The notes beneath the pieces are model-generated. The model ran no database searches and had not been told where the DNA came from. It worked only from the letters and a program-made list of their open reading frames with translations. Source: Asterochloris sp. CNOR1 (taxonomy: Eukaryota > Chlorophyta > Trebouxiophyceae > Trebouxiales > Trebouxiaceae). From it: a DNA stretch of 64,000 nt. Below, in pieces: positions 1 to 64,000 of this stretch; within the stretch, counting starts at the first letter, position 1; every line of letters begins with the position of its first letter. Location: positions 310,001 through 374,000 of the forward strand of contig OZ017749.1 in NCBI GenBank assembly GCA_963969365.1, in the 5' to 3' direction. Both the position numbers and the translations under genes were made by a program.

Positions 1-110
1 CACCCCTCTTCTAGCCAGTTTTGTGCTCCTTCATCTGGGCGCACATCCTGGGCATGCGTCACGATTCCCCGGCGCACCCTGCTGACTCCCGGCCGCTGCC
101 GTGTGTGCAG

Positions 111-1702
111 ACGGTTTTGTGCCTGTTGCAGATGTCAACACCGAGCTCGACGAGCAGGTGGTGCTGAACGAGGTGGTCATTGACCGGGGTGTCTCCCCCT
201 TCCTGTGTAACCTGGAGTGCTACTGCGACGGGAACTTTGTGACCCACGTGCAAGGTGATGGGCTGATTGTGGCGACCCCCACAGGGTCCACAGCCTACAA
301 CCTGGCAGCAGGGGGTTCCATGGTACACCCCCAGGTGAGTCTGTCATGAGCAACTCAATGTCTGGCTGCAGTGGGATCCATGGTGGGGGAGCCTTGAGGG
401 GCGCATGTGCTGTGCCCAGCCTGGTGCTCCGGCGCTGTGTTCAACGCTTGCTGAGCTCATGCTGAGCAAGGTGGCCTATGTGACAGCGGACGCTGCTTGG
501 TGAGGCTGGTTTCTTGACAGGAGCCTACCTGGCTGCAGGTGCCAGGCGTCCTCTTCACCCCCATCAACCCCCACTCGCTGTCTTCACGGCCGTTGATCCT
601 TCCAGAGTCCATCCAGATCCGTGTGCGGGTGAGCTCTCACTCCGCTGCCTGCTGCAGGAGCCACCCAGGCTGCCTGCTGCAGGAGCCACCCAGGCTGCCT
701 GCCTTTCCTAGTCACAGCCACATGCATGTCTAGCAGCCTCTGCAGAGAGTATTTTGCCCCCAGCCTGCTGCTGCCCCGCTCCTGAGGCAGACAGGACGGC
801 AGGGGCCTGGAAGTTAGCTGTGTGCCTGACAGACACAAGGTCCTGACTCTGTCTGCCTGCAACTGCCATTCACTGAGGAGGGTCGGCAGGGCCACAGTTC
901 AGACCTGGCTGCCCAACACACATGCCCCCTTCCAGGTGCCTCATGAAGCAGAGTAGGGGACTGGCGCCAATGTTGGTTGCAGTGACTGCCAGTGCTGCCA
1001 CAGGCTACTCCAGACAGGCAGCCAATGATGCAGCTGCTACCCGTGCTGCATACAGGCCCTTGACTGCCAGGCTGCACCTGTGCAGGTGCCTCACGACAGC
1101 CGGTCAGAGATGTGGTGTTCCTTTGACGGCAAGGACCGCCAGCGGCTGGCCCCTGGGGACTCTGTGTTGATATTCATGTCGCAGCACCCGATCCCCACCG
1201 TCTGCAAGCTGGACGCAAGCCACGACTGGTGAGCTGCACTTCCTTCGAGCAGCCATGAGGCAGCATGGGAGGCCAGGCTGTGGGGGCAGGCTGTAGATCC
1301 CAGCCCTGTGTGTGCGTGCCTGACTCAAGTGAGCAGCTGGTCCCAGCATAGGCAAGGGCACCTGTCACGCTTCCAGCACCGGCTGGTGAAGACGACGCTG
1401 CGTACCGTGCATGGCGTGCTCCACCAAGAACCAACAGGCACTGATTGGCTGCAATCCTTTGGCGTCCCCTGCAAAGCTAGGTTGCAGACGGGCACTGATC
1501 TGTAGTGCCGCTCTGCAGGTTCCTTAGCATGTCAGATGGACTCCACTGGAATCTAAGGTGAGCCTGCTGCGTGGCACCCCTGCTTGTCCAGCCCTTCACG
1601 CCAGCCCCTGGGTGCACTGCCCAGCTGGCAGGCATGCTGCGCTGCACTTGCCAAGCCCCGCCGCCCTGCTGCAGGAAGCGTCAGGCTGGAGCCGGGAAGT
1701 AG
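111..1702 (+). CDS. NADK: NAD kinase, C-terminal part (5' end outside window)
   Basis: ATP-NAD kinase makes NADP from NAD and ATP. Five exons are visible: 111-334, 539-628, 1086-1228, 1519-1557 and 1675-1702, and all phases join cleanly. The reading frame gives LNEVVIDRG, then the glycine-rich core [20 protein letters not shown], then [25 protein letters not shown], and a tail ending [13 protein letters not shown]. This is the order of the catalytic C-terminal half of plant and algal NAD kinases. The penultimate exon could stop at a TGA that overlaps its donor (1559-1561). Splicing at AAG|GTGAGC to a 28-nt terminal exon restores the family-like NxRKRQ tail, so I prefer that end. The N-terminal half, with the GGDG motif and any calmodulin or plastid-targeting region, lies upstream of the window, so plastid versus cytosolic isoform cannot be decided. 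Confidence 0.9.
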
Positions 1703-2792
1703 TCCCGTTTCCGTCCAGTCCTAGAATGCAGCTGCAGCGCTGCATGTCTCAGTTCAGCCAACCATTCGCTTGCTCAGGGGGTTTAGGACCCCCTGCCAGC
1801 ACTCAGTAGACTAGAGCTCACTGCTTGCTAGTAGCCTGTACGTCTGACAGCTCTGTGGCGGCCAAGTCATCCATAGTATCAGGTGCATGGGCCATGCCCC
1901 CCTTTGGACACAGTCAACAGCCTTTGCATCAGCCACTCCTCTATCAACTGTACCAACCGCATCAGCCCACAGCACCTCTTGTTGACTCACATGACTGCAT
2001 GAGTCAATCCGCACTGCTATTTGTGTTTGATGAGCGTGCTACATAGAACCTTGGTTTTGCTCAGGCCTCATACTGCCTGTCTTTATTGAATGCTTGCCAT
2101 TAAAGACCTGCAATACCACAATGTGGTTGACTGTCACCAGTGGAGAAGGGAAGGATAGTGAAGATCTGAAGCAGCTTTGGGAACCATGATGGACCGACAT
2201 GGGACTGACATCTGATTCATAGTGAGGTGCAAGCAACACTGACAGATTGACAGCAAAGAGGGTTGCCAAAGTGTGTCCTGGCTGGAATAGGTGGCTGTGA
2301 AGGACACCAAGCTGGGAACGGTGCAGCAAGATGTGCTGTCTGCCTTCTGTTGCTGAGCCGCAGAGGCAGCGTGTTCTAAAGCTCTGCTGCTGCTGCAATG
2401 TGTTCCACCACAGCCTCAGGTACTTGAAGCTGTCCATGCGGGTTAGCACCCTCCAGCCGTGCATGAGTACCCTGCAGGGGGTTGTCATGCGGCTCACAGA
2501 TCAGCATCTCAGTCTTCCCAGAGCTGTGAGACGCCTCATCTTGCGGATAATCTGCAGCACATCAGGCCTGCATTGTGGCCCTGTGGTCTGGTGCTTAGTA
2601 TGGTGAGATCACCTGGGTGAGTCAGTAGAAGCCATGCCCTCTGCACCCAGCCGGATGCTCTCCAGCAGCAGTTTGTCAAGATCTGCTGGGGCCTGCCGTC
2701 CACAACATTGTTTGATCAAAGTAACCTTTTCAAACCCCTTGGCGACCTGCACAACAGATCTTGCTCGACGAGGCTTGCCAAGTCTAGCCACC
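1703..2792. other. intergenic, no gene recognised
   Basis: This 1.1-kb spacer between NAD kinase and the GDP-mannose pyrophosphorylase start should hold the NADK 3' UTR and the next gene's promoter and 5' UTR. Open frames exist on both strands (for example 2039-2497 minus), but none gives a recognisable family or convincing splice structure. The strong start context GCCACCATGA sits at its right edge. Confidence 0.5.
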
Positions 2793-5700
2793 ATGAAAGC
2801 ATTGATTCTTGTTGGCGGGTATGGAACGAGGCTTCGTCCTCTGACATTGACGGTGCCGAAGCCGATTGTGGACTTCGCAAACAAGCCAATGATCATCCAT
2901 CAGATTGAGGTGACCATCCGTGAAGAGTCTGGACAGTTACTTCAGCGCTGACCAACAGCCCAACTGTCGGGGAGAGGGAACCTGAATGCCAGCATGGGTG
3001 CCACTGCAGGCACTCAAGAATGCAGGATGCACAGAGGTGGTCCTGGCAATAAACTACCAGCCCAAGGTGCGCCTCATGTCCAATGTAGATTTGTGCAGCA
3101 TGCAGCCTCCAGGAACTGCCAGTTGGCATACTGTGCAGCATGCGGCCGCAGCAGGTGATGAGTGGCACACATGCTGCGCCACCACCTGAGGCGCAGGACT
3201 ACATGCAGTCTTGGTGAGGCTGATGCTTGCGGCTCTGCAGGTGATGATGGACTTCCTGCGGGAGTGGGAGGAGAAGCTGCAGATCAAGATTACCTGTTCA
3301 CAGGTCAGCTCGGCTGGCAGCAGGTCGCCATGAGCAGGCTGGCAGGACAGGCTTTGGCCCGCAGGCCTGATGAGGGCACCGGCCTGGCTGCTGAGTGCAG
3401 CGCTGCATGGCGCCAGGCTGCCTTTGGGAGGCCGCTGGGGATGCAGCATGCACACAGCCCAGACCGTGACGCTGCCAGATGCATTCGGGGAAGAAGGCTT
3501 TTCTGGCTGCCCATGGTCAGCTCGGCCCTGTTGCTGCCTCCAGGCTGCTGCTGCCAGCACTGTCTGGCAGTATAGCTTGGCATCAGCAGCCCTGGCTCCT
3601 GAAGCAGCTGGTGCCCTGCCCGCAGATGCACTGCTGAGGCAGGGGCAACAGCCCTTGTATGTCTGGCAGCAAGCTGCTGTGAGCATCAGCCGGAAGCACG
3701 GCAGCGGTCAGCACCTCCTTCTTGGCATGTTTGATGCATGAGCACTGCTTGAGGCGTCACAGCAGCACAAGGTTGCTCATCTCAGCTCGTCCATCCTGGC
3801 AGGCACCGCCTCATCCTGTTTGCCGCCTTCGGACTGCTGACGGCGCCTGTTCAAGCATCCGGTCTGGCCTGCACACAGCCTGTTGCTGCCTCTTCCAGTT
3901 AGGTGCCTTCACTTGGTCACTCGGCCAGCCAGGTCTGCAACCAGCCTGCCGGGCCAGCCTGTACCCTCTTCAGACTGCAGCGCAAGCACACACTCTGCAA
4001 ACCTGCTGCCACCCCCAGGGAAAGCTGCCCCCTTAGCTGGTCGGCTCCTTTTCCTCAAGGCTGTCGCAGCTTCTGGAGCCAAAGGGTAGTATCCTGGCAG
4101 GGCCGCAGCCACAGAGGATTGGGTGGCCAGCAGCAAGCGCCTGGGTGCTGATGCCGGCTCTTGTCTTGCTGCAGGAAAAAGAGCCAATGGGGACAGCAGG
4201 CCCCCTGGCTCTGGCACGAGACATCCTCGATGACGGGTCCGGCGACCCCTTCTTTGTTCTGAACAGGTGCGGTCATGATCGTGAGCCGCACCTCTGGCAG
4301 GTCCTGCGCTTTCAGGCGGTCTCGCTGTTGTGTAGACTGCTTCAACTCGTGGGTGGGGGCTGCCTTGTGCACCAGCGTGCATGTAGTGCCCCCCTGTTGC
4401 CTTTGCTGTGCGGGGCTGATAACACAAATGTTTGCAATTAGGTCAGCCTGCACCACTGCACGCGCACAGGAGGCCACACAACAATCCATCACCGCCGTAA
4501 ACAGCAGCCGCTGGCTGGACTGTGCCTCACAGGCTGTCCTTCTTCTTCCCTTTATGCAATGCTCTGATAGCGGCTGCCTGCAATACTTCTGCTCAGCAGC
4601 GGCCAGGCATGCATAGAACCCAGTTCATATTTAGGGTCGCAGCGGTCTGTTGCTGGCTGCAGTGACGTCATCTGCGAGTTCCCCCTGCGGGAGATGCTGG
4701 CATTCCACAAGCAGAAAAAGGCTGAAGGGACCATTCTCGTGACCAAGGTGAGCACTCAAGCTGCCGCTGGTTGTGTCACTCAGGGGCAGACATCAGCAAC
4801 AGAACCTCGACAAGAAGCTGTCGGGAGCACCTCACATGCGCTGCATCAGTGTCACTGGCATTGCGCCTGCCAAGGGACTTGCTCAGGCTGACATGACACC
4901 TGAAGATGCGCTGCACTGCTGTCGCCGACAGTGCGCCTGCCAAGGTGTTTGCTCAGGCTGACATGGCCCCTGAGGATGCAGGGAGAGGCATCACTGAGCT
5001 AGGCTCTGCAGCTTTGCTTTGTGGCATCTGTGAGCGCTGTGGCCGTCGTCAGTTCTGGGCGTGCACACCAGCCATCGCACCTGTGCTGCACAGTCCTCTG
5101 CTTACCGCCGTAATGCTGTCGGCACACTTGCCAGAGAGCGCTGCTGCTTTGGGGAGCATCCAGCCGCAGCGTAATGGACCTCAGGGCAGAGACCTGCCTG
5201 CTTGAGGCCCCTGTGCTAGTTGTCAAGGTGCTAGGCAACCATCATGCTCTTTTGTCAGCCACATGATGTGCTTCTGCAGGTGGAGGACCCCAGCAAGTAT
5301 GGTGTGGTGGTGATGGATGGGCAGGGGGTGGTGGAGCGGTTTGTGGAGAAGCCAAAGGTGGACAGGCTGGCTGTCTTACTCTCACATGGTGGAGCATGGG
5401 TGTCCAGCGCAATGAGTGCAAGTGGTCATAACAAGCTGTTCGTGCATTTTGGAGCCTGTCTGATATGCTGGCTGCTCTGCCGTGTTGCATGCTGCAGCAG
5501 GTGCTTGTATGCTGGCATGTAGCCGCTGCTGGGCACCACCATGCTGCTGGCAGGTGTGCTCAGAGCCCTGCAGAGTGAGAGTGATGGCACAGGCGCGCTG
5601 AGGGGTGCTTGTGTGTTGCTGCAGACGTTCCAGGGGGACAAAATCAATGCCGGCATCTATGTCCTGAACCCTGAGGTTCTGGAGCGGATTGAGCTGCGCC

Positions 5701-7279
5701 CCACCTCCATCGAGAAGGAGACCTTCCCCCTCATTGTGCGGGATAAGCGGCTCTTCGCCTTTGTGCTCCAAGGGTATTGGATGGACGTGGGGCAGCCCAA
5801 GGACTACCTCACAGGTGGGTTCAGCTGTTCTGCTGCACAGGACTTGCTTCTTTTTCCAAGACACCACGCAAACCTGGGGGCCGCTAAAGGACTATCTCTT
5901 GGGTGGGATGGGTACTGAAAGAAACTTTTGTACAGCCTCATTGTCGCAATTATTTCAGACATACAATAAGCGCTTCGACCCTGCCTGCTGTCAAAGTTGG
6001 ACTGCTCTGGACCTGTCTTGCACAGCCGTACGGCATCCTAGGCTGCTGCAAATTTCCAAATGAAACAGGTGGTTTCCATCAGCAAGGCACGGCCATCGTT
6101 GCCGCTCCCGTATTTGCCTGCTGTCATTGCTGTGTTGGTCAATTCCCTGCTGGAAGTTGTCGTAACATACTTGATCACATTACACAGCCTTCACCTGGAT
6201 GGACCATGTCTTCTCTGCACCTCTGTTGCAAGCATTGCTGGACCCTCAATTGAGACCAGCAAATCTTGCATGCATTTTCTTCCATTGACTGCTTACTGCA
6301 GCGTGCCTCCCTGCTGCAGGCCTGGCGCTACATCTGGACAGCATCAGCCGTAGTCACCCCGAGACGCTGGCCAAGGGGCCCACCTTCATTGGCCACAACA
6401 TTGTACACCCCACAGCCAAGATTGGCACCGACTGCGTCATAGGCCCAGACGTGTCCATCGGCATCGAGTGCGAGATCGGAAACGGCGTCCGCATCAGCAA
6501 CAGCGTGCTGCTGCACAGAGTCAAGGTGGGCTGGGGATCAGGGCGTCATTGCGTTTAGCACACTTATAGGATCCAGAGCCTGTATAACCAGCACATTTTG
6601 CTGCCTAATTAGCTGCCCAGCAGGGCCTGGCAATGCAGCAACTCCCACAGTGTCCTGCTGCACACAGTTGAGGACCAGGCTTGGCAAAGGCTTAATGCAG
6701 TGCTGGTCTCTATAGGCCCCCTGAGGGGCTGAAGCATGCGTACAAGCTCTAAAGCACTGACTAGAGCTGCCTGGTCAGATCACCCTCATCCCTCAACTTT
6801 GCGCTGCGCTGCGAGTGCCCAGCTACTTCAGTGCCCAAGACTTTCCTGCAGCTGACTATACTGAGCAGCCCAAAGCTGCGGGCGTGCAGGTCTGGCAGAG
6901 CCACTGGCCAGCCATCTTGCCCTGCGTTGCAGGTGCCCAGCTACTCCAGCGCCCAAGCTGATCTTGCAGCCATCACAATCAAGCAGCCTTGATGTCTGCA
7001 TATCTGAGCAGCCTCAATGGCCTAATGGCATAGGGCTTGTAGGTCAGTCGCCAAAGATAGTCTGCCATGCTGCCGATGCAGGTGCACAACTATGCAAGGG
7101 TAGCAGACAGCATTGTGGGCTGGGGCTCCTCCCTGGGCAAGTGGTCGCGACTCGAGAACAAGGCAGTTGTGGGGGAGGATGTTCATGTCAACCCAGAGGT
7201 GTTTTTGAATGGGGTCATTGTGCTGCCCCACAAGCAGATCAAGGAGACCATTCTGGACGTGGGTCAGATCATCATGTGA
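2793..7279 (+). CDS. VTC1: mannose-1-phosphate guanylyltransferase (GDP-mannose pyrophosphorylase)
   Basis: Makes GDP-mannose from mannose-1-phosphate and GTP in the cytosol, feeding glycosylation, cell-wall mannan and ascorbate synthesis. Nine exons: 2793-2909, 3010-3066, 3241-3303, 4175-4266, 4663-4747, 5280-5357, 5625-5814, 6320-6525 and 7082-7279. All phases are consistent and give 361 residues, the same length as Arabidopsis CYT1/VTC1. The N-terminal nucleotidyltransferase signature [19 protein letters not shown] is at residues 6-24. [20 protein letters not shown] lies mid-protein, and [13 protein letters not shown] ends the catalytic domain. The C-terminal hexapeptide left-handed beta-helix ([20 protein letters not shown], then [20 protein letters not shown]) is complete and ends in IIM. 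The start has a near-ideal context, GCCACCATGA. Convergent with the TrmB gene. Confidence 0.96.
4863..4985 (+). repeat. two-copy tandem repeat, GMPP intron 5
   Basis: Two copies of about 69 bp begin GCGCCTGCCAAGG, at 4863 and 4932, and share TTGCTCAGGCTGACATG and the CCTGA(A/G)GATGC stretch. They lie in the intron between exons 5 and 6 and do not resemble either flanking exon. Confidence 0.7.
6815..6990 (+). repeat. two tandem copies resembling the exon 9 acceptor, GMPP intron 8
   Basis: Two copies about 118 bp apart start GTGCCCAGCTACT at 6815 and 6933. The second is preceded by an intact TTGCAG acceptor, and both end in GAGCAGCC/AAGCAGCC. They resemble the true exon 9 start (GTGCACAACTATGCA at 7082, after GATGCAG) and read like a decayed version of its VHNYA coding. 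Confidence 0.55.
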
Positions 7280-7866
7280 GAGTGTTCAGGCCGGCACCCC
7301 CAAACTTGAGCAGTGTCAGAAGCATACCCAGCACCAAGGCCTTTCAGTGTCCTGCAACCTACCCCCCAGCCCTTGACCACCACTTTGGACCAAGACTGTG
7401 ACTGACAAGGTTTCAACCATAGCCATAGCATACTGACACTGAAAGTACCCATCGCTTCACAGGTTGCTCCATGCTGGAGCCCAACACATGCTCTGTTCAA
7501 TCTGCTCGTCCCTTGCACCAATGAATGGCACCTAAGTATGGTAGTCTACTGTCAAGCATTTCCTGGCATTGTTGGCGAATTATGTCAACCGGGAGAGTCC
7601 TTAATCCAGGCAGGAGCCGAGATCAGGCCAACAGCTGAGCCAACACAGTGGCCCAGCTGGTGCACATGAGATGTGTAGTGCACAACACAAATCTGTGCCA
7701 CAGCAGTTCTGATGGTGGAGCTGCTGTCACCCAGCCGGTCCAACTCATTTGTTCCTTCATTCAGTCTGTTGGCTGTTGAGGTCATGCTGTGGAGTGTATC
7801 CAAAGTTCACCCTGAAGCAAGTTGTACACTCCTTCATCCAGTCTGTCAGCTGTTGAGCTTGTGCTG
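7280..7866. other. convergent intergenic spacer with a local duplication
   Basis: The 3' flanks of GMPP (+) and TrmB (-) meet here. No gene is seen. At 7751-7799 a segment (TTCCTTCATTCAGTCTGTTGGCTGTTGAGG...) is repeated at 7831-7880, where it overlaps the TrmB stop codon. The TrmB terminus has therefore been duplicated about 80 bp into the spacer. Confidence 0.5.
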
Positions 7867-10800
7867 TCAAGTATGCGTGAGAAGTACCCTGTAGACTGGC
7901 TTGCCAAGCTGCAACGTGTGCATCTCCATCTCGGTGGGAATGCCCTGCACCAGGCAGGAAAGCTTGACAAGATGTCGATCTGTAGAGCTGCAGCTGCCTT
8001 ATTATGCTGTGCAGGCATCACTTGAGCACAGAGCTGGCCCTCACGCTTTAGACATCTGCTTTGGCAACCTCTCACCAAGGGATTCTGGCTCAGCCAGCCA
8101 TGCTGTGCCCAGGATGACTTCCAAGACTGCCTGTCTGTTTTGTCAGGGGCCTCTGACTGTGTCTCAGCCTCAAAATTTGAGATGCTGTCTGAAACTGCCT
8201 GGGGAGTAAGTGGCTCATAGGAATGGCTGCTGGACTCAGCCGCCAGGGGCTCTGGCTGTGGGCCAGGGACACCGGGATCTTGGCTGAGGTGCTGAGCGGG
8301 GGAGCTGGATTCAGAGGCGGCCTCCCTGCTGTCGCGCTGTGCCGGGGAGAACCCGGTGCTTGCACACAGCTCAAACTCGTCTCGCATGGCTTCCGCAACC
8401 TGCAGGCCCTGGACATAGTTTGTGGGCTGAGACTGGCGATGGTGCTGTCCTGTGCATTGAGATGCAGATCATGGCAGGCACAAGAGCACCGCGCTGTCCT
8501 CCTGGCGATGGCGCTTTGTCACTCGCCGTGGATGGCTGCTGCGGCAATGGCACAAGCTGAAGTATGCTGCGCAAGCGCAGACGACTGAGTCAGAACGGGG
8601 CTGATGCTGGCATGGCCATCAGCTAAAACTGCTGATTGTCTGGGCTCCACACATGCTGGCATGGCGACCAGCTAGAGCTGCAGATTGTCTGGGCTCCACA
8701 CAAACCCTGCAACAAAGGGACGTCATGCACTGGCCTGGTAGGAGTGTGCATCCCAGGCACCACTCCACATCGTCCATGTGCATTCGTTCAACAAGTGTAA
8801 GATTCACTGTAAGTTTGGAGGCCATGTAGGTGCTGTTTCAAACTAGAAACAGACATCTCAGCAATAGCTCTGTGTTGTGAGTTGCTACAGTGGTGGGTAA
8901 GAGCTTGATCAAGGCCCCATTCATTGTAAGCATCAGTCCTGGGGGCACCAACCTGGCAGGACTGAGCACCCCAGGGCAGGGGCTCACGAAGGCTGGGGCT
9001 CACATCTCACAAAGGCAGGGGCTCACAAAGGCAGGGTTCACAAAGGCTGTGAGGCCCAGGAGGCAATGCTGGGTCTTGTTGGCCCAAGCGCAGCCAAGCA
9101 GTGTGGCTCACACTGGAGACCAGGCCTGACTGTGTTTGTGCAGCATGCCAAGCAGCTGCTTCTCGCCGGCGTATCAGACCTGGCCACACCCAAAGCAGGG
9201 CCCCTGTCTCACTCAGGATCAGCCCTGGGCGAACCATGCCCCTTTCAACAACCTCACTGAGGCTCTTGATGCCTGCAGCTCACCTCCATGACATCCGACT
9301 GCAGAAAGACCAGGCCGCCGGGTGCCAAGCGCCTGTCGATTGCTTCTATCAGCTGGGGCTGCACCACTCTCCGCTTCTTGTGTTTCTTCTTGAAGTGGGG
9401 ATCTGGGAACTGCAGGTCACAGGCTGTCTGGAAGGTTGAGGTGCCTGAAGCAAACACTGGTTGGATCTGCCCTGACAGGTCTTGAGGCTGCCAATTGGTT
9501 TTGCCCAAGTGGGGCAGCTATTCAAGCCAAGTACCAGAGAGGTCCTCAAGCAGCCACCCAGCAACAGGCGGCACAGACAGGCACAGTAGCCCCTGCAGAC
9601 CCAGAATTGGTCTCTACCAACAGTAACAACCAGGACTTGATGAGCCACGGTCATCAACAAGCAGGAAGCTGCGCAAAAGCCCCCATGGACCCCAACAAGC
9701 TGCAGGGAACCAGGGCAGCCTCCCAGGCACAGCGCAGCAGCCCCTCCAGACCTGAAACACCCGCAAGGGGCTTCCCTGCAGTTGCCCCGCAGGCACAGCA
9801 CAAAGTCCACCTAGATTGGGAACAGTCTTGAGAGACCCTCAGCAGCCCTCTCAGGGACAGCATAAGAGCCAACTTAGCTGGTGAACAATTTGCAGGAAGC
9901 CTGAGCAGTCCACCCTCAGGCACAGCACAGATCCCCACCCAGATTGTGAGCAGGCTGCGTGGGGCCAGCATAGCCCTCCCAGGCACAACACAGCAGCCCA
10001 CCTGGGCCGTGACAACCTGCAGGGGGCCAGGGTAGCCCCATCAGGCACAGCACAGCAGCCCACCTGGATTGTGACAAGCTGCAGGGGCCCAGGGTAGCCC
10101 CTTCAGGCACAGCACAGAACCCCACCTAGAGTGTGAACAGGCTGCATGGGGCCCAGGGTAGCCCCTCCCAGGCACAGTACAGCGGCCCACCTGGATGGTG
10201 ACAAGCTGCAGGGGCCCAGGGTAGCTGGACAGCATGCTGTCCAGGGAGACTGTGGCGTTGGCAGTGTGGAAGTGCACGCGGCCAGCGTGGGGGGTCAGGC
10301 GCGCCCACTGGTTGCCTCTGTCCACCAGCTGCAGCGAGGGAGGGCAGCGGTGGGCGCCAGCATGCAGCAGCAGGCATGCTTCAGAACTGCAGCAGCAGGT
10401 GTGCAGGAGCAGGTGTGGTTCGGAGAAGGATGTGGACAGGGCAGCAGCCAAGCATGGAATGGGGACTCTGCGTGCTCCCAAGGGAGCCATGTGACATGCA
10501 AGTCAACAACCCATGGCTCTAACAGTTCTGTCAGCACAGAGTCTCAGAGCAGGGAGCAGGGACGGCATGCTGGGGTTGTTCGGGAACTTCAGAGGCCAGA
10601 GCATGTCTGAGGGTCGGCATGAGCCCGTGGCAGATTGGCCAGTCTCACCAGTGCAGCCATGCAACAGACGTTTCTCCGTGGCAGTCTTGAGCCAGTCTCA
10701 GCCAGTGCAGAGATGCAGAGCAAACATGCGCCAGATCTAGTCTGTGCCAGTGCAGACGTGCACCAGGGCCCACCTTGTGTCTGATGTCCACGCCAAGCAG

Positions 10801-12307
10801 GTTCAGGTCAGGCCGCTGGGCTGCCAGGCTCAGTACAAAGCGCCCAGGCCCTACACATGAAGCACACAGATTGGTGCTCAGGGCAACACTTGCGTGCTTC
10901 CAGCCACAGCCAGCAACAGGAATTGTGCGGCCCCTGCACAGTGAGGGTGCGACTTGACACACGCGGCAACTCTTGCATGCCTTCAGGGAGGTGCAGCCAG
11001 CGAGGGGGACCGTCTGGCCCCTTCACAGTGAGGAAATGACTTGGTAGGGGGGGCAACACTCGCGTGCCTTCAGGAAGCAACAGGACAGCTGGGCCGCTGC
11101 ACAGTGAGAACGCAGGCTCAAGTCCAGAGCCAGAACGGTTGCAACAGACAGCCCAGACCAGATTGACTCCTGAGTTAGCAAAGAGGGGCATGGCCCACTC
11201 AGGGTCAGACCTGAGAAATCACAGGGGCCATAACCTCGATGCCACCAGGCCTGGGCTTGGAGATGGATGCGGGGGCAAACACCCTTCAGCTGGACTGTCC
11301 CTTGAGACAATGGCAACCACCACCAGGCAGGGTATGGGACAGTGCACAGGCCGGGGCCAGATGCGCTACGCAACAGACTTGCGGCCAGGCCTTGCGCAGA
11401 GACATCATCAGCAGAGCAAGACCTGGTAAGTGGTAGTACAGCCATTGCCTATCTGGGGCGCTCAAAGCAACACAGCACTGGAGTCCTGGGCCGGTGGAGC
11501 CCATAGCGGGAACTCCCTGAGCATTTTGCTACACATCGTTACCTCTGGTGCTGTGAGAGGCAGGTGCAGCCCACAGCGACATGAGGTTGGTGAGAGCCAA
11601 TGCAGTCTAGCATCGCGGTCAGTGCTGTGAAAGCCCTGTCACCTGTCCCCCAGCACCTGCTGCAGCTCAGCAGCTGGGATACACATGAATTCTGGCAATG
11701 TGCTCAGTGCTACGAGCGGCCTGTCAGGCAGACTTATCAGGCAGCAACGGAAGCTGTGGCAGGGGCCAATGCAGCGCTGCTGTGCAGCTGTGCAGCTGTG
11801 CTGCTAGTAGCCGACCTAGCAGCTGCAGCCATATGCTGACAGCCCAGAACAGCCATAGGATGAAGCCCACTGCATCACGACCTTACAGGGGAGGCCCTTC
11901 AAAGATCTCACCGCACCCAATGTCCACCATCAGCGGCCTCTGGGGGTCAGCAAAGATGGCAGCCCAGTCCAGAGGAGGACCCACAACCTGCAGCTCTGAC
12001 TTGAGCGGGTTGACATGCTTGCGGACTCGTAGTGTGGCCACCTGCAATAAATGCCTCCGTGTCAATGCGTGGTGCAGCAGGGCGCGGCTGGGATTCCCAC
12101 CTCTGAGTAGAAGGCCCCCAGATCGAGGTCTGGCCAGGCCTTGGCCTCCTCCTCACGAATGCTGGGCTTTACTTTGGCAGGAGTTTCTTGCAGGCTGATC
12201 TGAGCTCTGGCCCGCTTGTATGAGCGAGTCTGGCCAGCAAAGATAGGCTTGAGCAGTCCAGAATGGACCAGGCCCTTCAGAACTCTACCGGGGGGCGGCA
12301 TGATCAT
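7867..12307 (-). CDS. trmB: tRNA (guanine-N7-)-methyltransferase, bacterial/plastid TrmB type
   Basis: Methylates G46 of tRNA with S-adenosylmethionine. Seven exons in transcription order: 12307-12101, 12041-11912, 10850-10774, 10328-10191, 9409-9284, 8399-8076 and 7944-7867, about 359 residues. The SAM-binding motif MVDIGCGPGRF is split across the exon 2/3 junction, LLGVDIRHK follows, and the family signature [14 protein letters not shown] opens exon 5. The C-terminus has GWLSQNPL joined to GIPTEMEMH and [12 protein letters not shown]. These fit the organellar (bacterial-origin) plant TrmB rather than METTL1/Trm8. Exon 6 carries a Ser/Pro/Glu-rich insert of about 80 residues between MRDEFEL and GWL that the family does not need. 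The start is uncertain: Met at 12307 or 12301 is internal to a frame that also has an upstream Met at 12373, which would add 22 residues suitable for a targeting peptide. Confidence 0.92.
9580..10250 (-). repeat. tandem array of exon 4 3'-end/donor copies, TrmB intron 4
   Basis: The intron holds about eight to ten units of roughly 60 bp. On the plus strand the best units (near 9940-10190) read GGCACAGCACAGCAGCCCACCTGG, then GTGACAA(G/C)CTGCAGGGG, then CCAGGGTAGCCCC. They match the end of the real exon (10191 upward, encoding [11 protein letters not shown]) with its GTGGGC donor. Units decay progressively toward 9580. Confidence 0.85.
10880..11110 (-). repeat. tandem repeat, TrmB intron 2
   Basis: About three units of 65-80 bp share GGGCAACACT(T/C)GCGTGC, CTTCAG(G)AAG and GCACAGTGAG. 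They lie in the 1.06-kb intron between exons 2 and 3. No coding continuity. Confidence 0.6.
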
Positions 12308-13072
12308 TACTTGTGACTGATAGCTGAGATTAGGTTGGGAGGGCCGACAAGATTTGGCCAGCATTGCATGCATGGGCCCATGTGCAACTTGTCCTCAGCT
12401 GGACAAGCTTGTCAGGGACCTCTGCCAGTGCCTTTGGACATTGCTACAGGGTCGTTCTCAGCTGTCTTTGGGTATATTCTCTGCCTTGCATGCAACCTGA
12501 GCTGGCACAGGTCCGGGAGAATCTGTAACCCCTGCAGCTGCAGCGGCGCAAGAAGGCAGCAACACAGTGGTTTCCGTGAGGTGAATAAGTCCACAGCAGG
12601 GGGTGTTGCAGCCCTGCTAGTCCATGCAGACGTTGCCTATGTAGGTGCCTATGGCTATCAGGGCTCCAGGATGAGGTATAAGTTGTTGTTGACAGCATCC
12701 AGTGCGGGTGTTGTTCCAAGTGACCATGTGGTACCAGGCTGGTGCCCAAGGCGAGATGTGCACATGCTGTATGTTGGGCGTGTTTGCAGCACTGAACACT
12801 GCACCGCCAGCTCAGCGCGTGGTGGTAACATTTGTGCCAGAACTGCATGGCCGCCTTGTGTCCCCCACCAGTCCTGAGCTTCAGTGCATTATGCGCCTCA
12901 TTGTGACTGCCTGCGAGGCTTCATGGAAAAGCCGGAATGCCAAATCATCACACCTTTTGGTGGCTGGGGAAAAATGACTGGCAGCAAGCAAGTTGGTTGC
13001 AGACAATCATAACACAGCAAGTACAACTGCATTCAAGTACAGACTGTAAAGTGGATCTCAGTGCTCACGAAC
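12308..13072. other. spacer between LBP/BPI 3' end and TrmB start
   Basis: About 760 bp between two minus-strand genes. It should hold the LBP/BPI 3' UTR and the TrmB promoter, plus 22 possible extra TrmB codons up to 12373. No further gene was recognised. Confidence 0.5.
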
Positions 13073-15942
13073 TCAAGTGCTTGATCCTTGTTGTCCTGTG
13101 TATCTGACATCAGCAGAGACAGACACAACATGGTCCTGAAGGAGCACATCTGGTTTTTCAATTTCAATGAACGGGATTTCTGGCAAAGGGAAGCCATCTT
13201 TGAGCAGTTGCTGGTTGATCCAGGTCTCAGCAACTGTGCCAGCCAGATACTTTATGCTGGATTGCAGAGCCTCCAGGCGCACGGTACCTACATTTGACTC
13301 CAGCACGGTGACCGCAATAATGTCGCTCAACAAACGCACATGGATCTTGAGCCTCCAGTTGCCAGGATGAGAGGGATTGGGTTCTACCGTGAGTCCAGTG
13401 GCAGCCACGCCTCCAGATACTTTGAGACTGAACAACTTCTGGAGGCCATCAGTTCCATTGCCTGCCTTTGTGAAGCTGAGTGTGGCATTGCCCATGCTGA
13501 CGATACCATGCGCTGCATTGATGGTGGTGGCTAGAGGGCCAAGAACACCAGCATCCAGCATCATGTGCTGGTGAGGGTACTTCTTGGCCAGGTCTGGCAC
13601 AATAGATGCCCACGAGTCTGTATCAAGTGCAATGGGCACTTGATCTGCAGAGAGGTGCCGTTGCATCTTGCCCTGACGCCAGAGAACCCAAGTGAAGCAA
13701 TTGATCACCGACTCGTCGATCAAGGCTGTCAGCATGGGGGCTGCACCACTGTCACTGTGCTCCGTGTCCAGCCCTTGTGCGAAAGCCAGGCTGCCTGCCT
13801 GAAGCAGTGGACTGCTGCCAGCACCCTGCTGCAGCTGCGCCAGCAGCTTGCGGGCTGGCTGAGGTGAGACGTCCCCTGCACGGGCAGTCCTGGTGTCAGC
13901 GCCAGCTCCCTGCTGCTAGCAAACCAAGCCTTGCAGGTCAGAGCCAAGCTGAGGCCTCACTAGACCCTGCATGGACGCCGCTGGCGCCACTGCCACCCTT
14001 CAGCAGCTCTGCAACTGCCTTCATCACAGCCTGCTGGAGGCCATGGCTGCGCTCGTAAGGGCACTGCTCATCTGGGCCCATCTCAAACTCACCCCAGTCC
14101 TGCAGGGTGTAGCACAATGCATGTCACAGCCCCTGTGAAGCACAACACAGCTGGTTCTGGGCCCTGGCGCTGAAGCATTTGCCAACCTCAGATGAGCCAG
14201 GCTGAGCATGATCATGCTCAAATCCGTCCACCCCGTACGGGCATGCTGCCGCACAGGGAATGAAAGCGGCACAAGGTCTATCACTACCAAGGCAGAGGGC
14301 AGCATTAACTCTGTCCCTTACCTGCACCCTGAGGTGGTCTGCAGTCACCTCTGGCTGCCCTGCCAGAGAGGTGTTCAGGGTGAAGCCGTGCAGCTTTACA
14401 ACTGTGGGAATGCCCAGCAGCAACTTGTTGACCTGAACAGCAGCTGGAGCACACATCTGTCACAAGTCGTGCTCATGTGCAGACAAGCAGCCTTGAACAT
14501 CAGAAGCGCAAGGCTTCAGGCCTTGGAAACCAGTCTGGTGCAGTCAGCAGGCAGTCACAGGACTCTTTGTGCACGCAGAAGCGTAGAAAAGAGGCAGACT
14601 CGCCTGCAGTGGGACAAGAATTGTGACCTGGTCCGCCACAGAGCTTTCAATCGCTGACTTCACGTACTGGTCAAACAACCTGCACCCAGCCGGCTTAGAG
14701 CTTTGCATGACAATGGATACGCACTGCTCCTGACAGCACTGAGAGCACGCGGCCATCATTTAGAGCTTAGACAACTTGGCTCAATGTTTTCCGCCTGGAC
14801 TGCCACCTTGAACCAAGCAAGAAAGGGTACAGCACGACAAGATTGTTGGTCACCTCACAGTGATCACGCACTCTCACCTCAGGACTATGTTATAGAGCCA
14901 GGCCAGTTTCGCGTCAAAGGTCTGGACATCGACATCCTCAAAATGCATGGAGACATGACCCACACTGGCAATCTGGGGGTGTCCACTGCCGTCGTTTTGC
15001 ACGGCCACCTCTACCTGAAGAGCGCCCTGTAGCAGGCAAATATGATATGTCAGCTGGGGATTTGAAATGTTGGCGTTGAAGCAGGTATTGCACCATGTCG
15101 GGGCCACTGCTTCCTGTGTCAGCAGAGCTAGCTCGGCACCTTGTGCTGTATGGAGTTGGCAGCAGGCCACGGACAGACAATTGCTGCAATGTTCCTTCAT
15201 TGCAGCAATTGTCTTCATTGTCCTTCAAATGACAGGAAACATGTAAAGGTCTTTTCAGTGTGATCACCTGGCTAAACATTGCGAGTGCTGTGCCGCCACC
15301 ATGAAATTTAGGGAAGCGGCCATGCTCATACTGGAAATGGCATGTGACATGAGCTACCAGCCCTGCATGCGTCACGTCATTCGAGTTCATGACAAGCTGT
15401 GATGATGACTGGCAGATTGCCCTCCAACTGACTGCTGAGCTGTGCATGGCGGAGACTGCAGGTGACAGCAGGAGCCGGTCCAGATTGCCTGCCGAATGTG
15501 CTGCCTCTGCTCACCTGGCTCACTGTCATGACCTCACCTTCTACCGTGAGCACAAAGGTTCCCTGATCGCTGGTGACCAAACCAGTCTTGCTCCCATCAA
15601 AGCGCAGGTCGTGCAGCTCAATACCGCTCAGAGTCAGCGTCAATGGCCCTACGACAGGCAGGCTCCACTGCATGCTTGTATCTGGCACGTGCACCTTCTG
15701 CCAGTTCTCCTGCAGCACCAGTGAGCCTGGATCAAGCAGGTTGTGCTGTGAGACCAATTGGCAAGCTGCAAGGCAAGCCTAACCTTGATGAGTTGAACGG
15801 CCACAGAAGAGGCATACTCAAAGAAGCTGGTTGACGCCAGGCCAGTGATTGCTGGCTCTACATTGCTGTCTGGTAGGGCAACCTGCTCTTGGCCCTGTGC
15901 CAAGATCAGGCTCACAGCCAGTAACGCAAGCTGACCTTTCAT
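13073..15942 (-). CDS. LBP/BPI/CETP-family secreted lipid-binding protein
   Basis: A two-barrel lipid-binding protein of the LBP/BPI type (plant LBR relatives), which bind lipopolysaccharide-like or other amphipathic lipids. Exons: 15942-15784, 15709-15538, 15362-15268, 15026-14878, 14679-14604, 14432-14322, 14099-13997 and 13875-13073, about 555 residues. Residues 1-17 (MKGQLALLAVSLILAQG) form a signal peptide. N-barrel features: WSLPVVGPLTLTLSGIELH, FQYEHGRFPKF (the usual Y-S-Y region) and AKLAWLYNIV. The large last exon is the complete C-barrel: an LSADQVPIALDTDSW segment, a PDLAKKYPHQHMMLDAG motif, GFPLPEIPFIEIEKPDVLL, and the terminal strand VVSVSADVRY. The exon 5 end is ambiguous: GT at 14627, or the better-aligning GC donor (GCGAGT) at 14603. 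The exon 7/8 boundary was chosen by phase and is less certain. Confidence 0.88.
15175..15214. repeat. perfect 17-bp hairpin, LBP/BPI intron 3
   Basis: Arms 15175-15191 and 15198-15214 are exactly complementary (core CAATTGCTGCAATG) with a 6-nt loop. It lies just inside the intron between exons 3 and 4, about 50 bp from the donor. Confidence 0.8.
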
Positions 15943-17778
15943 GCCGGATAACCTTTCTCAGAGGCAGCAGCTGCTCTAAATGCATGGAAGTTGATGGAAA
16001 AGAGAAGGAAAAGATGCTCGCACTGGCATACTTGTCGAGCACTTCACAGCTCTGACAGCTCCACTGGCTGCTTCATAGTGTTGTGGGGCTGACGCTCTCA
16101 GCTTCCTGTCCTCTAAACAGGTCCCTGGCCAGAGCGCGCTTGTGGCATTCGGATGGGCAGGCAGATCTCATGACTGGCACTGTTTGCACAATAGCCATTA
16201 TCAGCGGCATTGGATCAAGCCTTACTGCTCCAAGCCAGACATGTTGCAATGCCACTCATGCAGGAGGGCCTCTATTTCTGTGCAGTACCTCTGCAATGCA
16301 GCTAGTTGTGCCTGACAGCAAGAGACAGCCTAAGGGTGGGCACCAGCCCTGCCCAAGACGTCTTGAATGCAATGTTAGTAGCGCAAGGTGGATCCAGGTC
16401 GAGCCAGTCAGTGCTTTACCACTTGATTATCAGATGCTGCAGCAATTTTAGTTGATGGTCCTGTGCGGTCAGAAGGCCATTGCTGCCCAAGCCTGTGACC
16501 TGCTGCAGACAGCACATTGCGTCAGACAGCTTGGCTGTGGACTGCTGATTGTCAAGCGGCAGTGCAGACTTGCTCCAGACAGCCACTTGCACTAGGCAGT
16601 TGAGTGGGCTGCTTTACTCACAGCAGCATGCATCTGTGTTGTGTGCTCAAAAGAAGGCGACCAGGCCTGCTGCAAGCCATGCCTGCTTGGCAGCATCCAT
16701 GCAGAGCACTGGGACTGCAGTGCAGCCCACCAGGGTTTCAACGATCAGCTCTGGGCAGAGTCAGATGTGCCAGGGCTCTGGCTGGGGCAGCTCCTACTTC
16801 CCCTCTGCTAAAACCCTTATGCAGACTGCAGCAGCACTGCAGGCAAATACTGAGCCCCTGTGCAGTTAATGCTGTGGCCACCAGACCAGTCGCCAGGCCC
16901 TGACTTTGCTGGTAGTCATGGCTGTGGTGACAGCATAAACAATCCCCTTGGGACTGCACTGCCGCAGAAATCCTCAATGAGCACGCCAGGTACAGCAGTT
17001 GAGTAATTCAGATAGCACACTTGGCGGCCTAGACATGTAGACGTCCAAGTGGTTGGCTGACAAATGCACAGGAAGGGGTCCTCTGTCCTACAAGCGCCCG
17101 CCTGCAGCACTGAGCTATAAGTGTCCTTTTCGAGTCTGCAGCTGACCCGCTCTGTTGCATTATGTAGCCACCCAGGCACAGCTTGCATTGTGGGGTGACT
17201 GCACACAAGCAAAATTGGGTGCAGGCGCTGGTCATCAAGAAGAGCGGGTCTGCAGACGCCAACAACTTGGTGGCGAAGATAAAAGAGTGTGAAGATGCTA
17301 TGCATGGCTGGCGTCCAGAGACGGTGATCTGTGGGTCAGCTGTGCACTCAAAGAGGCCCAGCAAAATGGCAATTTGGCTTTGAGCACAAGTGGCGGATTA
17401 GAGCACACACCCATGTCTTGCAGCAAATGACTCTTTTTCCAGACACTGGTTGGCTGTACGCAGCTACGCGTTGCTTGGTGTGAATTACTCAAAGGCAGCT
17501 GCCTCATGGGACTAAAGCGCTAACAGAGGCCTTACCCCTTTACGGCTACCAGTCCAAGAACAGTCCATCCATAGGATGTGGTTTGCGGCAACCAGTGGCT
17601 GTGTGTCAGGTCTCTTTGCATATGCAGAGGCGCCAATATTAATGTGTACAATGCAGATATGTAACTTTCTTGAGTGGCCAATAAGCACAAGTAGTGCTGG
17701 TCTGCTCCCTCCTGAGCACTGAGGTGAGTACCTCCTCTTTGATACTGTTTAGCAGTACATTGGCAGCATGTCATTAAG
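15943..17778. other. 1.8-kb divergent intergenic region with one exon-like segment
   Basis: Region between the divergent LBP/BPI and DUF1995 genes. Most of it shows no recognisable coding. One exception is 17225-17334 on the plus strand, listed separately. Confidence 0.45.
17225..17334 (+). other. orphan exon-like segment
   Basis: A 110-nt open stretch preceded by GGTGCAG and followed by GTCAGC. It reads ALVIKKSGSADANNL, then VAKIKECEDAMHGWRPETVI. The composition (Lys/Glu/Asn with GC-rich third positions) looks more protein-like than the shadow frames nearby, but no family was recognised and no partner exons were found. It may be an exon of an unmodelled gene, or a gene remnant. Confidence 0.25.
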
Positions 17779-20700
17779 ATGGCCTCAAAGATCTGGACTC
17801 TTTCTTTCTTCGCCTTGCTCCTGCTTTGGGCAATGCTGAGTTTGACAGGCAGCAAGCTAAAATCGGAGGTATGGGTTGATCAGAAAGGTGCGAAGTTCTG
17901 CCCAAAGTCAATCCAGAGCAGGAGTCGGATTCAGGCTGCAGTTCAGGCAGACAAGAGCCTCACAGTGAGGTCCTGCTTGCCTTGGGTTCCCTTTGCCTCA
18001 ATGGGCAGACGTCAAGCACTCACAGCTGCACGCCATTATTGGTGCAGAGCTTTCCATCTACTTATGGCGAGGCCCTTCGCCAGGCAGCTGTATCCACACA
18101 AGCTGCCATCCAAGGTGCAGTCCTGACAGGCATTGCCACCGACGATGGCCCAGTTATGGCACTGCACCCTGCACCTCAGGCAGTGCTGTCAGACAACATG
18201 CTTAACGTATGCTATGCAGTGCCAGCTACACTGCAGCTTGGGTAGAGGCACCTTGCTGCCATGCAGATGGTTGCAAGCTCATTGAGGTGGAGTTCCCTCC
18301 CGTGTCGCTTGCCTCAGTAGCGGGGGATGGCGAAGGAGCCAATGAGGTATGTCCCGGCACTTCCTGCTGACTGCAGCAGGTCTGCTTCCTGCCAGCTGAG
18401 CTCTTGCTGTGCGGGGCTGAAGGGGTCTTGCTCTGCTGTGTGGGCCAACAAGGTCTGCCTGAGCTGTGCCTGTAGGCCCTAGGAGGTCTGCCACTTGCAG
18501 CTGAGCTGCTGGTGTGCCCTGGCCACCTTGAGCAGCCGTCCCACCTTGAGCAATCGTCAGCAACTTTGCAAGCAGCCTGGCTGTGCATCTTTAACCCTCC
18601 AGCACCCGCCAGCAAAGAAGTGAATGTACATCAAGTAGCACCTCCAGCGCCCTGCCAGTCAGAAGCTGCTGTGCATCGGAAGCTTTGCAGCTGCCACATG
18701 CACCATAGTGTCTGCCTGTGGTGTGAGTTTCGTTCACTTCGTCCCAGCACCAGCCAGCTGTGCATCCTAGCGGCCGCACACACCTGACCGCGGAGCTTGT
18801 AGTGTGCCCACTTTGCTGACACTGAATTCTTTCCACTTGCCCTGCAGATGACCTACTCCATGCAGTACCTGCGCCAATTCTGTCGACCCTTCCAACAGGG
18901 CGCAGCCACCACGCGAGTCTTCTTCCCTGACAAGAAGGCAAGCAGCAGCCTTGATGGGTCAAGCTGCAGGGCCCTTTGCCTGCTGCACCGCACAGGCGCT
19001 CCGAGCCCTGCCTCTGTGGCACAGGCCTGCCATGGCCAGCACTTGGGTGTCTGACAAGAAGGCGAGGCAGCTGCTGTGGTGTGGGGGAGCTGCTGCACTG
19101 CACAGCCCTGCATTCTGCGCCCAGGCCTGCGCCAGCCAGCAAGTGGGCACAAGCTGTGAGTCAGATGCCCTGTTGACTAACGGCAGAGGGCATTACAGCT
19201 GTGAGCATTAGCCCCGCTATGTGGCATGCACAAATGCAGAAGCTCCTGCCAGCTTCTTGTGTTGAGCACTCCTCCGAAGAGCTCCAGTGGAGAGCACTTT
19301 GAAAGGCAGCACTTCAATGGATGAGCCTCTGGCGCTCAGACCAGCCACAGAGCTTGACCACTGCCTCTGTGCAGGAGATGCAGGTGGCCATGTCAGGAGC
19401 TGGCAAGAACCCTGCAGCAGGCTCATGGGATGTCAACCCAGTATTTGATGTGACCAAATTTCAAGTGAGCCCAGGGCCTGCTTACAGCACTTGCTTTGGG
19501 TTCCTGAGCAGAGGCTGCAGCATTGCCTTGCGGCAAGGGTGTTGCCAGAGTCATGCAAAGCATTGGATGGACAATTCAAGGGGGCAGATGCTGCTGCAGC
19601 TAGATTACCTCACAACCCCTAGCGGGCTCCTTGACATTGGGATTGACTTCAACAAAGTAGACGTGGCCTCACGATGCAAGCCGAGTGACCAGTTGTACAT
19701 CATCGCTTACCCACAGTGAGTCTTCCTGCCATAGATGATGCGGCGTGCAGCCCGTCTGCATGGCGCAATCCGACTTTCACATGCTGACGACATCGCCTGG
19801 AGAGTGTCTGCATTGTTTGCAAAGCAGTTAGAAGTTCTACAGCCTGCAGCTCTGTTAGGCACTGTTTTGGTCTTCCTCCTCAGCAAGTCTGCTTGCTGGA
19901 GGAAGGCGAAGCAGCAGTACTACTGAGCCTGCACGTCTGCGTTGACCCATTCACCAGCTGAGCTCACTGCCTACACGAAGTAACTGCTTTGCTGCCCAAG
20001 GCAGCTAGCTGGCCAGGCTGACTGCTGCCATTAGCTTTCATCCAGCCTCACAACCCGGTTCATTGATTGCATGGCAGCATTCACCTGGACTGACATGCTG
20101 CTGACTGCTTTGCTGGAACCCTGTAGCGAGCCTGGAGCAGGAAGCTGACCCTGTCCTGCTGGCTGTGCAGCTTCAATGTGAATGAACTCATCGCTGTTCA
20201 AGAGCTGCACAGCAAGATTGCTGCCGCTGGCGGGCAGCCCATTGTTGTTTTTAATGGGGAGCTAGACAGAATTAGGTGGGTGCTTGCCAAACAAATGCTC
20301 CCGCAGATTGCTGCTCCCTCAGTAATGCTCCTGCATCTGCCCTCTAAATCTGGCCAAGCTCATCTCTGAGTCGGCCCAGCTGCCAGCAAGCTGTCTGACG
20401 TGGTGCAGCATGCCAGGCATCTGCTTGTGGTGGCAGTTGTGGTGGCAGCGGCAGCATTGGGCTGGCTGGTGCTTCAGAGGGTGCTCTGCTGTGCAGCTGC
20501 TTCATGACGCATTGCACAATGCTTCTGTTGGCAGCTGCTATGTGGCTGCTCTTGTTGGCAGACCCCCAGCTGCATTCTGGCTGCTGTGGGTGGGCTGGTG
20601 GCAATCCATGCACAGGTCAGCCTGGTGCCCACATCTGTATAGTCTGGCTGCTGCTACCAGGTGTGGTCGGAGCGCAACATCTGACGTTCAAACCAGCTGA

Positions 20701-21390
20701 TGCTTCTGGGGCCAGCCTGCTGTAGAACTGCTTGAGTGGGCTGTCTGGGCATAGCTGCTACATGTTGCAGAGCTGGCTACTCTTTGGACTGGACCAGGAG
20801 ATGTGGCTGCCACAGCAGGACTGCCCGACCTGTGGATGTACACCGCTCTCTGCTCGAGCCCCAACATCTGTGATCCCATGCTGACTTCACACAATGGCAG
20901 CTGTGAGCATAATTCTTCTATCTTATCTGCAGGAGTGGATATTATCCTGCACTGTTCTTCCCCAAGCTAGGTATCTGTTTTACAGCTCAGCTTTGGCCAC
21001 TGCCCCTTGTTTCAGCCTTGCTGGCTGTCCGTGCTGCGTTTCGAGCGCTGAGCCGCCCCTCGCTTCTGGTGGCAGGCAGGTTGGCAAAGACCTTCCTTCC
21101 AGATTTTGAAGCCGCTTACTACATCCACAACTTCAAGGGGACTAAAGGTGGATGACCCTCGCTGTCTCCATTGCTTACACTTGCTCCTGGACGCTGGTGC
21201 CCGTGCCAGTGCACTCGTGGCAAGGGTGAACACTTTCAATGGCCCTGCAGGCGGTGCCCTTTTCCGTGCCTACCCTGGGCCTTGGCAGGTGTATCGGCGA
21301 CTGCCAAATATGGAGATGGTTAGGGTGCAATCGCAAGACAGTATGCCCACACTGAAGCAGGTCGCCCTGGAGATTCTGCCAATGGCATGA
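17779..21390 (+). CDS. DUF1995 domain protein, plastid LPA3-like
   Basis: DUF1995 proteins are mostly plastid proteins of plants and algae; the LPA3 branch is linked to photosystem II assembly. Exons: 17779-17868 (uncertain), 18048-18114, 18267-18346, 18848-18937, 19375-19464, 19600-19715, 20171-20275, 20933-20970, 21076-21147 and 21251-21390. All phases from exon 2 on agree. Recognisable blocks in order: STYGEALRQA, LIEVEFPPVSLASV, MTYSMQYLRQFCR, TRVFFPD, LDYLTTPSGLLDIGIDF, FNVNEL, VVFNGELDRIRSGYYP, FFPKLG, YYIHNFKGTKGGALFRAYPG, and a C-terminal PTLKQVALEILPMA. Exon 4 needs a GC donor (AAG|GCAAGC). Exon 1 encodes a hydrophobic stretch that looks more like a signal anchor than a transit peptide, so the true first exon may be different or missing. 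Confidence 0.88.
18925..19075 (+). repeat. duplicated exon 4/donor junction, DUF1995 intron 4
   Basis: The exon end plus GC donor (CTGACAAGAAGGCAAGCAGC near 18927) recurs about 123 bp downstream as CTGACAAGAAGGCGAGGCAGC near 19051, followed in both cases by a GCAGC/GCTG run. Confidence 0.6.
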
Positions 21391-21772
21391 CCTTCAGCCT
21401 CGCGGCTGAGCCTCGCTCTGAGCACCTTGAGGGTGCAGCCACTCCCCTCTGTGACTGCTGTGCATGAGCGCTCTAATAGCCCAGTACAGCGATCTAGTGG
21501 CTGCCACATTGAGCAAGCAGGAACATCTTTATGCTGTATTTTTGTGTGTGAAAGCAGCTTTTGTAGCAGCAGATTTTATTGGTTGCAGGACTGACATCTC
21601 ATGGACCAGGGAACAAACACGTCAAGCTGGTCAAATGTGTATGTGCTCCACCATGGCGCTGATGCCGACCTGGCATGACGGACGTTCCAAGTGCATAGCG
21701 ATGCATCTCGGAACGCATTGATACAGCTTCCGGGGCCTGTTCAAGTCAATCAGCAGTCCTCTCCCCCCAAGC
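21391..21772. other. short tandem intergenic spacer
   Basis: The 380 bp between the DUF1995 stop and the start of the secreted GIN-domain gene. It must contain both a 3' UTR and a promoter. No element was recognised with confidence. Confidence 0.4.
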
Positions 21773-24700
21773 ATGTCTCCCCTGTGGACAGCTTTAGCAT
21801 GCACCTGCCTCCTGCTGGCCTCCCCAGCTGCAGCCCAAGTCACCTTTGCTGCTGGCTCTGAAGAGGCAGCAGCCCCAGGCCCTTCACCTGCTGTGTCAGC
21901 TGTGACACTTCAGCTGCCCACATTCAGCCGCATACAGGTCTGCGCCCCCTTCAACATTGTAGTGGCCCCCAATGCCAGCTACAGCATCTCAGCTGTAGCA
22001 GAGAGCCAGGTGCTGGGAGCCATCTCAGCCACCGTCAGGAATGGCACGCTGGACATTGAGACCACCAAGTCCTTTGAGACGCAGGCGCCCATCAAAGTGC
22101 AGGCAAGCCTGGGGCTGCAGCACAAGATCTTGCTGCCTTGGTAATTGCGTGCATGTGTCAGCTAGATCTGCAGCTACATGACGTGTGCTGAAAATGGCAG
22201 GGGGAAGTGAAGCTGGTGCCACTTGGCGGCCTTGTCGCGGGCCTCGTCACACAGCTGCGCGGGCAGGCCAGGCTATGCTGTGGTAGTGCTGTGTCCAGTT
22301 GTCGAGGCAGTGGCTGCCTCAAAAACCCAGTGGGCAGATCTTGGTGCCTTCCATCCTGTGCTTTTACTGCCAGCAGCCACAGACCCAGCAGCTGTGCTGA
22401 CTCAGGACAAGATACATGCTGCGCTGCATGTCCTTGCTGTCAAATGTGAACATCTCTCCAGGTTTCCAAGCACCCTTCTAGAAACCTCGTTCCCTGTGAC
22501 GATCTGTACCCCTGCCATGCAAGTCTCCCTGACCTGCGACGGCTTCATGGGCTTGCCCACTTTCCCTGCTATCCCTCTTCCATCTGGGCACAGCACCCAC
22601 AGCGGCCCACAGGTTCTCCTGCCCAGCGACAGCTCTGTATGCCGGGAGGTGTTGCCTGGCAGCACTCAACCAACTGGGCAGATCAGCCACACCGCCCATT
22701 GCCCTGCAGGTCTTCGTTCTGCCCAAGGACAGCTCTGGATGGCAAACCCGTTCTCCTTGCCAGCATCGCTCTATTTGGCAAAGCAGCCACACTGCCCACT
22801 GCCCACTGCCCACTGCCCTGCAGGTCTTCCTGCCCAGTGACGCCTTCGAGCGCCTGGTCGTCAGCAGCCCCCTGACAGAGGTATCCGTGGCGCCAGGTTT
22901 CTCTGCCCCAAACTTCACGCTGGTCTCCACCTTCAGCAGCGGCAGCATCAGCGTCCTTGGCTTCGATGTGGACAACCTGCTGATCCAAACCTCAGGGTGA
23001 GCGCGGCATTGAATTGGGTCCACATCGAAGGACTAGTCTGCCTGAGGCAGGTGGGTGCTGACTGTTGAGCATCAGCAATGAACAATCGTCTGCCGACCAA
23101 CGTCTCATGCTGACTTGACAGGTGTGGGCATGAGAGCTGTTATGGGGCAGTGAGGCAGTGCAGCACAGCATATGCATATCTGCAAACAGGCCTGTTGCTC
23201 CAGGCCTCAGCATTCCTCAGTGCAGTGCTTTGACACTTGTCACATCATTATCCATGAGGAAGTGACTGACGGCAGACATGCAGTGCTTGGGTGGCGTCAT
23301 TAGCAGGGTCACACACAGCAAGCTGCCTTGCTGAGCATGAGAACCACACCACCTCCACCTTGAGTGTCTGCTGCTGCAAAACAAGGCAGACTGTTGACAA
23401 AGAGCCCTGCTTGATCTGGGTGGCCTTGCCTATGAGGCCTTTGCAGACGTTATAAGTTACCTAGATTTGGTTTGTCGAAACTTAGAGGGTGATGAGGACC
23501 TCTTTCGACCAGGGACGCCGTCTTACGGCAAAGGCCTCATAGGCAAGGCCACCCAGATCAAGCTGGGCTCTCTGTCGTCCAAAACAGAAGAACCAGCACC
23601 TCCACCTTGAATGCCTGCCCCTGCAGGACAGGGCAGACTGTCTTCAATGGCACCATTGCCAACGCCACAGTCCTGGCCTCAGGCACTGGCAGCGTCTTCC
23701 TGTTGGGCACCAACACGAGCGTCACCGTGGACCTGGCGGGCGTCAGCAATGTCTGGCTGCGCAACACCAGGAGTGAGCTGCTGCATGCAAAGCCAATTTG
23801 TCTTGTGTGGGTACCCTGGTGCCCACCGGTGCCAGTCGCCGCCACAAAAATGTACGGCAGCGCAACACCAGGGGTGAGCTGCTGCGCACACAGCAATCCA
23901 ACCCTATTATAGCTTGTTGCCAGGCAAGCATCAGCCATGTGTGACTGCTTAACACCTGAAATGAACATGCTTTTCTGATTTTGCGCAGCGCCCTGGGCAC
24001 ACCGGCAGCAGCTGTGCATGGCCCAAATCAAGATTGTAGGGAATGGTTCATTCAGATGATGTCTGCGCCTCTGGATGTCGCCTGACACTCGGCACTGTGA
24101 AACTATAACGCAGCAGATTGATTCGCTGGCCTGCCTGACTTGGCAAGCAGCAGCAGGTGTGCCGCGCGGCTGCAGCAGGGTGTCGTGGCACTGTGGAACC
24201 CTATTTGTAGCCAACTCTGCCTGTTCCTGCCTACAGGCAATGTCACCATCACAGGTAGCGTCAGCGGCATCAACCGCATCAACTTCAATCTGGGCACATG
24301 CAAGCTGCCGGTAAGTGCTGCTCAGAATGACGGCCTCACATGCACAGCAAACCATAACATGAGCATGTTCAAGCAATGGCAAAGACAGTGACTTATGGTC
24401 AGCGTCTGTTACTGTCATATGGCAAAGCTGATCCAGCGCTTTTGCTGAACTGGCCTCATGATTGTAAATTGCATGCAGCCGGCTCTTGACTGTTCACTAC
24501 CTATGCACTATGTGTGCTAGGGCCAGAGCACAGCCGTTTGCATCAGCCTTGGGGTTTCTCACTTCAGATTCAGTACTTCAATTTCACATCTCATGTCACA
24601 CTTGTAATGCTCACTGTCTGTGCAGTCTGTCTTCATTGGCCTGAGCGCCTGCCAGAAGGTGCTCTCCATTCCTGTGCCCTCCATCAACCCCCAGTGGAGC

Positions 24701-27483
24701 TGCGGCCTTAACGTCTCTGGCAACTTCACCTGCCGCGCAAGTGAGCTGCAGCTTTTATAGCACCCAGTCTGCATTGCCTTTGATGTAAGATAATTCTTGA
24801 GCTGCAGCTTCCTGGGGGCTCAGCCTGCTTGTGCTTGTCAATGGGCAATGTGGTGAGCTGTAGCTCTCAGAACACCAAGTCTGCCCTTGCTTTGCTGTGG
24901 CAAGACTGTTGAGCTGCAGCTTTCAGAGCGCCTAGCCTGCTTGTGCCTCTCTGTGCGCAGAGTGGTGAGTTGCGTATCAATCAGCCTGTCTGTTTGGCTT
25001 CACTGTGCCGCAACTCGTCCCTGGCTGCTCACTCTGCACCCTGACCTCTCTGCATATCCTTGAAAGTCAATAAGGAGCCAAGTGGATTGCTAGGTATTGA
25101 TGCACACGGCTTTGTGTCCGAAGCTGCCTGCTGCTCAGCGTATGCCTGGGCTGACAGAATTGTGTCCCTGCCGCTGCCTCCATTGTGTCACTTGGCCCCG
25201 CACAGATCCTCTTGTACTATAGGCTGTGCTGCTGCGCAGGTAATGCAGCAGCAGGTGTGGCAGCAGCTCTGGCCCCAGAGGTAGAGGCGGCCGCCCCGGC
25301 TCTGGCCGACGTCACACCCGTCAGCCCTACAACAGTTGCTGCACCTCCCTCAGGACAGTCAGTGGCTGGAGTCCCGCTCGGTGAGCATGAGGCTGTAGAG
25401 AGCCATATACCATGGTAGCACACTCTCAGGGGCACCCTCCAATGCTTGAACCTTTCTTGCAACTGCGCTTGTCAGCACGTCATGAGGACAGAGTGTGATC
25501 ACCAGCTGCAGCCAGCTGTTCGCCACACTTTGTGGCGCCTATGCAACAGCCTTGCCATGGTCTGCTCATTCAAACAGTTGGCCTACCAGTGTGCCCCCTT
25601 GCAGCTATGACTGAATCTGCTCCTGCCTGCAGTGGTGACCGGCGTGAAGTCTGCAGTGGCAAATGGCGCCCCAGGGCAGCCTGCGACTGCTATCGCCAGC
25701 AACACAGGTGCTGGCACGCCTCCTGGCAGTCCTGTCACATCTTCGGCTGAGAGCGTCACCAAGAATGCCCCGGCCTCCTCCAGCGCAGAGAGCGTGTCCA
25801 CGAGTGGCCCTGCCAGCGCCTCCGCCAACTCAGCCAGCACCGGGCGGCGCCTGCACCAGGTCAGACCTCCCCTGCCTTGGTCCACGTGCACACTGTGAGC
25901 CACCACTGCATGGCGACTGTGCACGGCAATTGCCCTGCAGCATAAGCAGCACTTCTCGCTCTGGCGTACCGTCAGTGGTTATCCTTGATACGCCACAAGA
26001 GCTGGTCCCTACCCTGCCAGCCCTGCACATGATACCGCGCAGGACTGCTTGTGCCTGCCTTGCAGGCTTTCTTGAGCACGGACAGCAGCTCACTGCTCTC
26101 ACAGCCCTGAAATGCTACAGAATGCTTTCAGGGCTGCCCGCACCCCATGGGTCTAGCACGTACTCTGCAGGTCTTCAACACGGGCAGCGGCTCCATCTTC
26201 AGTGTGGCAGAGAACGAGCCCGCCATCGCCTGTGCAGCCGGCACTGGCCCACAGAACGCCTTCTCCAGCAGCACAGGCTCCAGCAGCGCCTCAGCCTCCT
26301 CAGTGGCCACCTCTGGGACCGGCAGTGGCACTGGTGAGCCCCTGGGGGCAGCCACGTCTTCGTCTTGCCTTCAGCCTAATGCAGCACTTCAAGTGCAAGT
26401 GTCTTGGGATGGATGCTGGGCTAGGCTGCGCTGGAAGCAATAGGAGAGGGGGGGCCAGACAGGGAACAGGATGACTATGGCGCCCTCTTCGGCCTCCCCT
26501 GGGATTAGCACCCTTGACTGGTGCGGCCTGCAAGCAATTTGCACATAGATCCATGTCTGGCAAGGTCTGCAGTGGGGCAGCATCTGTTGCCTCTGTGGTC
26601 TTCCCCTGGGACGCCCATCAGCGGGGTCATGAGGCCTTTTAGCATAGGGCACACAGACCAGGGGTGTGGCTAACGGCCCAGCGCAGCAGGTACAGCCTCT
26701 GTTAGCTCTGTGGCCTTCTCTGGGGCCAGGAATGGCAGCACTGACATCTGCAAGCTCACTGAAATTAGTGAGGTCCTGGGCGTGGCTATCTGCCCAGCGC
26801 GGCATGCAGCCTAGCTCTGTGATTTTCTGTGTGACCAGCACTGGCCTGATAAGCCCTGTAAGCACACCGCAACAATGTGTCTGGCCATCTTTCCATTGCA
26901 GCTGCCTCTGCCACCTCTGTGGAATCTGAAGATCAAGTGCTGTCGTGGGATGTCACAATCGACAGGTTGCATGCATATGATGGACGTCCAGGCTTGTTGC
27001 ATGGGTAATCTAGCCAACCCCTTGAGGCTTGCTATGCTGTAAACAGCTGGTCAGTGAGGGCCGCTGCATGCCTGGCTGTAGTGCATGCATGAAGTCCTGT
27101 CCATGCTGCCAACCTAGTGCTACCTGTGCATAGCTGAGCGCTGGTTGCCCGCATCATTTCCCTGCAGCCAACTTTGTGCTACCTGTGCATAGCTGAGCGC
27201 TGACTGCCCGCGTCATGTCCCTGCAGCCAACAAAGTGCTACCTGTGAAGAGCTGAGCGCTGACTTTTCTGTATCCTGTCCCTGCAGGCTGCACGCCCATT
27301 GCGTCCACTGTTCCTGAGGGCACAGCCGGCACAGCTGAGAGCTTCACAGGCACCGACTTCATAACCGCCTCCTCCCTGGGGAATGGCAGCGGAGTGTCAG
27401 GCGTCACCAGCGGCGTGTGTGAGGCGCCTGCATCAAGCCTGCAGATCTTCCAGTCCGGCTCTGTGGCTGCTCTGAATGGCTGA
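21773..27483 (+). CDS. secreted GIN-domain (DUF2807-like) protein with Ser/Ala-rich region
   Basis: Exons: 21773-22102, 22824-22996, 23627-23772, 24237-24310, 24626-24740, 25240-25380, 25633-25859, 26171-26333, one from 26902 (3' end unresolved, about 26985) and 27287-27483. Residues 1-21 (MSPLWTALACTCLLLASPAAA) are a signal peptide. Exons 1-4 encode repeating short beta-strands: FSRIQVCAPFNIVVAPNAS, IKVQVFLPSDAFERLVVSS, SGSISVLGFDVDNLLIQTSG, ANATVLASGTGSVFLLG, SNVTITGSVSGINRINF. This is the right-handed beta-solenoid style of DUF2807/GIN adhesin heads. Many N-x-S/T sites fit a secreted glycoprotein. Exons 6-8 are Ser/Ala/Thr/Gly-rich linkers, and the end (GCTPIASTVPEG...) has scattered cysteines. 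Function unknown; a wall or matrix role is inferred. Exon 1 uses a GC donor (CAG|GCAAGC). Confidence 0.75.
22590..22845 (+). repeat. tandem acceptor/exon-start copies, GIN-protein intron 1
   Basis: Copies of the exon 2 start with its acceptor occur at about 22608 (CACAGGTTCTCCTGCCCAGCGA), 22704 (CTGCAGGTCTTCGTTCTGCCCA) and 22818, the last being the real acceptor (CTGCAGGTCTTCCTGCCCAGTGA). The period is 95-115 bp. A CCCACTG triplication lies just before the used acceptor. Confidence 0.85.
23349..23640 (+). repeat. direct duplication of the exon 3 acceptor region
   Basis: ACCTCCACCTTGAGTGTCTGC...GGCAGACTGT (23351-23395) is a decayed copy of the stretch around the used acceptor, ACCTCCACCTTGAATGCCTGC...GGCAGACTGT (23598-23642). 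The foldback at 23401-23571 sits between the copies. Confidence 0.7.
23401..23571. repeat. intronic foldback (hairpin) element
   Basis: Inverted arms 23401-23449 and 23519-23571 include a perfectly complementary 35-nt core, 23410-23444 against 23528-23562 (TTGATCTGGGTGGCCTTGCC and onward). The loop is about 70 nt. It lies in the intron before exon 3 of the GIN-domain gene. It has the shape of a small MITE or foldback element. No clear target-site duplication was found. Confidence 0.85.
23748..23895 (+). repeat. duplicated exon 3 end plus donor, GIN-protein intron 3
   Basis: The exon end and donor (GCGCAACACCAGGAGTGAGC, from 23759) are repeated about 104 bp downstream as GCGCAACACCAGGGGTGAGC, both followed by TGCTGC. 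The downstream copy keeps a perfect GTGAGC donor. Confidence 0.85.
27108..27290 (+). repeat. three tandem acceptor copies before the last exon of the GIN-domain gene
   Basis: Units of about 60 bp (GTGCTACCTGTG, AGCTGAGCGCTG, then a CCCTGCAG acceptor) repeat three times at about 27118, 27177 and 27236. Only the last CTGCAG leads into the coding exon at 27287. The first two CTGCAG acceptors are followed by CCAAC. Confidence 0.85.
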
Positions 27484-27862
27484 GTCCCCCAAGATCAATG
27501 GACAAAATGCCCTTGCTGTTTTCCTGTCTATGAGAGCTCCTGCTTTGCAAGCTTAAGAATGATATCCAAATCCAAGTCATGCAAAACCCTTTTTTTGAAG
27601 TTACAGGTGATATGGTGACTCTGTGTGCATCAAGGACTTTAGGATCTTTCTGATTGCACTTCTGGGTGCACCTTGAGATGAGGGCCATCTGCCAGGCCAG
27701 CACAATGAAGGAGAGTAGTAGGTGGCCCTCGTCACGAGTGGGGATGCTGACTCGCGATGGCGCTGGGCAGCTGAAAGACGGATAATGAGTATGGCAGTAC
27801 TCTATCAGTTTGCCAGAGGCTGACGATGGGGGTGTGGTGAACACTGATGCAAGCAGTAACGT
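27484..27862. other. convergent spacer
   Basis: The 3' flanks of the GIN-domain gene (+) and NRDE2 (-). No gene recognised. Confidence 0.4.
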
Positions 27863-30800
27863 TCAGGTGGCAGGCTCTGCTGGCAGCGGCTCCACCTCTG
27901 CTGGCTGTGGCTCCACCTCCATGGCAGTGGCCATCAGTATCTCATACACGTCGGTGTGCAGGCGCAGCTGCTTCTCCTTCATCAGCTCAATCAGCTCCCC
28001 ACGCTCCTTGGCTGCCATCTGCAACGGCAAACAGACATGCCCAGTGGAGAAGCTCTCAAATGGTGTTGGTGTGTGCTTCTCGCCTGCCATGCGCCATTGA
28101 AGCTGCACCCTGAGTACGGATGGTTGCTTGTTGCCCCCATATCTGAGCACTGCAGCTCCTGAGGCACACTGTAGCAGCTGAGGCATGACCAGCCTGGCCT
28201 TGCAGTGACTGCCAGCAGGTGTGGGCCTGGTGTGGTGCCTGCAAATGAATGGCCTGGCAAAGGAGGGAAGTGCCTGACAGGGGAGTCTGGCCAGGCTGAT
28301 ATAGCTGTGACAGCCAGCAGGTGCATGCAGAGTGTGCTGTGTATGCCGTCCAGCCAAAGCGCCTGCAGCTGGCTCACCTGACGAGCCAATGCTTGTATGC
28401 CGTTCAGCCATAGCGCGTTGCACCAGCTGCAGCGAGGCTGTGGGCAAGGCCACCACAGCATACAGGACAGAGCTGGCCCTGAGTCCAGGCGACTGCTCAC
28501 CTCATGGACTGGAGCTTGTGAAATGATCCAGCCACAGCAATTGCACCCGGCTCACCTGACAGGCCACAGCTCAGCCACAGCGCCTTGCATCAGGTGCAGG
28601 CGTGGACAGAAACCCTAGGCCCCTATGCCGTCCAGCCCACAACTCCTGCACCTCGCTCACCTGGTGGGCCAGAGCTTGCATGCCGGCCAGCCACAGTGCC
28701 TTGCACCTGGCTCACCTGATGGGCCAGAGCTAGGGTTTAGGGTTTAGGTTCTAGGGCTGTTGTAGGCCATCCAGCCCACAGCACGTGCACCTCGCTCACC
28801 TGGTGCGCCAGAGCTTGTATGCCGTCCAGCCACAGCGCCTTGCACCAGGTGCAGGCATGGACCGCGCGCAGCATGATGCGGCGAGCGCTCTCAGGGCGCC
28901 CCCTGTGGAGCTCGTAGGCCAGGTAGCAGCGCCACAGCAGCGGGGACTGGCGGGTCTGCTTGTGGTTGACTGCCCTCTCAAACAGCCTCTGCATGGCAGC
29001 CGTCTCAAAATGCACAACAGCTTTCAGTATGGCTGGATTTCCACAGATAACTGATGTTGCTTGGAGTTGGGTTGTCTGATGTGCAGTGCAAGCACATGGG
29101 CAGGCAGCAGGGTCTTGCACATGCTCGATGGGAAGCAATGCCCCATGGCCAACAGTTGTATTGGCCTGTATCCCAACAATCACCTTGCCTGGACAAAGTC
29201 TGTTCTGGGACAGGACTTCCTGGCACGGACAGTGTCACGATGTGCTCAACCCCACCTGACGGGCAGGACAAAGCATATCATCAGTGGTAAATCATGCCCA
29301 GCGTGCAGGTTGTCGCGACCTGAAATTGGCCACCGCCCTCACCTGCACCCGATGGGCTCCCGCCGGCAGCAGGGCTTCGCTGCGCAGCGCCAGCAGCCAC
29401 AGCGCCACTGCAGCTGTCTCCTCGCACATGAGCCCGAGCTCACGCCGCAGGCGGGAGGCTGTGTGGGCTCGCCGCTCGCAGTCGGCCAGCAGGCCTGCCA
29501 GGGTGGCGCTGCGGGGGTACACTTCGAGGGCCTGCAAGTGCAACACAGAATACATTCCTTGGGTGTGAAGTCCTGGTACATGGTGCACCATTGCAGTGTG
29601 CCAGGACATCACAGCTGCCAGGGCTGCGCTGCAATGGTGATTCTCGTTTTCAGGGCCTGCAGATTCGGAGAAAGACAATGGGTCAGCTGCAGTGAGCAGA
29701 GTCTGCTTGCGCTGCACAGTGGCAGCGCCCATGTTCGCAGTGGAAGACGCAGTGCGCGGTGGCAGGGGCATGCAGCAAGCCAGCTGCCTGCCGGACTGCT
29801 GCTTGAGCAGATGTCCAGAGCCTGCAGGGACGGCCCCAGCAGCTCAGTGGGAGCCTGCATCGATTGTGCTGTGGCTGTCCTTGACTAAAGCCCGAACTGT
29901 TGAATGATGCATGTGACATGCCTGCTGCTGGGTTGCAGCAGCCCTTTGATCCAGATAGACGCAGCCTGGCAGCATGCCTGGTGCAGCATAGGGCTGTGCG
30001 ACCATAGCTGCACCGGCTGCCGGAGCCATCTGGCCCTGCAGCCGTTGCACAAGGTGCAGATGCCCCAATCACCACTCAGCCCAGGCTGCTCATATGCCTC
30101 CTGACTCAGAAGTGCCTTCTAAACTGCTCGTCTTCAGAAAAGGCAGTCGCTGGCCTGCAGGCTGGAATTCAGCTCCCACCTTGACGCCATGCCGCTCAAT
30201 CTCTTGACTGAGGAGCACACTCAATCACTTGTGGCCATTGTGCTCAATGAAATGCTGTGTTGACCAAATAGGGCAGCAGGTCTGGGCAGGGCTGCACACC
30301 TGCTTCAGCGCCAGCCGCGCCTGCCCTGGGGGCAGCACCGATGACCGGTTGCTGCTGTAGGCCAGCAGCATGCTGCAGCGCCGGGTGTGCAGCTGCTCAA
30401 TCACAATGCTGCTGCGCTGCACCTGCACGGCATCCCAAACCCTGATCGTGCACGGGCCGGAGTTTCATCAAGCTGGCTTGAGAGGCGCAGGCTGTACACG
30501 CTGAACACAGGCACTCTGCATTTGCCCCGACACAGCAGTGTGTTATGGAGACCTGAAAAGTTGCTGCCCTACAAGTCAGAGCGCTAGCAAGATACAGCTG
30601 CACAGCTGCATGCATGAGATACTGTAACAGCTTTGTGTGCAGAGACGTCCTGCGCAGCGAACTGACATGCAGGTCTCACATCAAGACAAGCTCCTACATC
30701 TATGGCCATGACTTCAAGGTGCTGCGGTTGACTTGACAGAGTACCCTGTAAATACCTTAACACCCCTCACCTGCGGCGGCGTGCTCTGCAAGGCGTTGCT

Positions 30801-33800
30801 GAACAGCCTGTCGGCTGCAGGGACGCCCCCTGATGCCCCCACCAGAGCCTGCATGTGCTGGCTGCCAACAGACAGGCTGGGCAGGAGCTCCTCGTACAGA
30901 GCTGCTGCTGCCACAACTGCAGCTGAGGCCTGGGAAAGGCCTGAGGCCGCCGAAGCAAAGATGGCACCCAGCTTGGTCTGGAAGGCCCGGCGGGTGTCAG
31001 CCAGAAGGTCTGTAGTGAAGCCAGCTGCTGCAGGTATGCCTGCACAGGGGCAGCAGTGACATGTGGGACATGACTGGCAGGACTGTACAGGGGCTGGATG
31101 GGCTCAGCAAGCAGCTCAAGGCATGGGCTCCCAGCACAGGCAACCCCATGCTGTCTGGTCAGCTGGAAGGGTGCACCAGGTGCTGTGCGGCAGACAGCTG
31201 CGGCCTGCAGCCCTCACAGTTGTAAAAGCCAGAAGCACTGCCATGTGTGCACTTACTGTGGTGAGAGGCAGCAGAGTGCTCATAATCATCTTCATGGCAA
31301 TGTTGGTGCAGGCAGGGTGGGGCTGGCTACACACCTTTGGGTGGTGCTCTATAAGCAATGTAGGGTAGGCCGGTGGCGAACCAGCCCAGGACATGCAGTG
31401 CGCGGGCTGCAGCGTCGGGAACTTCGACCCGCGACAGCTCCATCTCTGCATAGGCCAAGGCCAGGCTGGCGCCGTGCTGCTCTGAGGCGCCGGGCAGGCT
31501 TCCCAGGGAGGCCAATGCTGCATCGTACACCTTGCGGGCTGCCTGCACAACAGCTTGCGCCTGATGCATGGCAGAAAGGAACTTCGAGGTACACAAGTCA
31601 GGCAACCTGTATGCTGACCTGCACAAACTTGTGGCAGGTCTCGATCACGGCAGAACTTTGACAAGCTTGACAGCCTGCACTGTAACAGCACAGTGCTGCC
31701 CTTTGGCTTGTTGCTTCATAAGCTGCTGAGCTGCCATGTAAAGAGACAGACAGCACCCCAAAAAGTGGCGGCAGACTCTGAGCTGACGTGGGCTTGCAAG
31801 TGTAGGAGCAGGGATCTGCAAGGACAGGTGGTGCACCTGCACCAGTCTCACGTCCAGCTGTGGCGGGCTACCATTTGCCACACAGAACAAGTATTGTGAG
31901 TAAGCCCAACCTTATTCAGAAGCCCTTCTGCAGCTTTTGCTCCAGCTGCGTGTACATGCCGCTTACAGGCACAAGACCAGATGGCACCACAGAGCCTCTC
32001 AAATCCGATGCTGAGCACGTTTGGCAGTGAGGAGAATCCCTACAGCGCTTGCATGTGTTTCTCACCTTGGCATGCCTTGCCTGCACCTCTAGCTGTGCAT
32101 AGGCTGCCCATAGGTCCATGTCCTCCCGCCGCAGCGCCAGCAGGCGCTTGGCTGTGCCCCGCGCACGGTCAAAGTGAAAGCCCTGCAAGGGCGCTCCCCT
32201 GGGGGCGCTCTTAGGGCTGCCTACGCTCTCGTCCTCACAGGCTGCTGCTTCCACAGCCATCAGAGCACGGCACAGGTGACCTCGCCAGTCATCCGCGCCT
32301 GGCAGCCGCTGCCCAGCTGTCAGCAGCTGCTCAAGCAGGCGGGCCAGGAAGGCTCGCCGCGAGCTGTGCTCCTGAAACCAGGGCAGTGCTGCAGCAGCGC
32401 CTGGCTCCCTGGGATCAAGGGTGGCTGATCCCGGTTCTAGCCACAACAGGCGTGGGTCAAGTGATTCATCTGTGCCTGCAAAGCCCGGTGCAGCCCTTGC
32501 CTGAGCATAAGCGTGCAGGATGCAACATGTTTGCAAAAGACAGTTTGCATGCTCCACTTGCACATGCCAGTTGAATTAGCTGGAGCTGAGTGAGAGATGA
32601 CAATGATGTACGCACATGAGGCCAACGCAACCGCTGTTGCTTAAAACCAGCAGTGCGTTGCACATAACACCTCAAGGTGCACCAGCTGCAATGACAACCC
32701 ATGCAAGGCCCCTGCATGAGAAGGTACCACATCAATTTCGGCATACTGCTACTCACACTGCAACCCACATCTGCAATGTCGCACAAACAGCATGACAGCT
32801 GACATGAAAAGCTCACCTTGTCTGGAGCTGCTCTGCTGCAGCAGCACCTGAGCCAAGCTGCCAGAGGCCTCTTCACGTGCAGCGTCCTCACCAGCCGCTG
32901 CCGCAGAGTTGCTGCTCTGCCAGGGAGGGAGGGGTGCTCCCAGCAGGGCCAGGCTCTGGAGGACCAGCTGCTGCAGCGCTCGAGGGCCCACTGCACAGCA
33001 AGGATGCATAGCCTGAGCGGCTGCTGACTCGAAGGACAGCCGTGTGTCATGACCAAGCAAGATCGGCTGCAGCTCCAGTTGCAGCGTCACTTTTGACTGG
33101 AGTCAGAGTCACTGCACAGCAAGCAGGCACTGCTTCATGGGGGCTAGAGGCTGGCCCACAAATTGTTGGGAACCCAAACTGCCTCAGAGCACGTGAACGT
33201 GGACATCTGCACATGTTGGCAAAGCAAGCTACAATGTCAGAAGCTGAAGGGATGAGGTGCAGTGCTTTGCTACCATGTTGTGTGTGATCTGCTGAGTACA
33301 TCATGCTGACACTGCATCAAGGGGCCTGAAGGCTGGCCAGCGGACCATTCTCAACCCAGATCACCTCAGAGCACATCAGAGCGGACAGCCAAACCAGTTG
33401 CGCAAGCAAGCTGTGATGCCTGATATGGATGAGCTGCGGTGAGTAACACTGTCATGTGGAGAGTGATTTGCTGAGCACCCTGGGCTCACCTGGACCTATG
33501 AGACAGCTTGAGATGTCTGAGTAGGTGACTCGACTGCCCTCGTCATCAGTATCCTCATCTGCCTCAGCAGCACTGCCACCATCATGCTCTGCAGCATGAC
33601 ACCGGGCATGCTCTGATGGTAGTGAAAGGCAACAGCAAACTGCTTTACAACACAGGAGCATGACCGTTGCACTCCCTGCCGCTGCCCTGCTCCTCAAAGA
33701 GGTCCGCACCTGCTGCAGAGTGCGGCCGCTGCGGCTGCCACCTCTCCCTGCTGCGCCGCCTCTCCTCTGCTGCCCACCGCTGCGCCACCGCTGGGGGCAC

Positions 33801-36800
33801 CACCCCCTCAGCTGTCTGCAGCTGCTCGATGCGCTGCTCCAGCTGCAGGCCCAGCTGAGTCAGCAGCTCCTCTTCTGAAGCCTCCTGAGGAGCTGGCTCA
33901 GGATCCAGCTCAGCCTCAGCATCATCCTCTGCAGCGTCAGCTGCAGCCGCAGCTGGTGTGCTCTCCTGCAGGGGAGCAGCACTTGCGTGAGCCAGCAATT
34001 CTTTGTCTGACACTACCTCAGGAGCCAGCTCAGGATGCATCAGGTCGTCCTCTGAGACCTCCTCAGGACCTGGCTCAGGAGTCAGGTTGGGCTTGGCCTT
34101 GGGCTCAGTGACGGAAGCAGCAGGTATGACTGCCTGCGCAAGAGATGGCCCTCAGCTTAAACGCAGCTGCTCATATGTTAATCAGCCGTGCAGGGCATGC
34201 ATAGGGGATGAACAGCACGGCTCAATGCATTTGCACAATCTGATGCTTCCTTGAAGTCCAAAAGTGCGGCTGCACGGCTTTGCAGGCAACCACCCAGAGC
34301 ATGCTGGATGACATCAGCAGAGTAAGAGGCACACGCATGCAAGCTACTGCAGCATTTCAGACCTACCACAACATCCTAACCTGGGTGTGACATTGGATAT
34401 GAGGCCAAGAAGGCACACAGCTGCACGCCCATCGACAGGCATGAGATGCTGGCACTGCAGACATAGACTTCAGCTGAGGGATGAAGGTCACTGTTTGCCT
34501 CTGCATCTCCTCGATCTTCCACCACTGGCAGCAATCCTGGCTCCTGTTGCTCTGCTGCAGAGCCCACGTCCATCTGAGCCCATCCCGTCCAGCCCCCAGG
34601 TTGCACCTCATCTGGCCCTGCATGGCAAGGCATGAAATCATTCGCAGCATGTTTGCACCTCATCTGGTCCTGCATGGAATGGCGTGCCCTTTTTCACAGC
34701 TTGTTTGCACCTCATCTGACCCTGCATGGAAAGGCGTGAACCTTTTCACAGCGTGGTTGCACCTCACCTGGCCCTGCATGGAAAGGAGTGAAGTCTTTCA
34801 CAGCGTGGTTGCACCTCATCCAGCCCTGCAGTGAAAGGCGTGAACCTGTTCACAGCGTGTTTGCAAATGTTTCATTGTCTGGCCAGAAGTAAGAAGCAGA
34901 CTGCAGCAATGAGCTCAGCGAGAGAGATACGTGTAAGCATCAGCTTGTCTGCTGCCATTGCACTGACTGGCACACAGAGCTTCGGATGGTCCTGCGCAAC
35001 AAGTGACCTGTCAGGCAGCAGACTGGAGCCCTAAGCTGCACGACGCAGCCGTGCAGCGCGCAAATGCAGTCAGACCTTTGTGCAGCAACGAGGGCCTGAG
35101 CAGTTGGTGTGCAGCCATACACACTTCAATCTGGCCCACCTACCAAACCACCCTAACTTTTCCTGAGAGCCCCCCTCCCCGGTTAGACAGCACTGCACTT
35201 TAGAGATCATGTCCCTAGGAGTAGGCTGCAGGTTCAGGTCAGGAAAGTACAATCCCTGCCGTCTAACATGTTGCTCAGACCAGACAAATTTGTAACCTAC
35301 CTGGATCATCCTCCGGCGGAAGAGGGGGTGGCGGCTCAGTTTCAGCCAGCCACCACTGGGCCCACGTCTGAGCGCCAGGCTCCCCCAACAGTGGGGCTGC
35401 ACTGTCCCAGAAACGCTCAAAGACGCGCATCTTGGACGCCTCGCCACCTGCAGCGCCGGGACGACACATGGTGGCAGTCTGGTGCTGGGGCTAGGCAAAG
35501 CTGGTGGGACTATAAGTTGTATGTGAGAAGCCTCACAACCTGCAGCGTGGGAGCAGCAAGCTTGCTGTGAATAGTAGGGATGTCTGGCAGCTATGGAGCA
35601 TGCGCTGATAGGTCGTGAAGGGCTGGGGGGTGTGGCATCTTCTGGGCTTCCAGATCTGCAGCATAGTGATGGGATGCTTTTCAGGATCCAGCAGTGGAGG
35701 TGCCTTACCACCTGCAGCTCCAATTAGCTCTGACAGGGTGCCTGAGGCCCATGCAGCCCTGTTGCAAAGTTGAGAGGGGCATACTGTGGAGAGGCTGCAC
35801 TCGTGACACCTTGATGTTGCAGACAGCTGCCTTGGGGCGCTGCTTGTCTGGAACCAGCGGCTCTGTACTTCATGCCTGATGCAAAGCAGTTTCCTGTGAG
35901 CCAAGGATCTTCAAGCTGTGCTTGCTGACCACGCATGCCCACTGAGCCTGATGCAGCTATGCACCGCCATACACCAGGCTGCCTGTAATAGCTGTGCAGG
36001 ACAGTCAGGTGGCCATCAGTTGTGCCGCCTGCTTGCCACCCATTGGCCAGCAGGAGTGCACACAGGCCTCTCCTGTCATGAGAGGTACAAAGGAGGCAGC
36101 TGTCCTCCTGGTGGGTCTGCCTGTCATACAATGACCTCTCACATATGCACACCAAGCCCACCGGCTATGACAGGCGCAGGGAAGCAGCTGTATTCCAAGT
36201 TTGCCTGTAGCCTGGCCACCGCCAGCTCTGTGTTGCCTGTCTGTATGTCCAGGCGGCACATGCTGGCCAGCATGGCCACCAGAGCCTCCTCAATTGCAGC
36301 GCACACCTCTGAGGGGGCCCCGTCATGTAGGCGAGCGGCGCGCTCGGCCCTCAGTGCCTGCGTACCCAAGTCAACAGCATTCAACTCACTCAGTCAATAG
36401 AGCCTGCACAATTGACACTCACTCAACCTTTGGGCGCACCTCTAGACCTCGCTGAAATAAAGCCAGAGACGCACAGCAGGTCTGCCGTGGAAGCCAGGAA
36501 CTCACAGCAGAGGAGACCAGATGTGCAGTCCTTGCATGAGAAGGGCTCCATGAGGACATCAAGCACATGACCAGGCTCCACAAACCAGAGTTGTGAATCC
36601 CTTAGCCATGCAGCTTGCCAGAGTGGGATTGGATGGCTGACACTGTGCATGGTGCAGCAGCCCCAACAGTTGCATACAGATTCAACATGAACCTCAGCGG
36701 GAGTTGCTCTGCCGTCAGTGCCTGCGTGCAAATTGCAAGCTTTGCCGCTGCAGAAGTCTGCCGGGTTTGAGGTGTGTGGTTTCCAGCTTGCAGAGCCTTC

Positions 36801-39800
36801 CTCAAATGGCTGAACATGTACCAGAACTCACAGGCTGCACCATCCAACAGCGGGATCAGGTGCTGGGAGGGTGCCAGGAAGGTGCTCTGCTGCTGGGGTG
36901 CTCAGGGGGTGTTGATGGTGCAAAGGTGAGATGTGCGGCCATCTGGGGGTGGAGGACAAAGGGTGGCAGGATCGGTGATAGCTGATGAGAATCTGGCAGC
37001 TGACTTGTGTGAGGCACCTGACCACTGCCTGATCTTTTGTAAGTGCAAGGGAATAACTGCACACTGACTTGGCCTCTGTGCTGTCCTCACAGAGGTGCCC
37101 CACAGTGGGGAGTCTCATGGCTGAGAAACGCACTTCAAAGGTCATTTGAAATGACCTGTAGGCTGTGGCCACAGGTCTGCCACACAGCAGGGACGATGAA
37201 GGTAGCACTTGCCCAGCCAATAGTTGCAATCCAACTGAATTCAGGCATTCTAAACTGACCTCGATGCTGTCGCCGTAGGTCTGCCGCACCGCAGGGAGGC
37301 TGAAGGTTGAGAACTCACCCAGTTGCCACTGGATGAACTTGTGCCACAGTTGTACGCTGCTGCCATGGGCTGCCAAGACCTGCTGCCACCGCTGACGAAG
37401 GTCTGTAGGGGTGGATATCACTGCAGCCTGCAGTCATGCTGCAAATTCTGGCTCTGACTTCAGTACTGGGTGTTCACCACATGCATCCTGTTGGCTTGCA
37501 GCCATGCTGGTAGAAGACAAGCAGCTGTACTGAGAGACTTGACTGCGAGACTTGACCTGCAGTGTAGCTGAGGGCACCCGTCCCATGGCGTGATGCCGGT
37601 TGACCAAGCTTTGCTTCAGGTTGATTCCTGGCACCTAAGTCCTAACCAGAAGGATGGCGTAGGTACCCATGACAATGGAAACTGCTTTGCGCAAGCTATC
37701 ACTATCAAGACCCTGTAAGTTAGAGGGTTGATGCAGCTGACAAGGTCTTGGATCAAGCAAGGGGAAAGGGACACAGCCTGGTTCCAAGTTGGGGGCTGGC
37801 CTCAATGATCCTCCTTAACATTGCCTGGCAAAGGCCAGGGCTACCTGGACAGCTTCCACAGTCCAAGCAACAACACCAGCTCTCTCTGCACTGATCACAT
37901 GTACTCTCACTGCCCAAATGGCAGCAAGTTCTGAAGTCGGGCTGGCAGATGACGAAGCCAGACAGGACTATGTTGTCACGCCTATCCACAGCAGGTCCAG
38001 GGCATTGCAAAGCTGCGCACCTCAGAGTAGGGGGCCACAGGCAGTCGGTGTGAGCCTGAGGAAAGTCCAAGGTCCCCAAAGACTTGACACAAGCTGCAAA
38101 GCAGCTGACAGATCCTTGCCCTTTGCCCTCATCAGCGGAAGGCTGCCAAAGGGGCACTACCCTCAGCAGCACAGAGCTGCCCCTGCCTGGAAGCCTCTGC
38201 GGGAGGGGCACAAAGCAGCGTACCTCGTTCAGGAGGGCCAGCAGCAGCTGGTCGGAGCCTGGGTGGAACTCCAGGCCGCGCTGCAGGATGGCGATCTTCT
38301 TTTCGGCCAGCGCGGCAGCCACGCCCTTGCGCTGCCTTGTCGCACTGCAGGCAGGGTGCCAAGTGATCAGCCCTGTGCCAAATTGTGTGGGAGCTCGTGT
38401 CTGAGACACCATGTGACCTGCCCAGCTGAACGAGGAAGAGCATGGCAGACCAACAGGCAGGAATGTGCTGACCACCAGCTGGCAGCGCGTAACTTGTCTG
38501 TCTGACTGAGGAAGGGCTTGGAAGACTGAGACACAGGCGGAACCAGGCTGACTACCAGAGCAGGCAGCCAGATTCACAGATGCACAGCCACTTGAGGCAA
38601 GAGGCCCCACCCGTGAGAAGGCAAGCAGTGCGCTGTTTAGCTGCGTGCTCATCTGACAACCTCTCCTGAAGTACTGCATGATCATCCTGATGCAGCACCA
38701 GCCTGTGCAGGGACACGCATGCCGGTTCAACTCCAGGCAAGGCTCCTGCACACTTGCCCACGCCCTCTTTGTGGCAGAACACTACTGCTGAACTTGGCCA
38801 TGATGCTCTGGCAGGCGCCATGACCCACCTGACGACCTCCTCCTGAAACTCTGCATAGTCCAGCCAGAGCTGCAGGCGGTGCGGGCTCTCACGCAGGGCC
38901 ACGTTGAACTCTCTGGTGCGCCGCATGAGCACCTGCTCTGGCGTCTCTGCCTCATCCGCCTCTGAGTCCGGGTCATGAGCAGCGGATGGCGCCTGCAGGG
39001 GCACTTGCGCGAAGCTGTGCAAGCGTGTTTGCGATGGTGCAGCAGCACAGCTGCTGCTTCCAACCCAGCGTCTCTGCACTGTTTGCCTTTGAGTCTGGCC
39101 CAGAGTGGTAGAGCACCGAGAAGTAGTGGCGCTTGCAGCAGATTGATGTGGAGCATTTCTGGACGGGTACAGCAGCAGAGGCGCCGCTCCTGATCCGGCG
39201 TCCCTGCATTGTCTGCCCTCGAGGCTGGCCCCGAGCAGTGCACTGCAGCTGAAGTCACCGGCACATATGCTTACCAAGCTGACGCACTCACTTTGGGGTC
39301 TCAACACCGCTCGCCTCTGACCCTGTAACTCTGAGTGACGAGCCAGTGAAATCCGTAGGATAACATGCTGGCCCAGGGCAGGCCCTGCCCTAGAAGTAGC
39401 ACTGCTCCGCAGGTGAGAGCCGGGACTTGAGCAACGTGCATGTGGCGCACCTGCTGCTCGGAGTCGGGCTGCAGAGGGATGAAGCCGGGCTCAGGCAGGC
39501 CAAGCTTGCTCCCAGGAATGACTGCTGGTGCGGCCCCCTCCTCCCGGCCGAGGTGCAGACGCGCGAACTTGAGGTCAAGCTCCCGCCGGCGCTGCTCCGC
39601 AACAAAGTAGCGCAGCTTGCCTTCCAGAGCGGCACGCTGGGAGTGCCCGTCAGGCTGAGAGGCCAGCCTACAGGCAGAGCTGGGACTGGGGGGGGTTCAG
39701 GTTCAGCTTTGCTATCCGAAAACTGTTGCAGAGACCAGCCTACGCGCAAAGATGGAGCTGGGGTGTCAGGTTCAGCCTTGCCATGAACAAGCTCTTACTG

Positions 39801-41593
39801 GGAGAGGCAGCCCATTATCTGGCTAGCTGCTGTGTGCTGGAGGAAGCAGCAGGAAGTGTCTGCTGCTTCATATGTGCAAATGGTGCCCATCTAGCCACAC
39901 AGCTAGCTCCTTTGATGTAACAGAGTGGGTGGACCTTGGCTGGCTGGCAGATGGAAGATGCTTACGCTCTAAAGCGGCACATTGGTAGCTTCTATCCAAA
40001 CACACCCAAGCAGGTGAACGCCTGCTTACAGGCAGCCTGGTGTATGGCGTTGCATAGCTGCATCAGGCTCAGTGGGCATGCGTGGTCAGCAAGCACAGCT
40101 TGAAGATCCTTGGCTCACAGGAAACTGCTTTGCATCAGGCATGAAGTGCAGAGCCGCTGTTTCCAGACAAGCAGCGCCCCAAGGCAGCTGTCTGCAACAT
40201 CAAGGTGTCCTGAGCGTCGCCCCTCCACAGTATGCCCCTCTCAACTTTGCAACAGGGCTGCATGGGCCTCAGTCGCCCTGTCAGAGCTACCTACTCTGCT
40301 CCCCATCCTCAGCATGCTGCTCATTGGCAGGCAGCCACCCAAGAAAGAAAGTGCTGGGTACTTGCCTGCTGAAGTTGCCTGCATTGCCATGCTGGGCTCC
40401 AGCAGCCACCCTGGTGGGATCCATCCGCCTGAATGCGGCCACATCCTGCTGATACAGCCCATCATACACAACATTGTCTCTGTCACCACTGCGATCGATC
40501 CTGTACAAGTCCTCCTTAGCTGTGGCGTCCGTGGCCGCAGCTGCTCCCCATAGGGGGTGCTGGCTGGCGCGCATGGTGTCCCCTGCTGCTGCTGCCTGCC
40601 TCTCCAGCTCCACAATCTGCAGACGCCAGAAAGTTGCTGACTTGCTTATGATTCTGGCGTCTGTGCCAACTACGACACCCAGTGCATGCAGCAGGCTTGT
40701 CTTGTTTGCTTCAGGTTTGCCGATTGGGCAGTGTGCTTGCACAAAACAGTGATGTGCCAACAGTTCAAGGCAGACTGTGCATGGCTGTGGCGCTTCTCAT
40801 GCTGTGCCAGTAGCCTTGTCTGTGCGTTTTGTGTAGACAGGCTCTAGTGCACAGCCAGCTCAGCTGCCTGCCTGGAAGATGGCCACTTAGTGCCAGCAAG
40901 TCCTCAGCTGTGAGTATATGCTTTGCCATGCAGTATGTGATGCCTGAGCAAAAGGGTTGCAGCCACCAGCATTATGCTTGCCTTCTCGGCATCTGTGCGC
41001 CGCGATGTGGGCTTGTCCTTGGACTTCTGCCTCTTCTGCCTCTGGTTTTTGCCCCTGCAGAACACCATCTCGGCCTCGACCTCGTGCTAGCGCAGCAACT
41101 TGCAATGGTGTGACATGCCTTGCAGCAACTGGGCCCCGCCAGAAGCAGGTGGGGCATACCAGCTGGTGTGGCACGTCTTGGATAACACAATACGCAGTGC
41201 ATCCTCTAGAATGCAGGCTTGCTTGTGGCCATCTCCTGCATCGTCACGGCCGCGTTTCCTGTGCCGTCTGCGCCTGTGCTGCTTGGAAGTGTCCGAGGAC
41301 ACGCTACCTGCAGCAGTCTCCCTGACAGCCTTGCGTGGGTTGGCCTGTGCCCCTGTGGCGTCTTCGCCTTCATCGCTGCTGCTGGAGGACAGGAAGTAGG
41401 CTGCTGCAGCTTGCAGGGTGGCATCTGCAGGCATGGGCAGATGCAAGTGTTTGGTGTTGGCAACCCAGATCTGGCCAGAGCATCTGTTGCACTGCACACC
41501 TTTGCTGGGGGCCTGTGCAGATGCGCGATGGGCTTCATCCAGGGGTGCCTGTGGTGCTGTGCCAGGCTGAGAGTAGGCTGGAAACAGGCTCAT
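27863..41593 (-). CDS. NRDE2: NRDE2 homologue (nuclear RNAi / RNA-surveillance HAT-repeat protein)
   Basis: NRDE2 works with the exosome adaptor MTR4 and splicing machinery in other eukaryotes, and in nuclear RNAi in worms. Exons in transcription order: 41593-41500, 41424-41223, 41054-40982, 40616-40366, 39667-39451, 38992-38829, 38344-38224, 37427-37260, 36357-36162, 35447-35301, an inferred 11-nt exon within 34600-34830, 34133-33710, 33588-33490, 32990-32817, 32475-32066, 31542-31335, 31039-30771, 30422-30300, 29531-29343, 28988-28800 and 28018-27863. They total 1294 codons in frame. Hallmarks: N-terminal MSLFPAY and a Ser/Arg/Lys-rich region, YRIDRSGDRDNVVYDGLY, RTREFNVALRESPHRLQLWL, FERFWDSAAP, VAQRWAAEERRRSRERW, a LWAAYAQLE/ARKVYDAAL HAT pair, SPLLWRCYL, CKALWLDGI, and the terminal ELIELMKEKQLRLHTDVYEI. 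Exons 2, 3 and 4 appear to use GC donors. Confidence 0.9.
28330..28830 (-). repeat. tandem exon 20 end/donor copies, NRDE2 last intron
   Basis: On the plus strand at least five copies of (G)CTCACCTG..GGCCAGAGCTTG.ATGCCGTCCAGCCACAGCGCCTTGCACC follow the real one at 28794-28850. They are decayed copies of the exon end coding CTWCKALWLDGIQALAHQ and its GTGAGC donor. Copies lie near 28340, 28400, 28560, 28630 and 28690. Confidence 0.88.
28731..28756 (-). repeat. interstitial telomere-like motif
   Basis: TAGGGTTTAGGGTTTAGG, followed by TTCTAGGG: about three copies of the plant-type TTTAGGG repeat, the last imperfect. It lies within the junction-repeat array of the last NRDE2 intron. Confidence 0.85.
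34600..34870 (-). repeat. tandem array containing candidate 11-nt micro-exons
   Basis: About five units of 50-55 bp on the plus strand begin (G/T)TTGCACCTCATCTGGCCCTGCA, at about 34600, 34651, 34705, 34759 and 34809. Read on the minus strand each contains TGCAG, then an 11-nt block ending GATGAG or GGTGAG, then a GTGCAA donor. One 11-nt block restores the phase between NRDE2 exons at 35301 and 34133. Confidence 0.75.
35725..35988 (+). repeat. 264-bp dispersed repeat, copy A
   Basis: In the NRDE2 intron between exons 9 and 10. Reverse complement of 40026-40289, with about 11 differences (roughly 96% identity) and the same length. The ends carry imperfect inverted similarity (CTGACAGG / CTTACAGG). 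This copy is followed by a second TAGCT; copy B is not. Confidence 0.92.
37060..37305 (-). repeat. tandem exon 8 end/donor copies, NRDE2 intron 8
   Basis: The real exon end (plus strand GACCTCGATGCTGTCGCCGTAGG, then TCTGCCGCACCGCAGGG, from 37257) has a decayed copy at about 37150 (GACCTGTAGGCTGTGGCCACAGG, then TCTGCCACACAGCAGGG) and a weaker one near 37067. Confidence 0.75.
39030..39255 (-). repeat. two-copy tandem repeat, NRDE2 intron 5
   Basis: Two copies of about 130 bp share CAGC(G)TC..TGCA(C/T)TGT.TGCC, then TCTGGCCC.GAG. They lie just upstream of the exon 6 acceptor. Confidence 0.6.
40026..40289 (-). repeat. 264-bp dispersed repeat, copy B (inverted)
   Basis: In the NRDE2 intron between exons 4 and 5, in opposite orientation to copy A at 35725-35988. 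The repeat unit has no obvious coding potential. Confidence 0.92.
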
Positions 41594-42556
41594 ATCTCAC
41601 AATGAACTAGGTGCTCTGCAGCAGAGCAACATGCATCTCTTTGTTTGCTGCCTCTCCGTGCCTTAATTGTACAAGTAGTTTTCAAGGTGCTTTATTACAT
41701 TAGAACAAATTTCATGCTGGTGTCAGGAGTGAAGTCTGTGTTCTGAAGACACGGGAGATCCACGCCTGCATGCACCCAATCGTATTATACAGCACAGGCA
41801 GACCTAGGCAAGCAAGCGCTGGGAGCGAGCCAGATCTTTGCCAACAATCATGTTCAGCACCTTGCAGCCTGCAGTTGCCAACAGAGGGAGCAGCTTTGGC
41901 AGAACACCTGCCGTCTTGGACAGTGCAGCAAAAAAAAAAAGCTGTCACATGCAGGATGAGCACAATCCTTTGCGCAAAGGGCCTGCCAGCTCAGCTTCCG
42001 GAGGGAAAAAGCCCAGAAGAAGGAGCTCACACGGCAAGCGCCCCAGGAGCCATTCACTTTGCAGCTCATGTACTCATGCTTGCCTGCAGGCATCAGCCTC
42101 AGAGCTCCTTCAACAGGCACAAGGGAGTCATTCCCTTCCATTGAATGCCAAGCAAGGCGACTCTGCTCTGGCAGCCTTCAAAATGCTGCAGAACACTTTC
42201 ACTTCCTGAATTGCCTGTCTGTAAGTGGGTAGGCGGGCCTATGGCAATGGCATAGGGGATGCTGACCCAGTGATAAACTAAAGCAATTCAACTGCTGGCG
42301 CTCTCTGCTATTCCATGATGTCAGCAAGTGCCAACATAAGCAGGCATACGTGTGATAAATCTCTCTGTACTGCCATGGGGCCCTGGCAACATAACTATCT
42401 CTGTCATTGCCACACACGACCCATATGGCATTGATAAGGCTGGCCTGCAAAGGCTACAGCACTGCAAAATCGTTGCAGCACCCTGTAGTCGCCTCATGGT
42501 GGAAGGACTCGCTGACTTTCTACAGGATGGATGCAACATTGCTCCGGTGAACAGGC
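41594..42556. other. spacer between carbonic anhydrase 3' end and NRDE2 start
   Basis: About 960 bp. It holds the carbonic anhydrase 3' UTR, the NRDE2 promoter and an A10 tract at 41931. A plus-strand open frame at 41838-42209 has no recognisable domain or splice partners and was not called. Confidence 0.45.
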
Positions 42557-44911
42557 TCAAAGCCAGCAGTACTCGAGCTGCCTCCCTCGCAGATCTTGTA
42601 GTGGTCGGCTGTTGCCAGTCTGGTCAAAGCCTGAGGGGGCCATTAGCTTCTTGTAGGCCGCAAGCTGCTCTGGTGGGATCGTCAACTTGTCAGCAAACAC
42701 CACCCACTGCAACACAGGCAAGACACGTTCCAGCAAAGATAGCACACGTCGTATGCCTGCCACAACAGAGGACCCAAGGCCCAAGACAGCTGTCAGCATA
42801 GCATACATCGAGTAACAACATTGCACGAAATGCTTTGCCTTGAGCCAGTGCTGCACACAGTGTCTGCCGAGTCGTGCAGCAAGCACTTGTGGACCAGGTG
42901 CAAGTGTTTCTCGCTGCACACTGGATGCCGGTGGAGAATGAGGTGAGTGCCAACCACATCCCCGAGTCGAATCCCATTGACGTGCTTCTTGCTGCATTCA
43001 GCAGAGTGGGCGCCGACCACATCCCCCACTGGCCCAAGGAACTTGCCTGCACTCCCTCTGAGCATGGCGGGGTTGTCAGAGAGCCTGGGTACCGCACGAA
43101 GGGGCGGTGCCCATTGACAGGGCTGGGAACCAGTTGCTCAGGGTGGACTGCCTCATAAATGGGACTTGACACCCCCGCCTCTCCAGTGCTGTGCTGCAGG
43201 GCGCTCTGCAGCGCGCCAATGCTGGCGCCGGCCCCAACTTGCAGGAGAGTCCCCAGCACTGTGAATGCACCTGCAACACAGGTCAGGCTCCCAGTAAGAC
43301 GGCCTTGTCAAGGACTGCAGCCTAAAGCACGCCGGTTGGCTGGCTCCTTGCTGCCAACAGCAGCTCTATGCAGTGGCCATTGGCGAGCATCTCAATTGGC
43401 TGCCCACATGCAACTGCAACACTCTGCCTGAGCAGGCTGTCACCGAACACCTGCTGCAGCTGCAGGGCAGTGCTTTTGTTGTTCTTCACTGATTGTGCAG
43501 GGCACTGATTGTGCAGGGCCTGTGGTAAGGTCAAGGCAGAGACCGCAACTGACGGACACAATGGCCATCTAGCATGCAGCACACTGCAAGGTGCCAGGTG
43601 ATCAGCCACAGGGTGACGCTGGCCGCGCAGGGTCACTGAAGCTGTGACATTTTACCCCGCCTCAAGTCTGATACATCCGGTAAGGACACACCATGACTTG
43701 GGGAGGACACAGCTGACGCAGCTCGGGCTGTTGCATAGCGCTGTGCGCTTGGCACACTGACCTGTGCTAACGTTCTTGTGGACCAGGTGGGCCTCCATGG
43801 CAGTGCCCGCCCCATCCAAGGTGTGCTCGCTGGGGGTGTGGAAGTGGTACTGCACCAGCTCCAGCTTCTGCCCGTCCAGCATGCAGTAGTTGCCCTTGGG
43901 CACATTGACCTGCACAATGAGGGCATCCTGTTCCGCATCTGCAGCAACGCCCTGCACCAGCCGCTGCCAGTCAAAACAGCACTGCCACCTGGCAGCAGTG
44001 ACATGTGTGGAGAGCTGGCTGCAGGCTGTGGCTGGAGGCAGCCAGCACCTTACAGCTGTTTGCGAGGGCCTCACCTGCAGCGCGCCGTGTCCAGTGTTTT
44101 TCACTGTGGCTCCTGAGGTCTGGCTGTACTGCAGTTCCAACTCCCCAACCTGCTTCTGGCTGTACTTGAGTTTCAAGTCCCCAGTCCCCCCTGCAGCTGA
44201 GGACTGGCTGTACGTCAGGTTTAGGTCCCCACGCCCCCCTGCAGCTGAGGGCTGGCTGTACTGCAGATTTAAGTCCCCGTAGTGTATGTTTAGTTCCCCA
44301 CGCTGCCCTGCAGCTGAGGACGTGCTGTACTGCATGTGCAACTCCCCACGCTGCCCTGCAGCTGAGGTCTGGCTGTACTCCAGGTCCAAGTCCCCACGCT
44401 GCCCTGCAGCGGCGCTGCCTGTCCGGCCCTTGGTTGGGATATCGATGGGGCTCTGTGCCTGCCCTGCCTGCAGCAGCACATAAATTGCTGGCTTGTTGGA
44501 GCTTTGGGGATGCCCATACAGCTCCTGGCCATCAGCCTGACTGGCCTGAAGCCTGGCTGTGGAGCCCACGCACAACTTTGACCTTGCACAGCACAGCATG
44601 CGCACCTTGCATGTGCCTGGCCACGAGGAGGGTCCGTTGGGCCCATAGTCCCACGCATCTCCTGCAGCAGAGGCTGGCGCCACACAGCAGGGGCAGGCTG
44701 CCAGGCTGAGCGCTGTTTGGAACAGCAGAGTTCGCCTGTTCATGCGGGACCAGGGCCGCTGGGCAGACTGCTGAGTCACATCGTGGGTGCTACCCTCATC
44801 AAGGGGCAGGCCAAGTGCACTGTCAGGTCGTTGAGCAGAGCAGCGGGCATGCAGCCTGGGAGCCACCACCGACTGATGCCTCAGGCTGACTCGTGAGCCA
44901 AGGAGCTGCAT
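42557..44911 (-). CDS. alpha-carbonic anhydrase, thylakoid-lumen (CAH3-like)
   Basis: Zinc enzyme interconverting CO2 and bicarbonate. Its closest resemblance is the lumenal CAH3 of the algal carbon-concentrating mechanism. Exons: 44911-44606, 44467-44075, 43909-43762, 43270-43047 and 42706-42557, about 406 residues. Residues 1-56 fit a plastid transit peptide. A twin-arginine signal follows (MNRRTLLFQTALSLAACPCC, from residue 57) with an ASAA cleavage site. Mature features: WDYGPNGPSSWPGTC, QSPIDIP, the zinc ligands in QYHFH (about 255, 257) and EAHLVH (about 274), YPGSLTTPPCSEGV, and a C-terminal NSRPLQDLRGRQLEY. Exon 2 contains about seven in-frame repeats of a beta-strand module before the family motif NTGHG. 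The exon 4 donor is GC (CAG|GCAAGT). Its start is about 95 bp from a possible divergent gene. Confidence 0.93.
44120..44415 (-). repeat. in-frame 48-bp coding repeat in carbonic anhydrase exon 2
   Basis: Units encode AAGQRGDLDLEYSQTS and variants (GELHMQYSTSS, GELNIHY, GDLNLQYSQPS, GDLNLTYSQSS, GDLKLKYSQ, GELELQYSQTS). The alternation of charged and hydrophobic residues is conserved while the codons vary. The normal family has one such strand here. Confidence 0.92.
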
Positions 44912-44975
44912 GGGGCTGCCACTTGAGGAGTGCGACCGGATGTACCCTATAGCCGTAACCTAATGACCCGGGTGG

Positions 44976-44991
44976 CGCTCCCGGGGGAGCG
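44976..44991. promoter_or_regulatory. 16-bp palindrome in a putative divergent promoter
   Basis: CGCTCCCGGGGGAGCG has 7-bp perfect arms around a GG centre. It sits between the carbonic anhydrase start (44911, minus) and the candidate start at 45007 (plus). It is symmetric enough to bind a dimeric regulator; function is inferred only from position. Confidence 0.35.
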
Positions 44992-45006
44992 CAACGCAGA
45001 CGCCGC

Positions 45007-46188
45007 ATGTCACTCAGAGGCGTTCTCCGTCCCGCTGGCATACTGACGTCCTCGCTCTCTCTCTTATCTGCATGGGCCCCAGGGGTAGTGATAGTTGTTC
45101 AGGCAGGGAACGTGGCCCAGCCTGCAGCAGCAGGAACCGAGCGTGCACATGGATGGATCAATCAGGCTTGGTGCAAGATCAATCAGGTGCAGCATCAATC
45201 AGGCCCGATGCAGCAGAATGGGTCCATGATCGGGCAGGACAGCAACACAGGGCTGGGCAGGGCCTGTGCCTTTGCAAGAAAGAGTTGACAGTAGACAGGG
45301 ACTAGACACAGTGGGCAGGCAGCAAGACATGGATGTGCAGGGCATCATGCAAGGGCTGCCAGTGAACATGGATGAGGCAGGCAGTAGAGATCTCCTGCCC
45401 TGCTCTGCTGTGCAGCCTGGTCTTCAGCAAATTTGAACGTCTAGGGCTACAGGCAAAAGCAATTGCGTTTAGTCTAGGTCATCTGATGGTGGTAGGCTCC
45501 GAGACACAGCCAGGGGCAGCAGCACTCCGAGCTGCTGCACTCAGTGCTGGAAGGCATAGCTGGGCTGTCAATGCACACTGACAGCCCAGTGCTGCCACTG
45601 CACACTGACAGCCCAGTGCTGCCACTGCACACTGACAGCCCAGTGCTGCTGCTGCAGTTGAACAAACTCATGCACAGCGACGAGGGCAAGGGTTTCGCGC
45701 AGCAGGGCATCGCCCCCATCACCTGGCTTGGCGGTGGCGGCTGTGCACAAGTCTGCATGCGACAGTACCTGTACCAGGCTGCAAATGTACATGTGCTGAG
45801 CAGGCTCGCTACAAATTAGTATGCAACTCTGCTGCAGAGGATTGCGAAGCCTCAGGCTGGCCTTCTTGCCCACCTTTCTGGGTGCAGTCAATTGGCAGCA
45901 CAAGTATGCCGCTTGTGCTCCACTGGTGCAGTGTAGGACGAGCTGCACATCCTGACCACATGCCCAGCTCTGGCTGCCCTCCGTGCAGGCTGCCCTGACC
46001 ATCAGGACGGGCATACTAGCTTGGCCAGTGTGTTTGCAAAGTGGGAGCTGCGCTCACTGGGCTGGTTTGCTTGCCATGTCATACAGGAGTACAGCCACTT
46101 GCTAGAGGCCCTGGACCAACTGCTATGGCCTGTCAGCTATGTACCACAGAGCAGCATCAGGCCTGGTCCCCGCAGGCGGCGCCAATAA
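45007..46188 (+). CDS. hypothetical small multi-exon gene
   Basis: Weak model. A first exon from 45007 would encode MSLRGVLRPAGILTSSLSLL, a plausible organelle-targeting start. A second segment from 45658 after GCTGCAG reads LNKLMHSDEGKGFAQQGI, then APITWLGGGG. A terminal exon at about 46088-46188 after ATACAG reads EYSHLLEALDQLLWPVSYVP and ends RPGPRRRRQ with TAA. Codon use looks real in the middle segment, but I recognise no family and the joins between these blocks are not established. Confidence 0.3.
45574..45654 (+). repeat. 27-bp tandem repeat, three copies
   Basis: CACACTGACAGCCCAGTGCT plus GCCACTG repeats at 45574, 45601 and 45628, ending immediately before the GCTGCAG acceptor of the exon-like segment at 45658. 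Confidence 0.9.
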
Positions 46189-46525
46189 CGCATCACCCTT
46201 GCGGGCAGGTATCCAAGCTAGAACAGTGTTATGTAGCACCCTCTTGGCCAGCAGCAGGAATCACACCCCGCGACTGCATCGCTGCTTTGCAGTGTGGCAG
46301 CTTGGCAGGTCCTTTTGGAGTCACCAAGTTTTGGGTTACAGTTGTTGCAGGCTTGGCAGGCTGATCAGAGAGGGGATTGCTCTACATGTTGCCACATGTG
46401 TACTGTACAGTAGCTGTATGCCTGCCTTTATGTACCAGTGCAGCAATCAGTAAAACATCTATGAAACAGTCATTGGGCCCCCAGTTGTGGCCTGCTACAC
46501 CAGAGAACTCGGAAGTTGAGCACAC
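46189..46525. other. spacer
   Basis: The 337 bp between the putative TAA at 46188 and the stop of the ubiquitin-like gene. Nothing recognised. Confidence 0.4.
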
Positions 46526-47948
46526 TCAACAACCACGCAGCTTCAGTACCAGATGCACCACCGAATCGTTCTCCACTGAGTGGTCGCACAGCCTCTTCCA
46601 CAGTTGTTCGCCCTGATGGATTAGGCGCTGCTGATCTGTGGGGATCCCGGTCTGACGTGTAAGCTGCTCCTTCAGATAGCTGACTGTGACGTTGTTGTGC
46701 GGCACCTTGACTTTATGTTCTCCCCCGGCCAGTACAAGAACTGTCAGCACCACAGGCTTGCAAATGATGTGGTCCATCATGCGTTTCTCCTTTTTGCGCT
46801 TGGGCTGCCAGATCACCTGCAGACAGCAAAGCTTTTGCTAAGAAAGCTGGGCAAAAGAGGTGCGCTTTTTAGGGTTAGCCCTAAAATGCAAACAGCAAAG
46901 CTGTTGTGCACACCAGACTGAAAGCATTTGTGAAAGCATTCTCAGAGATGCACGCAAGCCCTTTGACCTGGCCCCTTACGGCTTTAGCTGCGCATGCTAC
47001 ATGCTACACAATGCACACGCACGACCTGCGGCCCGCGTGTTTGTTGAACCTTCAGCTGAACCTGAACAGGAAGGTGGAGCTGGGTCTCACCTTCTCAAAG
47101 ACGTAGCCAGCATCTGGCAAGAGGTCCTTCACCTCGCTGGTGCCCATGCCCATGCACACATACTGCTGAAAGTCTGCGTCGGGAAAGCCCTCAACTTTGA
47201 CAGCGACAGCCGCTGTCTCCGCCATGCACGTGTCTGGCTCCTGCCACAGCTCGAGGATTGGCTTCGGAAACTCTTGGGCAAAGGCAGTCATCGTGGCCAA
47301 CCTGCGCACCAAAGGTGTGCGCCTCTTCAATGTGCAAACAGCAACGCTGTTCTGCAACCTCCTGTGCACACCAAAGATGCACGTTTATGCACACCAAAGG
47401 TGCCATAGATGCACCACAAAGTGTCACGATTGGACAAAGTGCCTCAAACAGCAGGCACGGCGACAGAGGGTGCTACTTACCTGCGATCGCGCTTGGTGAA
47501 GCCATCCTGGTGCAAGGTAGCGGGCAAAGAAGGCACTCAACTTTGTATCATGCTGACATTGCAGACGCAAGGCAACGCTGAGTACCTAGGCCTCCTGCTT
47601 GAGGAGATAAGTGATATTATGGTGGTCAAGAGCATCGTTGATGCGCTCACAGGCCTGCCATTGCTTCTCGTTGCTGACCAGTACGATGTCAAGGAAATCC
47701 TGTCGCATTGCACTTGCCTGTGTGTGGTAAATCTTGCCAGTCAGCTTGTACACGACGTCGCGCACTGCTGTCTCTAGCAGCATCCAGTGCCACAGCTCGT
47801 CCAGGGTGTGCGAGCAGCTGAGATCGCTTCCATTCTCATCTTCGACAAATTTCTCGAGAAGCAAGAACCGCACGAGCTCTTTACCAGCGGCGGGTGGTAT
47901 GTCAAGTGCATCACACCCTTGTTGCAGAAGCCTGACAGCATCATCCAT
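46526..47948 (-). CDS. WH-motif domain protein with C-terminal ubiquitin-like domain
   Basis: Exons 47948-47718, 47506-47481, 47301-47091 and 46816-46526, about 252 residues. The N-terminal part reads KELVRFLLLEKFVEDENGSD, then HTLDELWHWMLLET. This is the pattern of a small domain with an (F/L)L..K and D-E-x-W-H core that is common in algal and protist proteins, often beside ubiquitin-like modules. A basic TKRDRRLATMTAFAQEF segment follows. The last exon is a ubiquitin-like fold: VVLTVLVLAGGEHKVKVPHN, YLKEQLTRQTGIPTDQQRLI, then VVHLVLKLRGC, ending two residues after RG instead of a processed GG. The start ATG has a good context (TCCATGG). Exon 1 ends in a GC donor, and the 26-nt exon 2 was chosen because it alone keeps frame. 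Likely an adaptor in ubiquitin-type pathways, by inference. Confidence 0.78.
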
Positions 47949-48820
47949 GGAGCCTGCAGCACAGGGGTGGAGTACGGTGACCAGATTGGAGACGGCGCTC
48001 TGCTGTGTTGTGGCAGTCCTCCTGTCAGAGGAGGTTAGCTTGTGCTTTGAGGGCTGAGGTCCTGAAGCCAGAAGCAGAGGGGCGTCTTTGGCCCAGTCAG
48101 CACTGCAGGCACCACAAGTGGCCAACTTGTAGCGCCCAGCTAAGCCCATCACTGGTGCTATGCTGTCCCTGCAGCAGCATGACACATGACGGCTGTCACT
48201 GTCTGGCCTGCAGCTCTTCATGACTGGAAGATCATGATGCAAGTGACAAGCAGCAGCCATCTGCAAGCTGCCTGAAAGAGCCCAGCTCCTTTTTGGGCGG
48301 TTTGATCGTAGCGCACAGCCATGCCTTGGCTCAGCTGGCATTCAAGTAAGCAGGCTGCAGGCTTCAGACAGCCTGCTTAGAGTGGCCTTGTCAAGCAACC
48401 ATGTACAATGATGGGCTGCAGGGCCAGAAAATGGACCGACCCTAGGACAGTGTGAGCGAACAGGCGGCAGTGTTGGTGTCAACTCACCTATGGCAGGGAG
48501 GGTCAGGAAGACTCCTGCTGGTCCGGGAGGAGGTGTGACGGACGTTGCTGTGCTGGGATGAATGGATACTAAAGTTGACAAACTTGAAGAACGACAGCAA
48601 CTTGTCACACTGAAGCCTAGTTTAGTAAACGCAACCTGCCTTGATCATTTCCAATTGCCCTAGCCTACATTCACTCGTTGATAGGATGAACCCAATATCT
48701 TGCATGTTGTCCCTCCGAAACCTCTCATCTCCCCGTGACTCCATTTGCACAGCAGGCCTGCCCGCCTGCACAATGTTTGCAGCGGACCAGCTGCTAGACT
48801 GGGCATGACAGTCCTGCAGG
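47949..48820. other. divergent intergenic region
   Basis: About 870 bp between the divergent ubiquitin-like and alpha/beta-hydrolase genes. It should hold both promoters. No gene or clear element recognised. Confidence 0.45.
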
Positions 48821-51800
48821 ATGCCAGACACACTTGGTGCTAGGCCACTCTCTGGTCAAGCGCGCCTGCCCCACATTCTCATGGTCAGCGCACTCTTCTT
48901 CATCGTCCTGGTCTACGTAGGCAACAGCCTTGCGGCGCCTGGCCTGCAGCAGGAACCTGTTAGGAAGGCGCACTCCCATTCAGCTCAGCATCATGCAGTC
49001 AAGCATGAGGTAAGCTGACACTTGGGGCAGTGGCCTTGGAAGGCACGGTGCAGTTGTGGGCCAGGGCACGTGCTCCTTTGGGCTTCAACAGAGGCAGCAT
49101 CAGGCAGGGGTCAGAGGCGAGGGCAGGCTCGAGAGAGGGGCGCCACCACTTCGGGCAGCTGCAGGCGAAGCCCATGTCTGTCATGGGGACTGGCACACTG
49201 GCTGCCAGAAGGCCACTCAAACGCAGTGCGCTGTCACCTGCTGTGCTGCTGCATCATTCAGCTGTGCATGAACCACAGTTCGCACCTGCCATGCGGCCCT
49301 GAGCTCGGTCCTGCCCCCTTTGCTGGCAAATTTGTTCAGGGTGTGAAGGATGCCGATACACATCTGTCAGCCCCCTGTGGGCTGCACCATGAACTTCTTT
49401 GCCAGATCTGAGCCCTGCCTGCCACCTTTGCAGGCAGTTCACTTCAGGGTGTGAAGCCTGACGGTGCACATATGTCAGCCCCCTGTATGGCTTTGCCCTG
49501 AAAGGTTGCTTGGCCAAAATTGAGCACCGCATGCCCCTTTTGCAGGCAGTGCAGCTTGTGAATGCTGTCGTGGCACGTCTGGCAGCCTGCCACTGTCTTG
49601 GCACAACCTCGCATGGGGGCGCCATAGTTGCTTGAGTCACCAATTATGTTAGTATGCTTTTAGTGTCTCCTCAGCCAGTGCCTGCTCCTTCCACAGGCAG
49701 TGGAGGGCGTGGAGGTTGTCTGGCAGGGGGTGCCCAACCCCAAGGGCATTCTCATGCTGTTCCACGGCTGCCGCCACTCTGCCACGGACTACTTCCCCCA
49801 GTCTGACAGCTGCCCTCACTGCCTGGGTGAGTCCTGCTACCCTGCGGAAACCTTCAGCAGCATTTGAAAAGACTTTGCACATTGTGTCAGGCGTTGTCTG
49901 AAGTGGAGTGTCACACGGGGGCCAGCCGCCCACTGTTAGGCTGTGATGCTCTCTAAGCCTGGCCGCAGGCCATCTGTCAGGGCCATGCAAGCTTGCAGCT
50001 GCTGCCTCTCAGTTAAAGGCCCTGCACTTGGAAGATTTTTCTATTGCTTGAAGCTAGTCTGCTACGCATGCTGCGTCAGTGGCACTGACTGAGCTCAAGA
50101 TGAGGATCACAGACCCATGGTGACGAGGTCAGATCCGCCATAGACACAGCCCTGCTGAGCTGCAGGCTTGTCAAATTCAGGAAAGTCAGTCATGTAACAC
50201 GGAGTTCGCAGCCTGGATCGGCGGCACTCCATGCTGTGCATCCCTCCCAGATGAGGTCCCATGATGCCAAGTCTTGGCCTGACACCAACACCAGGCAGCA
50301 TGCCCCTCTTCTGTGCAGGCCTGCCAGAGGAGGGGCGCATGGTGCAGGCAGCTCTGAAGAGGGGGTACATCCCGCTGGCCTTCAGCAGCTGGGATCGGGA
50401 CGGCATGCAGTGCTGGGATGTGGACTGGCCACCAGAGACCAGCCGGGACATCAACAGGGTGTGCCCAACCAGGGCTTGTTTTGGGTTCTCGCTAGCAGCT
50501 GCTGATGGGCTGCCTCAGCTGATGGGCTGCCTCAGGCAAGGCAGCCCCGTCTTGCGGCAGTTCACTGCGGCAGCGGCTGCTTCTGCAATTCTTTTCTGCA
50601 CATGAAAGCTTGCTTGGCATCTGAGGAGCTGCGCTACCCTTTACAAAATTTCTCTGCACATGATTGCTATGTTGTTAGCAATTGGGGAGCTGGGCTGCTT
50701 CTAAGCTGTCTCCCTGCACATGATCGCTGTCTTGGTGGGCATCTGGAAAGCAGCCGAGCTTTAAATAAAGGTTGTCTGCACATGAGCGCTATCTTGTTGG
50801 CACCTGAGGAGAAGCTTCCTGCCTGCAGGTCACCAAGGCGATGCAGGTCCTGCAGCATCGGGAGGGCTGGGAGAGACTCCCCCTGTATGGGCTCGGCATC
50901 TCCTCCGGGAGTGCCATGGTGCTCGTGCTGGCCCACAGGCTTGAGATCCAGGTGGGGGCATAAGGGCATGGTCTTCAGGGGTACCTTGGTCCCCCTGCTG
51001 GCTGACATGCAGGTGGAGGCATGCAGCCATGGCTTTCAGGGGTACATTGGTCCTCCTGCTGGCTCACATGCAGGTGGAGGCATGGAGCTCAGGGGTGCCA
51101 TGGTACCCCTGCTGGCTCACAAGCTGCAGACTCAGGTGAGGGCATGCAGATGTGGGTTTCAGGGGGTGTCTTGGTGCTCCGGCTAGCCCACATGCTGCAG
51201 ACGCAGGTAGGGTCATGCAGCCATGGTCCCTTCATTTGGCGACCCTTTCACTTGAAGGGCCCCGGGGCCTGAGAAGGTGTTGCTGGCAGAGACCAAGCTC
51301 CAACTTACCTAGGTCAAGGCCCATATCAGTGTGGAAGTGCACTGGGTCACGGTGCTGCTGATGCTGCCGCACACACTCCTTGGCCGCGCTTGTTGGAGCA
51401 CCTTGACATTGGACACTGATGCACCCTCTCGTTGACCAGCGGCAGCCTCCCTGTCCAGCACCTTCCCCACCGTGCGAGGTGCGGGCACCATGTGACTTGT
51501 GTGTTGCCAGACCATGGGTGGGCCCCCATAGTACTTCCCTCCCCAGCCAAGTGCAGGCAGTCTGTGACAGCTGCCCTGCTGCCCTGCTGCAGGGAGTATG
51601 TGCCCAGATCATGGGAGTGCCGCCATCCTTCCTGGCCAGCCCGTCCCAGGGCAAACAGACCGCCACCTGGCCCTACCCGCCCACCATATTTGTGCACATG
51701 GCACGGGACGAGTCCACCAGCAGAGCGGTGCAAGCTGACATGGAGCAGCTGCACAAGCTGGTGAGCTCCTCATACAGTGCGCCCCTGCGTTCTACATTGC

Positions 51801-53040
51801 TCTCTGCTGGTGCATGCGTCTCCAGCCATGCAGCACCTTGACAGCCCCTTACATTGCTGAAACTTTGCCACCCCAGAAAAGTGCTGGACCTGGGGCCCCC
51901 CTGAAACTTATTTGTGACCGGGGCGCTTGCTGAGGGGACTGACTGCAAGGGGGCGTGATGACTACATTTTATTAGCCTGCCATTGTAGGTCTGCAGGCCA
52001 TGCACCAGGGGCAACTCCCAGCAGCACCTGCTGCCGGGCTGCGATGCATTGTGAGTGGGCGGCTGCAGCTCAGAGCTCTGAGTGGTGCACAAGCCTAGCT
52101 TGTCACTGCCCCTGAGCTGAGCAGCAGTTTGCGCTTGCTGCACGTGCAGCACTCCTGGTGGTCAGCCCTGTGGTGCAGCCACCAACTGCCATGTGCTGCA
52201 TGCTTACTGTGCCTCGGCCTGCAGGGCGTGGCTGCAGCCAACATCAGTGTCAGCCCAGTCCCTGTGACCCCTACCTTCCTGTCAGATCGGATCACAGACC
52301 TGAGCAAGGCGACATCAGAGGCCATCCATCAAGCCCTCAGGGATGCACGGCTGCTGGATGCAGATGGCATGCTGGTCAGAGACCCCAGGTAAGCCGCCTG
52401 CAAACAGTTTACCACGATATCCAAAGAGCCACCTGCTGGGTTGGGCAGTCTGCGGGGCCACCTGACTGTCTCCAGGCAAGGACTGAGCAGGAGCGTGGCG
52501 AAAAACATGGCCACTGTGTGCATTCATGGCTGAGCTCAGGCTGCCACTGCTGAGTGATTCCGCCCTTTGTCACTTTATGCACCACTGCTCACGAGCTGCA
52601 AGACGAACTTTGCATTGCAGTGTCTGTTGCTGCACACAGGCTCACTGACTGTTTGCGCCAGCAGTGAGACGGGCTGCCTTAACATTGCCCATCGTTCAGG
52701 CGGTCTGAGGATGAGTGGCAGGCAGCGGTGAGGCGAGTTCCGGCAGCAGCTGACCTACAGCTGGAGCCTGACCGGTCTCCAGTACATGAGGCTCTCAACT
52801 TGGCATGGGCCCGTGAGTGTATTGTATCACTGGAATCTGATTGCATTACAAGCCTGGCTTGTGCTGCTGCAATGCCAGCATTCTCTTGCACGCTCAAAGC
52901 AGATTTTAGAGGCTCATGCATCCTCATTTGCCCAACCCTGCTCTCTGTACCACCCTGTAGAGCATGAGGCCATGGGCGACTATATGGACAAGACGTTCAT
53001 GTTCTGGTCTCAGTCGCAAGGTGTACAACAGCAGGCTTGA
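48821..53040 (+). CDS. membrane-anchored alpha/beta-hydrolase
   Basis: Exons 48821-49009, 49697-49826, 50319-50458, 50829-50951, 51593-51760, 52225-52388, 52700-52812 and 52961-53040, 368 residues with all phases matching. Residues about 27-45 (MVSALFFIVLVYVGNSLAA) form one N-terminal membrane segment, followed by a His-rich stretch. The catalytic domain starts with GILMLFHGCRHSATDYFP (oxyanion HG), continues with GYIPLAFSSWDRDGMQCW, and has the nucleophile elbow GLGISSGSA (Ser about 178). FVHMARDEST is a plausible site for the acid. The C-terminal QHEAMGDY is a possible source of the histidine. The substrate is unknown; esterase or lipase-like activity is inferred from the fold. Convergent with the START-like gene 360 bp away. 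Confidence 0.85.
50595..50828 (+). repeat. tandem repeat before exon 4, hydrolase intron 3
   Basis: Four units of about 57-64 bp start CTGCACATGA at about 50597, 50654, 50712 and 50777. They share GCT.T.TTG..GGCA.CTG.GGAG. The last unit runs into the CTGCAG acceptor of exon 4. Confidence 0.85.
50908..51215 (+). repeat. tandem exon 4 end/donor copies, hydrolase intron 4
   Basis: The exon end with its donor (GCCATGGTGCTCGTGCTGGC, then CACA...CAG|GTGGGGGCA) is followed by four intronic copies at about 50978, 51042, 51095 and 51164. Each ends CAG|GT(G/A) plus (G/A)GGCATG. Every copy retains a plausible donor. Confidence 0.9.
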
Positions 53041-53399
53041 AGTGGACTCGCCAGCTTTGAGTGTACAGAATGCATATGCTTTCATATAATATCATTGAAA
53101 GATGCCCGGTCATCCACCACCTCTGTGGTCGGCTGCTGAATATGAGGCAGGACCGTGTAAGACAAGAGGCTTGATGGAGCCTGGACTCATGAGGGCTGAG
53201 AGTCCAGGTTGTTCAGAGCTAGGTGGGGCCGCATGATGCACCATAAGAGGGTGTCAGAATAGCAGAAAGGGGGAGAGGAGCGCCCACCTGCATGCAGGCG
53301 CACAGAGCAGCCAACTAGGTACTGCCATACTCAGGTCCAAGCTGAAGGGCAGGACTGATTCTTGACTAGGAGCGGACTGATAGGGTGGGGCGGGGCCGA
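53041..53399. other. convergent spacer
   Basis: The 3' flanks of the hydrolase (+) and START-like (-) genes. No gene recognised. Confidence 0.4.
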
Positions 53400-56266
53400 T
53401 CAGAGTGTGCGGGGCGCTGACGCCCTCGCTGCCTTGGCCTTGCGGGCCTTCTCTTCCTTTGACAGTCTGGCTCTGTGTTCGTTCCCAAGGTCCTTGAGCA
53501 CTTGCTCGACTGGTTTCCCGCTCCTGCGGGTCCTGTCCACCACTGCCTCAATGTCCTCGATCATCCGCTCCACCGCCCGTACACAGATGCCTCGCAGGGC
53601 GCTCCCCAGGACAGGCATCTGCGCCAAAAAGGATGGCACACCTGCAGCACAAGAGGTATGCATGTCAGCGGCAGCGGATGCTGGAGGGCGATCTTGTTGG
53701 GCCAGTCACCCCTGGGCAGTTTCGCCTCATCCTGCAGGCATGCCCAGCAAGGAGTGGCATGTGGGGTGGGTAGGTAAGGCACACACTTCATACATGGTAC
53801 ACTCCAGGAAGGGTGCCAGGGCTTCGTGCCAGGACAACAGCCCGCCTGCACACTGAGCCCTGTGGCCCAGCCTGTGCATGCTGTGCAGTTCAGGCGGGTG
53901 CGGCTGCTGGCAGCGCGCCCACCTCCCTAGAGAGGCAGACCTGCCCCAGAAAGAGTGGGTGGCCCGCATGTCAAAGCACTTCAGCCTTTTGTCACCAATG
54001 CCTAGTGGATGGGGCTGACTGCTTGCCCACCATGCCGACTGAGCTGCCGGCTGATTTCATTTTGCTGAGTGACAAAACCAACCATGTTATAGTGTGCCTG
54101 CTGAAGCCCCTGCTGCAGCTGGCTGTCTGCATGCATCAAGCAGCTCAGCCCCCGGTGAGGAGCCGACAGGAGCATGCCTGCTGAAGCTGGCGGCCGGCAG
54201 GTGGGAGTGCACCACCACGAGAGAGACCACCAGCCAGCATGACTGCATGCTGCAGTGTTCTCCGGGTGGACATCGTGCAGCAAGGCTCCTGGGCCGCAGC
54301 AGAAGGGGGCCACCCCTCGCCCCAACCTCCTCTTGCTGCGGCGTGGGCGACACCGGAGGCCAGCTGAAGGTGCTGTGAAGGGAGTGGAACCTCATCACTT
54401 GCAGGCAGCCGGCTGGTGCTGGGGAAGGCTTGGGCCCAAAGGAAGGAGAGAGCCCTCGTCACCTTTAGGTAAAACTTCCTGTTCGAGCACAGCAGAGCAT
54501 CGGGGGGAGGCAGGGTCATCGCTCTCGGGCTTGACAGCCCAGGTCCCATGGAAGCGCGACATGATGTCCTGCAGGGTAGCACTGCCACTTCTGCTGCCTC
54601 CCAAGATAGTATTGACAAAGCAGTTTGAGCAGCACATTTGAAACAGCGCTCGCCATGGAGCCAGCATCCCCCAAGCTGGAGGAGCATGTCTCTCAATGCA
54701 GGGGCGCGCAGTGCTGAAGTCAGAGCGGCATAATGCCCTGGAGAGTGCCGTCATGGGTCAGAGCACGTCCATTTAGCCCTATTGGTGCGAGCTGCATTTT
54801 CATGACAGAAGCTGCTCCAATGGGAGCCATTGGACGATGCATGCTGTGTAAGCCATTGAAGGGGTGCAGGCCTCTGCCTTGAGTTGGCACTGCTGTGGGA
54901 GAGCTGCTGCTGCAGAAGCGCACCGTTGGAGTCACTGATGTGATGCAGCACTCACCGACTGCTGCAGCTCAAACTTGGTGTAAAAATTATCTGGTTTGCT
55001 GGTGTCCTCTGTCACCTGTCGCAAAGACGTCAGCGTCAGTCTGTGTTACAGCCGTGCGTTAAGGTACAAACTGCCGCGCTGCTTCTGGGTCACACAGCAT
55101 GGTGTTTCAACTTTTAGAGAAAGCCCTGGTCCCCACAAAAGCTGTGTTTACCTGACAGGTGGTGGAGAATTGGTGTGACATCCTGCTCAAGCACAGTGAA
55201 ACGGGGGTGAGCAACGGCAAGCAGTAGCTCAACAAATGGCCTTGACACCATGAGCAGGGCAATGTGCGCAGTCAGAGGTGCAAACAGCGCCAGTTGCAGG
55301 CAGGGGTCGCACTGCTGAGCATGGCTTGCTTCCCTTGCAAGACCAAAAACCAATGCCAGATGTGACACCAGACACCAAGTGCAAGCAGCAGCTGCACAGA
55401 AGACATGCTAGGCCCACATAGTGCCACTCACCAAAATACCTTGGTCTCCCCTTTCTGCTCCACCATTACCACTCGCCTGCAGCATGGAAGAGTCCCTGCT
55501 AAGAGCCAACATCAGTGAACAGCAAGAGCTAAGATTGGAGGTGGCTGCAAGACTGCCCCCTGCAAAGCTGCTAGTGGGAGACAGGTCTCCTGAGGGTGCT
55601 TGAGCAATGAATCATTCAGCAGGATCTCAGCACAGATTAGCAGAGTCAGCATGCAGCTGCCGGGGCATCAACAGCAGCTGGTCCATAAGCAGCTAGCAGA
55701 GGGGCAGCTGGTAGGCAGCTGCGAGGACCTCGAAAGATCCAGGGGCAGCTTGCAGCCTGCCAGCCCATGGCAACAGCTGAAGCAGTCAGCACATGCATAG
55801 CTGCCAGCGCAGCTACTGCTCCAGGGCATCAGCATAGCTGCCAGGCAGGTGGATGAGCAGAACGGCCTCACCTCTTGCCAGCGCCCACATCCTCCTCAGA
55901 CATGACCGTGCGGCCGCCCTGCTGCTTGATGTCTCTGAAGACGCCAGTGTTATCTGCCCAGGCAGGGGATCGCATTGTCAGCACGACACACATTCCCGAG
56001 CATCTGCTGGCAGAGCAATGACAGCAGGTACAGGGCTGCGCCTTACCAGGGTTACTGAGAATGGCAAAGATTTCTTGCGCGGTAGCTCTGAACGAGCAGA
56101 GCATCGTGACATGGCACAGGTAGCCATCTGCATTTGAGACCTTGATGGTGTGCTCATTGCCCTTCTGCTTGAAGCTCTCTCCTATCTGGCTGCTGTCCAA
56201 CTGCGGCATGGGCAAGTTTTCCCCTTCGTCATTGCCATTTGATGCTGACATTGTTGGCGCAAGCAA
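53400..56266 (-). CDS. START/DUF220-like (COQ10-type fold) protein
   Basis: A plant-type polyketide cyclase/START-fold protein related to DUF220 members, presumed to bind a lipid or quinone-like ligand. Exons: 56266-56047, 55953-55872, 55476-55432, 55182-55152, 55015-54956, 54568-54463 and 53641-53400, about 261 residues (Met at 56251 is an alternative start, 5 codons shorter). Domain order: ATAQEIFAILSNPDNTGVFR, DIKQQGGRTVMSE, RVVMVEQKGETKVFW, HQFSTTCQVTEDTSKPDN, FYTKFELQQ, MSRFHGTWAVKPE (the family FxGxWxV motif), SAVLEQEVLPKGVPSFLAQM, then a basic coiled C-terminus with ARLSKEEKARKAKAAR. Two exons are only 31 and 45 nt, yet phase fits at every junction. The start lies 160 bp from the RFC4 stop, on the same strand. 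Confidence 0.85.
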
Positions 56267-56425
56267 GAAGTGTCACGGCCTGATGGGGACAACTGCTCAG
56301 CTGTCCGTAAGAGGGGACAGCTTTGCCTCGAGATCAGCATCTGACATTATTCATAAAGATAGTATTTGGTGCCACTCTAATGTGTGGAGTGCCTTCGAGC
56401 TGGGTACATGTTTACCGGACTCCGT

Positions 56426-59400
56426 TTAGCCGGCAACATTGGCAATAACCCTTTGACTTTTCGATGCCACATGCAACAGCTGCAGAAACTCGTCTGCACC
56501 ATCTGTGAGGTCCTTGTCTGCCTCTGCCAGGACCTGGGCAATCTCTGCAAGCTGTATCTCACTGAGTTCGCCCTGCTCCAAGAGGATGCTCTGCAGCTCT
56601 GTCAGCATGGTTTGTGCCTGCATCCCCAGAGGAGCATGATGAGCTCTCTCTCTTTAACAAGTGCCTGTGCTGAACTACCAGGCAGGCATGCAGCAGATGC
56701 ATCATGGCGTGGGCGCTGCTTGCACCCCACCTGGTGCAGAGCTTCAAAGTAGGCTCTTGGGCAGCAGTTGCACGTGGAGCCTGACACAGATGCATCAATT
56801 GGTTCAGGCAGCACTTGCACTGCAACCCCAAGCATAGAGCAGGCTGCACTCACTGGATAGCCGTCCGCGATGGCATCAGAGATGGCAGTCTGCACGCTGG
56901 CAAAGATGCCGCTTCTGCAGGCAGCCAGCAGGCCTGCCAGCACGGACTGCGGCACTGCTCCTGCCACGTCCAGGATGGTCTGGGGCTGCACTTCAAGGCC
57001 CTGCACTTGAGAGGACGGCCGCCTTCAACACAGTTTGCCTGGCTGCGCAACAAGTTGGCCCAGCTGGTGCAGCTCAGACCCTGTCAGCTCGGCCAGCCAT
57101 TCAAACATCAACAGATGGCTCAATTCAAACACAATCACACCACCAAGAAAAAGTCTTTGACCCGTTATTGAGTGACAGTTGGCCTTTTCCAGCAAGCATC
57201 AGTGTGCCAAGCGTACCTCGATCCCCCCCAGGTCATGCCAACGCAGGCAGGGCAACCACCGCTGACCTGCAGCCGCACAGCGCTCTGCAGCGTCGTGATG
57301 GCCTTGCGCAGGTCGCCGCCAGACACCTTGACCAGCGTCTGCAGAGACTCTGGGGGCAGCTGCACGCCCTCCTCTGCAGGAAAGGCAGACACTTGTCACT
57401 GTGTCTTGTAGTGCCAGAACTCATGAGTCAATTGGCTCAGAGCAGGGGCCCGCTTCCACTCATGCTCAACCCTTGGTGGGTCAGACTTGATCCTGGGTTG
57501 GTTAGGAGCAGAACCCCGTCGCTGGGTAGAGCTGCCTTAAATCTGGTGATGCATGGCATTTCGATGCCCATACTTCATGCAAGCATGGGCCAGCATGTAC
57601 AGGTGGGGCACCTGCCTACCTCCCCTGCAGCAGCCAAATAGCGGTAGCATGTACAAATGTCCAGCACCTGGCAGCATTGCAGACGTCAATGGGGCCTCTG
57701 GGGGCCGCGGCTGCAGCCCCTTCGCAGGCTGCAGGACTGCCGCCAGTGCCCAACAATTGATTGCAGTGCAGTTCTCCTGGCACATCAGCTTGCAGGCAGC
57801 ACATCCAGACAGGCAGTGCTGGGCGCACAGCACAGCTACTGGATGGCTGAGTCTCAAGGTGGGAAGCATGGCCACCTGCCAACCACAGATCTTGCCGCAT
57901 GTGCTTTGGCATGGGCACTAATGATGGCGCCATGCGGGGGACTGCACTGAAATGCAATGACAGGCTGCGGCGCGTTACTGTTACATAAATCTGTAAGAAT
58001 GCCCAGCGGCCAATGTGTCAGCGTCCCAGCTTCAGCAACGTGCTGCAACTTGCAATTCAGGATGCCCCAACCGAGACATGGGCTAGAGCCTTTGCCCCAG
58101 CTGAGGCCTGCAGATGTGCTGCAAACAATGCATGCAGCACTTCTAGCTGCAGACCCCCTTTGACATGAGCCAGTTGTGAAGCAGCGGGCAGTTCATGCTC
58201 CCATGCAGGGGGCTCTGTGTACGTCCAGCTGTGCTGCAAACATGCACGCAGCCCATTTGCATGGACACAAACTGAGCACTCCCTGCGTGCTGCAGCCTTG
58301 TTCCGGATGGTGATGATCGGATGGCTGGCTGTCTGGGAGCAGGAAATGTGGGCTACATGTGCTGCAGCCTACTTCCTTGCAGTTGAGGGCCCCAGGCCTT
58401 TGCAGTGGCCGAGGCTCGTAGTCATGCTGCCCACATGCAGGCAGCGTGCCCAGCTGCAGACTCCTTGCCTTGGCAGATGTGCTGCAGCCGGTTGTCCATG
58501 ATGCTCCCATGCAGGGGCTTGAAGCGGAACTTGGCACACCGCGAAGCCAGGGGCTCGATGATGCGGGATACATAGTTGCAGATGAAGATGAAGCGGGTGA
58601 CCTTGGAGTATGCCTCCATTGTTCGCCGCAGGGCATTCTGGGCGTCCTATAGGCAGAAAGCAATATCATGAGGGCAGCTATATACTGAGCTCTGGACGAC
58701 ATTCCAGGGCCACCTGCATGCCTGGGCAGAGCATCCTGCACATCAAGCACGCACAGAGCAGGGCTTTATCGTTGGCCACAGCGCGTTGTGGGTGTCCTGT
58801 GCGGCTGTGCAGTGAGCCTGCCTGAGAACTTGGCTGAAAGATATCTACTTTCTGCCAGGTAATGCCAAGCCTACAGCAAGGTCGCAAACTACAGCGCGCA
58901 CAAGCTGCTCGCTGAGATGAGGGGGGCAGTCAGTCTGCTGGCACCAACAATGTGTCAGTTTCAAAAGCCTGCAGCAAATTCAGAGCACGCTCACTGGGAT
59001 GCAGACGCAGTCAGCTTGATGGCCTCTAAATTCTTTCAGTAGCCTGGGCGCTAGCTGCTGGAGCAAGCAACTTGCTGGCATGAGCAGGCCAGACTCCAGG
59101 CAAGTGGCTGGGTCTCAAAGGCCACAGGAAATGCTAGGCAATCCTCCAGGTGCAGCTGGGATGCTTGCTCATTGAGTGCACAAGGCAATCATGTAGCGGC
59201 TGTTCACTCTAGGCGCCTAGGATAGATAGCTGACTTTTGCCTGCTACTCCTGGCCCGCAACTGTTGCAATGTGCTGCTGCCCTTTCTCACAGCCACTCAC
59301 CCCAGTCATGGAGTCTGCCTCATCCAAGATGAGCAGCTTGTAGGGCGGACAGGGGTAGCCTGCTACGCCCTCCCCCACAGAGGTTGCTGCAAAGCCCTTG

Positions 59401-60302
59401 ATCTTATTCCTGACCACGCTGATGCCACGCTCGTCACTGGCATTCAGCTCCAGCACACGCGTCTTTACCAGAGTTGGCCTGCAGCAGCACGTAATTGCTT
59501 ACAACTGATCACTTTGATACCATGCCCATCACTGGCATTCAGCTCCAGCACATGCGGCTCTGCCAGAGACGGCCTGCAGCACATCTGTGACTTCGTGGGC
59601 TAATGGGTTTTGGCTAGGGCTGTGACAACCCCTGCAGACAAGTGCGGCAGGCAGCAAGAACCACCCATGCTGGGCTTGTGGCAGCAGCGCACCCAGGATG
59701 GGCCTACATGGTGTCTTGGATCTTGGCAAGGGACGCACATGGCCCCTTCTTCCCCTTCCTGGCAGTTGCACAACACCTCCAGGACAAGTCGGCTGGCTGC
59801 ACACTGCTTGTAGCACTAGCACGTCCTGTGAACATCGCTGAGACATTCTGATGGGCAAAGCCGGCTGTGCTGCCACTTGCAGTGGCCAGCCGGCATGGCA
59901 TCTTCTGCAGCTCACCCAAAGAGCTGCCGAGCCACTGCCAAGGCTGTGGAGGTTTTGCCGGTGCCGGGCGGGCCATAGAACAGCAGGTGCGGCAACTGCA
60001 GGCAATGCGGCGCATACTCAGGAACTTGATCTGCAGGTGTTCACGCTTGGCAGAGTGCCCTTGGCAGCTCTGAAGCCAAGCACATGACGTTGCAGAAGTG
60101 TGCTCACGTTGGCAGTCTGCATGGCCTTCTGCAGCGTCTGGACCACCTCCTCCTGATGTGCAACATCTTCCACTGTCTTGGGCCGGCTGCATTGCAGCTA
60201 TCACCGTCAGTGCCTTTGCGGTAACACAGCAGGGATTGCTGGGGCGCCAATGCAGCATGACACTCACTACTTGTCCACCCAGGGCTGGCCTGTTGCGGTC
60301 AT
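56426..60302 (-). CDS. RFC4: replication factor C subunit 4
   Basis: Small AAA+ subunit of the clamp loader that opens PCNA and loads it on primed DNA in the nucleus. Exons: 60302-60268, 60186-60108, 59995-59916, 59478-59301, 58646-58469, 57373-57267, 57000-56854 and 56617-56426, giving 331 residues. RFC boxes in order: [20 protein letters not shown], Walker [14 protein letters not shown] (about 43-55), [20 protein letters not shown], Walker [33 protein letters not shown], the SRC motif in [18 protein letters not shown], and [16 protein letters not shown]. The C-terminal collar ends [14 protein letters not shown], which points to RFC4 rather than RFC2, 3 or 5. The exon 5 donor is GC (AAG|GCAAGG). 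Divergent from the DDX54 gene, with only about 270 bp between starts. Confidence 0.96.
59425..59590 (-). repeat. duplicated exon 4 acceptor/start, RFC4 intron 3
   Basis: The exon 4 start with its acceptor (plus strand CACTGGCATTCAGCTCCAGC then ACACGCG...GGCCTGCAGCA, 59436-59487) has an intronic copy at about 59530-59582 (CACTGGCATTCAGCTCCAGC then ACATGCG...GGCCTGCAGCA). The copy has lost the frame further in. Confidence 0.9.
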
Positions 60303-60573
60303 GACAGCGTGATCAGTTGAATGCCAAACCTCAAAACATGCCAACAATGTTTGACGCAGATCACAAGTGAACTCTGCTGCTGAGGTGTAGCATCACATCC
60401 GTCACCAAACAAGATCTGCAGCGTGGTCACACGGGGATCCAGATATGATAGACGAGTATGCGCTCCTCTTGGCGCGGTCCGCAGAACCTTAGGGTTGCAC
60501 TCACCAGTCTGGTGGAACAATGCAGCACAAAGACAGATGCACTGCTCTTGGATTGCCTACATCTCAGAAAAAG
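60303..60573. promoter_or_regulatory. short divergent promoter region, RFC4 / DDX54
   Basis: Only 271 bp separate the RFC4 start (minus) from the DDX54 start (plus), so both promoters and 5' UTRs must share this stretch. No specific factor sites were identified. An in-frame upstream Met at 60520 would shorten it to 217 bp. Confidence 0.45.
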
Positions 60574-63500
60574 ATGTCGTCTAACTCAGATCTCGATGAG
60601 AAGGTGGCAGGCACAGCAACTGGAGGGTTTCCCACAGAGAGTAGTGCTGTGGAATTCGGGTGGACAGATGACCAGCCCCTTGCTGGCAGGAGGGCCAAAG
60701 CCGCCAAGGATAGGCGGCAGAAACTCAAGCCTGGCAGTTTTGGTGAGCAATGCAAATTGATGGCATGGCTGCTGCCAATGACAGCGTGCTGGTCCATCTG
60801 AAGCAGCCCCAGCATCCATCTCACCATATTAGCACAGCTGCTCGACACTTGAATTGCAGACACAGACCTTTAACTGCTGCATTCTGGATCTACTGTGTAG
60901 GAGACTCTTACGCAAACCCCTGTGCCCTGCAGAAACATTGGGGCTGAGCGTGGAAGTGCTGCGGGGCATCAAGCGGAAGGGCTACCGGCTGCCAACGCCC
61001 ATTCAGCGCAAGACGCTGCCCCTGATACTGCAAGGTCAGGATGTGGTGGGCATGGCGCGGACTGGCTCTGGCAAGACCGCAGCATTTGTCATCCCCATGC
61101 TCGAAAGGTGAGCACTCTACTAGCATGTAGCTCTGCGGAGTGACTTAAGCAAGATGCTCCCTTGACTGATGGGCTATGCAGATTGTAATCAAGACAAGGC
61201 GTGAGTGGTAAGCAAGTCTGTAGGGCCAGGCTGCAGAGCAAGCCAGAGGTTGGGGCGTGGGCCATCATGAACTGCCATTGTGCCCTCCAGGCCAACACTG
61301 TGCAGTCTGGGAACTGCAGTCTGGCAGCCGCCTGCATGCAGCAGCCGGTGCAGCCAGCACAACATGGCAGCCTTCTGTTGCAGGCCCAGTCGCAAGGTTG
61401 CTGCAGCCACAGGCACTGAGTTGCTGGCTGAAATCCCAAGGCTCTGCCCTGCTCTCACGATGATGCCTCAGTGTGGGCGCCTTCACGCTGCAGACTCTGC
61501 AAGCGCTCTGCTGCAGCCTTCCCCCAGACCTCTGACGTTCAGCCTGCCTTGTGCCCTGCAGGTTAAAGGAGCACTCTCTCAAAGCGGGCGCCCGCGCAGT
61601 GCTGCTGGCCCCCACTCGCGAGCTGACCCTGCAGACCCACAAGGTTGTGAAGGAGTTGGGGCGCCACACCAACCTGCGCACGGCTGTCCTGGTGGGAGGG
61701 GACTCCATGGAGGCACAGTTTGCTGAGCTGGCAGCCAACCCCGACATCATTGTGGCGACTCCAGGTGGGGCCCTTTGAGACGCACTCGAAGTAGATCTGC
61801 AGGAAAACACATGAACGCAGTCATTTGTGCAGAGCTGCCGGCCAACACAGACCACATTGAGGCCCTCCAGGCAGGGCACTATGAGCGAGGTGGGTCGTGA
61901 AGCAGCCCAGGTGAACATTGTTTGCAGAGCTGGCACCCAGATCCGGCATCATCGTGGCTGGTGCAAGGGCGGCTTGGTGGCAGCTGGAATGGGGCCTTGC
62001 AAACGCCTGGTTACATGCGCTTGCCACAGCTGGCAGGTATCTCAGACTGTATTCGTGCAACCCCAGGTGCAGTACTGCAACTAGCATGTTGGTGGGGCCC
62101 TGTGGGGCTGTGCCGTGCCCATCACTCTTAGCTGCTGACCTGGCAGGGCAGCTGATAAGCTCCTGTTCTAAGCATTTGCAGCTTGTGCATGGCCAGTGGC
62201 TCTACCTTACCAGTAACAGCTGTGCTGTGCAGGACGTCTGATGCACCACCTGAAGGAGGTTGAGGGCATGAGCCTGCGCACGGTGGAGTTCTGCGTTTTT
62301 GATGAGGCCGACCGCCTCTTTGAGATGGGCTTTGCTGCCCAGCTGAGGGAGATTCTCAGCAAAATGGGCTCTCAGCGGCAGGTGAGCTCATAATGGGATG
62401 TGCAAGCTGTTCACTGTGAACACATGCAGCACAGGCGCCACATGTGTCCGGTGTTTGGATTGAGCAGACCTTCTCATCTGGGACGTCTTGCAGCTCATGG
62501 TCTTGCAGCTCATGATGCCAATAGTCAGATGCATGCTGCTGTACCTTCAATCTGGCTAATGATGCAAGTGACATACTGCTGTGCTGCAAACAGGACACTT
62601 TCTGATGTGTCAGGGCGACACATCATGTTGCCAGATGCTTCTTGCCTGACCAGTGCATGGCTGTCACTCATCAAAGGGCTTGTAACTTGACAGCCTGCCA
62701 GCATGGCACCTTATGCCACTGGCTTGCTGCCTGCAATGCTGCTGTAGTTGGTGTCATGCTCTCTGCATCCTACGAGGTTGGTACAGCAAGGCTGCTGACA
62801 CGCGTCCACCTGCCGGACTGCAGACGCTGCTATTCTCCGCCACCATGCCCTCAGCACTCCACGAATTTGCCAAGGCTGGGCTGCGGGATCCAGAGATGGT
62901 GCGCCTGGACGTGGAGTCGCGCATCTCCCCTGACCTAGGCCTGGCCTTCTTCTCTGTCAGGTTCGCTGCGGTGCCTGTGCTGTCAGGCAGACGTCCCAAC
63001 TTGGTCTGATGGATGGCACTGTGTGCCACTGTGGCCTACTTGCGCAGCGTATCTGCCTGAGCATAGAGTGGCGCCTTTCCTGACTGCTGACTTGCCTTCT
63101 GTCCAGTGAGGCCTTGCTGCCAGAGGCTGAACCTGTGAAATGGGCCTTGGCGGGCAGCAGGGTCTGTGCAGGACTAAGGCAGCATGCCTCCTCCTCCGGT
63201 GCCATCATTGGAGGTCCAGACTCTAAGCAGCTTCTAATGGGTCACCCTGGCATGGGTCTACTCGATGGTCCAAGTCGGCCCAGCACTGATGGGCTTGTGG
63301 GCTTAGCTCAAGTGCCTGCTCGTGCAGGCTTGTGACTGTCCCTTGACTTTGCAAGACGACTTGCTGCCTGTAGGGCCGAGGAGAAGCTTGCAGCCCTGCT
63401 GTGGCTGCTGCAAGAGGTCATCCCGGCGGGGCAGCCCACCCTGGTGTTTGCTTCCACGCGGCACCACGTGGAGATGCTGCACGCCATTCTGGAGGGGGAG

Positions 63501-64000
63501 GGCGTGGCAGCTGCCTGTGTCTACGGTGCTATGGACCAGGTGTGCTTGGAGTTGCTGGCCTTTTTAAATCTGACGACATGCCAATCTGGGCGTGCATATT
63601 CTGTGCTCGCAGCCTGAGTCTACACTGCTGGTGACCCTGATGAGATGGGTTTTGCTGCTGGATGGGCTTTTGGGGTGCAGCGGCCTGGGAGGGCAGCCGC
63701 CTACGTCCATGATGATGTGGACCAGGCAGGTTGGTACCCCAACTTCGTTTGCAGGCTGCCCACAAGGACTGGATTGGCTAGTTGCCCCTCCGTCCTGCAC
63801 CTTTGGGACAATTGGGAAACTGCACTCTGCAGGCTGCTCGTAAGATCCACGTTGGCAAGTTTTCTGCGGGGCGGGCGCACGTGATGGTGGTCACAGATGT
63901 GGCAGCCCGCGGCATTGACATCCCACTGCTGGACAATGTGGTCAACTTTGACTTCCCGCCCAAGCCCAAGCTGTTCGTGCACCGCGTGGGACGTGCAGCA
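60574..64000 (+). CDS. DDX54: DEAD-box RNA helicase DDX54/Dbp10, N-terminal part (3' end outside window)
   Basis: ATP-dependent RNA helicase of large-subunit ribosome biogenesis in the nucleolus. Exons: 60574-60742, 60933-61107, 61562-61764, 62233-62381, 62824-62960, 63374-63539 and 63833 to the window end. Motifs in order: [11 protein letters not shown] (Q motif), [12 protein letters not shown] (I), [11 protein letters not shown] (Ia), [19 protein letters not shown] (Ib), [12 protein letters not shown] (II), LFSATMP (III), [14 protein letters not shown] (IV), [20 protein letters not shown] (V), and [15 protein letters not shown] (VI). The [16 protein letters not shown] wording separates Dbp10/DDX54 from other DEAD-box families. 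Two starts are possible: 60520 adds 18 residues; 60574 begins [10 protein letters not shown]. The C-terminal DBP10CT region is not in the window. Confidence 0.95.
61715..62080 (+). repeat. decayed exon 3 end/donor copies, DDX54 intron 3
   Basis: The exon end (TTTGCTGAGCTGGCAGCCAA, then CCCCGACATCATTGTGGCGACTCCAG|GTGGGG) is echoed at about 61824 (TTTGTGCAGAGCTGCCGGCC...), 61919 (TTTGCAGAGCTGGCACCCAG, then ATCCGGCATCATCGTGGCTGGTGC) and more weakly near 62025. The period is about 95-100 bp. Confidence 0.8.

Follow-up and report, generated by a model that had tools for sequence, protein, structure and literature searches.

Across the analysed parts of the Asterochloris sp. CNOR1 genome, introns frequently harbour direct copies of the edges of their own flanking exons, and these copies are best explained, with a probability of roughly 0.7, by untargeted tandem duplication of units of ~60-250 bp, which is tolerated both within introns and across splice junctions and leaves exon-anchored copies recognisable longest. 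The copies are abundant, directly oriented and local, and they decay as noncoding DNA.

The training and test set comprised 304 kb of the genome, in which a self-trained HMM gene finder predicted 612 introns: 471 were kept where both flanking exons were at least 30 bp, and 465 of these, with 930 exon edges, where at least 40 bp of intron remained once the splice motifs had been trimmed. The window, i.e. the whole 64,000-nucleotide stretch analysed here, contributes 88 of the 465. An intron was taken to hold an own-junction copy when it matched, in direct orientation, the nearest ~60 bp of a flanking exon with a local-alignment score of at least 18; a looser cut-off of at least 16 is also passed by ~1.6% of null edges. 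The gene models are predictions from sequence, with 286 of the 646 predicted exons being weak, and a well-supported subset was defined as the 206 of 465 introns for which both flanking exons are well supported. The tallies of local versus far-offset pairs and of hexamers refer to 264 kb of contig 4.

The first-pass annotation had proposed a genome-wide scan for similarity between each intron and its flanking exons, and when run on the 304 kb this confirmed the observation: 55/930 exon edges have a copy in their own intron, versus 17/5580 pairs shuffled with length-matched introns of other genes (7/2790 and 10/2790 for donors and acceptors, respectively) and 2/930 in reverse complement (donor 0/465, acceptor 2/465). 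A further control, another intron of the same gene, gave 2/462 for donors and 0/462 for acceptors. The two sides are about equally affected (donor, 28/465; acceptor, 27/465), and in all 52 of the 465 introns, about one in nine, carry a copy. Within the well-supported subset the contrast is 34/412 edges versus 11/4120 shuffled (P about 4e-27); moreover, among its exons of at least 150 bp, a match in the intron is found for 29/237 near edges and for 0/237 far edges. Direct orientation, proximity and restriction to the own exon are thus all as in local tandem duplication that crosses the junction. That existing introns hold such duplications, as the first-pass annotation had it, is borne out, and the copy-bearing introns are longer (median 457 versus 271 bp). 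Its claim that many introns of the window are involved, on both strands, likewise stands: 12/88 introns in five gene models at a score of at least 18, and 16/88 in eight gene models at a score of at least 16, again on both strands, although roughly three of the latter may be chance, given the rate at which null edges pass. The individual cases, followed by three repeats for comparison, are:

9917..10225, minus strand: donor-crossing tandem array at exon 10191-10328 of a TrmB-like methyltransferase gene (Methyltransf_4, 2.8e-28); by reading of the sequence, a ~62-bp unit with about five copies of the exon end and a GTGGGC-type donor; TRF period 62 x 5.0 and 127 x 2.5; the best pair has 95% identity at offset 127; missing from the scored lists because the intron borders a mini-exon below the size filter.
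28340..28862, minus strand: donor-crossing array of ~55/139-bp units at the end of exon 28800-28988 of the NRDE-2-domain model; exon-end copies with CACCAG/GTGAGC (slash, junction), the copied donor being intact at 28661; 12 pairs, of which the best reaches 89% at offset 139.
59403..59581, minus strand: acceptor-crossing single duplication of a 95-bp unit in a replication factor C subunit gene (AAA, 4.1e-17; Rep_fac_C, 3.1e-14); the first part of exon 59301-59478, coding for a ten-residue stretch, recurs in the intron; SW 38; 81% over 84 bp (sequence read).
58606..58798, minus strand: weak acceptor-side copy of an exon start in the RFC gene; offset 150; 72% over 43 bp; SW 16, near noise level.
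50895..51228, plus strand: array of a 61-bp unit spanning both a predicted donor and a predicted acceptor of a gene with no match in Pfam; TRF 61 x 2.4; 11 pairs; SW 26.
49310..49553, plus strand: donor-side copy at the first exon (49389-49448) of the gene carrying the preceding array; offset 108; cluster best score 43 over 69 bp; SW 26.
44113..44410, minus strand: in-frame array with spacings of 48 and 69 bp (both found by TRF), most units having CTGCAG (sequence read), adjoining the conserved region of a carbonic anhydrase (Carb_anhydrase, 6.9e-31, whose best stretch follows the array and starts at residue 131); the array may be either coding or intronic.
23732..23964, plus strand: donor-crossing duplication at exon end 23772; offset 101; 83% over 46 bp; GTGAGC copied.
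23347..23641, plus strand: acceptor-crossing duplication at exon start 23627; offset 247; 83% over 48 bp.
22509..22856, plus strand: acceptor-crossing duplication at exon start 22824; offset 301; 74% over 47 bp.
37046..37313, minus strand: donor-crossing duplication at exon 37260-37427 of the NRDE-2-domain model (domain, 6.1e-50); offset 104; 80% over 55 bp; SW 29.
38008..38261, minus strand: donor-crossing duplication at exon 38224-38344; offset 203; 69% over 51 bp; SW 18.
61718..61973, plus strand: donor-side copy in a DEAD-box helicase gene (DEAD, 3.5e-47), for the exon ending at 61764; offset 202; 74% over 54 bp, the GT having been lost from the copy; sits past a weak exon prediction, probably a false one.
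6491..6673, plus strand: weak donor-side copy in the GDP-mannose pyrophosphorylase gene, where exon 6320-6525 ends; offset 147; 75% over 36 bp; SW 17, near noise level.
27098..27286, plus strand (comparison): 59-bp x 3.2 array, wholly intronic and ending at the acceptor, the exon side not being shared (TRF, sequence read).
4836..4979, plus strand (comparison): 70-bp x 2.1 intron-internal repeat in the GDP-mannose pyrophosphorylase gene (TRF, gene model).
34599..34865, minus strand (comparison): 52-bp x 5.1 array over the short predicted exon 34568-34617, most likely intronic (TRF, gene model, pairs).

Local direct duplications pervade the region: in the 264 kb, 403 direct pairs lie 20-400 bp apart, versus 4, 0, 1 and 1 in four far-offset bands of the same sequence. 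As regards introner elements, whereby similar intron sequence recurs at many unlinked sites, these four far-offset bands hold 0-4 pairs each within the 264 kb. Coverage by duplicates is 12-13% at the exon edge and drops to about 3% some 60-90 bp into the exon, and its positional profile has a modest peak at the junction. Over 82 clusters joining exon and intron, the best-pair offset has a median of 123.5 bp (10-90% range, 69-225), so that the junction copies are larger than the ~50-120 bp units first described; long high-identity units occur on contig 4 at offsets of 92, 130 and 155. The exon part is no longer than the unit, its reach being at most the offset in 76/77 pairs, and a homologous intron flank accompanies it in 24/69 pairs with offsets up to 250 (about 3.5 expected), albeit weakly in the subset stopping at the junction (6/29). 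The duplicated unit, therefore, takes in the intron flank together with the exon edge.

Under the preferred reading, local tandem duplication would be frequent throughout the genome and aimed at nothing. Duplication within an intron would be harmless, and so would duplication across a splice junction, since the outer junction would still be usable and the extra exon edge would turn into intron; mid-exon duplications, by contrast, would mostly be purged by selection. With introns only a few hundred bases long, and with these mid-exon losses, a large share of the tolerated duplications would then cross a junction. Such a copy should also remain recognisable for longer than an intron-intron pair, because coding selection holds one copy of the former, whereas the latter drifts at both ends. 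The mutational step is presumably replication slippage or microhomology-mediated template switching, and we infer that it is the outer junction that is used in the mRNA.

The fate of the copies is in keeping with noncoding drift. Across 77 pairs, mismatches are nearly even over the codon positions of the exon copy (222/1009, 199/1010 and 273/1011; 0.22, 0.20 and 0.27, respectively), from which it follows that the intronic copies decay as noncoding DNA; coding constraint in both copies, as in tandem exon duplication, was not seen over these pairs. A decay with distance had also been described, and this did not hold up, the nearest copy being the best in 9/15 multi-copy cases (7.2 expected). Separately, the intron-intron parts of crossing pairs are less diverged (226/1430) than the exon-intron parts, which is opposite to the simple expectation and perhaps reflects a truncation bias.

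Whether duplication is itself promoted at splice junctions, for example by the very common acceptor word CTGCAG seeding slippage, or by transcription or splicing exposing the junction, was assessed against random placement within the same intron and against divergence simulations. For all pairs scoring at least 18, crossing is above every placement or divergence model run: 68/129 pairs cross a junction, versus 40.2 expected, 29.5-33.9 in six settings using the short units of intron pairs, and 37.9-41.7 in eight further settings. With weak exons excluded, 55/105 cross (37.3-41.6 expected), and with fuller exon sets 64 of 124 (44.9 expected) and 60 of 114 (45.4 expected). With fuller exon sets, however, the excess is significant only among old or weak pairs. 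Old pairs cross in 50 of 88 cases versus 33.8 expected (ratio 1.48, significant), as would be expected if selection freezes the exon copy, whereas young and strong pairs agree with random placement, within wide error. Young pairs give 14 versus 11.2 of 36 (ratio 1.25; 95% CI 0.74-1.82), with further counts of 10 versus 8.4 of 27 and 7 versus 6.5 of 20, and, in an all-exon variant, 11 versus 9.0 of 31, 7 versus 6.3 of 22 and 3 versus 4.1 of 15; strong pairs give 26 versus 21.7 of 58, or 22 versus 21.1 of 51 when all predicted exons are counted. Cruder exon sets yield higher figures, namely, 16 versus 10.1 of 37 for young pairs and, above expectation, 28 versus 18.1 of 60 for strong pairs with the crudest set. 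The mechanism aimed at exon edges that had been suggested at first is, thus, not borne out by the young and strong pairs, although the young sample is small enough for a ratio near 1.5, and with it a mild junction bias, to be compatible with the data. Survival may account for the whole of the old-pair excess; in simulations, its advantage was too small to close the all-pair gap and the old-pair excess was not reproduced.

The breakpoints also bear on junction promotion. On the acceptor side, the homologous block ends within -5..+9 of the junction in 18/33 cases, versus 19-25% in simulations (P about 5e-5), whereas there is no clear stop on the donor side (13/44, P 0.15). TGCAG/CTGCA accounts for 10-13% of bases in the final 6 bp of segments, intron and junction alike, versus about 6% overall, but segment ends in intron-internal pairs are enriched to a similar degree, no enrichment is seen (1.5%) in the 19 other clusters, and the pattern may represent chance extension over a common word. 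Taken as a general explanation, junction promotion is, in our view, unlikely. It is rather doubtful, too, that for a minority of acceptor-side copies the breakpoint is the splice acceptor itself, with exon starts being copied upstream without intron flank and junctions acting as mild hotspots; the process in question may be slippage seeded by CTGCAG, or something linked to splicing or transcription.

That selection keeps the copies as spare splice sites, as had also been proposed, or for use as alternative edges of the exon, is very improbable. The splice letters look well kept where the alignment must cross the junction (donor G 26/29 and T 24/29; acceptor A 22/24 and G 19/24), and the carbonic anhydrase array repeats CTGCAG at in-frame spacing. 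When survival is instead scored from alignments that do not contain the junction (23 donor and 21 acceptor rows before unscorable ones were dropped), the copied GT survives in 7/22 copies, which is low against the ~0.65 expected under neutrality (P 0.001), and the AG in 8/18, which is indistinguishable from it (P 0.07); an earlier, looser count gave 9/28 and 11/20, respectively. The splice dinucleotide of an intronic copy is, therefore, more often lost than kept, and the even spread of mismatches over codon positions likewise speaks against retention.

Gao and Lynch are said to have described, in 2009, intron gain in which an exon segment bearing AGGT is duplicated. A few short introns would fit such an origin: copies abut the opposite junction in 1/65 and 3/37 cases, and the offset exceeds the intron length by 1-6 bp in three introns. 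The mechanism is in print as Rogers-type intron gain (PMC3443670), which shares with our cases a local tandem duplication near AG/GT; in the alga, however, the intron pre-exists and the duplicate, with few exceptions, supplies no intron ends. With the great majority of copies lying away from the opposite junction, creation of these introns from AGGT-bearing exon sequence is hardly credible. A cDNA origin was considered by comparing the flank of each copy with the next exon, and rejected: 7/67 exceed the 5% cut-off, but in six of the seven there is overlap with the opposite exon itself, and just one of the 52 pairs free of overlap scores above 9. Chance similarity, shared low-complexity (CTGCAG-rich) composition or gene-finder errors are also exceedingly improbable, for although no hexamer is more frequent than CTGCAG (939 in 264 kb), many exons are weak and some predicted mini-exons sit on repeats, every control (shuffled, reverse-complement, same-gene and far-edge) comes out close to zero and the copies adjoin Pfam-supported exons; for the strong cases, such explanations are already refuted.

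Comparable duplications are known elsewhere. Messer and Arndt, as cited in PMC2654908, reportedly found, in 2007, that short insertions are often tandem copies of neighbouring sequence; the general mutational source is the same, whereas the units in the alga are longer (60-250 bp) and many copies are still detectable. Intronic minisatellites, or VNTRs, are ordinary tandem arrays in introns; several arrays in the window are just that, but many junction cases comprise a single old extra copy and no array. Junction-crossing duplication as such is already known: in a potato RdRp gene (PMC4974935), a tandem genomic duplication spans an intron-exon boundary and, like ours, is a direct tandem copy of the intron end and exon start with its splice site. 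The outcome there was a new intron and added exon sequence, whereas the alga's copies are mostly decaying DNA inside existing introns, in many genes. Judged by title or the start of the abstract, none of the matches listed in our literature search concerned widespread own-exon copies in algal introns.

Random local duplication together with selection on one copy provides a simple null model for exon-like sequence in introns: it yields many exon-edge copies, so that the copies alone are no evidence of targeting. In practice, gene finders can take such copies for extra exons, which calls for caution in annotation. Should acceptor breakpoints prove to be real, they would, alongside ordinary tandem duplication, turn splice junctions into mildly favoured sites of intron growth. 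With so many local duplicates still recognisable, this genome is well suited to measuring how introns lengthen.

We analysed 304 kb from a genome of 56.4 Mb in 21 contigs: the window (contig 4, bases 310001-374000), a further 200 kb on its flanks, and a 20-kb piece from each of contigs 1 and 9. Genes were predicted with a purpose-written, self-trained two-strand HMM, which converged on 34 genes, none with fewer than 300 coding bases, and on 612 introns of median length 262 bp, with a sharp splice consensus (donor CAG/GTGAGC, acceptor YTGCAG/G; slash at the junction). Seven of the eight predicted window proteins or pieces submitted to Pfam gave matches, to GDP-mannose pyrophosphorylase, replication factor C (RFC), DEAD-box helicase, NAD kinase, TrmB-like methyltransferase, carbonic anhydrase and NRDE-2, and one gave none; the alignment of the GDP-mannose pyrophosphorylase model with its best PDB relative spans 324 residues and needs two gaps, each of one residue. 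The models are good, yet with probable false mini-exons, some of which sit on the repeats studied. At 27863-49363 of the window (minus strand), carbonic anhydrase and the NRDE-2 protein are fused in one model, and, therefore, gene counts are lower bounds. Judged by gene content and architecture, the genome is probably alga-like.

The first-pass annotation proposed that introns hold duplicates of their own splice junctions, and a scan of introns against their flanking exons bears this out: at an alignment score of at least 18, a match to their own intron is present for 55 of the 930 exon edges, versus 17 of 5580 length-matched shuffled pairs, 2/930 for reverse complements and 2/924 for a different intron from the same gene. 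For the 206 introns with both flanking exons well supported, the figures are 34/412 edges versus 11/4120 shuffled; among exons of at least 150 bp in this set, the near edge matches the intron in 29/237 cases and the far edge in 0/237. Such copies are present in 52 of 465 introns, spread over 19 of the 34 genes (window, 12/88 introns; contig 4 flanks, 34/294; contig 1, 1/43; contig 9, 5/40). Own-exon copies in introns are, then, confirmed, far above chance. Clear cases in the window are:

TrmB-like gene: donor array of five units
NRDE-2 model: donor array
RFC gene: single acceptor duplication of 95 bp

In the RFC intronic copy, the coding sequence of a 10-letter protein motif is still visible, albeit degraded. 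Within the carbonic anhydrase gene, an in-frame array (44113-44410, minus strand) carries a CTGCAG of its own in most units; depending on acceptor choice, the protein could gain from zero to several extra repeats of ~16 residues. Just upstream of the window, the NAD kinase model (contig 4 of G000, about -1369 to -436 in window coordinates) contains the conserved exon segment PFAMGSLGFMTPFAMDRMQ twice, and the region holds tandem duplications, 130 and 96 bp in length, that are nearly complete and 91-93% identical.

Local direct repeats are abundant: ungapped pairs in contig 4 scoring at least 18 number 403 at offsets of 20-400, versus 4, 0, 1 and 1 in equal-sized far-offset bands. Filtering of low-complexity sequence leaves 148 clusters in the 304 kb: 82 combine exon and intron, 49 are confined to introns and 10 to exons, 5 are intergenic and 2 are mixed. 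Local duplications underlie 9.3% of predicted intron, 7.6% of exon and 2.9% of intergenic bases, the intergenic sample being only 31 kb. The repeat offset is at least the length of the exon part in 76/77 exon-intron pairs, and homology extends into the intron flank in 24/69; the structure is that of a tandem duplication spanning a junction.

The same annotation also invoked a mechanism aimed at exon edges, and the excess over all pairs does look like targeting: 68 of 129 cross a junction, versus 40.2 predicted by random placement of the observed pairs, 37.9-41.7 in eight simulation settings that allow for divergence, indels and conserved exons, and 29.5-33.9 in simulations using the shorter units of intron pairs; with weak exons excluded, 55/105 cross versus 37.3-41.6 simulated. 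The expected number is itself high: a duplication wholly within an intron, or across one junction, would keep the message intact and, therefore, many would cross junctions by geometry alone. The size of the excess varies with exon annotation, pair strength and pair age. Counting moderately supported exons, crossing pairs number 64 versus 44.9 expected of 124 overall, 50 versus 33.8 of 88 for old pairs, 14 versus 11.2 of 36 for young pairs (at least 85% identical) and 26 versus 21.7 of 58 for strong pairs (score at least 28); counting every predicted exon, 60 versus 45.4 of 114 overall and 22 versus 21.1 of 51 for strong pairs. By age, the observed/expected ratio is 1.25 (CI 0.74-1.82) in young and 1.48 (1.19-1.75) in old pairs; by strength, it is 1.20 (0.85-1.56) in strong pairs and 1.64 (1.27-1.98) in weak ones. 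Since one copy is frozen in the exon, a junction-crossing pair would stay recognizable for longer, and a larger excess among older and more worn pairs is what survival predicts. Duplication aimed at junctions from birth should appear among the young pairs also, although that sample (n = 36) is compatible with a ratio of 1.5, a cruder exon set gives 16 versus 10.1 of 37 young and 28 versus 18.1 of 60 strong pairs, and the simulated survival advantage is too small. Survival of exon-anchored pairs is, short of proof, the better reading; targeting is not needed for the young or strong events, and a mild junction bias is possible.

Selection for spare splice sites, also suggested, left no sign. When exon parts are aligned alone and the junction is read off, GT is retained in 7/22 and AG in 8/18 scorable copies (9/28 and 11/20 on a looser count), and donor-side exon positions -12 to -5 at about 81%. 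GT retention lies below neutral decay (P 0.001), such that decoy donors may even have been removed, whereas AG is indistinguishable from it (P 0.07). Splice letters seem well preserved when the alignment must span the junction, but that criterion itself selects for this. Mismatches between exon and intron copies are nearly even across codon positions (222/1009, 199/1010 and 273/1011), and the proposed decay with distance is absent (9/15 versus 7.2 expected). An origin of the copies from cDNA is unsupported (1/52 non-overlapping pairs).

The acceptor side presents one unexplained feature: similarity ends within -5 to +9 of the junction in 18/33 acceptors, versus 19-25% simulated; at donors, it ends at the junction in 13/44. 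Within the acceptor class that stops at the junction, clear continuation of the homology is seen neither in the intron flank (3/17) nor deeper in the exon (0/17). TGCAG/CTGCA is approximately twofold enriched at repeat-segment ends, in intronic and junction pairs alike, and the CTGCAG word possibly seeds duplications. CTGCAG, with 939 occurrences in the 264 kb of contig 4, is the commonest hexamer there, and the YTGCAG ending of acceptors accounts for part of this.

The signature of intron creation is nearly absent (1/65 and 3/37 copies). In the following short predicted introns (61-200 bp), the exon-edge copy abuts the opposite junction or the length approximates the repeat offset; they are candidates for gain by tandem duplication, or for coding repeats that the gene finder has broken up:

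window 28716-28799
window 50952-51012
contig 4 flank, at -13150 in window coordinates
contig 4 flank, at 144700 in window coordinates
entry L023, near 9007

Tandem duplications are a frequent form of short insertion (cited in PMC2654908), and a review names tandem genomic duplication as the sole proposed route of intron gain demonstrated in vivo (PMC3443670). The process is that described for the potato RdRp gene, where tandem duplication over an intron-exon boundary made a new intron (PMC4974935), whereas here it acts on existing introns and at high density; none of the literature matches listed (titles and abstract openings) describes such density in an alga. Overall, the region offers an instructive instance of a mutation type that is already known.
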